This document shows positions 1 to 64,000 of a DNA stretch of 64,000 nt, piece after piece (the stretch's first letter is position 1; each line of letters begins with the position of its first letter). A program made the position numbers and the translations under genes. Below the pieces are notes generated by a model. It was not told where the DNA came from, ran no database searches, and saw only the letters and a list, made by a program, of their open reading frames with translations. The DNA is taken from NCBI GenBank assembly GCA_963965975.1, contig OZ014411.1, positions 11,353,501 to 11,417,500 of the forward strand. Reading direction: 5' to 3'. Origin of the DNA: Xestospongia bergquistia. Taxonomy: Eukaryota > Porifera > Demospongiae > Haplosclerida > Petrosiidae.

Positions 1-1530
1 ACATCTTGTGGAGGTACTTTAGGTCTTCCTTTACTGTTTAGCCTGCTCTTTAAGATATATGTAACTACAATAAAGTAAATATGTAGGACATTGAAAAATG
101 GTAAATGATATTTTTCAGATTTCATTTTAATTGCATCCTGATTTTTATATCTCAGTGAGGTCTTCCGACTTTGTCACAATATAAAAAGTCATATAAATAT
201 TCAGTATTAGACATTACAATATAACAATGTATTACTAACTACTTCATCTCTCTTGTCATGATCACCACACAACTTTCTCATAACACTCTTTACTTTCTTA
301 GTAATTTGTTCCAGAAATCCATTAATTGAATTCACAGACCAATTTAAGATCACTAGCAAACATTTATATAAAGAACTAGTCAATAACAGACATTAATGAA
401 TTGAAGTACATGTATTTACTAGTTAATATAGTGAAAGATACTACCTTTTTAGTACATACTTTAGTACATATAAATGTATATGTACATGTATATGTGATGA
501 TCATATACTTACCACATAAATGAGAGATCAGATGAACTAATCAATGTTTCTTCAAAGTTGTCAATATATGAAGTATGAACAGATACCATATTCATAATCC
601 AAGCTAACTGACGATTAGCTGGTTCCTATAATCTACACAGTGTCATATTAAAGATCACTTTATAGGACATGTACTTACTTTAATGGAGCTTTATGGACAC
701 TGGTTAGTGTTTGTAGTATAAATAAATTTAGACATAGTCCCCAAAAGTCATGCTGTATACAATCATCCACTATATATCATAAAATATATACATGTAATAT
801 TAATATTTCAAACATGTATTATTGTTGCTGTATTTAACATTAATAGATAGTCAACATACTTTGTTTGTCTTGTAAATGAGACAGACTAACAAAAGATGTC
901 ATTAAAATGGACTCTTCTTCAGAACACACTGTAATCATTTGTACAAATATAATCTTGAAGCGTTAATTAAAGTATTGTTCCAGATAACGGTTATACTATA
1001 GTTGTGTGGTTGAAATGTTCATAAACACAAAAGTGAAATTAATTATTGTATGACCATCAAGACCACACCCAGAGTGCAATATATTACATCATACATGCAT
1101 GATAGATCTAAGTAGTCTTGTATACATTGTATTGTTGTCAAAAGTGTTTGATGAATTTACAGAGAAATGTGATAATTGATTTAAATGTTCATAATAGCTG
1201 TACATGCTGTAAAACAACAGTCATAAAAATAACCACACCTACAATGATGTATATGTTTTCATACAGTACAGTCAGCCCAATGTGTCATATATAGCACTGT
1301 TAGTACCTTTTATATTTCCACACATGTGAAAATACTATAATAATACTATAATGATAAATGTTAATGACACACTGTCATTCTCTGTAGACATATAATTAAT
1401 TTTGTTATACGTACATTAACATACCATGATAATTTCTATCATTTGTACAGCATCAAAATTCTCCTAGAAATTTCAAATGATAGTTCTGAATTACTTATTT
1501 TCTTACCAAAGCAGAATGAAAGAATTAAAA
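1..1530 (-). pseudogene. NCKAP1 (HEM family) fragment, copy 1, cut by window edge
   Basis: Minus-strand exons resemble the middle of NCKAP1, a scaffold subunit of the WAVE actin-regulatory complex. Pieces, in plus coordinates: about 1-60 (linker exon with an internal deletion), 245-335, 508-625 (contains the MNMVSVHTSYID match to the family), 660-765, 855-935 (CSEEESI, open here) and 1425-1520 (YHLRFL-type stretch). The exon order runs towards the N-terminus as coordinates rise, as expected for the minus strand. The exon carried at 47440-47575 in copy 4 is missing. No intact reading frame can be assembled, so this is called a remnant. It lies head-to-head with the collagen pseudogene at 2107. 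Confidence 0.7.
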
Positions 1531-1972
1531 AGAAACAAGTCATTTAATATTATATGTACATGTCAATTAAAAATACATCAAACACTAGCTAAAATAGTAC
1601 ACAATATCGTTGATAAAAATTCAAAAGAAGTATTACAATAATTATAGCATCAGTAAGCACATGTACAATTATTGTTACATAGTATCCATCTTGTCATAGC
1701 TTCTAATGACAGTCTCACAAGGTAGTTAGTTCATCACTCTTAAATTTGGATTACAAACAGTAAAGGAGAGCCTGAGATATTTTCTGGTAAGTTGTGTGTC
1801 AAGAACACTTTATACAAAGAAAAGACAGCTTGAACAGCAATCCAGAGGAGATAACAGGAATGTATTAATAAACATGTTGAAGATTATCTTTATTGTTACA
1901 TCAAATTTAGATTAAATTTAAAACTGAACTTAAAATGTCAAATGATAAATAGAATTATAAAATTTGGCAGAC

Positions 1973-2000
1973 TCAACTGATGACTATAATTATAAAGAAC
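1973..2000 (+). promoter_or_regulatory. Degenerate core promoter of collagen copy A
   Basis: This matches the CAACTGATGACTATATAAAG block found upstream of every other collagen copy, but the TATA part is interrupted (tataattataaag). It lies about 110 bp before the dead start codon. Confidence 0.55.
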
Positions 2001-2106
2001 CAACAGTCACTCAAATATCAAAGAGATTCTCTTATAATTCAAGTAAAAGTGAACATTTCAAGCTCTTCAAGCAAATCTCTCCTTTTACATCAAACTAACT
2101 CTCAAG

Positions 2107-2446
2107 ATGATAATACAGATACTACCATCATTTGTTGTCCTGTAGCTAATTGTAGAACAATGTACTACAGCTGCTGTACAAGGTAATCATATTATTTTAA
2201 AAGTATTTAATTTCAACCATTTACTATAGAAACCAGTCAAAATAAAAGATGTACTCTCCTATACCAAATGTCACTACTAACACACCTTATATTCAATTAC
2301 TACAAGGACATGATGATCGTGATGGCATACAAGGTCCTCCTGAACAAGCTGGTACACCTGGAAGAGATGGTACCAATGGTATAGATGGCATTAAGGGTAA
2401 CAAAGGAGAACGAGGACAACAAGGGCCTCCAGGACCAAGAAATTAA
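2107..2446 (+). pseudogene. Short-chain collagen C4-like pseudogene, copy A
   Basis: Exon 1 aligns with the signal-peptide exon of the intact copies but has a TAG codon after 12 residues, where the others have Leu. The short intron and exon 2 follow. Exon 2 contains a Gly-X-Y tract that starts GHDDRDGIQG, has one damaged triplet (GPPEQA), and ends in TAA directly after PGPRN. The entire cysteine-rich C-terminal domain is absent. Copies C, E and F show what is lost. It cannot make a normal secreted collagen. Confidence 0.85.
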
Positions 2447-2880
2447 AGTGTGACGTTAATGACACCATATTTAAAATTATTTATACTAAAGTGACTATTA
2501 ACCTTTTAAACCTAATATATGCATACCATAATCTGTCTAGTACCAACAATTACTTAAAGAAATGAACATTTTAAACATTATTCCTAAAAGCTATTCACTC
2601 TTTTGTATCAAGTAGATGGCTTCTTATCACTTGTTAATTATTCAATTTATTTATTAGTGAACAGCTTTGAAAGAGACAAGTTTGTTTACAACACATTAGA
2701 AGAACTATTAAGGAATTAAACGTTTTATTTCCTATAACATCCATTTCTCTTATAAGCTTACATACTAAAAATTGGCTATGCATGTACCTGCTTTTATTAA
2801 TGCTACCTACCTGCTAGTTTAAAACTATCAAAACAGAACATTAGCACTCACATTTGCCATTTTAATAGATGGAGTCTTCT
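2447..2880. other. AT-rich intergenic stretch
   Basis: No gene, exon or repeat could be supported here. Confidence 0.5.
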
Positions 2881-4080
2881 ATTCTTGTATGTAGTTATTA
2901 CATCTCAAGTGTCTTTGCCTTGCAGGAAATCAGTAATGTAGTTTAAAAGAGGTAAAACATCCAGCTCCAGCAAATTACATCAGTGTCCAATGTACAGAAT
3001 CAGCATGGCATAAAAATTAAACCAAATAGAGTTCAGCTATAGCTTCCATATAAACTGTGACAATAAAAAAGAAACAAAATATTAACCATCCTCTTAATTT
3101 ATATGACTGTAAAAGTAACTAATCAAAACCAACCAGCTAGGTCAGCCCACTAGCCCATCCATTACTACATTAACACTAACATTTGTCTTTGTTGCCAAAG
3201 AGATTTCTCTTCCTCTACAAGTTGTTGATCCATTGCAAGTGTCTATGCCATGCATGGTATAGGTAAAATGCTAAAACATCCAGCAATAACTCTTTCACCA
3301 TCAACTTGTGCATCAATTTCCAGTTACAAAATTGGCAGGACATCAAAATTCAATCACTCTAGTAATTATAGCCTCCACCTAAACACTACCTATTATACAA
3401 AAACATATATGGACCAGTTGACTGTAACAAATCTTAACAAACCAGCTACCTTAATCCATTAAACTATCCATTACTACATTAGCAATCACACTTTTCTTCA
3501 TTCCAGCAGAGGCTTGACATACTTGTGCAATTGTGATAGATCTTGTATTAGCAGGGCATAAGAAATTAAGAAACACATCAAATGGATCTTCACAGATGGA
3601 GTTATAGAGTACATTGGCTATCATCCTTGTCTTTGTTGTTGCAGTTATGGTATAGTCTTTACCTCAATGGGATCAATAATATAAGTAAAACAGGTAAAAC
3701 ATCTAACTTCAGTCACAGTCCTTTTGGCACCAACTAGCATCAGTGTCCAACACACAAAATGATCAAGGCATCGACAACTATAGCCTTCATCTAAACACTA
3801 CTTATTAAAAAGAAACATCCATAGACCAGCTGATTGTAACTAATCTTAATCTACAAAATAATCTTAATCTACAAAATAACTCAACCCACTAGTCCATCTA
3901 ATACTTCATTAGAACTCACATTTGTCTTTTTATCACATAGCTAGCAAGTGTCTTTGCCTTGTAAGGAATATTTTAGTATAGACAATATGAATAAAACATC
4001 CAGCTTCAGCAACAGTGCCGCCAACTTGCATCAGTGTTCAGAAAGAGACAAACCACAGCAAAGAACTAAAAATAGCTTTA
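2880..4080. repeat. Diverged tandem repeat, about four units of 300-415 bp
   Basis: Each unit opens with a GTCTTTGCCTTG-like string (near 2908, 3240, 3655 and 3948), followed by AAAACATCCAGC and CATCAGTGTCCA-like motifs and a spacer with ACCAGCTA or CCCACTAG and CATTACTACATTA. Unit lengths are uneven and the sequences have diverged. The small open frame at 3250-3462 falls inside one unit and is not conserved in the others, so it is not called a gene. Confidence 0.6.
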
Positions 4081-4379
4081 AATAACAAAAGAACATTATG
4101 AATAATTATTATGAAGCCAAATTTATGGAAGCTCTTGGCAACAATTGTGTCTGTGTTCATGACATCCACATTCTTATAGTTACATAGACTGTCACTTAGC
4201 CCTGCTTCTACATATAAAGTTTCCTAAACCTTAAGACGTGTGGCTAACTTAATACAGTATATTGAAACAAACACAAGAATATCTCTAAGGGCTTCCTTTT
4301 ACATTAGGTTGATGATATTGACATTTGTCTAATTTAGTATTATGGCTTTATAAACTCAAATACAGTTATTAGTTGACTG

Positions 4380-5335
4380 CTCTATCAACACCTTACCCTG
4401 ACTAAAGAATTGATGCTACAGTATTAGTACTACACATAGATTACAATAGTGTAGTTTACAACAATATTAGTAACTCCACTTACATTACAATATAGAAAAG
4501 TACTTTTCATCTCATATTGTTTGTTGTGATATAATTACAAATGTATAATAGAATATCATCAAATAATTATGTATTCAAAAATGACTGAACACACACACAA
4601 ACTATTTACACAGTTTGTATACATGTTATAATATTCTACAAAAGTCATTCTATTCTCACTGTAACTAATTCTATCTAGAAGGAGCCTCTTCGACAATATA
4701 TAATATTTATATGTTAATCACATAGTGTTATTAGTAGTCAATTTGATACATATACTCACCAGGTGGTATAAGTATTGGCAATAATAACCTCTCCTTTGTT
4801 GTTCAATGGCCGTGTTTCTTGTAAACAACAAGTAACACTTAACATTGCATGATATATGACCTAACTTATAAAGGAAGATACGAAAAAATTATATTAACTA
4901 ATGTTATTATACCAGTATCTGAACTACATAACAGATTAAGTACATGTATATGTATACAAAACAGTAGGAATTACCTTGTTCTTTCTTCATGCATAAGTTC
5001 TATGATAACTCCCTTGTCCTTGATTGACTTCTTTTGGAGGTACTTTAGGTCCTCCTTTAATATTTGCCTTAGTTGGATGGTGAGCCACATAATGCCCTGC
5101 TCCTTGAGATTCGTGTAACTATAATAAATTAAATATGTAGGACAATATAGACTGGTATATAATATAATGCTACATGTAGAGATATTAACTTTTTCAGTAT
5201 TAGATTGGACACTGCAATATAACAATGCATTACTAAGCACTTTGCCTCTCTTCTATGATAAGCACACAACAGTCCCATAACAGTCTTTGCTTCCTTAGCA
5301 ATCTGTTCCTACTCCTCCTACATACTGAGCAGTAT
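4380..5335 (-). pseudogene. NCKAP1 remnant, compressed copy
   Basis: Several minus-strand NCKAP1 exons survive in short form. About 4760-4835 matches the ITRVF...YTNW region exon, 4975-5110 the linker exon, and 5235-5330 the next exon towards the N-terminus. The intervening exons present at 55316-55600 have been deleted. The 4380-4600 part corresponds to the flank at 60540-60700. Decay is heavier than in the other copies. Confidence 0.6.
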
Positions 5336-5766
5336 TATGTCAAAATTTTACTATTTTTGATGATTACCTTTGCTTCATTTTTAATACACTGCAAAGAATG
5401 CCATATTCTAAGTGTAAAATTTAATTAAAAATATTAACTCTGCACAGTCTTTTAAGCTGGTAATTATTGAAAATTTTTGCATTGCCGACTTGCCTCCTAG
5501 ACCTCCATTTTTTGCAAACAGGGAATAAATAATTGACATGTCAAAAGTATTGTAAAGATTGAGTCCAATACCAGAACAATTTTTAGACCAATATACCCAT
5601 TCCAATGTGATATTATTGCTGTCATCAAAGTATTAAGATAAAGATTTATTATTGTTAATGATTTCAATACAATACCTCTGCTACTAATAAATTTGAATAC
5701 AACATTTATTGTTATCACTTAATTACTGAGGCTCATTGCATTAGTGTCTCATGAAAGTCTTGTTCT
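5336..5766. other. Unassigned AT-rich stretch
   Basis: Short open frames exist on the minus strand (for example 5408-5605), but no family, splice signal or paralogue supports them. Confidence 0.4.
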
Positions 5767-5828
5767 ATATGATCCAGTCCCTGTAGAGTTTGTTATATAT
5801 AACAAACTCTACAGGGACTGGATCATAT
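5767..5828. repeat. Perfect 62-bp palindrome
   Basis: Two 31-nt arms are exact reverse complements with no spacer. The centre lies between 5797 and 5798 in TTATATATAA, and the outer ends are ATATGATCCAG and CTGGATCATAT. It overlaps the next palindrome by 2 bp. Confidence 0.95.
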
Positions 5829-5868
5829 CTGTGGTGTTAAGTAATATATATTACTTAACACCACAGAT
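5827..5868. repeat. Perfect 42-bp palindrome
   Basis: Two exact 21-nt arms centre between 5847 and 5848 in AATATATATT. The outer ends are ATCTGTGGTG and CACCACAGAT. Immediately afterwards GATCCAG, the end motif of the first palindrome, recurs at about 5871. Confidence 0.95.
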
Positions 5869-6038
5869 CTGATCCAGTATGATTTCCCTCTTGGAAGTAG
5901 AAGATTGTATCATCAGCAAAATAAGATGTAAAATTAGCAGTATAGTAGGAAAGATTGTGACGAAATAGGTCAGTAGAAGGACTAGATACTCCATTAGAAG
6001 CTTCAGAGACACAATACTCAAAAGTAGTAACGTTTCCA
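5855..6038 (-). other. Possible orphan exon reading into the palindrome
   Basis: A minus-strand open stretch starts after a plausible acceptor (TATATTTACAG, with the exon edge at 6038). It encodes a polar sequence with several N-glycosylation sequons (for example NVT, NLS, NFT, NHT) and acidic or aromatic runs such as FADDTIFYFQEG. It terminates inside the palindrome. No family is recognised. It could be an exon of a secreted protein cut by the palindromic element, or a chance open frame. Confidence 0.25.
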
Positions 6039-6039
6039 C

Positions 6040-6690
6040 TGTAAATATACAATAAAAGTGATGTTATGTAATAGATATAACATCAGTTCATGATAGCAGC
6101 AGATTCAACAACAAATTTTCAGAGCAATAAAAGAGAATTAATGTCATAAACTAATGAATAAATAAGATAATTCAAGTTGTATTATTGCAACCTTTTATAG
6201 ACTTGAAATATTATATGTTGATACCTCTCCATGTGATTACCATAGTAATTCACATATAGTTTGGCACAAAACTGGACTATTCAAAGTAGCTAATTTGTAA
6301 CTTATAGTATGTTTAATACAAAATCAATTAATAGTTGACAGAGTCACTATAACTTTATGATTAGTAGTCACATTAGAAGAAAAACATACTAATTTAAAAT
6401 GAATAGTCTATTAGTAACTCTGGGGCTGAAAAATAATTTACAAATAACTAGTCATTGTAAATTATGACATCATTGTGTACTACAATATTTAGCTGTGTAT
6501 TAAATAATTTGTAGAATAAATCTCTATACACTGAAACAATACTGATTTTTGATGTACAGGGAAACAGAATTTCTATAAACGAGTGCAATATATACTATAC
6601 TACTATTAAATAAACATACTACAAAACATGTTAAAGGACCTAATAATGCCCCACATAATAATGAACATAATTTGATGTTATTTGTTATTT
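6040..6690. other. Intergenic region upstream of the DEATH/LRR gene
   Basis: AT-rich sequence. No exon or repeat could be supported. Confidence 0.4.
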
Positions 6691-6694
6691 ATTA

Positions 6695-6703
6695 TTTATA
6701 AAG
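6695..6703 (+). promoter_or_regulatory. TATA-like element of the DEATH/LRR gene
   Basis: TTTATAAAG lies about 63 bp upstream of the ATG at 6766. It is supported by position and motif only. Confidence 0.35.
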
Positions 6704-6765
6704 TGCATACAGCCACACCTTCCAAAACCAAAAATACCACAGAGACCCCTCCTCTTTAACCAACT

Positions 6766-9700
6766 ATGGCTACAAAGAAACTGCTTCAAACCCAACAACC
6801 AGGTAAAATACAACACCTGATATAACAGTTAGTCATTTAATATCTTACTTCTCTTCATTTAGATATTTCAGATCTTTTGAAGAAGACTCCCAATGAACTT
6901 GAACTACTCAATCTATTAGCTGATTTTAGTGACTTATGGCATGAGATTGGATCAAGTCTCAACGTTTCTCACGATACTTTGGGTGATTTGATGAGCAGTG
7001 CAATGAAATGTAAATGCAAACTAATTCAAGTTATTCATAGTTGGTTAAGTACTACTGAGTCGCATCTTGTTACCTGGGAAACAGTGATCGATGCTATTAA
7101 GAGTCCTATTGTTAATAATAAAAAGATAGCTACTGAAATATATCAACATTTAACTAAAGGCAAGTTGATATAACATTTATTCATGCTGTCAGTGGATATG
7201 TGTTTGATCCTTAGTTAAAGAAGATGCTCTTCAAAGATTTATTAAAGACATATCACAGTCTGAAATCAATCCTGTAGAAGTGTCCCAGTTGTTATTTAGT
7301 AAGAGATGTGTCAGTGAAGAAACACTTGACAAAATTGAGACATTGGAAGGCACTCTGGATGAGAAGAAGACAACTCTGTTATCTGCTATACATACAGAAA
7401 TATCTTCAGATCACAAGAAGTTAAATGTGGTAGCTACAGTTTTGTCTGAGTTTGAAAAGACAAAACACCTTTCTGAGAAAATTATCAATGAATATGGTAA
7501 GAGGGCGATTAAATAATTTATAATTGTTTATAGGTCAAACATTTCCAGATGACCAGACAACATCAAACGCTGTTCAAGAGGCAGCAATGATAAGTCATAA
7601 TACTCATGAAGATCATGCCAGTGACATTTTACGTTGTCATTATGGTACTCTCTCTCAATCTCTCCAATATCCTGTTAGAATAGCACAGTACCTCTTTGAA
7701 GAGGGAGTTATTACAAAAACTAGTCTAAAAATTATAAAATCTACTGCCAAATCTCCATCAACAAGAAAAGTATTATTTGTCCTGTTACAAGCTGTACGTC
7801 GTGCAGTACATACCAACTATCATAATCTGGAGGGCTTTGCTACTGTACTCTTAAAACAAACTAGCAATGTACCATGTGCTAAGGCTATCTTACAGGATTA
7901 TCGTGAGTACTAACATTGATTTTACTTTTGTTAGAAGTTTATTTTAATAGGTAAAGCATTTCTTAACTATGACACACAAGTAGCAAATGCTGATAGTGAA
8001 TCGAGTCAAACATCAGGTAAGTAATGGGAAAGATTTTACCTCTATTTAAAATATATATAGATAAGATCTTAAAACCTATTCCAATTCCTCGAAAGTTAGA
8101 CTCTTCATTTGGGTTAATTCGAAAAGAATTTGGAATAGCCTTCAGCAAAATCCGAGAAGCAATTAACAAAAGTGCACCACCTCTAAATGCATTGACATGC
8201 TTTTTTGCTGATAGTTATCCTCACCTCAAAAGTGAAATAACTCATTCAAAGTCCATTGATGATGTCTTAGATGTTGTGCGTGATCATTGTACACTGATCA
8301 ATATCAGTTGTTTGGAGGGAATTGTGGAACGATTTAATATCAAAGAAGCTGAGACACATATACAGGAATATAAAGATTTTGTTCAGTCATTTTGCAAGAA
8401 AACAAATGCTTCTCTTTGTCTGAATCAAACATTCAAAGAAAATAAAAGTCATTCTCTTCTCAAATGTGAAACAGCCATTTTTGTCTTGGACTGGGATCCT
8501 ACCAACTACACATTGGAAGACATAGAAGATATTATTGCTGAATCAGTTGAAGATAATGTACAGATTCGTGTTATTAGAGAGGGCCAGTCTATCATTGTCA
8601 CATGTTTCTTTCCACTTTGTCTAACTACATCAATTATTGCCAAAGCTCAAGAAACACTTGAATCAGTGAAGAAGAAAGGATTAATACAACTTATAGTTGG
8701 TTGCTGTACCATTTATGATCATAGAAGAGACAAGGTAAGAGATGAGTAGTATTAGACAACAGTTACTACATGTGTTATTTATTGATATATAGGAGGTTAA
8801 AGCTATTGTAGAAGAGAACACAAAGGAATTGAGAAGTGAACTGGAAATAGAACAAACCATTAGTAAAAAGATGACTATGCAGATATCATTTATTGAAAAA
8901 CAAATTGAAGGTATTTGTACATGTAGTCAATAACTACTGTTAATAACTACTGTTACTGTATGATCATATTGTATGGATGTGTGGATGTATACATACTTAA
9001 AATCCTTTCTTAACTGAGATTATTAACTTGATCTTTAGTCCTAATTTATTGAATATAGTATGACTGTTTTACAACTCAATATTTTTACATAGAAATGAGA
9101 CAAATGAAAGAAAAGGAAGTTGAAGATTTAAAATCAAAACTAAGAGATAAAGACAAACAAATTGAGACATTAAAACAGACCCTTGAAGGTAATTAGTATT
9201 AATAAAATAGTTTAATAATTGAGTAGGAGAAACACTAGAAGAAAGAGACTAACTCTATTAGAGTTGTTGAAGCTAACATTCTGTCACTCATTAATGTCAC
9301 AATATTACAAAAGCCTAGTGGGCAGTCTAAGTCGACTCAACTTTAACACTTTAATGTTCAGGAGCTTGAGATTATCCTAATCTGGGACTATCCCACTAGG
9401 CTTCCTTACAATAGTCATTAGTCTAATGTAGTCTGTGATTGGAAAGAGTTTATATTTTATACTTTGTTTCTGATATCCAAACAATTTAACATCAATCTAA
9501 ACTTAATCAATACATGTAACATTGAGATCCTCTGTATCATTTATCTATCTGTTGGTACATTTGTGAATTCATTTTTCAAAGAGTCTGTTAAGAAACAAAA
9601 TGAAATAGAAAAACAAAAGGAGATAGCCATATCATTGATGTTACATTTAGGAGAGAAGGATGAACAGATTGAAGAATTAAAGCAGAGTTTACAAGATAAC

Positions 9701-12629
9701 TATTATAGTATGTATATGTAGATATTATAATGTAGAGTCAGTGAATCCAAATAAGTGAGAATGTGGTCAGTTTATATAGCCTTAGATCTGTGTGTTTAGT
9801 TATAATTGTAATAATGAGATTGATAGCTGACTGCATTGAAATAGTGATTAGTATGATGAAACTCACTTTTGTACACTAGTAGGCTTGTCGTCTATAAAAA
9901 CTTCCACATAGCGAGAGATGGGTTTGTATGTCTACTTAAATGTTAATGATCATTAGTCAATTTACAACTGTATAATAATAACATACTATGTGTTATTAGT
10001 CAGTACTTGGACATTATTTGTGAATTTTTCGTTTTTAGCTACCGAGGAAAAATTGTTTTCAGTATCAAAGAAACAAAGAGAAATAGAGGAACAACAGAAG
10101 ATAATAACATCATTGACATTACAACTAAGAGATAAAGACAAACAAAATGAGACATTAAAACAGCGTTTACAAGGTAATTGATATTATTATAACAGAAAAA
10201 AGAATCGATGAAAATCATAGGAATAGAGTCAATAAATGAAGAAAAAATTATTCAATAATAGTTGTCTCCTATTCTAAATTAGCACATGTATATTTAAACT
10301 TTACTTCTAACTTATTCTATTTGAGATCATGAATATAATTCATCATACCTAATACATGTATAATATAATTTTGTACAATGTTGTTATATATAGAAATTAA
10401 ACAAATAAGGGAAAAAAAGATTAAAGATTTGACATCGGTTCCAAAAAGAAAGGAAGGTATTATTAATATAATAGCAATCACTCACACAGTCTATGTAACA
10501 TAATTGTTAATAGTTATAGATCACTTGTTTCCTCTTAGATTTTGAGAAGGAATTTGTGCAAAAGACTGCTGAGGGTCAGAAAGAAATAGTGAAACTCCAA
10601 GAAGTAACCACATCAGTGGCATTGCAACTACTAGAAAGAGATGAGAAGATTGAGGAATTAAAGCAGACTTTAAAAGGTAAATATTACAGATAGATATTAT
10701 AGTATGAAGTGAGTAAATCCAAACAAATTGAGAGTGTGGTCAGTTGATATAGTCTTTGCACTGTGGGTTCAGTTACACTACTGTAGCAATAAAATTCATA
10801 GATGACCATATTGGATTCAGGTGTATTAGTGGAAATAAGTAAAAGAACATATCAACTGAGGTAAACTGATGTATATTACTTTGTAAGGATGTCTCACATA
10901 GCATTACCAACTTGGTCTCTAACTGTAAAAGCACCAAATGTAAATTCTAATTGCTGATGCAGTAGTTAATCATGAATGCTAGTAAAAAACACAACTCTAT
11001 ACATGTAGACTACCAGACTCTTCCTCTCTAAGCAAAAGGTCTGGCCTTACCTGACTATCTGTTAATATAACTGCAATAAATTCATAAATTAAATGATTTA
11101 TTATATCAAGGAAAGAGTCAATTCAACTGATAACTCATCTTATCTGTAATTCTTCAGCTTTTGTTTATATTTATTAGCAATTTAGCATGGACTGGACAAC
11201 TTTAGTCAGTATAGTTAATATACTTAACCACACCCACCAAACATTCTTGTGGTGACAGAGCATTCTTAATATATAATATAGAAAGATACTTTGTTCTCTC
11301 ATGTAACAAACATATCAACTCAATTCTGGACTCAGTGAAATGGAATGCAATAATGTTTGCAAAGCACGCTATATAGCTTTGTGCACAAGACATTTCAATA
11401 ATATTGGGCCACACAAGATAAGACAACTCAGAATATCATTTCGATTTCTATCCATTATCTACTGACAACTGTTATCAAATGAGCTTCACACTTTTCACTA
11501 ACTATTAGCAATAAAATATATGTGTTCCAGACAACATGACTTACTATAGCTAGGCCTAAAAAACAAATAATAGTAAAGGTAGCAATTTAAGAAGCATCTC
11601 AGTAAATTCCACTGACAGGATAGTTACAGTATACTAAAGTGGCAATTCTACCTTCTATTCTGTTTTAAAATATGCCTGTTTCTGTTTATATTTCTGTAAT
11701 TTTGTTGTCATAGTAACCGTATGGTCAGTAAACAATAATGGTTCTTTACTTCTTCAATCTATTGTGGTCTGTTATAGTATATATTACTATGTGTGTAATA
11801 TGATATATATTAACTCTGTTTTATAACAGGAGACACTGGCAGAGTTCACTGGAATGATGATAACCATAGTGTTGAACTCAGAAGTCCGAGCATAGTACAA
11901 AGTGAAGATGCTATAAGTAAATTAATAAAAGAAGAACAAACAGGAAAAGAATGGAGCATTAGTCTCTACTCATCACCTCCTGAAAGTACTGCAGTTGTTA
12001 TAAACAATCTTAACAAGTGTGCAGTGAGGAGACTTGATATATGGGACACTTCATTTGATAGTAAGTGTGTATCCGTTTTATCAGACACCCTACAAACCAA
12101 TATAACAATGAAGAGACTAGTGCTGGAGTCCTCTTCACTTACTGGTGGTATCAAACAAGTATGTGATAGTCTCTGTGATAACAAAACACTTGAACAGTTA
12201 GTATTGTGGCATGTTACTGGTATCACAGATGAAGATATGACTCACCTATCTAACATGTTAGAAAGAAATATAACTTTAAAAGAACTACGTCTCTACAACT
12301 GCAACATTACTGATAATGGAGTCCAATGCATCTGTGAAGGACTTACTAAAAACCAAACATTGACTAAATTGAACATCGGATGTAATCGTCAAATCACTTC
12401 AGTTAGTACCAGTGCGATAGCAGATCTAATACAAACAAATGCATCACTCATAAAACTATATCTCTATGATACTTCACTGAAGAATGACGATATCAAGACA
12501 ATATGTACATCACTTACAGAAAATACTACAATAAAGGAACTATACTTAGCAAGTCAACATGAAGAATGTTGTAAGCAGTTAGACAGTTATCAAGTGATTA
12601 AAGACAAACTTGTGTTCTCCTCTTTCTAA
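6766..12629 (+). CDS. DEATH domain, coiled-coil, LRR protein (13 exons)
   Basis: Proposed exons: 6766-6802, 6863-7159, 7215-7496, 7534-7902, 7951-8016, 8061-8734, 8793-8910, 9093-9188, 9582-9707, 10039-10173, 10394-10456, 10539-10676, 11830-12629. They sum to 3201 nt, which is exactly 1066 codons plus stop, a strong check on the model. Residues about 13-111 form a DEATH domain (LWHEIGSSL and LVTWETVIDAI). Residues 112-328 hold two further helical blocks that may be death-fold relatives. Residues 351-575 form a central domain containing FVLDWDPTNYTLEDI and IVTCFFPL, which I cannot name. Residues 576-800 are coiled coil from repeated exons. Residues about 850-1050 hold about six RNI/NLR-type LRRs (TLKELRLYNCNITDNGV). 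No NACHT domain or P-loop is present. The intron at 7160 has a GC donor (AAAG|GCAAGT). The exon 9 donor is the least certain. A role in death or innate signalling is inferred from domain type. Confidence 0.85.
9311..9403. mobile_element. Small inverted-repeat (MITE-like) element in intron 8
   Basis: AAGCCTAGTGGG at the left end is the exact reverse complement of CCCACTAGGCTT at the right end, about 93 bp overall. No clear target-site duplication is visible. Confidence 0.5.
9590..9800 (+). repeat. Duplicated coiled-coil exon plus flanking intron (unit 1)
   Basis: The exon and following intron resemble 10560-10770. Both exons end in GAAGAATTAAAGCAG-like code, and both introns contain GTGGTCAGTT, then a TATAGTCTT- or TATAGCCTT-like string, then TTCAGTTA or TTTAGTTA. 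This is a tandem exon duplication within the DEATH/LRR gene. Confidence 0.6.
10560..10770 (+). repeat. Duplicated coiled-coil exon plus flanking intron (unit 2)
   Basis: Partner of 9590-9800. The similarity runs past the donor into the intron, which shows a DNA-level duplication rather than convergent coil sequence. Confidence 0.6.
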
Positions 12630-12733
12630 GTAGTTTATTTATTTGTAATTCGTCTACATGTAGTCATAGAAAGTTTCCCATGTACATGTAATTATTAATC
12701 AGATGTAAAGAAACAATTATTGACAATACTAAG

Positions 12734-13426
12734 CCTCGTACCTAGGGGTTCGCGAAAGAAAGAACTGGTAACTACTGATTGTGCATGCACGTCAACATTA
12801 AAGAAAATGACAATTCAATAGGCTGGGTTTATAGTGATGACGTTTTATTCACTACACGAGTTCTCCCATTCTTGATGGTTTACAAGTTAGATCATGTCTT
12901 CAAACAGTTAAATTTGTCCTTTGTGAATAGATTTAGTGCAAGCAAAATAGTGTTAGACTTGTTCATTACAATTGGGATTAAAATGATTGGGTTTCGCGAA
13001 TAACTTGTTGATCGATTATTAGAATTACTAAAGGACTTATTATCAATACAGAACAGCTTTTCTTAGTACCAACAAACCAAGCTTGTCATCCATCATCAAT
13101 GAGAGGACTTGGATATGCAAAGTTTTTCAAAAAACCAGGTGGTAACTACACGAAAACATCTTTTCCGTCATATACACTTCAACAGACAAAAAGCTCTTTT
13201 TTAAGAGATTGATTTAGTCTTCCTAACTGCTTCAGATCGTCGAGTAGAGCAGTTACTGTAAGGACTACAGGTAGTCATTGTATACAGTAGAACATTGCGG
13301 GAGAAATGTTTACGTCCATAAGGATTCCTGAAGTGTAAATATGTGGAAATTATGCGTATGCACTAACGGTAGGTTTTTTTGCCAGGCGGTAGTTTTCTTT
13401 TCTTTCGCGAATGACTGGGTACGAGG
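12734..13426. mobile_element. TIR element of about 0.7 kb, non-autonomous
   Basis: The left end CCTCGTACCTAG...TTCGCGAAAGAAAG pairs with the right end, whose reverse complement reads CCTCGTACCCAG...TTCGCGAAAGAAAA. These are imperfect terminal inverted repeats of about 30 bp. Further TTCGCGAA copies occur inside (near 12994). The interior holds only a 74-codon open frame (12779-13003) with no recognisable transposase. Flanking TAAG and TTAG could be a degenerate target duplication. The superfamily was not assigned. Confidence 0.7.
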
Positions 13427-13427
13427 T

Positions 13428-14002
13428 TAGGACCTCCAGGATCAAAAAGTGGAGGTGTGATCTTTACTCGATAGGAAAGTACTACCTGCCCTATAACTAA
13501 TGATACGGAAATACTCTACAAAGGGAACACTGCAGGAAGTTCATAGGACCAAACTGGAGGTGGAGCTAATTACATTTGTGATTTGTCTACCTGATGAACC
13601 TGAGTTTCACTCATACACACTTGGTATTTATTAGAAGCACTCATACATCTATGGAGCAGAGTATGAAGCTTATCAACATGGTCCTTTAGCTTCAATTTAT
13701 GATCACAATGCCCCTTGTGTTGTATATTATGTTTCCACTAGAGTATCATATCTAATGATGCAGCAAAGATTACATGTCCTAAAACATGGACCACAGAATA
13801 TTAAGGTACCTCATGGCTGAGTCTTACCACCATAAATGCAATGCAGTCTATGAATGTGTTGATAAAGATCCTGAATCTATTCCAGGTAGTCCAGCTAGTA
13901 CTGATAGTGCTTTATTCTCTCATGCTCAATTTCAATGAAATCGTCTTCTATGTTGTCTTTAACAAGGAGAAAGAGTTAGTCTAGGTGGTGTGTACCAAGT
14001 GA
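13428..14002 (+). pseudogene. Short-chain collagen C4-like pseudogene, copy B
   Basis: The sequence begins abruptly at the TIR element, in what should be the end of the Gly-X-Y tract (GGACCTCCAGG). It continues through the cysteine-rich C-terminal domain to TGTACCAAGTGA. The signal exon, intron and nearly all collagen triplets are absent. It carries an in-frame TAG in place of the RWG motif, a 2-nt insertion near 13580, and further indels around 13790 and 13940. It is non-functional. Confidence 0.85.
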
Positions 14003-15430
14003 ACAAAACTATTTTCTAAATTGTATGACAGTGATTTTGAGTGATTTATTGATTTAAATTTATGATGAAATTTTTGAAAATACATGGTTATAAAAGTTGT
14101 CAGATGTACTTGTTAAGTAAAATTGATAATTCTAGTAACATAGTAAGATAGGTATTGTTAGCATGATAAGTAATGTTGATAATGTCAGTAGTTATCTATG
14201 TTCTATGTGTATCATGTACATATTATCATACTTTAATAGATGATAAATTAATAATTGTGTCCTTATAGAAAGTTATCAAAAGACTATCATTAGTTTTACA
14301 TGCTGTAAACTTTATTTTAACATCATTCAATAATTTATTAAAAGCAGTAACTTAAAATTTTGTTAAATACATTTACATTTATTGTGTCAATATGATGTCA
14401 TATGAATTATAATTTAATTTTGTAAAAAATGAATTACTGGCTAATGTTAGCACTTGGAGAATTTAATTAATCACTGTAGGTACTTTTTTAAAATTGATGT
14501 TGTTTCAGTGTTAACTTAAATGTAGTTAACATCCAAGAGCCCCACCCCTCAGTAATGTACATCCTGTATATTACCCTGTGTTTCATTGCAAGATACATAC
14601 TCACATTTGGTGAAACAGCTGTCAGCTGAAGGAAGAAGAAGCAAAAGTAAAAATAGACCAATTAAAAAACATTGATTTTTGTATGGCCAAAAATCCACAA
14701 TTCCATAGATAAGCTAAACACAGGAATAAAATACCACTTTATTATGAACAGGTTAACACTGAGACCATGCATAGGACGGAAATATTGTCAAACTGAAGAA
14801 ATAATTGCTGACATGCTCACCATGTACTACATTGAAACAAATTTGTGAAACTGTGAGAAATGGCTGGAGTCAGAGAAATCAATGAAACATCACCCTGCAA
14901 GTGAAAAGGAATGTTGGCAGATTTATGAATGTTTTAATTTGTATTGTTTAGTGTGTTAAATGCATTAAATTATTAATAAACTGTGAGCATGTGTTTCTTC
15001 TAGAATGTTCTTTTCTAAAGAATTCTGTAGCCTTTTTCTAAAATATTGATTTTTTTGTAATTTGTCATCTTACTATTGGTGGTTTTGTTATAATAATAGT
15101 TATTGCTATCAAAGACAGTCCGATTTTCTAGAGGCTCCAACAAAGTCTTACAATTTGTACTCTAAAAATTAGTTGCATCAACTCCTCAATTGATATTGCA
15201 GCATTAGTAACTCAAGTAATACTATGACAAAGGACACAAACAAAGTACAAGTTGTTGGGTGTGGTTTAGTATAATTACAAAATTATTAAAATTATGTTTA
15301 AAAATGACTGAATACACACACAAAGTAATTACACAGTTAATATTATAGTATTCTATGTAATAATCTATAACATTAACTAGTTAAAATACTACACACTAAG
15401 TTATCACTAAAACTATAACAACTTTTACTT
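14003..15430. other. Collagen 3' flank, duplicated at 58395-60820
   Basis: About 14130-14590 matches 58880-59300 with moderate divergence, including the GTGTATCATGTACATATTATC string. About 15150-15440 matches 60530-60820. The stretch 14600-15000 shows no recognisable gene. Confidence 0.6.
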
Positions 15431-15439
15431 AGAGAGAAT

Positions 15440-18400
15440 CTACTGAACTAAAATGATTTCTTCATATCAACTTCTTTGCCCTTTTTCTTAGATATCTATT
15501 AAAGATATAAACAATACACATATTAAATATGTTATTAATTATATAATAATATACTATAATACTGAATGATATTGGATGATATTTTACTCATTAAATTTGT
15601 AGTAAAATATTTGTCAATGACAACTTTATCTTCAATAGTATCATAAATGACAATGGAATTATTAATTACAAGCTTGTCTTTGAAAAGATAAAAAGTTCAT
15701 TTTGAATGTATTAGTTACATAGTAACTCTTCTACCTAGTTTTAACTATAACAGCCACACTAATAACTATATCTAATGATAAAGTACCTATTATTACATTA
15801 TGTTTGCAACATATATACTTACAACAGGTCTCCTGTACACTGAGTTATAACCATCTCTTAGTAGACAATATGGAAAACATGACTTCAACAAATCACAAGT
15901 CAGAAAAGGAGACTCTGTTACAAACTAAATCAAAGAACAATGTTACCATAGTAACATACATAAATCTGATACACTTACTAAAACCAGTAGAACATATATA
16001 GCTTCTCTAGCTTTGGGGACATCTTTCTCACGATCAACTTCTTTGGCAAGTGTCATATGAGATGAAGTGAACTAGAAGTTAAAAACATACAAAATACAAT
16101 GAGTATATCCGTATAATTAAGCCATTGCTATTATATTATATTATATTATAAGTGTACTATATCATGTTACTAATAGTTAACTGGTATGTATTAGCAACAA
16201 TAAAAAAAACTTTAATTCTATCTCTTCTTTCATGTTCTTCATAGAATCCAAATAAAAACACAGCTCCTTCATTATGTGTAGTACAGGCTCTCATTAAATT
16301 GTCAGGAACAATAACATTATTAATCATACACTAGTACATGGACTATATATAGTATTTATAATAGAGAGTAAGTACCCTCATTAACATTTCATTCCATACC
16401 AGCAGCAGTGGCCATAGGATTAACATCCTATACATGTACATGTAATAGAGGAGAACATGAAACTTATCCTCTCCTCAAGACTACTCTCAAAGCTTGATGA
16501 GATAACTTTCTAAACATTAGTAGTATACCAATAATGATAGTACATTGTATATTAAGTCATCACCATCTATACAAGAACAGATTACTTTATTACATGTACT
16601 ATGTATCATATGTTGTGTGCGTGTTTAGAAATACCCTTCAGTTTATGGAGCAAGTCATTAATTATATCTGGTTGTCCTAACCTTATATTACTCCTGTAAA
16701 AATATCTCCCCTTTATTAGGACATAATAATGAGCTGTTAACTAGTTTATAGTTAAAGTGTACTGACCTTGAATAATTGAATATTCTTCAACTTTAAATAG
16801 CATAATAAGACAACTAACAAAAGCTGTTCTATTTATTCTAAGACCCATTTCAACAGAACATTGCTATACCTACAGGTTATATACAATATTTATAAAATCA
16901 CATAAACTTTTAATAATCTAGGTGATATAGTCTTAATACATATATTACCAGGTGGTATAAGTACTGGCAATAGTAGCCTCTCCTTTGCTGTCTAATGGTT
17001 GTGTTTCTTGTAAGAGAACTGAAGTTAGAACTCAAGTCATATCAACATTAACTATAGAAAATACAAACAATATAACTTACACACATGTAGTATACTAGAG
17101 TACTATTGTCTGTATACATAATCTAATACTAGCATTTTAGTATTGTGGTATTATATCACTACACTATATATTGACTATACTATCCTATATTGTTATACTA
17201 GTTCTCTTACCATACAATTCTAGAATTCTCTATGTAAATACATAGGATTGAATATGTAACAGAAATTCAGAGGGTCTTGCTATCTATAATGTTGTACATT
17301 GTGTGATATATAACTTACCTTATAAAGGATCTTCTAAATGGAAGAGAAGATATTCTCTTGGAGTAAAGGTATTATCCCAGGCAGATATGGAAGAAAAAGC
17401 AGTCACTGTATAACACAAGTAAACTAATATTGTCAGAGCAGTATCAGCACTTCACAACAGATCAAGTACATGTACATGTACAAAAAAACATAGAAGAAAC
17501 GTTGTTTCTTCATGAGCTCTACAATAACTCTCCTGTCCAGGATGGATTTGTAAGGTACTTTAGGTCTCCTCTATTCTTTGTCTTAGTTGATATTGAGCCA
17601 CATAATGGCTGCTCCTTGAGATAAATGTAACTATAATAAAGTAAATATGTAATTACTGTAAAATAAATAAGAATTTAGGCCACCTGACTAAAATGTTGAA
17701 GCCAAGCAGAATGAGCATATTTGAAAATTAAAATTTCTATTTTAGTTGGGTCTTTTGACTTTGTCACTTGATAATAACTGGTAAATAATATAATATTATA
17801 CATGTATAGATATTGAACTGTTCAGTAGTAGACATTATAATATAATAATGTATTACTAACCACTTCATCTCTCTTGCCATGATCAGTACACAACTGTCCC
17901 ATAACAGTCTTTACTTCATTAGCAATTTGTTCTAGAAATCCATTAATAAAATTCACAGCTTTTTCACAAATTTGTGGTCGGTAATTAAATATATATAAAA
18001 ATTAGTCAACAACAGACATCACTAAATTGAACTACAAATATTTACTGGTTAATACTGGATAGTGAGAATATTAGAATATTGTTTTAGTAAATATTAATGT
18101 ATATATACATGTATATGTGATGAATATATACTTACCACATAATGAGAGATCAGATGAACTAATTAATGTTTCCTCAAATTTGTCAATATATGAAGTATGA
18201 ACAGATACCATATTCATAGTCCAGGCTAACTGACGATTAGCTGGTTCCCATAATCTACGCAATGTAGAAGATCACTTTATAGGACGTATACTTACTTAAA
18301 TAAAGGTTTATGGGAACTGGTTAGTACTTGTAGTCTAAACCAATCTAGACATAGTCCTTAAAGTCATACTCTATATAATAATCAACTATATATCATTAAA

Positions 18401-18600
18401 AATATACATGTAATGTTAATATCACACAAATGTATTATAAATATTATTGTTAAATTTAACATTACTAGATTGTCAACTTACTTCCATTGTCTTATAAATG
18501 AGACAGACTATCAACAAAGATATTTGAAAGGAACTTATTCAAGATAACTTTAGGTAGAGCTGTATGTGAAAAATCCTCATGTTTGTACTGCTCTTTGGGT
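15440..18600 (-). pseudogene. NCKAP1 pseudogene, copy 2 (C-terminal half)
   Basis: It contains the terminal exon (stop at about 15450, coding KKGKEVDMKKSF), the [20 protein letters not shown] exon at about 15826-15930, and the MTLAKEVDREKDVPKAREAI exon at about 15985-16070. The latter is open here, whereas the same exon in copy 5 has a stop. The exon near 16200-16300 has lost its centre relative to 53630-53750. Exons around 16380-18560 are eroded, and the large exon seen at 54340-54640 is missing. The copy is tandem with copy 3, with which it shares about 2.3 kb. Confidence 0.75.
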
Positions 18601-18659
18601 GTGGTCATGTAAGGCTATGTACAAACACACAAAATATATGTAATATTGTAACGTACATG

Positions 18660-21060
18660 TACTATATATAGTATTTATAATAGAATGCCCTCATTAATAT
18701 TTCATTCCATACCAGCAGCAGTGGCCATAGGATTGACATCCTATACATGTACATGCAATAGAGGAGAACATGAAAGTTATCCTTACCTTGAGGCTACTCT
18801 CAAAGCTTGATGAAATAACTTTCTAAACATTAGTGGCATACCAATAATGATAGTACATTGTATATTAAGTCACCATCATCTACGCAAGAACAGATTACTT
18901 TATTACATGTACTATATATCACATTGTGTGAGTGTGTTTAGACATACCCTTCAGTTTATGAAGCAAGTCATTAATTATATCTGGTCAATCTCAATTTGTC
19001 TCCTGGTTCTGTTCTACTAATCTTATCTTATTACTGTATTGTCCTAGCATTATAATACTCCTGTAAAAATATGTCCCCTTTATTAGGACATAATAATGAG
19101 CTGTTAACTAGTTTATAGTTCAAGTGTACTGACCTTGAATAATTGAATATTTTTCAACTTTAAATTGCATAATAAGACAACTAACAAAAGCTGTTCTATT
19201 TATTCTAAGACCCTTTTCAACAGAACATTGCTACACCTACAGGATATATATAATATTTATATAATCACATAAACTTTAAATAATCTAGGCAATATAGTCT
19301 TAATACATATACTTACCAGGTGGTATAAGTATTGGCAGTAGTAACCTCTCCTTTGCTGTCTAATGGTTGTGTTTCTTGTAAGAGAACTGAAGTTAGAACT
19401 CGAGTCATATCAACATTAACTATAGAAAATACAAAAAAATTTAGCTTACATACATGTAGTATACTAGAATACTAGTGTCTGTATACATAATCTAGTACTA
19501 GCATTTTAGTATTGTGGTATTATATCACTACACTATATATTGACTTTACTATCCTATATTGTTATACTAGCTCTCTTACCATACAATTTTAGAATTCTCT
19601 ATGTAGATACATAGGATTGAATATGTAACAGAAATTCAGAGGGTCTTGCTATCTATAATGTTTAACATTGTATGATATATAACTTAGCTTATAAAGGGAT
19701 CTTCTAAATGGGAGAGAAGGTATTCTATTGAAGTAAAGGTATTACCCCAGGCAGATATGGAAGAAAAGGCAGTCACTGTATAACACAAATAAACTAATAT
19801 TGTCAGAGCAGTATCAGTCACAACAGATAAAGTACATGTACATGTACAAAAAACATTAGAAAAAACTTTGTTTCTTCACAAGCTCTACAATAACTCTCCT
19901 GTCCAGGATGGATTTCTTGCAAAGGTACTTTAGGTTCTCCTTTACTCTTTGTCTTAGTTGATGTTCAGCCACATAATGGCCGATCCTTGAGATACATGTA
20001 ACTATAATAAATTAAATATGTAAAGTAAATAAGAAATTAATGTTTTTTAACTCTAGATCTAGACTACACGACTAAATGTTGAAGCACAGCAGAATGAGCA
20101 TATTTAAAAATTAAAATCTCTGTCATAATCTGGTCTATTGACTTTGTCACTTGTTAAAAACTGGTAATAATATAATATTATACATGCATAGATATTGAAC
20201 TGTTCAGTAGTAGACATTACAATATAACAATGTATTACTAACCACTTCATCTCTCTTGCCATGATCAGTACACAACTGTCCCATAACAGCCTTTACTTCC
20301 TTTAGCAATTTGTTCTAGAAATCTATTAATAGAATTCACAGCTATTTCACCAATTTGTGGTTGCTATTGAATATGTATAAAGAACTAGTCAACAACAGAT
20401 ATTAATAAATTGAACTACTAATTAATATAGTGAGAATATTACAATATAGTATTAGTAAATATTAATGTATATGTACATGTACTGTGTGATGATCATATAC
20501 TTACCACATAAATGAGAGATCAGATAAAGTAATCAATGTTTCTTCAAAGTTGTCAATATATGAAGTATGAACAGATAACATATTCATAGTCCAAGCTAAC
20601 TGACGATTAGCTTGTTCCCATAATCTACACAGTGTCATAATAAAGATCACTTTATAAGACATGTAGTTACTTTAATGGAGCTTTATGGACACTTGTTAGT
20701 ACTTGTAGTCTAAACCAATCTAGACGTAGTCCTTAAAGTTATACTCCATTATAATAATCCACTATATATCATAAAACATATACATGTAATGTTAATATTA
20801 CAAACATGTATTATAAGTTAATGTTGTTGTTGAATTTAACATGGTAGATTGTCAACTTACTTTCTTTATCTTATAAATGAGACAGACTGTCAACAAAGAT
20901 ATTTGAAAGGAACTCATTCAAGATAACTTCAGGTAAAGCTGTATGTGAGTAATCCTCATGTTTGTATTGTTATTAGGGTGTGGTCACGTAAGCACATGTA
21001 CAAACACACACAGTTTGTATACTTAGTTCAGTTGATGTTGTCTTCATTTTTTGATCTCAT
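18660..21060 (-). pseudogene. NCKAP1 pseudogene, copy 3 (tandem duplicate of copy 2)
   Basis: Positions about 18690-20990 repeat 16380-18600 at a spacing of roughly 2.3 kb. The shared landmark is CCAGCAGCAGTGGCCATAGG at both 16400 and 18710. It lacks the C-terminal exons found at 15440-16300. Exon remnants include about 19310-19420 (ITRVF-like region) and 20505-20630 (MNMLSVHTSYIDNFEE on the minus strand). No intact frame exists. Confidence 0.7.
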
Positions 21061-21623
21061 TCAAAAATATATTAGTCACTAACTCTTTACTTTTTAACTC
21101 TTGTAAAAGTTTTTAAAATATACTATGAATTATGAGGTATTCTTCTCTGAACAAAGAGAGAACATAGCCATCTTGAAGAGCTACTTTTCAGAGATCTGCA
21201 GTAGCTCCTTCAGCTCCCAATTTATGAGGACATACCAAAAATTCATCTTACAAAAAAGAACACAATATCTTTAAGAAATTTTCAACAGATATCTAAAATT
21301 TACATATCATAATTATACTAACATAACATTCATGTATATTATTGTTAGATGTGACATACTTGTCATAGCTTGTCATACCTTGTCATAGTTTGTAATTTGT
21401 AATAATAGAGTCTCACAAAATAGTTCACCACTCATATTTTGATTGAGGAGAGTAAAAAGAGAATTAGACAGATTTGCTCATAAGATAAGATAACAATCTA
21501 GAGAAAATAGCAGGAATTTGATAAAAAAGGTTACAATGTTGTCTTAAAAAGAGCAATTTATACATACATATATGTGTATATACATATACCTACTCTATAG
21601 TGACAAAGGAGTAATTGAAACTT

Positions 21624-21678
<55 letters not shown>

Positions 21679-21970
21679 CAGTATGTATATAGTGTAAAGC
21701 TTAAGTGGTAGAAGTGTGTTAAAGCAATGTAACTAAACTCCAATTTCAATAAAATCTTTGAAGAGGCAAATAAACTTTAATGGTAGCATATAATAAGCTG
21801 TATTACAATATTGTAATATTATTGATTAACATAAACATTCACAAAAAATAAAATTTAGTAGAAATTCTTTTTACTAAAAACAATAAATATAATAATAGTA
21901 AAGATTGATAAGATAGAGTTATCAATTCATTTTTATAACAAAGACAACACTCTATATCAACACTCTATAT
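21061..21970. other. Spacer with TA and TATG microsatellites
   Basis: It holds a (TA)n(TGTA)n tract at about 21624-21676 and no supported gene. About 21370-21520 shares short strings with 1690-1870 and looks like old NCKAP1 5' flank. Confidence 0.5.
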
Positions 21971-21974
21971 CAAC

Positions 21975-22232
21975 ATATTCTTTGACTTAGGTTCTTTCAA
22001 GTAACCTAACCACTGTACTGATAAATAATTCATCGAAGAGATAAGAGAAGGTCTTAGTCACTCCTCTGTCATCATAGAGGATAGTTTTTCTCACCTCAGC
22101 CTTTAACGTACCTATCCACCTGTCTCCTTTGGTCAAGATATCCAACCCATAAGGGAATAGCCTCCACATGCACAAACATTTTCAAACTCTAAAATTTGAT
22201 TAATGTTGTCAAAAACTGATGACTATATAAAG
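21975..22232 (+). promoter_or_regulatory. Promoter region of collagen copy C
   Basis: One copy of the collagen upstream repeat (TTCTTTCAAGTAACCTAACC to GTCATCATAGAGGATAG) is followed by a conserved block with CACCTGTCTCCTTTGGTCAA and CCCATAAGGG (22146-22155). The core ACTGATGACTATATAAAG follows, with TATATAAAG at 22224-22232. The ATG is 118 bp downstream. The same order occurs at copies F and G. Confidence 0.7.
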
Positions 22233-22341
22233 AACTGATTGACAGAAATTTATTACAAGAAAAAATTCTTAAAATTCAAGTAAAGTGAACTATCAAGCTC
22301 TTCAAGCAAATCTCTCCTTCTATATCAAGCTAACTCTCAAG

Positions 22342-23232
22342 ATGATGATACAGATAATATCATTGTTGGTTGTCCTCTTACTACCTGTAGAACAATGTAC
22401 TACAGCTGCTGTACAAGGTAATCATATTGTTTCAGGAGTATTCAATTCTAAGCTATTTATTATAGAAGCCAGTCGAGATAAGAGATGTATATCTCCTACA
22501 CCAAATGTCACTACCAACACACCTTATATTCAAATACTACAAGGACGTGATGGTCGTGATGGCATACAAGGTCCTACTGGACCACCTGGTACACCTGGAA
22601 GAGATGGTACCAATGGTAGGCATGGAATGAAAGGAGAAAAAGGAGAACCAGGACCACCAGGACCTCCTGGACCAAGAAATGGAGGTGTAGTCTTTATTAG
22701 ATGGGGACGAACAACTTGTCCTACAACTAATGATACAGAATTACTTTACAAAGGAAAAGTTGGCGGGAGTTCTTATGATGAAACTGGAGGTGGAGCTAAC
22801 TACATTTGTCTACCTAATGAACCTGAGTTTCTTTCTTATACACCTGGTACATCTACTATCCAGTCGTACATCTATGGCGCAGAGTATGAAACTTATCAAA
22901 ATGGTGGTCCATTCACTCCACTTCACAATCACAATATCCCCTGTGTCGTATGCTATGTTTCCACTAGAGTATCATATCTAATGATACCAGCAAAGATTTC
23001 ATGTCCCAAAACATGGACCACAGAATATCAAGGTTATCTTATGGCTGGGTGCTCTGCCCACAAACACAATGCAGCCTATGAGTGTTTTGACAAAGATCCT
23101 GAATCTATTCCAGGAAGTATTGCTAACGATAATGATGCTTTAATATGTCATGTTCAAACTCAATGTAATGGTCTCCTCTGTCCTCCTTATAACCAGGAGA
23201 AGGAGTTAGCCTGTGTAGTGTGTACCAAGTGA
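22342..23232 (+). CDS. Short-chain collagen C4-like protein, copy C
   Basis: Exons are 22342-22417 and 22466-23232, with a 48-nt intron between them, giving 280 residues. The start is set by the paralogues; an in-frame ATG at 22285 lies upstream in what is 5' UTR elsewhere. Residues 1-25 form a hydrophobic signal peptide. A short linker with DKRC and an NVT sequon leads into an uninterrupted Gly-X-Y tract of 15 triplets ([15 protein letters not shown] onward). A roughly 180-residue C-terminal domain follows, with ten or so conserved Cys, including PCVVCYV and LACVVCTK. The family (spongin-type short-chain collagen, with a C-terminal domain related to collagen IV NC1) makes extracellular fibres in sponges. 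The intron is divisible by three and has no stop, so retention would insert 16 residues. Confidence 0.92.
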
Positions 23233-25838
23233 ACTCTAAATTATTTTGCATTGTCTTTGATATTGATTGATTTAGTAATGAGTACTTTATTATATATATA
23301 AACTAACTTTGTTTCTGACTTACATGTTTAGTACATTTATGTTAAACCATGTGTTGGACTATATACTTTTATTTAACTTTCAAATGTTCCAGTTAATTGC
23401 CAAATTACAATTTTGTCACAGTAAAACACTAGAGTTATAAAAGTTGTCAAATGTTCATATGATGGAACATTATAGTCAAGGAAAGCAAGTTGTCAAAATA
23501 TTGGCAGAAAATGATGATTGTTGTGCATGTGGAAGCATCATCCATCAATGTAGTGCACTAAGGATTAAAATAGTTTTAATCCATCTAAAGAGGTGTAGAA
23601 CCTAGTTATGTCATTTTCTCATCATTCTATTCTCTTGTGATATGGGACAATCAATGAATAATATTTTCATATAATATAATATGCATAGCAACCAATTATT
23701 TTTTTTTTCTTTTCTTTTTTAGTGGTTGTAATATTTAATCTCAATAAAGAAGTGTGTAATCTATTAAAATCATACTCATAGTTTTTATATTTTATTTTAC
23801 AATCTGTTCAGTTTGAGTTTGATAACATGAATGATGCATGCAGCTTTTTAAAGCATTCCAAGTTTGAAAAGAAAAAGCAAGGTCATCTTTTTATAGATAC
23901 AATGTTGAAATAGTCAAAAGCATGCTTGCTTTATCACAAGTACTAGTCATAGTGGACGTTACAAGTCATAATAGTGTGTCACATGGTTAATTTTCACACT
24001 AATCGTTTAAATGCCATCAAAAATTAATCCCAAAGTCAAAAATGTGCCTAATATTAGAGTAGGATAAAATTAGGCAGGTCACACTGTACCAGAGAACCTA
24101 TATTAGAAAGAATACGGTCTTGATATTCCATAAAAAACAGCATCAACTAAGTATAACTATAATCATCAAATTATTAATCTTTGTATTAATGGAAACAGCT
24201 TCAAAGAACATTTAAACTATGAGACCACACCTATGTTAAATTGATGATATTATTATTCTGTTTTATCAACCTCAATTTGAACAGTTTTTGTTGAGTCATC
24301 TTAGCTTGTTAAAGGATTGTGGTAGCACTATTGACAATGTGAAACTCCTCTCTCTCTACCTTAACAAGGAGCAAAATTTATTTAATCTCTCATTCAATGC
24401 TCAAACATCAAAAATAAATCAAAAGAGATATGATTTTAATACACATACAATACATAATACATGATCTAAAACAATTTTTATGTTCCTTGGCATGTCAAAT
24501 ATGTTATATACTTGTCAAAAATAATGTATTGTATGTATTTTGATTATCAAATTTACTACTATTTTCAATAATGATGTATTTAACAGATAATAATATGAAC
24601 CACTTCATACTGAAAAATAAATAACATTTCCAAGAGACAAGTTGTCATTTACTTTCTGACTCCATAACAAATTATTAATTTTTCATTAATTTAGTCACAT
24701 TACATTACAATAATACAATAATGATAAAGGCTGAAAGACCAGTTATATGATATCTGTCCTAATTGTAGGAAATGAGAATATAAAATTATTAATAAAGGAT
24801 TTCCTTATTATAACATATAATTGGTCGTCAAAACTAATTAATGAATTGATCTTGCAGCATTACTAACTTCATATAGCTAATATAATATGGCTCTTCATCT
24901 CGGGCATCACAAAATATATAACTAGTGGGCGTGGTTTTTAACTCGTGTATTTAAAATGACTGAATAAATACACTAATTACACAGTTCATATTATAGTATT
25001 CTACAGTAATAATCTATAATATTAACTAGTTAAAATACTACACACTAAGTTATCACTAAAACTATGACAACTTTTATTTAGAGAATCTACTGAACTAAAA
25101 TGATGTCTCTATATCAACTTCTTTGACCTCATGCATGTGATTATGAGCTATAACAAGGTGTAAAAGTGTCAAAAAGGTATCAGTTATATTTTGTTTATCC
25201 CATCATTGATTTAGTACCTATTCACACTGTGACAGAGGGAGGTTCATGTTACAAAATCTAGTTTGTTTATCACATTATGTATATTATTTAATATTCATAG
25301 TCACAGTGGGTGTTCATATATGTTTATTACTAGTCATAAGATCTACAACGATTATGTTGAATGTTAATTATTTTTTCATAGTAACAGTATGCTCAACACC
25401 TACTTCCTAACTAAGTAATGATATTATACTAACTGACTTCATTATGTCACTAATATCACCAATGAATTATTGTTGTCAAAATTATATTATTCTCTCTTGT
25501 CATTGATATCTAGTCTTCTAGGTGTCACTTATACAACTGTCATTAACTAATGTGAATTGGATGCTCCAACTGCTAGTTATTAATGTCTTGTCATGGTACC
25601 ACCTCCCCTCTCTGATGTCATTTAAATACTGCTAATACTATCCTAATTGTCTGGTGCATTTTCCCTTGTACTATGTAAAATGTTTTGGATAGTTTTAACA
25701 ATAGTGGACACCAATGGTCTATTAGACAATCAACCCAGTGATCCAATTACCTTTATGACAACGAGAGGAGGTAATTGTATGTATATGATAGATACTCTTA
25801 CATCCACTGCTCATGACAATCATTGTTGTCCCATCTAA
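23103..25838. repeat. Tandem segmental duplication, unit 1
   Basis: It runs from CTATTCCAGGAAG inside the last collagen exon to CCCATCTAAT. It contains the collagen C terminus and 3' flank, a decayed NCKAP1 N-terminal-type exon at about 24725-24780, the NCKAP1 terminal exon remnant at about 25098-25140, and about 700 bp of unassigned sequence. It repeats at 25838-28705. Confidence 0.85.
25647..25838 (+). other. Small open frame, duplicated (unit 1 copy)
   Basis: It encodes a hydrophobic start followed by LLDNQPSDPITFMTTRGG and a Cys-containing end. The unit 2 copy is open further upstream (28460-28705), while here an upstream ATG frame is closed by TAA at about 25624. No family is recognised, and conservation may only reflect recent duplication. 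Confidence 0.2.
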
Positions 25839-25967
25839 TCTATTCCAGGAAGTATTGCTAATGATAATGATGCTTTAATCTGTCATGTTCAAACTCAATG
25901 TAATGGTCTCCTCTGTCCTCCTTATGACAATGAGAAAGAGTTAGCCTGTGTGGTGTGTACCAAGTGA
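25838..25967 (+). pseudogene. Collagen C-terminal fragment, copy D
   Basis: The last 42 codons of the collagen C-terminal domain (SIPGSIAND to VVCTK and stop) stand alone, with no promoter, signal exon or triple-helix tract. They were created by the tandem duplication boundary inside copy C. The frame is still open. Confidence 0.85.
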
Positions 25968-28459
25968 ACAAAACTATTATCTAAATTATTTGGCATCAAC
26001 TTTGATATTGAGTGATTTAGTAATGAGTACTTTATTATATATACAAACTAACTTTGTTAAAAGCTGTCTGACTTACATGTTTAGTACATCTATGTTAAAC
26101 CATATGTTGGACTATATACTTTTACTTAACTCTCATGATCCAGTAAATTGCAAATAACAATTTTGTCACATGAAATGCTAGAGTTATAAAAAGTTGTCAA
26201 ATGTTCATAAGATAGAACATTATAGTCAAAGGTAATAACAACTTTCATATTACATGGTCCAAACACATTATTTAAGCAAATTGTCAAAATGTTGGTAGAA
26301 ATGATGATTGATGTGGAAACATTATCCATCAATGTAGTGCACTAAGAAATATTACAGATTTAATCCCTCTAAAGAGGTGTAGAACCTAGTTATGTCCTTT
26401 TCTCTTCATTCTATTCTCTTGTGATATGGGACAATCAATGAATAAAAAAAATATATAATATAATATGCATAGCAACCAATTAGGTTTTTTCTTTTTTAGT
26501 GTTTAATCCCAATAAAGAGGTGCGCAATCTATTAAAATCATAGTTTAATAATAGTTTTAATATTTAATAATAGTAGTTTGCTTTATATTTTATTTTATAA
26601 TATGTTCAGTTTGAGTTTGACAACATGATGACATGCAGCTTTTAATGCATTCCAAATTTGAAAAGAAAAAGCAAGTAATCTTTTAAAGACACAATTTTGA
26701 AATAGTCAAAAACATACTTGCTTTATACCCCAAGTACTAGTCATAGTGGAAGTTACTAGTGATAATAGTGTGTCACATGGCTGATTTCCACACTAATCAT
26801 TTAAGTGCCATCAAAAATTAATTCTAAAGTCAAAAATGTGCCTAATATTAGAGTAGGATAAAATGAGGCAGTCACACTGTACCAGAGAACCTAGGAATAC
26901 AGTCCTGAAATTCCATAAAAACAACTTCAACAGAGTATAACTATTACTGTTGAATTATTAATCTTTGCATGAATGAAAACAGCTTCAAAGAACATTTACA
27001 CTATGAGACCACACCCATGTTAAATTAATGATGTTCTCATTGACACTCCACAAAATAACCTCAACATAAACAGTTTTTGTTGAGTCATCTTAGCCTTTTA
27101 AACGATTGTGGTAGCAATTGCTAATGTGAAACTACTCTCCCTTTACCTTAACAAGGAGCAAAATTTATTTAATCCCTCATACATCAAAAATAAGAAAAAA
27201 GGAATATGATTTTAATACACTTACAATACATAAGACATGATTTAAAACAATTTTTAAGTTGCTTGGGATGAGAAATATGCCAGTCTGTATATACTTGTCA
27301 ATAATAATGTATTGTATGTGTTTTGATTATCAAATTTACAACTATTTTCGATAATGACGTATTTAACTGATAATAATATGAACCACTTCATACAGAAAAA
27401 TAAATAACAATTCCAAAAGAGAAGTTGTCATTTACTTTCTGACTCCATAACAATTATTTTCATTAATTTAGTCACATTACATTACAATAATACCTTTGAT
27501 AAAGGCTGGAAGACCTCAGACATATGATGCCTGTCCTAATTGTAGGAAATGAGAATACAAAATTATTAATAAAAAATTTCATTATGATAATGTGTAATTG
27601 GTTGTCACAACTAACTAATGAATTGATCTTGCAGCATTACTAACTTCATATAGCTAATATATTATGGCTCTTCACTTGGGTATCATAAAATGCATAATTA
27701 GTGGGAGCGGTTTTAAACTCAATAGATGTATTTAAAATGACTGAATACATAATTACACAGTTCATATTATAGTATTCTATAGTAATAATATATAATATTA
27801 ACTGGTTAAAATACTACATACTAAGTTATCACTAAAACTATAACTTTAATAGTTTTATTTAGAGAATCTACTGAACTAAAATGATGTCTCTATATCAACT
27901 TCTTTGACCTTATGCATGTGATTATGAGCTGTGACAAGGTGTAAAAGTGTCAAAAAGGTATCAGTTATATTTTGTTTATCCCATCATTGATTTAGTACCT
28001 ATTCACACTGTGACAGAGGGGGGTTCATGTTACAAAATCTAGTTTGTTTATCATATCATGTATATTATTTAATATTCATTCACACTGTGACAGAAGGGGT
28101 TCATGTTACAAAATCTAGTTTGTTTATCACATTATGTATATTATTTAATATTCATAGTCACAGTGGGTGTTCATATATGTTTATTACTAGTCATAAGATC
28201 TACAACGATTATGTTGAATGTTAATTATTTTTTCATAGTAACAGTATGCTCAACACCTACTTCCTAACTAAGTAATGATATTATACTAACTGACTTCATT
28301 ATGTCACTAATATCACCAATGAAGACAATATCATTATTGTTGTCAAAATTATATTATTTTCTCTTGTCATTGATATCTAGTCTTCTAGGTGTCACTTATA
28401 CAACTGTCATTAACTAATGTGAATTGGATGCTCCAACTGCTAGTTATTAATGTCTTGTC

Positions 28460-28705
28460 ATGGTACCACCTCTCCTCTCTGATGTCATTTTAAATACTGG
28501 TAATACTATCCTAATTGTCTGGTGCATTACCCTTGTACTATGTAAAATGTTTTGGATAGTTTTAACAATAGTGGACACCAGTGGTCTATTAGACAATCAA
28601 CCCAGTGATCCAATTACCTTTATGACAACGAGAGGAGGTAATTGTATGTATATGATAGATACTCTTACGTCCACTGCTCATGACAATCATTGTTGTCCCA
28701 TCTAA
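28460..28705 (+). other. Small open frame, duplicated (unit 2 copy)
   Basis: An 81-codon frame whose first 40 residues are hydrophobic (ILIVWCITLVLCKMFWIVL), suggesting a membrane or signal segment, followed by a short polar tail. The sister copy at 25594-25838 is interrupted. It is unrecognised and could be chance. Confidence 0.25.
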
Positions 28706-29455
28706 TGGTAACCTTACCATGCATAATTAGCAAGGCAGTACAATTAATAATGAAATGTGCATAATTCACTATTTAGTATCTAAAATGCAAGTTAGTCATT
28801 ATAAGATAGCTTCCTGTCTACTTGATGACCTCACTATAATATATAGATACCACTCTACATATAAGTTGTAAGGGATGTGTAAGAAATGTTAATTAAATTA
28901 ATTCAAAACAGACTTTGAGCAATGAAACTGTTTTTATATCAGAAAAATGCATTCATTGCATGAGGAAATTTGGGTGGCTTCAATGAATAGAGTACATATA
29001 ATACATATAAACCACTATACTCAATCTTTGTTATAAGTGCTGAATCATCTTTTACTGTTATTATCTATATGATTATGTTATGAATCAAATTATAGAATCT
29101 TTAAAATTTACCACAGCTTACAAGACCATATATATATAATTTTCTTACATGATTTGTGCTAATATTTTTAAGACTATGTACAATATTAAAATAGAGCTGG
29201 TATATTTCTTCAAGAAAGAAGTAATGACAGACAAGTCAGTGCAGCTTTTTTATTAATTCATTGGTCAGTTATCGATATCACTTAACATGAATATTGTTGA
29301 GAATTTTATATATTGGGTGTACCTTTGGTGACTGAATCAGTCTGTTCGCTTCTTTTTTATTTAGATTTTTAATGTTAAAGTTAGTGTTGGTCTCTGAAAA
29401 TATATAGTCATTATACACAAGCAGGTAAGTTATATAATTAATTTTCTTATCTAAT
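28706..29455. other. Intergenic region
   Basis: Mostly unassigned. Near the end, CACAAGCAG|GTAAGT at about 29424 and TCTAATTAG at about 29458 could frame a small intron leading into the next entry. Confidence 0.35.
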
Positions 29456-29460
29456 TAGAT

Positions 29461-29709
29461 ATGTTACGGCCCGCCCGACTTTGGCCTGATTTTAAATGGA
29501 AAGAATGCTCGGAAACAGTATGGCCAGCTTTATTTAATAGAAATGTTCAACTTGTACCAATGCCTGCAACTTGTTTTAATCATGGATAGAAGGTGTAAAG
29601 AAAGCAATTAGAAATATATTCAATAAAGTTGAATGCAACAATCGCTGTCACGCACATGCAATTCTATATGTTGAAGGCCATTCAGATCTAAAAACCAACC
29701 CGACTTGAG
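29461..29709 (+). pseudogene. Coding-like remnant with one frame break
   Basis: An ATG just after a good acceptor opens 43 codons (RPARLWPDFKWKECSETVW onward) to a TAG at about 29588. The next frame then continues with GVKKAIRNIFNKVE and AILYVEGHSDLKTN to a stop at 29709. Base composition and the smooth change of frame look like a once-coding exon with a small indel. No family is recognised. It may belong to the locus of the NTPase-like gene downstream. Confidence 0.35.
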
Positions 29710-29860
29710 CTATAATCATATAGTTTCTTTCCCTCTTTTTTTTTTAATTATAACACAAAACATGTCCTTGAAGATCGAATAAATCAATAAAATGATAGTT
29801 ATCTTTTTCATTTAAATATTGAGTCACCTTACTTAAAATAAACCGTAATATAATATAATG

Positions 29861-29863
<3 letters not shown>

Positions 29864-29940
<77 letters not shown>
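29864..29940. repeat. (TA)n microsatellite
   Basis: A near-pure TA dinucleotide run of about 75 bp, just upstream of the NTPase-like gene. Confidence 0.95.
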
Positions 29941-29995
29941 TCAAAGTTTTTTTTTATCTATTTTTTAGTGATCAAATTGTTCAGAGAGGAAAATA

Positions 29996-32994
29996 ATGGA
30001 TGTGCTTTATCCTTTACCTGAACAGGAACAGGTAAAGCACACAATACATGCATAAATCCAATAATCTCCTCGATCAGGTTGCTAATAATCAGCAAAGCAG
30101 CTTAAATATAGGTCGGCAGAGGCGTGTTTCTTTAATCATGAATGTGGGAAGGCCCTATGCAGAAGCGGTAATTGGATATGAATTTATTGCAAGTTTGTTA
30201 TTATAACTGTAATTAGGAGACAAGCAACCATGAGACACAACAAGCATATAGACGTATTTCTCGACATGAATATGTCACAGGTATGGGACAAGGTGGAGAA
30301 CGAGTATACATTAGTGATCTGACTACAAATGATCGTGAGTAAAAATTCTAAATTACTAAAAGTTAATATGATATTTTTTGGTTGTTACAATATTCAATTG
30401 TTCAGTAATGCTCAGATAATTTCTAATTACTGAACAATCATTTTCATGTAGATGCTGAAGCTTTCATTATTACTCCCAACTGGCTGAAGAAATGCATCCT
30501 TGATGAAAATATTAAAGCTAAGACAGCTCCATTCCTGTTATGTTTTGCTGGTTTACCTGATAGTAAGAAATCAACAGCTCTTAATCAGATAATGAAAAAT
30601 CACTTTAAGATTGACACAAAAGGTCACAATGAAGAATGTGGCATAAGATTTTATGACTTTGCTGCAGTGAGAAGGCCACCAAACAAAGAAATTGTTTATG
30701 ATGCTACAGATTCTCTCGTTAATAGTGGATATGTTCTGGTTGTCGAATCAGCAATTGAATACCTTTTGCGTATTAGAGGCCAACATGTTAAAGAGGTTCA
30801 TGAGCCTTCCTGCATTCCATCAGATAAGGTTTATTTTTATGACAAAGAACTAAACGATCATTTGATGACTATCTTTGATAACTTATCAGTGCTCACATGC
30901 AAAAAGGAATCAGTAGAGAATGTACCTATTTGGAATCAAAGCTTAGCTAGTGGAATATCCATGATTAATATCTGGGATATTGGTCTTAATAAAGTTGCAT
31001 TTTATGTTTTGCCTCTTTTAGCTGGTTTGCTGTACAATAGTCGTTCATGGCTCTTTTTGACCTTGTTCGTGATCTTCCTAAGTTATATGAGCCACCAGAT
31101 GTACCATTAAATAGGTATGATTCTTCTCGAAATGATAGAGAAATTATTATGAAATGGAGAGCTCGCATTCATTATCTGCTTCGTTTTGCAAAGCTAGCTC
31201 AGTCAAATGAATCTCGTCAAAAGATATGTAAGTTAATAGCAACCTATACTACATCGATAGAAAGCAAGACTTTAGATGAAAAGATAGAGGCATTCAAAAA
31301 TGAAGCGAAAAGTGCTGCCACACAAATGCAAGTAGATGATGTTATTGATATAGATAATGTCATACCATTTAACCCAGAAGATAAAAACATTGATAACTTA
31401 AATAAACTTTTCGATGACATAGTTCATGACCAGTTTGAAAGGTCTATTGAAATGCCTCTTTCATTTGTCTTTTTACGTAGCTTTTTATGTAGAAAAGATG
31501 AAAGCAAACTTTTTATATCGAAGACAAACTTAAAGCAGATAGCAGCAAAGCTACGCATTGCAAATGAGATGTTTGAAAAGTTTTGTCAACTCTTCACTTC
31601 ATTTGGTAGTATTATCGATGTTAGCCTTATTGACAGCTCGTCTGATCTCATTATACTTAAACCAGTTGATTTTCTTCATGAGCTAGACAAGCTTTTCTAT
31701 CCTTCATCAGATGTTGACCCACTAGTCAAAAAATGTGGCATCATTACTGAGTCCACTGCTGCTGCTATATTTGGAGATAATGTGAACATTTTTATGTCTT
31801 TTCTCATGTCATTTGGTTTAGCCCAGAAACTACCATCTCGGCAATTTAGTATTTCAGTAACAGGAAAGTATGCTTACTATGTACCTCATGCATGCATTGG
31901 GAGTCCAATTGTAGAAAGCGACCCAACTGCTTTACATTTGCTTCGCGATATTAATATGCCCATGTCTCATATAAGAGTTAACTTTACCTCTGCATTTTTA
32001 AAAAAACCATCCTTTAACAAAGGTACAAATTCCTGATGAACCACATTACAATGTCATTCAATTTAAAGCCTTTAATCCTCCTGATAAAGTAAGTGATCAG
32101 GAAGTCATTTTTGAGCTTGTTCATCTTGGAGATGCTCTTGAGATTCGTTTTCCCAAACCATACGAAAACATTTCAAATGAAGATGTTTGCACTGAGATTA
32201 TTACTACCTGCCATAGCATAATGCCAGAAGGAGCGAAATACAACTTTGCAGTTGTGTGTTCTACTGATCGGGATCCAAATGTTACATATAAGCTTCAAAG
32301 GAGTCATCATTTTTTACCTAATAGGGAGCTTAGTAAAAAATGTAGAGATTTGGGCCGACTTAATATTGTCCTTAATATGTGGAATGCAGTTCTTGATAAG
32401 GTAAGACTTTACAGATAACAATATACAATTGATATAATTATATTAGGATAAAAGTAAACTAAAGGTGCCTGATGATAAAAGACTTGATGCAGGCAAGTTT
32501 TGCTTTTCAATACTCATAAAATTACTCTCATTTTTTCAGACCCTTTGGCAAACAAAGATATTGTTTCAGTTACAGACAAAATGTCACAACTGTCAGATGT
32601 AGCATTGTCAACTACTATCAAATGTCTTTTTAGTAATGACGACGGCATCCCCTTGTCAGAAAAGAAAAAATGGGAACTGAGCATGAAAATAATGTTAGTT
32701 TGGAAAGATTTGGCTAATGGTGTTGAAGAAACATCAAAGACAGCACTTGCAAAAAAACTAAAGAAGGCTGCTAGTGAAGTAAAAGAATTTAACCAAGAAG
32801 AAAGTCAGAAGCTAGAAAGCTTAGCAAGATCATTAAATTTTAGAGGTAACTTTTGTTACTATAAATATAGCATATGATTTTTCTATACCTGTAACATTAT
32901 GTATATTGTATAATGTATGTATATGTATATAATGATGCATGTAGAATGTGTACAAGTAGATGTTCAATATAATTTTATTCTCTCTATAGTATAG
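29996..32994 (+). CDS. NTPase-like protein with degenerate P-loop and COR-like region, two frameshifts
   Basis: Proposed exons: 29996-30031, 30078-30167, 30217-30334, 30452-32400, 32447-32492, 32540-32845, and a tiny last exon 32990-32994. An in-frame stop upstream supports the start. Residues 115-123 read GLPDSKKST, a Walker A-like loop in which the usual last Gly is Lys. The following region (DSLVNSGYVLVVESA, WDIGLNKVAFYVLPLLAG) looks NTPase-like. The later part (MPLSFVFLRSFL, LKPVDFLHELDKLFYP) resembles the winged-helix COR region of Roc-COR proteins; this is inference. The reading frame breaks at about 31052-31057 (run of five T) and at about 31996-32006 (run of seven A). Each is a single-base change, so either assembly errors or a young pseudogene fit. 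The exon 5 donor is GC (GCAAGT). The C-terminal about 110 residues are helical and unassigned. Confidence 0.6.
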
Positions 32995-33660
32995 TGATAC
33001 AGCTATTAGCTAATAGTGTTCCTGCTGTTTAAAGAAGCTCTATTTACTTATTTGGGCAAAATCTTAATATTAAACTAAGTTAACATAATTATATTTCTGT
33101 TATATTACTTTAATATATTTGCTGTGTAATAAAAGTTTATATCCTTATATAAATTATTTCTCCAATATTTTTTTTGTTTGACTTTCCAATATGTTTAACA
33201 TTATTATTTTTAACATATTATGGTTAACTTATGTAACTATATTACATTTTTGATGCACTTTTGTACTTGCTCTTTGAATTTGACCAAAGCATGTGCAGAC
33301 ATATTGTCAATACTAATTCTCCCATTCCCAGCATTGAATAAAGCTTGTAAGAGCAATACTGATTGGCTACTTGTGTAATGATTTGTATTGATTTGTCCTA
33401 TCATTTCTACCTTGTTTATCTCCTTTTTAACATTGACATCCCTACATCTTCAAATTTTAAAAATATATTTTTAAGATATATAATATGACAATGACTTTTC
33501 TGCTGATAACTTATAACTTCTAAAGATATAATGCACACTTTATACTACCTTGATATTGATAATGTGTATGTGTAATAATTAAGGATATGATGTAGCAAAA
33601 TAATAAACAGAAAGTACTACTGATGATATACAATGAGATTATTCAATATATTATAGTTAG
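32995..33660. repeat. Transporter-unit leader (repeat unit tail)
   Basis: About 33310-33660 recurs at 40500-40860 and in part at 63830-64000, with CCCAGCATTGAATAAAGCTT as a landmark. It lies at the 3' end of the transporter gene. No gene is seen in 32995-33310. Confidence 0.65.
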
Positions 33661-33685
33661 TTTTATTTACAAGATAAAGCTGTAA

Positions 33686-35233
33686 TTAGTCTGTTGATTC
33701 ATCAAGTGATTGCATTTCTCTTTGATCTTCCTGATCTAAATATCTCTCATAATGTTCCTCAGCTATCAAATGTATGTTGATTTCATTTTCTCTGACTCGA
33801 AATTTATAACATTTCGCTAGTATTATGAATATAATAAGTATTATGAGAATAATGGCACCCTTTAGTACATGATAGTATAGACTCTGACAATGTGTTTCTT
33901 CTTGGCAATTAAATGGATATTTCCCATTAATACTAACGAGATAACCAAGTCCAAATGCTGCATTCCAAAGCCCAACCAAAAACCCTCTCATCTCATGTGG
34001 ACACTGAGCTATTGTGAATTCTAATGATGTTGGAACAATGAAAGCAAAAGCAATCCCATATAAACTTTTTGGAGTAATAACTGTTTTGTATGAAGTGTCA
34101 AAACTGCCTATGCAAGCCAACATGACAACATAATATAATGTAGTTAATAAAGCAAAAATAAGTCCTAGACCAATTCTCTTGAGCATACTAGGAATAAATT
34201 TATAGAAACATGGATATATCAACAACTGATAGAGAAGAATAAGAACTACAGCTACTAATAAGTATATTGAATCATTCAAGATAAAGCAAGAGATGAACTG
34301 TGGAGTTTTGTTTTGAATAGAAAAACTATTCACAGTTAATTCAGTTGCACAGCAAAGACCCACTATAGAGATTAATAAAGGAATTAATCTTAAAACTGTT
34401 TTAACATCCTCTACCTGCTCCACTGAGAAAGGTCCACCATATTTTTGTTTACCTAAGTCTAGACGTGAAGGATACTCTTCCTCCCAGTAGGTCAAAGCAC
34501 TACGATTTTTTGGATATTTGTTTTTCCTGGCATAATTTAATACTTGACCAATGAGCTTGAGTGGATTGACAATGTGTGGAGTAGTATCAATCCAATGTTT
34601 AAAGAAATAGTTAGTTATTAATACTACAGATACAGCTATGCCTGACATGACATAAGACACAATGACAAACTCTTTTATTATGCACTGTCCAATTTCAATA
34701 ATGATGAAAGACAAAGGAATACAAATAGTATGCCAATAGATAATAGTACTTAGTTCATCAGCTGATGCTCCTATTACTTGATCAAGACTGAATTGAACAA
34801 TATTAGATTGAAAACAACAAACTCCAATCAATTCCAGTAAAAAAGAAATACTCAAGGCTATTACAAAAGGAGTGTTATATTCTGGTAAATATATATTTAC
34901 AATAATTGCCAAGCCACAAATTATCCAAGACAAAAACATAAAGTATATACTAGTAATAATAGTTTTATATCTACCTGTCTTTGCATCAGCAAGTAGACCA
35001 AAGAATGGAAATGAAAAGTATATCAGACAATATCCTATACCAAAAAGAATACGCTGACTTTGATGGTGTTCAATATGGCTGTTGATGTAGACAGTTGCAC
35101 CTACACATCGTAATGAATAGATATTGACATGAATCAAGGCATCCCAAAGGATGAGTAGTATCACTGATTTAGATCTAATGATTTGCTTAGAACAAGTCAG
35201 ACTAAGTCTCTTCATCTCCCAAAAAGTGATCAT
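33686..35233 (-). CDS. POT/SLC15-like membrane transporter, intronless
   Basis: A single 515-codon frame with about twelve hydrophobic segments, as in the major facilitator fold. Residues 79-89 read GLLADAKTGRY, the loop between membrane segments 2 and 3 typical of proton-coupled oligopeptide transporters (POT/PTR, SLC15). FSLDQVIGAS about 60 residues later also fits that family. Known members import di- and tripeptides or related solutes with protons; the substrate here is unknown. The acidic C-terminal tail ends in QSLDESTD. The length is somewhat short for animal SLC15 but normal for the fold. Damaged copies lie at 40862-41720 (C-terminal part) and 60905-61218 (N-terminal part). This is the only intact copy in the window. 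Confidence 0.82.
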   Translation of the reverse strand: MITFWEMKRLSLTCSKQIIRSKSVILLILWDALIHVNIYSLRCVGATVYINSHIEHHQSQRILFGIGYCLIYFSFPFFGLLADAKTGRYKTIITSIYFMFLSWIICGLAIIVNIYLPEYNTPFVIALSISFLLELIGVCCFQSNIVQFSLDQVIGASADELSTIIYWHTICIPLSFIIIEIGQCIIKEFVIVSYVMSGIAVSVVLITNYFFKHWIDTTPHIVNPLKLIGQVLNYARKNKYPKNRSALTYWEEEYPSRLDLGKQKYGGPFSVEQVEDVKTVLRLIPLLISIVGLCCATELTVNSFSIQNKTPQFISCFILNDSIYLLVAVVLILLYQLLIYPCFYKFIPSMLKRIGLGLIFALLTTLYYVVMLACIGSFDTSYKTVITPKSLYGIAFAFIVPTSLEFTIAQCPHEMRGFLVGLWNAAFGLGYLVSINGKYPFNCQEETHCQSLYYHVLKGAIILIILIIFIILAKCYKFRVRENEINIHLIAEEHYERYLDQEDQREMQSLDESTD

Positions 35234-36640
35234 TCAATAATATTCTATTTCAGTTAAATAATATATTGAAATAACAACATTGTTATTGTATAAAAAATTA
35301 CTCAACTGTTCTGTTGATTTATTTTATGTTTTGTAAACATTGACACAAGATACATGATACATAGTAAGTTATTGAGTATATGTAATTACTATTAGTAGTA
35401 TAATGAAAATGTTGTCTTAATCATAAAAGGTACTTTCTACAGCAATTACAGATAAAAACAAGCAAGCGGAATCAAATGTATATTTAACTAGAACAAAAAT
35501 GTACACATAACAATAATTAATTGAAAAGTAGGATAAGTAATTGGATATACTATTTGTTATATACTCTGTTTAGCACTCATGATTCATAGATCCTTTTAAC
35601 AACATCTTTGAATAATTCTGAGTACTGATATTATATAATGGTAATTTCTCTCACAGCTGCTATAAGAAATAAATAATATCAGTCCATTAATAAAAATAAG
35701 CAATATTTTGTATACTTTAAACTGTTGTTCTTTCACTTTTAGTTGTTTTAACAAGTTAAGTGACTACTGTTTTTACTATATTGTGATAATAGCTAGGTTT
35801 TCATAACATAAGGGAAGTTATGATAGGAAACAAAGCAAAGCTGTGAAAAGTCCGTCATAATATTGCATAATGTATTAGGATTGTATTTGCCTTTAAAATA
35901 TAGTTCAATATTTTACTATACTGTGTGTATATTTGATGATTGTATTTATTATGTTGTTTTATTTAACTTTTATTCATTAGGAGGTGTAATACCCACACAA
36001 ATTATCAATTTCCATGTTCTTGATCTGATAAAAAACTTCAAGTTTGAAAATGTCTAGTCTTGTCCCCAGACTGTCAGCCTCCAGAATGAAAAGCAAATGC
36101 GTGGTCTTAGTGTCATCAGTGTGATGTATCAACTCCTTCCAATCATAAATAGTAATGATCACATGGCACTTGAATTTTGTGTGAAAAGAAGTCAGAAATA
36201 GAAAATCACTATAATTCTAATTAAATTAAAATGACTGTTTCTAATAATATAGTTGTTCTAATGCTCTTCCATAGCACATGACTATTGAATTCAAACTCTT
36301 CTGTTACAATCACTTAGCAGACCTCATCCAATGAGATCAACTCTCTTTAGATCAATTCGATGAGATCAACTCCTTTTCAACTTAAGCACACTTAATTAAA
36401 TTCAGTGTCGCCTCCTCTTAACGATTATTGTGACATATGTCACTCAACATTAATCCCAAAATACTTAGTTTTAATATGATTGCACTACTTACATTTTTAC
36501 TTTTATTAGTTTCTTGAGAATCACTTCTCTTCAAAGCAATAATTTTATAAAAGCTCTGGCATATCTATGTTACCTTATCAGATGTAATGTACATGTTACC
36601 TTTGTAATAAAAATTTCAATTTTGAAACTGTAAAGATATT
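35234..36640. repeat. Transporter-unit 5' flank, repeat copy 1
   Basis: It recurs at 37312-38290 (from the ACAATAATTAATTGAAAAG string onward) and 61219-62455 (complete). A GATGAGATCAACTC motif is repeated near 36330-36375 in every copy. Confidence 0.8.
35977..36207 (-). other. Conserved minus-strand open frame, copy 1
   Basis: About 75 codons, including TIYDWKELIHHTDDTKTTHL and EADSLGTRLDIFKL. The frame remains open in all three repeat copies, and a 9-nt difference between copies is in frame. It has no recognised family and no good start codon. It may be a coding exon or a captured gene fragment. Confidence 0.4.
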
Positions 36641-37085
36641 TTAATGCAATCTTTAAAAATTGTTACCAAAATGTTAACATAATCTTAATGCATTTTTAAA
36701 TAATCTTAAAATGATTTTTACTAAATTTCAACACAATTTTAACATAATCTTAACACAACATTAACACAATGTTAATGCAATTTTAATAAAAATTAATGCA
36801 ATTTGAAGACAATTTTAATAAAAATAATGCAATTTTAGCTCAATTTTAACACAATGTTAATGCAGTTTTAACACAATTTTAATACAATTTTAATGCAATT
36901 TTAACAGTTTTAATGTAATTTTAGTGCAATTTTAAGACAATTTCAATGCAATTTTAATGTAATATTAACACAATTTTAATACAATTTTAATGTAATATTA
37001 ATGCGATTTTAACACAATTTTAATACAATTTTAGCACAGTTTTAATGCAAGTTTAACACAATTTTAACACAATTTTAGCATTGAT
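36640..37085. repeat. 11-bp AT minisatellite, array 1
   Basis: Degenerate tandem ACAATTTTAAC-type units with a period close to 11 bp, often varied as TGCAATTTTAA or TGTAATATTAA. It is followed by a CATTGATATATA motif. Confidence 0.9.
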
Positions 37086-37311
37086 ATATACTTGTATATA
37101 TATTATTTACATACATATATATATCTGTTAATAACTTCTCTCACATAGCTACTACGAGGGAAGGCAAAAAGCAAAGCTGTGCCATGTGTGCATTACTGTT
37201 CAGCAGGTACAACATGATGATTAAATATTGCTATATGTTCTTTCAGTAGCGGGTATGATTCACTAAATCATGTAATATTAATATTAATTCTCCCATTCCA
37301 AGCATTGTTAA
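37086..37311. repeat. Array tail and truncated unit leader
   Basis: CTTCTCTCACATAGCTACTA and the sequence after it recur after the arrays at 40345 and 63680. The leader stops at CCAAGCATTG near 37305 and jumps directly to transporter 5' flank, so the transporter that should sit here is deleted. Confidence 0.7.
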
Positions 37312-38290
37312 CAATAATTAATTGAAAAGTAGGATAAGTAATTGGATATACTATTTGTTATATACTCTGTTTAGCACTCATGATTCATAGATCCTATTAA
37401 CAACATCTTTGAATAATTCTGGGTACTGATATTATATAGTGGTAATTTCTCTCACAGCTGCTATAAGAAATAAATAATATCAGTCCATTAATAAAAAAAA
37501 GCAATATTTTGTATACTTTATTAAACTGTTGTTCTTTCACTTTTAGTTGTTTTAACAAGTTAAGTGACTACTCTTTATGCTACTGTGATAATATCTAGGT
37601 TTTCCTAACACGACTGAAGTTATGATAGCCTAGGTAACAGAGTAAAGCTGTGAAAAGTCCATCATAACAGTGCATAATGTATTAGGATTGTATTTGCCTT
37701 TAAAATATAGTTCAATATTTTATTTTACTGTGTGTATAGTTGATGATTGTATTAATAGGTTGTTTTATTTAACTTTTATTCGTGCTTACCAACGGTGCAC
37801 TATCATCAGCCTATAAAAAGGTGTAATACCCACGCAAATAATCAATTTCCATGTTCTTGATCTGACAAAGTTTGAAAATGTCTAGTCTTGTCCCCAGACT
37901 GTCAGCCTCCAGAGTGAAAAGCAAATGCGTCGTCTTAGTATCATCAGTGTGATGTACCAATTCCTTCCAATCATAAATAGTAATGATCACATGGCACTTG
38001 AATTTTGTGTGAAAAGAAGTCAGAAATAAAAAATAACTATAATTCTAATTAGATTAAAGCTACTGTTCCTCATAATGCAGTTGTTCTAGCTAATGCTCTT
38101 CCATAGCACATGACTATTGAATTCAAACTCATCTGTTAGAATCTCTTAGCAGACCTCATCCCATGAGATCAACTCTCTTTAGATCAATTCGATGAGATCA
38201 ACTCTTTTTCAACTTAAACGCAGTTAATTAAATTCAGTGTTGCCTCCTCTTAACGATTATTGTGACATATGTCATTCAACATTAATCAAC
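37312..38290. repeat. Transporter-unit 5' flank, repeat copy 2
   Basis: It matches 35513-36480 and 61495-62455. It is joined to a truncated leader with no transporter between. Confidence 0.8.
37813..38040 (-). other. Conserved minus-strand open frame, copy 2
   Basis: The same frame as 35977-36207 with conservative changes (ELVHH, LLFTLEAD), an in-frame 9-nt deletion after DIFKL, and a slightly longer end (GYYTFL). Confidence 0.4.
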
Positions 38291-40235
38291 GTTAAGATAT
38301 TTTAATACAATTTTTGAAAAATTGATACGAAACTGTTAACATAATGTTAAATGCATTTTTAAAATAATCTTAAAACGATTTCAATGCAATTTTAAGGTAA
38401 TCTTAACATAACTTTAACACAATGTTAATGAAATTTTAATAAAAAATTAATGCGATTTTAACACAATTTTAACAAAATTTTAATAAAAAATTAATGCGAT
38501 TTCAACACAATTTTAACAAAATTTTAATAAAAATTAAATGCAATTTTAGCACAATTTTAACACAATGTTAACGCAGTTTTAACACAATTTTAATACAATT
38601 TTAATGCAATTTTAACACAGTTAATTGTAATATTAATGCAATTTTAACCAAATTTTAATATAATTTTAATGCAATTTTAGCATAATTTTAATGTAATATT
38701 AATACAATTTTGACACAATTTTAATGTGATATTAACGTAATTTTAACACAATTTTAACACAATTTTAATGCAATTTTAACACAATTTTAATGTAATATTA
38801 ACACAATTTTGACATAATTTTAATGTAGTATTACCGCAATTTTAACACAATTATAACACAAGTTTTAATACAATTTTAACACAATTTTAATACAATTTTA
38901 ATACAATTTTAATGCAATTTAGCATAATTTTAATGTAATATTAACACGATTTTAACACAATTTTAATACAATTTTAATGAAATTTTAGCACAATTTTAAC
39001 ACAATGTTAACGCAGTTTTAACACAAATTTAAGACAATTTTAATGCAATTTTAGCATAATTTTAATGTAATATTAACACGATTTTAACAGAATTTTAATA
39101 CAATTTTAATGAAATTTTAGCGCAATTTTAACACAATGTTAACACAGTTTTAACACAATTTTAATGCAATTTAATGCAATTTTAGTATAATTTTAATGTA
39201 ATATTAATGCAATTTTAACACAAGTTTGATACAATTTTAATGCAATTTTAACACAATTTTATGTAATATTAACTCGATTTTGACATAATTTTAATGTAGT
39301 ATTAACGCAATTTTAACACAATTTTAATACAATTTTAATGCAATTTTAGCATAATTTTAATGTAATATTAACACGATTTTAACACAATTTTAATACAATT
39401 TTAATGAAATTTTAGCACAATTTTAACACAATGTTAATGCAGTTTTAACACAATTTCAATACAATTTTAATGCAATTTTAGTATAATTTTGATGTAATAT
39501 TAACGCAATTTTAACACAATTTTAATACAATTTTAATGCAATTTTAGCACAATTTAAATGTAATATTAACACAATTTTGACACAATTTTAATGTAATACT
39601 AGCGCAATTTTAACACAATTTTAACACAAGTTTTAATACAATTTTAACACAATTTTGACACAATTTTAATATAATATAAATGCGATTTTAACACAATTTT
39701 AACACAATTTTAATGTCATATTAGAGCAATTTTAACATAATTTTAACACAAGTTATAATACAATATTAACACGATTTTGACACAATTTTAATGTAATATA
39801 AATGTGATTTTAACACAACTTTAATGTAATATTAAAGTATTTTAAACACAATTTTAATACAATTTTAATACAATTTTAGCATAATTTTAATGTAATATTA
39901 ACGCGATTTTAACACAATTTTATTACGATTTTATTGCAATTTTAGCGCAATTTTAACACAATGTTAACGCAGTTTTAACACAATTTTGATACAATTTTAA
40001 TGCAATTTTAGCATAATTTTAATGTAATATTAACACAATTTTAATGTAATATTAACGTAATCTTAACACAATTTTAACACAGTTTTAATACAATTTTAAC
40101 ATGATTTTGACACAATTTTAATGTAATATAAATGCGAATTTAACACAATTTTTAATGTAATATTAATGTAATTTTAATACAATTTTAACATAATTTTAAC
40201 ACATTTTTAATGCAATTTTAGCATAATTTGAAAAC
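38290..40235. repeat. 11-bp AT minisatellite, array 2
   Basis: The longest array, about 1.95 kb of ACAATTTTAAC-type units. Higher-order blocks recur, for example GCATAATTTTAATGTAATAT followed by TAACACGATTTTAACAC, spaced by a few hundred bp. Confidence 0.92.
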
Positions 40236-40860
40236 AATATTATCATTGATATATATATATATATATATATATATATCAATGCTAAAACTGATTAGTTGTT
40301 TTAACTAGTTAATTAAATGATTTTGATTCACTACTGTTCTAATAGCTTCTCTCACATAGCTACTATGAGGGAAGGTAAAAAAAGCAAAGCTGTGACGTGT
40401 GTGCATTACTATTCAGTAGCTACACCTTGATGATTAAATATTGCTATATGTTCTTTCAGTAGCGAGTATGATTGACTAAGTCATGTAATATTAATACTAA
40501 TTCTTCCATTCCCAGCATTGAATAAAGCTTGCAAGACCAATACTGATTGGCTACTTGTGTAATGATTTGTTTTGATTTGTCCTATCATTCCAACCTTGTT
40601 TCTTTCCTTTTTAGCATTGTCATCCCTACATCTTCCTTCAAATTTTAAAATATACTTTTAAGAAAGAAATATAGTTTGACAATGACTTTTCTGCTGATAA
40701 CTTATAACTTCTAAAAGATATAATGCAAACTGTATACCACTTTGATATTATATTACCATGTAATTTGTATGTGTAGTAATTAAGAATATGATGTAGCAAA
40801 GTAATAAACAGAAAATACTATTGTTGATGTACATTGATATTATTTAATATATATGTTTTA
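40236..40860. repeat. Array tail and transporter-unit leader, copy 2
   Basis: It starts with CATTGATATATA...TATATCAATG, an AT hairpin. It then matches 37130-37280 and 33310-33660. Confidence 0.75.
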
Positions 40861-40861
40861 T

Positions 40862-41720
40862 TTACAAAGTAAACTTGTTGTTAATCTATTAATTCATCAA
40901 GTGATTTGCAGTTCTCTTTGATCTTCCTGATCTAAATATTTGTCATAATGTTCCTCAGCTATCAAATGTATGTTGATATCATTTTCTCTGACTCGAAATT
41001 TATAACATTTCGCCAGTATTACGAATATAATAAGTATTATGAGAATAATGACACCTTTTAGTACATGATAGTATAGACTCTGACAATGTGTTTGTTCTTG
41101 GGAATTAAATGGATATCTCCCATTAATGCTAATGAGATAACCAAATCCAAATGCTGCATTCCACAAATCATCTCATGTGGACACTGAACTATTGTGAATT
41201 CTAATGATGTTGGAACAATAAAAGCAAAAGCAATCCCATATAAACTTTTTGGAATAATAACTGTTTTGTATGAAGTGTTAAAACTATCTATGGAAGTCAA
41301 CATGACAGCATAATATAATGTAGTCAATAAAGCAAAAATAAGTCCTAGGCCAATTCTCTTGAGCATACTAGGAATAAATTTATATAAACATGGATATATC
41401 AACAACTGATAGAGAAGAATAAGAACTACAGCTACTAATAAGTATATTGAATTATTCAAGAAAAAGCAAGAGATGAACTGTGGTGTTTGTTTTGAATAGA
41501 AAAACTATTCACAGTTAATTCAGTTGCACAGCAAAGACCCACTATAGAGATTAATAAAGGAATTAATCTTAAAAATCTTTTTAACATCTTCTACCTGCTC
41601 CACTGAGAAATGTCCACCATATTTTTGTTTACCTATGTCTAGGTGTGAAGGATACTTTTCCTCCTAGTAGGTCAAAGCACTACGATTTTTTTGACATTTG
41701 TTTTTTCTAAAAACAATGGT
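40862..41720 (-). pseudogene. Transporter pseudogene, C-terminal part
   Basis: It matches 33660-34530 of the intact gene. A deletion near 41167 removes the MRGFLVGL-type codons and shifts the frame (one open piece 40897-41166, another 41058-41459). Further indels lie near 41480 and 41570. The copy stops at about 41720, near residue 240 of the intact protein. Confidence 0.88.
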
Positions 41721-42440
41721 ATTTATTATAATATACAATAATCCTCACACAGTCAAAATATCTAAATATGGTAAAATTATTATATCTAAACTAGCTATTA
41801 AAGTAATTAATTACTAAAATTGTAACACATACTATATTATTGTCTATTAAATGATTTTGTTGAAGTCTGTTATGATCTTGGACATTGTTGGATGCTCTCT
41901 ACGATTCTCTTTCAAACATCACTCATTTCGAGTGTATTTTTGTAGTTTATACATTTATAAATTGTTTGATTTTGAGTGATTTTGCAATTTGTACTTTATA
42001 CTATAATTTTTGAATAGGTAAATCAAAAAGCTGTCAAATGTTAATATAACTCCTCTAGAACATACATTTCACTATTGAACAGTTAGCAGAAATATTATGA
42101 AGATATTGTAATCCTATATTTAAATACCTAATAATTTAACAACACTTTAATAGTAGTTTCTCCTCTAATGGACTCAAATTAAAATAGATGCTGCATTGTA
42201 AACCAAATTTGATAAAGTCAATATGCAATAATTTGACACGAAAATCATCTATTATTATGTGGCATAATGTATTTTTAACAGAGAACATTTCTCATAAGTA
42301 ATTATTACAATTCTAATTGATCCACTCTATGATACTCAGTTCAACTATAAACATTAGTTTAACTTAATTTAACTTTAATTTAATAATATTTTCAGTATAT
42401 TCCATTAAACTTTTAAAATAATATATTACATTACAATAAT
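41721..42440. other. Spacer, in part collagen-type 3' flank
   Basis: 41721-41930 is unassigned. About 41935-42410 matches 51670-52400, the 3' flank of collagen copy F (AAAGCTGTCAAATGTTAATA in both), although no collagen precedes it here. Confidence 0.6.
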
Positions 42441-42444
42441 ACCT

Positions 42445-42900
42445 TTGATATAGGTTGGAATTCCTCAGCCATGTGAGGTATTGAATGTTCTAAATCAACA
42501 ACCATTGTCCTAAACATGGAAAATTACAATCCTTGGAAAAAAGAGGAAATAATTATGCTGTATAGACAACATGTGTCATAAGCTAGACCAATCAAGTGTT
42601 ATTATCAAGATACAACATTGATTATCTAGCTGTTAACAATAACTGTTAGTTACATGTACTTACGGTGTTCCTCTTGTGGTTTCATGAGCAATATTGTAGA
42701 GAGCACAAATGCCCTTCCTAAAGACAATATATAATATGCTAAATTCTAATAAAAATTTTCTCATAAAATGAAACAAATTTGATCTACAACACTGTATTAG
42801 TCTGTAGTACATGTACTCTATAATATATCGATGAAGTTGATCTGTTGATAAGTTTAATCTAAAGAACACTTCATACAAAGATTAGATAGCTTGTGTAACA
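42445..42900 (-). pseudogene. NCKAP1 N-terminal exons, copy 6
   Basis: Two or three minus-strand exons match the N-terminal third of NCKAP1. The 42445-42530 piece encodes TMVVDLEHSIPHMAEEFQP. The piece ending at the donor near 42660 encodes KGICALYNIAHETTRGTP. The piece up to about 42870 encodes EVFFRLNLSTDQLHRYIIEY. An intron with a TCTTTAG acceptor separates the last two. The frames are open, but the rest of the gene is absent on both sides, so it is called a fragment. It lies head-to-head with collagen copy E. Confidence 0.75.
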
Positions 42901-43340
42901 ATCTAGAGGAGAAAACAGAAATGTATCATTTTCACAATTACCTTTTGCAGCTAGTAGAGATCAAACTTAAAGCTAAATTTCAAAAATCAAAGCACTATAA
43001 ATTAATTTTCCTAAATTATCTATAACTATAATAATATTATGGGATTATTATTAAAACTAGATGGATAGCATAATTTTATCAATCACTATAATAGTATTGA
43101 GATATATGAGATTCACTGATTAGATATTTTGAATTTCTGATCTGTGCTTACAGAGAATGTTATTGAAATCTGATGTAACTCACAAAGTAATGTACAATGG
43201 ACATCAAGAATACCAAGAATGTTTTGTAATCATTGAAATCATTAAATAAAGAGATATATCATACAACCAATTGACCAGATTGAATCTTATGAAAACCTTC
43301 TATGACAAAGACAACACTCTAAGTAAACATATCATTTGGT
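42901..43340. other. Spacer upstream of collagen E
   Basis: AT-rich sequence with no supported gene. Confidence 0.4.
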
Positions 43341-43344
43341 TTAG

Positions 43345-43665
43345 ATCATGCCTGACGTTGTTCTTTTAAGTAACCTACCCAATGTACTGACAACTACTTT
43401 ATCAGCGAGACAAGGGAAGGTCTTAACTTGTACCTTATCATCATATAGGATGGCCTTCCCAGACCTTGTTCTTTCAAGTAACATAACACTGTACTGTTAA
43501 CTACTTTATCAGTGTGACAAGGTAAGGTCTTAACTTGTACTCTGTCATCATGGAGGATGGCCTTTCCAGACCTTGTTCTTTCAAGTAATCTAAAACTGTA
43601 CTGTTAACTACTTTATCAATGTGACAAGGGAAGGTCTTAACCTGTACCTTATAGTTTTCCCACAC
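43345..43665. repeat. 107-108-bp collagen upstream repeat, three units
   Basis: The TTGTTCTTTCAAGTAA landmark recurs with spacings of 108 and 107 bp. Each unit continues with ACTTTATCAGTG, GACAAGGGAAGGTCTTAAC and a GTCATCAT...GGATGG string. Related units lie at 49596-50030, 50360-50530, 21985-22090 and 57170-57270, always upstream of a collagen copy. Confidence 0.85.
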
Positions 43666-43723
43666 CTTACTGACACTCACAAATAAGATTGATTACACAG
43701 TAAAATTTGATCAAACTTGTTAA

Positions 43724-43743
43724 CAACTGATGACTATATAAAG
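43724..43743 (+). promoter_or_regulatory. Core promoter of collagen copy E
   Basis: AACTGATGACTATATAAAG, with TATATAAAG at 43735-43743, lies 103 bp before the ATG. The CCCATAAGGG block found at copies C, F and G is missing. Confidence 0.75.
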
Positions 43744-43837
43744 AACCGATGGAAAGACATTTAAAATATAAGAAAACATTCTCAATTATGAATCAAGAGA
43801 AGCAAATTTTTTCTTCTAAATCAAGCCAACTCTCAAG

Positions 43838-44738
43838 ATGGTAATACAGATACTTTCACTCTTGGTAATGGTTGTCCTCTTACTAACAGTAGAACAATCT
43901 ACTACAGCTGCTGTACAAGGTGATAATAATGTTTTAATAATAAGTATTCATTTCCAATCCATTTATTATAGAAACCAGTCTAGATAAGAGATGTACCTCT
44001 CCTACACCAAATATCACTACTAACACACCTTATATTCAAATACTACAAGGACGTGATGGTCGTGATGGTATACAAGGTCCTCCTGGACCAGCTGGTACAC
44101 CTGGAAGAGATGGTACCAATGGTAAGCATGGAATGAAAGGGGAAAAAGGAGAACCAGGACCACCAGGACCTTCTGGACAAAGAAATGGAGGTGTGGTCTT
44201 TACTAGATGGGGACGAACAACCTGTCCTACAACCAATAATACAGAATTACTCTACAAAGGGAAAGCTGCAGGGAGTTATTACAGTGAAACTGGAGGTGGA
44301 GCTAACTACATTTGTCTACCTAATCAACCTGAGTTTTTATCATACACACCTGGTGTTTATCAATGGCAGTTCTATATCTATGGAGCAGAATACCAAAGTT
44401 ATGGTAACAGTGGTCCTTTCTCCCCAATTAATAATCATAATGTCCCCTGTGTTGTATGCTATGTTTCCACTAGAGTATCATATCTAATGATACCAGCAAA
44501 AATTACATGTCCTAAAACATGGATCACAGAATATCAAGGTTATCTCATGGCCGAAAATTATGACCACAAGCATAATGCAGTCTATGAATGTGTTGATAAA
44601 GATCCTGAATCTATTCCAGGAAGTGCTGCTAGCACTAATGGTGCTTTATTTTATCATGTTCAAGCTCAATGTAATGGTCTCCTCTGTCCTCCTTATGACA
44701 ATGAGAAAGAGCTAGCTTGTGTGGTGTGTACCAAGTGA
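43838..44738 (+). CDS. Short-chain collagen C4-like protein, copy E
   Basis: Exons are 43838-43919 and 43972-44738, with a 52-nt intron, giving 282 residues. The signal peptide is about residues 1-25 (IQILSLLVMVVLLLTVEQ). Cys35 lies in DKRC, which could be a basic cleavage site. An NIT sequon at about 41 precedes Gly-X-Y triplets from residue 54 to 98 (15 triplets, ending [12 protein letters not shown]). The C-terminal domain (99-282) has ten Cys and the family motifs [26 protein letters not shown] and [15 protein letters not shown] at 44817-44822 is a likely polyadenylation signal 80 bp after the stop. It would act as a secreted matrix protein. Confidence 0.93.
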
Positions 44739-45620
44739 ACAAAATATTTTCTAAACAGTTTGACATCAATTTTTGAGTGATTTTGTAATTTGTACTTGAT
44801 GTTACAATGTTTTTGGAATAAAAGTTTAATCTATTTGTTAAAGCTGTTAGATATTAGACAGAGGGGTAGGAATGAAGTTTAAGGGCTGACCTTATAATTT
44901 AGTTGCGCTATAATTATTATTAAACATCAAAAATGACCAAAAATTAATTCGTCTGTCATTAAAGGAAACAACTCTAGCTATTTCTAATAAGTTTATGTTA
45001 TCAGTACAGTCCTTATGTGTATAGTACAGCATGACATGGTTTAGTTGTTCTTAGTTGTTCTTGGGTCATAGTACTTCGTACACAAATTAACACAATAATC
45101 ACTTCAGTCAAGAGTTTATTTTGTACATAGTCTTGAGTGCAAATCAGGGGGGCTTAGCCCCTCCTGATTTGAAGTTGGAGGGGCTTTGTTATTAAGTATG
45201 GCAATAGAGAGTCTGTAAACTCATGGTTTGATTTTTCAGGTATAGCACAAGTATTAATTATGTGTTAACATTTCCCCATTGGATTTGTGGCTTCCTGACT
45301 CCAGTGTCTGGCTACATATGCTATCACAATAAATCCTTTGTAGAAAGGGATTTTAAAACATGAATGCAAATGGCATTGTTAATTGTTCCACATTATTTAA
45401 CAGAGTCTGAAACAGAGTGCTGGTATCTTCACACCATTCTTCTGAGAGTATGCAAATACATGCTCCATCAATTTACTCTAGTGTTAAAAATTACACCTTG
45501 AATTTGTGGCTTTTTTGACTCAAGTATCTGGTGACATATGCAATCATTATAGGTCCTTTACTGTATATGAAACCAGCCTGTCTGTAGTATATGCATACAT
45601 GTGCTCAGAGACTATCTAAT
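44739..45620. other. Collagen E 3' flank and spacer
   Basis: It contains an imperfect hairpin at 45141-45170 (AAATCAGGGGGG and CCCCTCCTGATTT arms). It also has a weak direct repeat of about 220 bp (GTGGCTTCCTGACTCCAGT at 45286 versus GTGGCTTTTTTGACTCAAGT at 45506). No gene is seen. Confidence 0.5.
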
Positions 45621-45729
45621 AAAGCTTAAAGAGATAACTTTCTAAATGCTAGTAGAATACCAATAATGATAGTACGTTGAATTAAGTCATCACCATCTAT
45701 ACAAGAACACATTACATTATTACATGTAC

Positions 45730-46091
45730 TATATATCATATGTTATGTGTGTGTTGTGACATACTCTTCAGTTTACGAAATAAGTCATTAAATATATCTG
45801 GTTTATCTCGATTGGTGTGAAGAGCTAACAATGTGTGTAATGCTAATTTTTTGATTTCTTTGACTTGAGCACCAACTTGTTCCATAATCCGATCTCCCAA
45901 ATATTGTAAACCATAAGGACCAACAATTTCAGCCAATGACTGCATCTCTGACAACACAGAATGATACATGTCATTGTTTGGTAGGAAAACTATTTTGTTC
46001 TTTGAGTTACAAATGTGCAATAAATTATTTATATAGTTCAAAATATCAGATCACATAATCTTATAAATAGTCCAGTTGATATATGCATACA

Positions 46092-46181
<90 letters not shown>

Positions 46182-48795
46182 CATTTATGTATGTATGTAT
46201 ATATAGTCTTAATACATATATTACCAGGTGGTATAAGTACTGGCAATAGTAGCCTCTCCTTTGCTGTCTAAGGGTTGTGTTTCTTGTAAGAGAACTGAAG
46301 TTAGAACTCGAGTCATATCAACATTAACTACAGAAAATGCAAACAATATCACTTACATACATTTAGTATATACTAGAGTAGTAGTGTCTGTATATGTACT
46401 CATAGTACATAGTATATTGTGATATTATATCACTACATTATATACTGACTATACTATTCTATGTTGCTATATTAGTTCTCTTACCATACAATTCCAGACT
46501 TCTCAATGTAGATATATAAGATTGAATACGTAACAGAACTTCTGATGGTCTTGCTATCTCTTGAGTTTCAGAATTATAGTTCATCATAGCAACAACATTT
46601 CTAGTAACAACAATAACGAGAATTATAACTTAACATTGCATGATATATGACTTACCTTATAAAGAGATCTTCTAGATGTGAGAGAAGATATTCTCTTGGA
46701 GTAAATGTGTGATCCCAGGCAGATATGGAAGGAAAGGCAGTCACTGTATGACACAAGTTAACTAATGTTGTCAGAGCAGTATCAGAACTACATAACAGAT
46801 AAAGTAAATATATATGTACACAAAACAGTAGAAGAAACCTTGTTTTTTCTTCACGAGCTCTACGATAACTCTCCTGTCCAGGATGGACTTCTTGTGGAGG
46901 TACTTTAGGTCCTCCTTTACTCTTTGTCTTAGTTGGATGGTGAACCACATAATGGCCTGCTCCTCGAGATACATGTAACTATAATAAATTAAATATGTTA
47001 TAACTTCATAAATAAAAAAATAAATAAGAATTTTTGAACTCTAGGCCACCTGACTAAAATGTTGAAGCCAAGCAGAATGAGCATATTTGAAAATTAAAAT
47101 TTCTATTTTAGTTGGGTCTGTTGACTTTGATACTTGATAATAACTGGTAAATAATATAATATTGTACATGTATAAATATTGAACTGTTCAGTAGTAGACA
47201 TTATAATATAACAATGTACTACTAAACACTTCATCTCTTTTGCCATGATCAGTACACAAACTGTCCCATAACAGTCTTTACTTCCTTAGCAATTTGTTCT
47301 AGAAATCCATTAATAGAATTCACAGCTTTTTCACCAATTTGTGGTCGCTATTGAATATGTATAAAGAACTAGTCAACAACAGATATTAATGAATTGGACT
47401 ACATGTATTTGCTACAAAATATAGTCAGAGATGTTACCTCTTCGAGACAGAAGTGTGTCGTACAGTTGAGGAACTCAGAGCTCACCATTGGAAATGCTAT
47501 CAGATATTGCTGTTGCTGAGCATGTTTCAGACAACGTCCAAATTCTTGTTCCAGTTGACAAAAGAAGAAACTAAATGTAAAAGTGTAAAACACAATAGAC
47601 ATTTTATTAGTAATTCTTAATATACATATTTTAGTATATATTAATGTATATGTACATGTACTGTGTGATGATCATATACTTACCACATAAATGAGAGATC
47701 AGATGAACTAATCAATCTTTCTTCAAAGCTGTCAATATATGAAGTATGAACAGATACCATATTCATAGTCCAAGCTAACTGACGATTAGCTGGTTCCCAT
47801 AATCTACACAGTGTCATATTAAAGATCACTTTATAAAACATGTACTTACTTTAATGGAGCTTTATGGACACTTGTTAGTACTTGTAGTCTAAACCAATCT
47901 AGACGTAGTCCCTCAAAGTCATACTCTACACGATCATCCACTATATATCATAAAAAATATACATGTAATGAAAATATCACACAAATGTATTATAAATGTT
48001 GTTGTTGTATATAAGATTAGTAGATTGTCAACTTACTTTCTTTGCCTTGTAAATGAGACAGACTATCAACAAAAAATGTCATTAAATGGACTCTTTTTCA
48101 GGACACACTGTCATCCTCTGCATATATATAATTATATTATAAATGCTTTATATATATATATGTAATATACCATGACAATTTCTCTCATTTGTGCAGCATC
48201 AAATCCTCCCAGAAATCTCAAATGATAGTTATAAATTACTTTCCGATATTTTCTTACCAATGCTGAATAAAGAAGATGAAGCTAATTATATTAGTGGATG
48301 ACACTGACCTTTCAGACGAACTGTTTCAAAAATAAGTTCAGGAAGAGCTGGGTCTGAGTAATCCTCAGGGTTAGGTTTGTATTTTCCTTTGGGTGTGGTC
48401 ACACTGCCATGTTTCATTATCCAATGTATCTCATCTTTTGCTAAAGCAAGTGCTAGTAACACTGTAGTAATCTGGAGAGGCAGAGAGATAGAGAGATCAT
48501 GTTTAAGTCTTAAATCACATTGATCTGTTCTACATTTACCTTAGATCCTAATAGTCCAGGTTGATCAGATAGGAACAGATACAACTCATTCAAAGCTGTA
48601 CATAGATAACGTCGTTGTTCATGATGTAAAGGACCACTAATATGATAATGAGACAAGACATTATTATATCAGTATTATTGAAGTATATGCACAGATAACA
48701 CATATGTGTGTGTAGTATTGTAACTTACGCATTTTGTAACACTGAATTTAGTTGATCTTGTGCTTCACTTGCACGTTTTCGATCTCTGACAAAAG
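45730..48795 (-). pseudogene. NCKAP1 pseudogene, copy 4 (central part)
   Basis: The best-preserved central segment. In plus order the exons are about 45775-46041 (SEMQSLAEIVGPYGLQYLGD), 46225-46330, 46488-46610, 46665-46770 (WDHTFTPREYLLSHLEDLF), 46850-46965, 47235-47350, 47440-47575 (CLKHAQQQQYLIAFPMV, unique to this copy), 47680-47800, 47860-47950 ([16 protein letters not shown]), 48030-48120, 48160-48250, 48305-48480 (AKDEIHWIMKHG), 48540-48640 (LSDQPGLLGSK) and 48729-48790. All match the order of animal NCKAP1. Lesions: one base is missing in the 48030-48120 exon near 48085; the exon equivalent to 54750-54860 is replaced by a microsatellite; the C-terminal exons and N-terminal third are absent. 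Confidence 0.85.
46085..46202. repeat. (CATA)n(TA)n(TGTA)n microsatellite
   Basis: Simple repeat of about 115 bp inside the NCKAP1 copy 4 region, at the place where one exon is missing. Confidence 0.95.
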
Positions 48796-48860
48796 ATAAG
48801 GACATGAAATATTTATGATATAGAAGGTTTGTCATTGATTAATGATCTTAAACTAATAAA

Positions 48861-49076
48861 CAGGTTATTGATAAGTGACTTTCGCGGGGTTAGAATAGTT
48901 AAATAAAATGTATTAATTATTATTACTATTATAATAATTATTATTATTGTTCATAGTCTTATGTGCCTTTATCTCAAACAGACCATGCTTTAATAACAAT
49001 AATAACAACAATAATAAAAATAGTAATAATATATTTAACTATTCTAACCCCGCGAAAGTCACTTATGAATAACCTG
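48861..49076. mobile_element. MITE-like TIR element, 216 bp
   Basis: The left 45 nt (CAGGTTATTGATAAGTGACT, then TTTCGCGGGGTTAG) are the reverse complement of the right end with one mismatch. The interior is ATT/TTA-rich with no coding capacity. It sits where NCKAP1 copy 4 loses its N-terminal exons. The target duplication is not clear. Confidence 0.8.
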
Positions 49077-49590
49077 ACACTAAGTGTATTCATTGGCTTT
49101 AATTAATGAAAACCGATTATTCATTATCAAGATGGCGACTTTTGCACTGTTAGATACTGTTGTTGTAATTTTTGATTCTATGGATAATGTAACAACCTGC
49201 TGACAAGTTCAAGATCGAAAATGATGAATTTTTAGTACTTTTACGGATGCATTTCTTTGTACGATTTGTATAACATGTAAAAATAATAGTGATTAAAGTA
49301 AGCAAGGTTTATAGCTTTGTAAAAATGTCAAATATCATTATAGAAATAAATCCATCCGTATAATTGTAGTAATTGACTTCATCTTTAATTTTCAAAAGTT
49401 TCAGCTCTCTAGGTTTTTTAATATTATTATTTGACGTCTCCAAAGCATTGCAGATATTAAGGAATCAAACTACATTTCTGCAAAGTACTAGGGTTTAAAA
49501 AATTTTTTAAAGCATGACCAATTATTAGAACAAGTATCTTTACATGATTCCATCAAAAAAAACTGAAAAAAAATTTCAGATATTTTTACC
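49077..49590. other. Unassigned spacer with a short start-like frame
   Basis: AAGATGGCGAC at 49129-49139 starts a 23-codon frame (49132-49203). The context is a good translation start and resembles a YY1-type site, but no continuation exon is recognised. Confidence 0.3.
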
Positions 49591-49595
49591 TTAAG

Positions 49596-50030
49596 TCTTC
49601 CTTCACCAAGTAACAATACCACTGTACTGATAGCTACTATATCAGTGAGACAAGGGAAAGTCTTAACTAATACTCTGTCATTATAGAGGATGGTTTTCCC
49701 TGACCTTTTCATTCAACTAACCTAACCACTATATTGATAGCTTTCCTTTATCTGATAGACAGGGGAAGGTCTTATCTACTCTGTCATCATAGAGGATGGT
49801 TTTCCCTGACCTTTTTCTTTCAACTAATCTAACCACTGTACTGATAACTGATTCAGTGGACAGACAAGGGAAGGTCTTATCTACTATGTCATCTATCAAC
49901 AGCCAGAAGGTCTACTCTGACCAAGTAACCTAACCACTATACTGATAACTGTCCTTTATCCGATAGACAGAGGAAGGTCTTATCTACTTCTCTGTCATTA
50001 TAAAGGATGGATTCCATGACCTCAGCTTTT
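49596..50030. repeat. Collagen upstream repeat, about four units
   Basis: Units of about 100-110 bp with AAGTAACCTAACCACT, ACTGATAACT, GACAAGGGAAGGTCTTATC and CATAGAGGATGGTTTTCC. They are more diverged than those at 43345-43665. Confidence 0.8.
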
Positions 50031-50119
50031 GATGTACCTGTCCTCCTGTCCCTTTTGGTAAAGTTATCCAACCTATAAAGGAATAACCTCTACATTCACA
50101 AGTACTCTAAAATTTGATG

Positions 50120-50345
50120 TTGTCAACAACTGATGACTATATAAAGAACTGACAGACAGAGTTTTACATAGCAGAAAATCTCTTTAAATTCAAGTAAAGT
50201 GAACTTTTAAGCTCTTCAAGCAAATCACTCCTTCTACATCAAACTAACTCTCAAGATGATAATACAGACACTCATTATTGGTTGTCCTGTTACTAACTGT
50301 AGAACAATGTACTACAGCTGCTGTACAAGGCAATCACATGGCTTA
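50120..50345 (+). pseudogene. Orphan collagen promoter and first exon, copy F'
   Basis: A full core promoter (TATATAAAG at 50138-50146) and a signal-peptide exon from ATG 50256 are present. The exon has a frame change after ACTCATTATTGG and its donor is GC (CAAGGCAATC) instead of GT. No collagen exon follows before a new upstream repeat and the intact promoter of copy F. It is a partial duplication left behind upstream of the working gene. Confidence 0.8.
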
Positions 50346-50359
50346 AAAATATTTAGTTC

Positions 50360-50590
50360 TAATCAAGGGAAGGTCTTAACTAGTACTCTGTATCATAGAG
50401 GATGGTTTTCACGGACCTGGTTCTTTCAAGTAACCTAACACTAGACTTTATCCATGGAGCAAGGGAAGTTCTTATCTATTTTTCTGTCATCTATCAATAG
50501 CTAGAGGATAGTTTTTCCTGAACTTAGCCTTTGGTGGACCTTTTACCTGTCTCCTTTGGTCATTTTGTCCAACCCATAAGGGAATGGCCT
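50360..50590. repeat. Collagen upstream repeat and conserved upstream block, copy F
   Basis: One to two repeat units lead into ACCTGTCTCCTTTGGTCA and CCCATAAGGG (50573-50582). Confidence 0.7.
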
Positions 50591-50637
50591 CTTCACTCAC
50601 AAATGATATTACAATTTAAAATTTGATCAAATTTGTC

Positions 50638-50659
50638 AACAACTGATGACTATATAAAG
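50638..50659 (+). promoter_or_regulatory. Core promoter of collagen copy F
   Basis: CAACTGATGACTATATAAAG, with TATATAAAG at 50651-50659, 102 bp before the ATG. Confidence 0.75.
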
Positions 50660-50752
50660 AACTGTAAGAAAGATATTTAAATATAAGAAAATTATCTGAA
50701 TTTTGAAGCAAAAGAAGCAAATCATTTCTTCTTCAACAAGCTAACTCTCAAG

Positions 50753-51638
50753 ATGATACAGATACTATCAATGTTGATTGTCCTGTTACTAACTATAGAA
50801 CAATGTACTGCAGCTGCTGTGCAAGGTAATTGTATTTTTTCTAAGAATATTCAATTCCAATCCATTTATTATAGAAACCAGTCGAGATAAGAGATGTACC
50901 TCTCCTACACAGAATGTCTCTACCAACACACCTTATATTCAAATACTACAAGGACGTGATGGTCGTGATGGCATACAAGGTCCTCCTGGACCAGCTGGTA
51001 CACCTGGAAGAGATGGTACCAATGGTAAAGATGGAATGAAAGGCAACAAAGGAGAACGAGGACAACAAGGGCCTCCAGGACCAAGAAATGGAGGTGTGGT
51101 CTTTACTAGATGGGGACGTACCACCTGTCCTACAACCAATGATACAGAATTACTCTACAAAGGGAAAGCTGCAAGTAGTTCTCATGACCAAACTGGAGGT
51201 GGAGCTAACTACATTTGTCTACCAAATCAACCTGAGTTTTTATCATACATGCCTGGTGTTCATCAATATCAGTCTTATATCTATGGAGTAGAGTATGAAA
51301 CTTACGAAAATGGTCCCTTAGCTTCAATTCACGATCATAATGCCCCCTGTGCTGTATGTTATGTTTCTACTAGAGTATCATATCTGATGATACCAGCAAA
51401 GGTTACATGTCCATTAACATGGACCACAGAATATCAAGGTTACCTCATGGCTGAGCTCTTTAGCCACAAACATAATGCAGTCTATGTGTGTGTTGATAAA
51501 GATCCTGAATCTATTCCAGGAAGTGGTGCTAACACTAATGGTGCTTTATTCTATCATGTTCAAGCTCAATGTAATGGACTTCTCTGTCCTCCATATGATA
51601 AGGAGAAGGAGCTAGCCTGTGTGGTGTGTACCAGGTGA
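50753..51638 (+). CDS. Short-chain collagen C4-like protein, copy F
   Basis: Exons are 50753-50825 and 50875-51638, with a 49-nt intron, giving 278 residues. The signal peptide (IQILSMLIVLLLTIEQC) is followed by DKRC and a NVS sequon. Fifteen Gly-X-Y triplets follow; the last part reads GNKGERGQQGPPGPR, different from copies C and E ([11 protein letters not shown]). The C-terminal domain keeps [28 protein letters not shown] and LACVVCTR. All Cys positions of copy E are retained. The protein would be a secreted matrix component. Copy F sits downstream of an orphan duplicate of its own promoter and first exon. Confidence 0.93.
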
Positions 51639-52890
51639 ACTATTGTCTTAATAACATTAATTTTAAGTGTATATTTTGTAGTTTACACATTTCTAAATTG
51701 TTTGACATTGATTTTGATTGATTTTGCAATTTGTACTTTATGCTATAATTTTTGAATAGATAAATCAAAAAGCTGTCAAATGTTAATATAACTCCTCTAG
51801 AACATGCATCTCACAAACGAACAGTTAGCAGAAATATTCTGAAGATATTGTATTCCTATATTTAAATACCAAATAGTTTAATAGTAGCTTCTCCTTTACT
51901 GGATTCAAATTAAAATAGACGCTGGATTATAAAGCAAATTTTGGTAAAAAATTCAAAAGCATTTAAACAAAATAATCAAATTTCTAGATAATTTATTTAT
52001 TTCAAGCATTGTTTTCCATTGATGGCCTTTTGTCTAGAATGACTTTATATTACTGAACTTTTCTATTCCTTTATTGAGTTTTGTAGCTGTAGACACTGTT
52101 GTTGCTGAGTTAGAGCAGTTCAAAATGTATTGCTTTGATATAGAAAACAGACAAACATACAAGGCATAACCCTAACCCACAAAGAGAGTAGAGAGGGTTA
52201 TTAGTTGGTTGTCATTCTTTGATAAAGTCAATGTGCAATAAATTGACACAACAATCATCTATTATTATGTGGCATAATATATTTTTTAACAGAAAACATT
52301 TCTCATAAGTAATGATTACAATTCTAATTGATCCACCCCATGATACTCAGTTCAACAATAAACATTAGTTAAAACTTTAATGGTATATTCAGTGTATTCC
52401 ATTAAATTAGTAACATAATATATAATTCCATATATTATATATTATACTATGTAATAATATTGCCTCTAGACAACAAACTGTTTTTATTAACAATAACTTC
52501 ACATCAAATATTGTGTTCTTTATGAAATAAAATTAATTATATATGTATTTAAAATTACATGCTTTAAGTTGTTATATTACCTTATAATATCAAATAGTAC
52601 TGATCATTAATACAATTATATATGTGACTACATCCACATTGATTAAAGCACTGCTTTATTATCTTTCTTACAAGTCAATCATGCCATGTTGGAGGGTGTG
52701 ATTTATTTTTTATTATTGAAAAAATTTGAAAATTTATGTATACAAAAAATAACTGAATACACAGACAAACTAATTACACAGTTCATATTATAGTATTCTA
52801 CAGTAATAATCTATAATATTAACTAGTTAAAATACTACACAATAAGTTATCACTAAAACTATAACAAGTTATATTTTGGAGAAACTACTG
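51639..52890. other. Collagen F 3' flank
   Basis: About 51670-52400 is shared with 41935-42410. About 52740-52890 is shared with the sequence just before the NCKAP1 terminal exon at 15290, 24950, 27720 and 60670. No gene is seen. Confidence 0.6.
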
Positions 52891-53957
52891 AACTAAAATG
52901 GTGCTTCCATATCAACTTCTTTGTCCTTTCTCTTAGATGTCTATTAAAGATGCAAACAATACACATATTAGATATGTTATAAACTATATAATAATATACT
53001 ATAATACTCAATGAAATTTGATGATATTTTTACTCATTAAAATTGTAGTAAAATATTTGTCAATGACAACTTTATCTTCAATGAGTATCATAAATGACAA
53101 TGGAATTATTAATTACAAGCTTGTCTTTGAAAGGACAAAAACTTCATTCAGAATGTTTTAGTTAGATAGTAACTCTTCAATCTAGTTTTAACTATAACAG
53201 TCATACTAATGACCATATGTAATGATAAAGTACCTATTATTACATTAACATATATACTTACAACAGGTCTCCTGTATACTGAGTTATAACCATCTCTTAG
53301 TAGACAATATGGAAAACATGACTCCAACAAATCACGAGTCAGAAAAGGAGACTCTGCTACAAACTAAATCAAAGAACAATGTTATCATAGTAACGTACAT
53401 AAATCTGATACACTTACTAAATCCAGTAGAACATATATAGCTTCTCAAGCTTTGGGGACATCTTTCTCACGATCAACTTCTTTGGCAAGTGTCATTATAC
53501 GAGATGAAGTGAACTAGAAGTTAAAAACATATAAATACAATGAGTATATCCCTACAATTAAGTCATTACTATTATATTATCAATGTACTATATAATCTTA
53601 CTAATATTTAACTGGTATGTACTTACAATAATGAAATCTTTCATTCCATCTTTTTGTTCTTGTTCTCCATAGAATGCAAACACAGCTCCAGCAATAGCAT
53701 TCACAGCAATAGCAAGACAATGGACATTATTTTCATGACCTACATTATGTAAAGTACAGACTTTCATTAAATTGACAAGAACAATAACATTATCCATACG
53801 TTAGCACATGGACTATATAGTATTGATAGTAGTGAATCTTCAAAACTTGGTAAAAATTGTGACTCTCCTTTCATTGCTAATTCAAGTAAGTACACACCCA
53901 CAAACACAAGATAGAGAAACCAGATTTGTTTGTCATCTAAACTCTTATCTACAATAG

Positions 53958-53987
53958 AAAGAGAGAGACAGAGACAGAGACAGAGAC

Positions 53988-54028
<41 letters not shown>

Positions 54029-54066
54029 GACAAAGAGAGACAGAGAAAGAGACAGAGAGAGAGAGT
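53958..54066. repeat. GAGACA/GA-rich microsatellite
   Basis: Purine-rich GAGA and GAGACA repeats of about 105 bp in an intron of NCKAP1 copy 5. The open frames across it on both strands are artefacts of the repeat. Confidence 0.95.
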
Positions 54067-54937
54067 ATTGTCTACATCCTACTCTCTCTATCTTACCACA
54101 ATGAGCTTTCATAGTATTAAACAGAAGTGGATCAACATCACACTCAATACCAGCAGCAGTAGCCATAGGATCAGCAACCTATACATGTACATGTAATATA
54201 TGTTGTTGCTTGAAGAGATAACTTTCTAAATGCTAGTAGAATACCAATAATGATAGTACATTGAATTAAGTCATCACCATCTATACAAGAACACATTACA
54301 TTATTACATGTACTATATATCATATGTTATGTGTGTGTTGTGACATACCCTTCAGTTTACGAAATAAGTCATTAAATATATCTGGTTTATCTCGATTGGT
54401 GTGAAGAGCTAACAATGTGTCTTGGTTCTGTAATACTAATTTTTTGATTTCTTTGACTTGAGCACCAACTTGTTCCATAATCCGATCTCCTAAATATTGT
54501 AAACCATAAGCAACAACAATTTCAGCCAATGACTGCATCTCTGACAACACAGAATGATACATGTCATTGTTTGGTAGGAAAACTACTTTGTTTTTTGAGT
54601 TACAAATGTACAATAAATTATTTATATAGTTCAAAATATCAGGACACTTTATTACACTACTATTCTAGCATTATATTACTCCTGTAAAAAATAAATCCCC
54701 TTTATTAGGACATAATAATGAGATGTTAACTAATTTATAAATAGTACTTACTGACCTTGAACATCTGAATACTCTTCAGCTTTAAATGTCATAATATGAC
54801 GACTAACAAAAGCCATTCTATTTTTACTGTAACAAATTCCACCTTGAGAGACCCTCTTCAACAGAACATTGCTATACCTACCAGATATATATAATATTGA
54901 TATGATGATCACATAATCTTATAAATGGTCCAGTTAA

Positions 54938-55040
54938 TACATACATACATATATATGTATGTATGTATGCATTTATATATATATATATATACAGTCTTGA
55001 TAGTCCAGTTGATACATACATACATACATACATACATACA
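54938..55040. repeat. TACA/TATG microsatellites
   Basis: Short CATA, TATG and TA runs in an intron of NCKAP1 copy 5. Confidence 0.85.
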
Positions 55041-56770
55041 GTCTTAATATATATATTACCAGGTGGTATAAGTACTGGCAATAGTAGCCTCTCCTTTGCT
55101 GTCTAATGGTTGTGTTTCTTGTATAAGAAATGAAGTTAGAACTCGAGTCATATCAACATTAACTACAGAAAATACAAACAATATCACTTACAAACATGTA
55201 GTATACTAGAGTAGTAGTGTCTGTATATGTACTCATAGTATATAGTATATTGTGATATTATATCACTACACTATATACTGACTATACTATTCTATGTTGT
55301 TATGCTAGTTCTCTTACCATACAATTCCAGACTTCTCAATGTAGATACATAAGATTGAATACGTAACAGAACTTCTGATGGTCTTGCTATCTCTTTAGTC
55401 TCAGAATTATAGTTCATCATAGCAACAACATTTCTAGTAACAATAATAATGAGAATTATAACTTAACATTGCGTGATATATGACTTACCTTATAAAGAGA
55501 TCTTCTAGATGTGAGAGAAGATATTCTCTTGGAGTAAAGGTGTGATCCCAGGCAGATATGGAAGGAAAGGCAGTCACTGTATGACACAAGTTAACTAATG
55601 TTGTCAGAGCAATATCAGAACTACATAACAGATAAAGTAAATATATATGTACACAAAACAGTAGAAGAAACCTTGTTTTTTCTTCACGAGCTCTACGATA
55701 ACTCTCCTGTCCAGGATGGACTTCTTGTGGAGGTACTTTAGGTCCTCCTTTACTCTTTGTCTTAGTTGGATGGTGAACCACATAATGGCCTGCTCCTCGA
55801 GATACATGTAACTATAATAAATTAAATATGTTATAACTTCATAAATAAATAAATAATTAATGTTTTTGAACTCTAGGCCACCTGACTAAAATGTTGAAGC
55901 CAAGCAGAATGAGCATATTTGAAAATTAAAATTTCTATTTTAGTCTGGTCTTTTGACTTTGATACTTGATAGAAACTGGTAAATAATATAATATTGTACA
56001 TGTATAGATATTGAACTGTTCAGTAGTAGACATTATAATATAACAATGTATTACTAACCACTTCATCTCTCTTGCCATGATCAGTACACAACTGTCCCAT
56101 TACAGTCTTTACTTCCTTAGCAATTTGTTCTAGAAATCCATTAATAGAATTCACAGCTTTTTCACCAATTTGTGGTCGCTATTGAATATGTATAAAGAAC
56201 TAGTCAACAACAGATATTAATGAATTGAACTACTAGTTAATATAGTGAGAGATATTACCTTTTTAGTACATATTTTAGAAAATATTAATGTACTTGTACA
56301 TATACTTACAAACATAAATGAGAGATCAGATGAACTAATCAATAGCTGTCAATATATGAAGTATGAACAGATACCATATTCATAGCCAGGCTAACTGACG
56401 ATCAGCTGGTTCCCATAATTTATACAGTGTCATACCAAAGATCACTTTATAGGACATCTATTTACTTAAATAGAGGTTTATAGATAGTAGTCAGTACTTG
56501 TTTTCTAAAGTACATCTAGATTAGTCCCTCAAAGTCATATTCTATGCAATAATCCATTATATATCATAAAACATATACATGTGATGTTAATATTACAAAC
56601 ATGTATTATAAATGTTGTTGTTGTATTTAACATTAGTAGATAGTCAACTTACTTTCTTTGTCTTGTAAATGAGACAGACTATCACCAAAAGACATTTTAT
56701 GGAACTAGTTCAAGATCTGAGTAATCCTCATGTTTGTATTGTTCTTTGGGTGTGGTCACATAAACACATG

Positions 56771-57165
56771 TACAAACAGACAAAATAAGTCATTACTATT
56801 ATATTATTAATGTGTTATATAGACTTTATATATATAATGTAATGCTTAAGTGGTAGCTTGAAACTTAAAAATATGATTATTATTGTCTTTAAAGAGGAAA
56901 CTACAACTATAAGAATTGTGTTAAAGCAATAAAACTAAACTCTAATTTCAATAAAATTTGTAAAGAGACAAATAAACTTCAATGGTAGCACAAAATAAGC
57001 TGATTGCCATAAACATTCACAAAAATTAAATATAATAGAAATTCTTTTTATTAAATACATTAAATAGAGTAATAGTAAAGATTGATAAGATAAAGTTATC
57101 AATTCATTTTTATAACAAAGACAACTTCTAAATCAACATATTCTTTGACTTATGTCTTCTCTGAA
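56771..57165. other. Spacer upstream of collagen G, shared with copy C
   Basis: About 56820-57150 matches 21690-21970 upstream of copy C (TTAAAGCAAT, then AACATTCACAAAAA), so copies C and G share upstream history. Confidence 0.6.
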
Positions 57166-57169
57166 CTTG

Positions 57170-57411
57170 TTCTTTCATATAACCTGACCATTGTACTGAT
57201 AATTAATTCATCGGAAAGATAAGAGAACGTCTAAAGTCACTCCTCTGTTATCATAGAGGATTTTTTTTCTGATCTCAGCCTTTGATGTACCTGTCCACCT
57301 GTCTCCTATGGTCAAGATATACAACCCATAAGGGAATAGCCTCTTCATGAACAAACATGTTCATATTTTAAAATTTGATCAAAGTTGTCAACAACTGATT
57401 ACTATATAAAG
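57170..57411 (+). promoter_or_regulatory. Promoter region of collagen copy G
   Basis: One upstream repeat unit, then CCACCTGTCTCCTATGGTCA, CCCATAAGGG (57325-57334) and the core with TATATAAAG at 57403-57411, 112 bp before the ATG. It has the same order as copy C. Confidence 0.7.
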
Positions 57412-57522
57412 AACTGAAGGACAGACATTTAAACATCAGAACAAAATTCTTAAAATTCAAGTAAAGAGAACTTTTAAGCTCTTCAAGAAAATCTCTCCTT
57501 CTACATCAAACTAACTCTCAAG

Positions 57523-58394
57523 ATGATGATACAGATACTATCATTGTTAGTTGTCAATGTACTACAGCTGTTGTACAAGGTAAAAAGATTGTTTTAAAAA
57601 TATTCAATTCCAATCCATTTATTATAGAAACCAGTCGAGATAAGAGATGTACCTCTCCTACACCAAATATCACTACCAACACACCTTATATTCAAATACT
57701 ACAAGGACGTGATGGTCGTGATGGCATACAAGGTCCTCCTGGACTGGCTGGTAGACCTGGAAGAGATGGTACCAATGGTAAAGATGGCAATAAAGGGGAC
57801 AAAGGAGAACCAGGACCACAAGGACTTCCAGGACCAAGAAATGGAGGTGTGGTCTTTACTAGATGGGGACGTAACACATGTCCTACTACCAATGATACAG
57901 AAGTACTCTACAAAGGGAAAGCTGCAGGGAGTTCTTGGGACCAAACTGGAGGTGGAGCTAACTACATTTGTCTACCTGATGAACCTGAATTTCTCTCATA
58001 CACACCTGGTGTTTATCAATGGCAATCCTACATCTACGGAGCAGAATACCAAAGTTATGATAACAGTGGTCCTTTCTCCCCAATTAATGACCACAATGTC
58101 CCCTGTGTTGTATGTTATGTTTCCACTAGAGTATCATATCTAATGATACCAGCAAAGACTACATGTCCAAAAACATGGACCACAGAATATCAAGGTTATC
58201 TCATGGCTGAACTATACAACCATAAACGTAATGCAGTCTATGAATGTATTGATAAAGATCCTGAATCTATTCCAGGAAGTGGTGCTAACACTAATGGTGC
58301 TTTATTCTATCATGTTGAAGCTCAATGTAATGGTCTTCTCTGTCCTCCTTATGACAATGAGAAAGAGTTAGCCTGTGTGGTGTGTACCAAGTGA
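57523..58394 (+). pseudogene. Short-chain collagen C4-like, copy G, frameshifted signal exon
   Basis: Exon 1 (57523-57579) is 57 nt, against 76 in copy C, because 19 nt coding the end of the signal peptide are deleted. The intron is 57580-57627. Exon 2 (57628-58394) carries a completely open collagen frame: 15 Gly-X-Y triplets, then the ten-Cys C-terminal domain ending LACVVCTK. After splicing, the ATG frame does not match the collagen frame, and retention of the 48-nt intron does not repair it. So the matrix domain is well kept but seemingly lacks an in-frame start. An unseen alternative first exon would rescue it; otherwise this is a very young pseudogene. Confidence 0.75.
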
Positions 58395-60820
58395 ACAAAA
58401 CTATTATCTAAATTGTTTGACATTGATTTTGATATTTAGTGACTTTTGTACTTTGTACATTATGATACAATATTTTAAAAATAGAAATTTAATCTACTTC
58501 TTCAGTCTGTCAAATACAACACAATTAAATGTACTCTAGAACACTATTAATATTAAATGCAAAGTGATCAAATGTAACTCTCTCTCTCTATCTCTCTCTC
58601 TTTCTCTCTCTAAGAGTACCAAATCACAATGTTGTCTTTTTTAATAATATTTTCTAATAGTTTCAACTATTATTATTACAAATTCATTATATATACATGT
58701 ACTACCTTATAATCTATAATCAATTCTTCATTAATATAATGTAACTACATGTACATTACATATTAGTTTATTTAAGCAACATTAACTTGGTATTGCAATA
58801 ATATGAAAACACTATACAATATACTATAAATTATTTTAAGTAAGTAAATTAGTTAAGAAGTCAAATAGTTAGATAATTCTAGTATCTTATGTAAGATAGG
58901 TATTGTGAGCATGATAAATAAAGTTGATAATGTCAGTAGGTATTATACACATAGATGATGTGTATCATGTACATATTATCATACTTAATATACACGATAA
59001 TTGTGTCCTTATAAAAACTTATCAAAAGACTGTCATTAGTTCTATGTGCTATAAACTTTATTTTAACCAAATTCAATAACTCATTAAAGCAGTGACTTAA
59101 ATTTTGTTAGATACACATAGAGTTTATTATTTGTATTGTGTCAAGATAATTTCATGTCAATTATAATTTAATTTTGGAAAAAAATGAATTACTGGCCAAT
59201 ATTAACACTTGGTACATTTAACTAATCACTCTAGGTACTTTTATAAGTATTAGATTAAATGTAGTTAACATACAAGAACCACACCCTTCAGTAATGTACA
59301 TCTGGACATGGTCATTCACAATACCATGTGTTCAGTCATTGCAAGATACATATACAACAAATATTTTTATGTTTCTGTCTGCCATACAGCCTTTACTTTG
59401 TTTTCAAGGCCATGTGTTGGCATTGCTCCTACTGTGTTCCTCTATTATCTGTCCAGAATGTGTCAAAAGTAGGACAAGCTTGTACTAGAGTTCGTGGATG
59501 GAGTTTTTCATCAAGATTAGAACAAGAGGCCATGGTATAAACAAATAGTTAAAAAATTGCTAAATAACAAGGATAAAATATAATTATTTTAAGGATGTTT
59601 GTATCACAGCAAAACTGAAGTTTTAAACATTGGTAAGTTGGTATAAAATATGGAGAATATGATTATTCACTTCATCAATTATATATCTGATTAAAAACTG
59701 GGAATCTAATTAATCAGAGAAGATTCTTTTAGCTTGTGCCAGGCATAATTAAAGCACTAGTAGTTCAGTAGGGTAGTAAACTAGCAGTATAAAGTATATA
59801 AAGTGAATCATATTCTTCACATTCCATAATTACACGTGTGACCTCAAATTTACATATCATTATCAAAAGCTACATTCTATAATTGCAGCAGAAAAATGTT
59901 AAAAATGGAGAATGTCTTTAATAGCAAATAACAATGGCAAAGAGTCACATCAAAAACAATAAAATATGAGGCCACACCCACATTAGGTTTCTCATCAATG
60001 AAATTCTACAAAATAACCTGAACAGTTTTAAAAGAGAAATTGATTTTAGTCAAAGCATTGTGTTTACATTATTGATAATGTGAAAGTTCTCATTCTACCT
60101 TAGCACAAAACAGGATTTAAAACATTTAATCACTTGCTTCAACATCAAAAGAAATTAAATCCATAAATGACTTAAATACATACATAGTAGCATGTGAATA
60201 TGCCAATCTATATAAACTTGTCAACAATATTATATATTTATATATATGTATATGTAATTTCTACATAAAAATAATAACAGTTACGTTTCCAACTTGGAAA
60301 AAGCTTCATGTCATATACGTACATTATAACAAAATTGTCTTTGTTAATTTAGTCACATTACATTTAAAAATACCTTTAATAAATGTTGGAACATATCAGT
60401 CATGTGATATCTGTCCTAATTGTGGGAAGTTACAATCTCTAGAGTAGACAGAGAAACAGTAATTACTAATAAGTCATTCCAATATTTTGATTATAACAAC
60501 TACAATATAAACTAAAATATTATTAGTTGCATCAACTTCTTACCCTGACTAAAGAACGACGTTACAGTATAAATAACTCCAGTAATAGTAAGACAAGGTA
60601 TAGGGCTTATAATGGCAAACTCCTTCACTTTGTAAAGTTGTTGGGTGTGGTTTAGTATAATTACAAACTAATAAACTTCAAAATGACTGAATGTGCACAT
60701 TACATAGTTCATATTATAGTATTCTACAGTAATAATCTATAATATTAACTAGTTAAAATACTACACACTAAGTTATCACTAAAAATATAACAAGTTTTAG
60801 TTAGAGAATCTACTGAACTA
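58395..60820. other. Collagen G 3' flank and spacer
   Basis: It has a (TC)n tract at about 58577-58613. 58880-59300 matches 14130-14590. About 60365-60450 is a decayed copy of the NCKAP1 exon intact at 42445-42530. About 60530-60820 matches 15150-15440 and ends at the NCKAP1 terminal exon position. Small open frames at 59294-59540 have no support. Confidence 0.6.
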
Positions 60821-60822
60821 AA

Positions 60823-60908
60823 ATTTTCTACATGAGCTAGACAAGCTTTTCTATCCTTCATCAGATGTTGACCCACTAGTCAAAAAATGTGGCATCATTA
60901 CTGAGTCC
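60823..60908 (+). pseudogene. 86-bp fragment of the NTPase-like gene
   Basis: Nearly identical to about 31671-31755 (coding HELDKLFYPSSDVDPLVKK and a few more residues). It is inserted exactly between NCKAP1 terminal-exon flank on the left and transporter coding sequence on the right, which it joins at TCCAAG. Confidence 0.9.
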
Positions 60909-61218
60909 AAGAAGAGAAAAACATAAAGTATATACTAGTAATGATAGTTTTATATCTACCTGTCTTTGCATCAGCAAGTAGACCAAAGAATGGAAATGAA
61001 ATGTATGTCAGACAATATCCTATACCAAAAAGAATACGCTGACTTTGATGATGTTCAATGTGGCTGTTGATATAGACAGTTGTACCTACACATCGTATTG
61101 AATAAATATTGACATGAATCAAGGCATCCCATAGAATGAGTAGTATCACTGATTTAGATCTAATCATTTGCTTAGAACAAGTCAGACTAAGTCTCTTAAT
61201 CTCCCAAAAAGTGATCAT
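60905..61218 (-). pseudogene. Transporter pseudogene, N-terminal part
   Basis: The first about 100 codons of the POT-like transporter (start at 61218, motif GLLADAKTGRY kept) match 34920-35233 closely. The rest is cut off at the 86-bp NTPase fragment. Confidence 0.9.
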
Positions 61219-62455
61219 TCAATAATATTCTAATTCAATTAAATAATATATTAAAAAAACAACATTGTTATTGTATAAAAAATTACTCAACTGTTCTGTT
61301 GATTTATTTTATGTTTTGCAAACATTGACACAAGATACATGATACATAGTAAGTTATTGAGTATATGTAATTACTATTAGTAGTATAATGAAAATGTTGT
61401 CTTAATCATAAAAGGTACTTTCTACAGCAATAACAGATAAAAAGAAGCAAGTGGAATCAAATGTATATTTAACTAGAACAAAAATGTACACATAACAATA
61501 ATTAATTAAAAAGCAGGATAAGTAACTATTTGTTATATACTCTGTTTAGCACTCATGATTCATAGATCCTATTAACAACATCTTTGAATAATTCTGGGTA
61601 CTGATATTATATAATGGTAATTTCTCTCACAGCTGCTATAAGAAATAAATAATATCAGTCCATTAATAAAAATAAGCAATATTTTGTATACTTTAAACTG
61701 TTGTTCTTTCACTTTTAGTTGTTTTAACAAGTTAAGTGACTACTCTTTATGCTATATTGTGATAATAGCTAGGTTTTCATAACACAAGGGAAGTTATGAT
61801 AGGAAACAAAGCAAAGCTGTGAAAAGTCCATCATAACAGTTCATAATGTATCAGGATTGTATTTGCCTTTAAAATATAGTTCAATATTTTATTATACTGT
61901 GTGTATAGTTGATGATTGTATTAATAGGTTGTTTTATTTAACTTTTATTCGTGCTTACCAACGGTGCACTATCATCAGCCTATAAAAAGGTGTAATACCC
62001 ACGCAAATAATCAATTTCCATGTTCTTGATCTGACAAAGTTTGAAAATGTCTAGATTTGTCCCCAGACTGTCAGCCTCTAGAATGAAAAGCAAATGCGTG
62101 GTCTTAGTGTCATCAGTGTGATGTACCAACTCCTTCCAATCATAAATAGTAATGATCACATGGCACTTAAATTTTGTGTGAAAAGAAGTCAGAAATAAAA
62201 AATCACTATAATTCTAATTAGATTAAAACTACTGTTCCTCATAATGCAGTTGTTCTAGCTAATGCTCTTCCATAGCACATGACTATTGAATTCAAACTCT
62301 TTTGTTAGAATGTCTTAGCAGACCTCATCTCATGAGATCAACTCTCTTTAGATCAATTCGATGAGATCAACTCCTTTTCAACTTAAACACACATAATTAA
62401 ATTCAGTGTTGCCTCCTCTTAACGATTATTGTGACATATGTCATTCAACATTAAT
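61219..62455. repeat. Transporter-unit 5' flank, repeat copy 3
   Basis: Matches 35234-36480 along its whole length and 37312-38290 in part. Confidence 0.85.
61975..62215 (-). other. Conserved minus-strand open frame, copy 3
   Basis: The same frame as 37813-38040, with EADSLGTNLDIFKL and GYYTFL. It remains open. Confidence 0.4.
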
Positions 62456-63520
62456 CAACATTAAGATATTTTAATGCAATTTTTAAAAAATTGATATGAA
62501 ACTGTTAACATAATGTTAAATGCATTTTTAAAATAATCTTAAAATGATTTCAATGCAATTTTAAGGTAATCTTAACACAACTTTAACACAATGTTAATGC
62601 AATTTTAATAAAAAATTAATGCAATTTTAACACAATTTTAACAAAATTTTAATCAAAAATTAATGCAATTTTAGCACAATTTTAACACAATGTTGATGCA
62701 GTTTTAACACAATTTTAATGCAATTTTAATGCAATTTTAACACGCTTTAATGCAATATTAATGCATTTTTAACCAAATTTTAATATAATTTTTAAGCAAT
62801 GTTAGCATAATTTTAATGTAATATTAATACAATTTTGACACAATTTTAATGTAATATAAAAGCAATTTTAACACAATTTTAATACACTTTTAATGCAATT
62901 TTAGCATAATTTTAATGTAATATTAATGAGATTTTAACACAATTTTAATGCAATTAAAGCACAATTTTAATGTAATATTAACACGATTTTGACACAATTT
63001 TAATGCAATATTTGCGCAATTTTAACACAAGTTTTAATACAATTTTAACACAATTTTAATACAATTTTAATGTAATATAAAAATGATTTTAACACAATTT
63101 TAATGTAATATTAATGCAATTTTAACACAATTTTAATACAATTTTAATGCAATTTTAGCATAATTTTAATGCAATATTAACGGGACTTTAACATAATTTT
63201 ATTACAATTTTATTGCAATTTTAGTACAATTTTAACAAAATGTTAACGTAGTTTTAACACAATTTTAATACAATTTTAATGCAATTTTAGCATAATTTTA
63301 AAGTAATATTAACACGATTTTGACACAATTTTAATGTAATATTAACGCAATCTTAACACAATTTTAACACAAGTTTTAATACAATTTTAACACGATTTTG
63401 ACACAATTTTAATGTAATATAAATGCAATTTTAATACAATTTTAATGTAATAAATTAATGCAATTTTAACACAATTTTAACACAGTTTTAATGCAATTTT
63501 AGCATAATCTTAAAACAATT
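62456..63520. repeat. 11-bp AT minisatellite, array 3
   Basis: ACAATTTTAAC-type units as in arrays 1 and 2, about 1.06 kb. The first 200 bp align with the start of array 2. Confidence 0.92.
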
Positions 63521-63564
63521 TTATCATTGATATATACATATATATATATATATACATACATACG

Positions 63565-63606
<42 letters not shown>
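63521..63606. repeat. TA and CA microsatellite
   Basis: CATTGATATATA, then TA, CATA and (CA)n, ending TATATATCAATG. It is equivalent to the AT hairpin at 40240-40280 but expanded with CA. Confidence 0.9.
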
Positions 63607-63607
<1 letters not shown>

Positions 63608-64000
63608 CAATGCTAAAACTGATTAGTTGTTTTAACTAATTAATTAAATGATTTTGATTCACTACTGTGCTAATAGCTTCTCTCACATAGCTACTATGAG
63701 GGAAGGTAAAAAAAGCAAAGCTGTGACGTGTGTGCATTACTGTTCAGTAGCTACACCTTGATGATTAAATATTGATATATGTTCTTTCAGTAGCGGGTAT
63801 GATTGACTAAGTCGGTAATATTAATACTAATTCTCCCATTCCCAGCATTGAATAAAGCTTGCAAGAGCAATACTAATTGGGTACTTGTGTAGTGATTTCT
63901 ATTGATTTGTCCTATCATTCCTACCTTGTTTATCTCCTTTTTAACATTGTCATCCCTACATCTTCCTTCAAATTTTAAAATATACTTTTAAGAAAGAAAT
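63607..64000. repeat. Array tail and transporter-unit leader, copy 3, cut by window edge
   Basis: Matches 40281-40670. By analogy, another transporter copy may start just beyond the window. Confidence 0.7.

Follow-up and report, generated by a model that had tools for sequence, protein, structure and literature searches.

Probable co-amplification of an intron-nested short-chain collagen gene with its NCKAP1 host, followed by exchange among the collagens, in a sponge genome

The stretch of DNA analysed here (the window, 64,000 nucleotides; C1:11353501-11417500) belongs to a genome of which 146 Mb in 21 contigs were searched, and its repeats were visible within the window by self-BLAST. Exon-by-exon tblastn over C1:11330001-11585000 found minus-strand NCKAP1 sequence, followed on its right by a plus-strand collagen, at each of the five places where the initial annotation had described such a module: the degenerate NCKAP1 copy A precedes the collagen copy A fragment, two host blocks (together spanning 15823-21474) precede collagen C, the relic with exons 5 and 4 precedes collagen D, and units V399 and V406 precede collagens E and F, respectively (Table 1). 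All five modules were found, and the additional pieces starting at 4759, 13430 and 25839 were not part of that count. The NCKAP1 copies of the window match the family profile in pieces, with the Pfam Nckap1 profile giving E-values of 4.6e-31, 4.4e-16 and 9.8e-27 on three minus-strand frames of 45001-51000. The pieces also align with chain 3p8c_B, Nck-associated protein 1, which we take to be the human protein from the WAVE complex. Since human NCKAP1 is a subunit of this actin-regulating complex, the similarity to 3p8c_B suggests the same role for the sponge protein.

Table 1. NCKAP1 and collagen features inside the window
Feature	Position in window	Strand	Method	Remarks
NCKAP1 copy A, exons 16 to 6	1..1832	-	tblastn	degenerate; runs on left of the window
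Collagen copy A	2306..2461	+	tblastn	fragment with a stop
NCKAP1 fragments, exons 19, 16 and 15	4759..5308	-	tblastn	
Decayed collagen copy	13430..13953	+	tblastn	ten stops within the matched pieces
NCKAP1 block, exons 25 to 12, unit V370	15823..18357	-	tblastn	pseudogene; against full-length NCKAP1 dN/dS 0.81, frameshifts in 4 exons, 2 stops
NCKAP1 block, exons 22 to 6, unit V372	18795..21474	-	tblastn	pseudogene; dN/dS 0.76, frameshifts in 6 exons, 9 stops
Collagen copy C	22342..23232	+		open, 48-bp intron; signal-peptide exon, then exon 2, which encodes a Gly-X-Y stretch and a C-terminal domain rich in Cys
Collagen 3' end fragment	25839..25964	+	tblastn	95% to copy C
NCKAP1 exon 5, 3' part of exon 4, then exon 6 residues 1-24	42443..42899	-		relic of the short unit, intron-3 side joined to exon 6
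Collagen copy D	43838..44738	+		open, 52-bp intron variant
NCKAP1 block, exons 22 to 8, unit V399	45620..48638	-	Pfam + tblastn	3 exons frame-shifted, 1 stop
Collagen copy E	50753..51638	+		open, 49-bp intron
NCKAP1 block, exons 25 to 12, unit V406	53262..56557	-	tblastn	2 exons frame-shifted
Collagen copy F	57628..58394	+		exon 2 open

The array collagens are best read as two-exon genes, in which a predicted signal-peptide exon and a main exon are separated by a GT-AG intron of 47-52 bp. In many copies, the apparent stops and frameshifts of a single-frame reading fall in that intron, and for this reason D and E are open. Collagens C, E and F had been called intact; C and E are open, as is D, while no open signal-peptide exon was found for F, which is probably not intact. 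Among the 27 array collagens examined, 17 are open; 3' fragments at 11379339, 11489075 and 11536260 and a partial copy at 11343582 were counted outside the 27. A short Gly-X-Y stretch is present (Pfam Collagen E 1.1e-6 in copy D and 1.6e-6 in copy C, both just above the curated cut-off). The C-terminal domain gave no significant sequence match in PDB and none to any Pfam family. It lacks an HSQ motif and carries ten cysteines (C15, C45, C90, C93, C110, C137, C164, C169, C180 and C183) that are invariant in all four window copies compared. Excerpts from PMC5395295 describe spongins as relatives of collagen IV whose collagenous domain is short, with no HSQ, seven cysteines in common with collagen IV and three of their own, and the array collagens agree with that account in signal peptide, short Gly-X-Y stretch, cysteine number and missing HSQ motif, the cysteine positions being matched by description rather than by alignment with a named spongin. 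From these features, the nested gene is predicted to be a spongin-type short-chain collagen; what sets it apart from the spongin family as described there is its genomic setting inside NCKAP1. The type of collagen points to a demosponge. An excerpt from PMC3447736 describes a coordinated rise of short-chain collagens in adult Amphimedon queenslandica; if the present genome were of that species, the array copies would probably serve the matrix of the adult.

As the initial annotation had stated, every NCKAP1 copy within the window is partial. One full-length NCKAP1 was found outside the window, 157 kb to its right at the right end of the array (C1:11574-11585 kb). It was modelled with 28 exons, GT-AG introns and a 1176-codon open frame, although where the last exon stops is uncertain, and its product matches Pfam Nckap1 (PF09735) over profile positions 2-1118 of 1119 with 1301.7 bits. 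Intron 5 of this gene (11579291-11582247, 2957 bp) encloses a whole collagen gene (11580548-11581429) on the opposite strand. Exons 1-5 lie across the collagen from exons 6 onward, which face the collagen 5' end, and the collagen is therefore nested in intron 5; host exon 1 lies about 3.2 kb beyond the collagen 3' end. The NCKAP1 sequence upstream of the collagens is mostly host exons 6-25, not the promoter end of the host.

The window belongs to a tandem array of this nested locus, and the fuller units of the mapped region share one order, from exon 25 to exon 6, then the collagen, then exon 5 onward. The order exon 6-collagen-exon 5 is kept in units at C1:11484-11488, 11510-11514 and 11567-11571 kb, and remnants with exon 6, collagen and exon 4 were found at C1:9567-9571 and 9743-9747 kb. 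Exon 1 had a single match in the genome (351-base query) and was present in 0 of the 12 other host blocks measured, one of which held 24 of the 25 queried exons and another 23 of the 25. A junction from intron 1 to the 3' flank is identical in V504 and V563, both of which keep exon 2; with exon 1 found only once, this is a breakpoint inside a gene that leaves truncated copies. Microhomology at this junction was considered and is not claimed, as undisturbed 3' flank sequence was lacking for comparison. A further junction connects sequence next to exon 5 with the 3' flank (in the three units aligned), and another fuses the intron-3 side with exon 6 in a short unit (two copies aligned) whose relic with exons 5 and 4 occurs 8 times in the array, once beside collagen D. 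These other junctions mean that exon 1 was not lost at a single breakpoint in all units.

The host copies differ in their state of decay. In the two oldest blocks, frameshifts and stops are numerous and omega is near 0.8. In V477, 26 of 28 exons retain both splice sites, stops and frameshifts are absent and omega is 0.18; V504 has 27 of 28 such exons, one frameshift and an omega of 0.25, set against a value nearer 0.5 that we estimate for a copy dead from birth. These two copies are not obviously dead and count against the simple view that host copies are dead from birth; they may have arisen very recently, may come from another haplotype, or may still be expressed from another 5' end.

In the whole genome, the Nckap1 profile gave at least 72 exon matches, all on C1, of which three are plus-strand matches near 10.608 Mb and all others are minus-strand matches at 11.37-11.58 Mb. 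DNA searches added older NCKAP1 pieces on C1 at 9.53-9.81, 9.99-10.01, 10.60, 11.27-11.29 and 13.94 Mb. The collagen protein gave at least 139 matches, clustered on C1, C3, C5, C8 and C11; as these searches score the best candidates only and may miss old fragments, all such counts are lower bounds. An NCKAP1 match lay within about 6 kb (from 6 kb before to 6.9 kb after the start of the collagen match) at every one of the 45 collagen places between 9.5 and 11.6 Mb on C1 and at 0 of the 84 places elsewhere, where the 129 places were collapsed by hand from the 139 matches, two of the 45 (9536278 and 9536658) resemble halves of one gene, and the 40 places on C3, C5, C8 and C11 were counted as unassociated without a computed distance. 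On these four contigs, the profile and most DNA searches gave no NCKAP1 match; the repeat-type matches found there (query about 190-365) lie far from the collagens and were excluded as a dispersed repeat. The module therefore explains one stretch of C1, not the whole collagen family, and the expectation that collagens elsewhere would be paired with NCKAP1 failed at 84 of the 129 places.

To compare the nested gene with its surroundings, six units were analysed in 100-base bins from exon 6 to exon 5. The mean pairwise difference was 0.023-0.065 in the flanks, with one flank bin at 0.098 (from 6 pairs), and 0.077-0.115 in the collagen gene, except for one conserved collagen bin at 0.022. In all 15 unit pairs, collagen exon 2 differed more than the left intron-5 flank did, and in 14 of the 15 it also differed more than the right flank; the gene forms a divergence island amid similar flanks. 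Collagen dS was 0.077-0.244 (10 pairs of five units), and host-exon dS against the full-length copy was 0.031-0.048 in 9 of 12 units and 0.019, 0.103 and 0.129 in the others. Over 171 pairs of 19 collagen copies, two of which entered with exon 2 only, omega was 0.39, and the collagens are under purifying selection. Diversifying selection was considered as a cause of the island and rejected, as dN exceeded dS in just 1 of the 171 pairs.

A site-order test indicated recombination in the collagens (p 0.001, 17 copies, 124 sites). For host segments with 30 sites each, p was 0.91 with 10 units and 0.04 with 9 units; this signal in one of the two host tests counts against the reading preferred below. 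Collagen 11532996 is a mosaic: it matches 11375836 at 179 of 180 and 560 of 564 sites on either side of a tract in which the two agree at 84 of 96 sites, and in this middle tract 11475102 matches it at 94 of 96. The initial annotation had expected congruent trees for the two halves, yet the host and collagen trees of 11 units were discordant, each dataset rejecting the topology of the other (AU p 0.0003 and 2e-7). Support for the host tree is weak (bootstraps 9-83), so the direction of the discordance is not firm. Synteny, shared junctions and the complete association in one stretch of C1 still speak for co-duplication, and the discordance is therefore better read as later exchange between collagen copies.

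Taken together, these data very probably reflect an intron-nested collagen that was amplified together with its host as a passenger, followed by exchange among the collagens. The starting locus would be a collagen on the opposite strand inside NCKAP1 intron 5, and repeated tandem duplication of this nested locus would multiply the collagen. A long unit spanning from the host 3' flank to intron 1 would carry the entire collagen gene and leave each of its host copies without exon 1 and, presumably, without a promoter; because this unit ends in intron 1, the host copies would be born without exon 1 and the collagen born whole. Each host copy would thus start as a passenger and decay, and each collagen would start complete, with decay and selection on the collagen probably acting only afterwards, while one complete NCKAP1 stays at the right end of the array. 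The collagens would later exchange sequence, possibly by gene conversion or unequal exchange, and because of this exchange their history would no longer match that of the flanking host DNA, as the mosaic tract and the discordance suggest. The proposal in the initial annotation that the pair was amplified as one unit with the matrix half retained agrees with this account as to joint amplification and a collagen half that was mostly kept.

Its picture of a divergent head-to-head pair, amplified jointly with a common promoter, does not hold. At all five places in the window, the two genes have opposite orientations with the host on the left, which would fit such a pair, but in the full-length gene it is exon 6 and those after it that face the collagen 5' end, the first exon is found beyond the other end of the collagen, and exon 1 is absent from 12 of the 12 other blocks. 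With promoter sharing ruled out by the gene model, we regard this as the least probable of the explanations. An assembly artefact, with haplotypes placed end to end, is scarcely more credible: one block pair is 98.95% alike over 2578 bp, but just 6 self matches of at least 1500 bp reach 97.5% in 255 kb, the copies vary in exon content and junctions, and remnants occur in five other places on the same contig.

Two alternatives accept the nested arrangement or the joint array and differ on what made the collagens stand out. After nested co-amplification, the island could stem from balanced diversity maintained over a long time, or from faster mutation at the collagen, instead of exchange; in favour of this, the island edges follow the gene and both pN and pS are high in the same C-terminal stretches, but the mosaic tract in 11532996 and the site-order result point to exchange, and neither the omega nor the single pair with dN above dS gives a sign of diversifying selection. 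We consider this unlikely, though it is the strongest of the alternatives. The host halves could also be the exchanged part, with flanks recently homogenised and selection keeping the collagens different. Nine host blocks differ by only 2-5% over exons 25-22 and their introns, and the host tree is poorly resolved, which would suit this idea; however, identity drops at both collagen edges, so that homogenisation would have to halt at the gene every time, and we rate it as somewhat less likely again. Co-amplification of the nested collagen with later exchange among the collagens is the reading we prefer.

The closest known architecture is the human RCCX module (STK19-C4-CYP21-TNX). As set out in excerpts from PMC8362596, its tandem unit ends inside genes, leaving STK19B with 914 bases of the 3' end and TNXA as a truncated pseudogene, while the inner genes are copied and the copies exchange sequence; in all these respects the sponge array is similar. 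The RCCX genes, however, lie side by side and partly overlap, whereas the retained sponge gene lies antisense within a passenger intron, the sponge array had 12 host blocks measured besides the full-length one, and the retained gene, not the passenger, is its more diverged part. Gene nesting itself is common in sponges, with 3358 nested genes in Amphimedon queenslandica v2.1 (from an excerpt of PMC10282587); in the present case, the spread of the nested collagen carried pieces of the host along. A literature search, with most subscription journals outside its scope, gave no title or opening of an abstract that reports an NCKAP1-nested collagen or an array of this kind. As far as these sources go, nested genes and truncating tandem modules were already known, and what is new is that the passenger is the host of the amplified gene. 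The position of a breakpoint in the host would thereby offer a concrete mechanism for lopsided co-duplication, with host copies truncated and nested copies whole. It would account for a considerable share of one family of sponge matrix genes. The array would also be a natural test of how a presumed essential gene survives amid duplication, and a collagen island in near-identical flanks would make exchange between loci directly measurable.

We more tentatively suggest, as a possibility somewhat short of probable, that the intron of NCKAP1, a single and presumably essential cytoskeletal gene, launched a family of matrix genes in several waves. With each duplication, a complete collagen may have budded off together with a host copy lacking the first exon, with one complete host left at the array edge and exchange confined to the nested gene perhaps renewing diversity, and some 44 collagen loci over 2 Mb might descend from one NCKAP1-nested gene. 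Six collagen places at 13.15-13.72 Mb have no NCKAP1 nearby, and two collagens sampled from them were included in a tree of 29 sequences; of the 12 distant collagens fetched, C8:6246420, C1:24833050 and C1:19070300 were omitted, as their exon-2 start was not recognised. A constrained tree that keeps the 13-Mb collagens out was not rejected (AU p 0.41), and in the best tree (AU p 0.59) both fall inside the NCKAP1-associated group.

The two long NCKAP1 copies that lie to the right of the window, V477 and V504, retained the splice sites of their remaining exons, and dN/dS was low in both (0.18 for V477 and 0.25 for V504). These copies are possibly of recent origin or in continued use. The membrane protein gene of the window likewise has partial copies, and therefore duplication in this stretch included other genes too; its Major Facilitator match fell under the Pfam cut-off. 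At the leucine-rich repeat places, a COR-A match was weak and under the cut-off, and the encoded proteins are possibly of innate-immunity type. The AT-rich arrays gave numerous self matches at ~75-88% identity.

Features in the window and elsewhere on contig OZ014411.1 (C1)
Feature	Position	Remark
V477, near-complete NCKAP1	C1:11476905-11489077	lacks exons 1 and 2
V504, near-complete NCKAP1	C1:11504684-11516444	lacks exon 1
Membrane protein gene	window 33686-35233, 40897-41504, 60898-61218	minus strand; weak Major Facilitator match
Leucine-rich repeats	window 11814-12629, 31041-32036	
Related AT-rich repeat arrays	window 38300-40250, 62450-63520	
Another pair of tandem repeats, on the right side of collagen C (open copy), one segment	window 23483-25298 vs 26274-28079	86% identity
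Other segment of this repeat pair	window 25220-25839 vs 28078-28706	97% identity
Five collagen copies	C1:13151458, 13276519, 13365773, 13492864, 13593684	

No NCKAP1 match was found near the five collagen copies at 13 Mb, three of which had an equal score. A far larger repeated unit perhaps lies behind this series. The intervals between its members were 89-127 kb.
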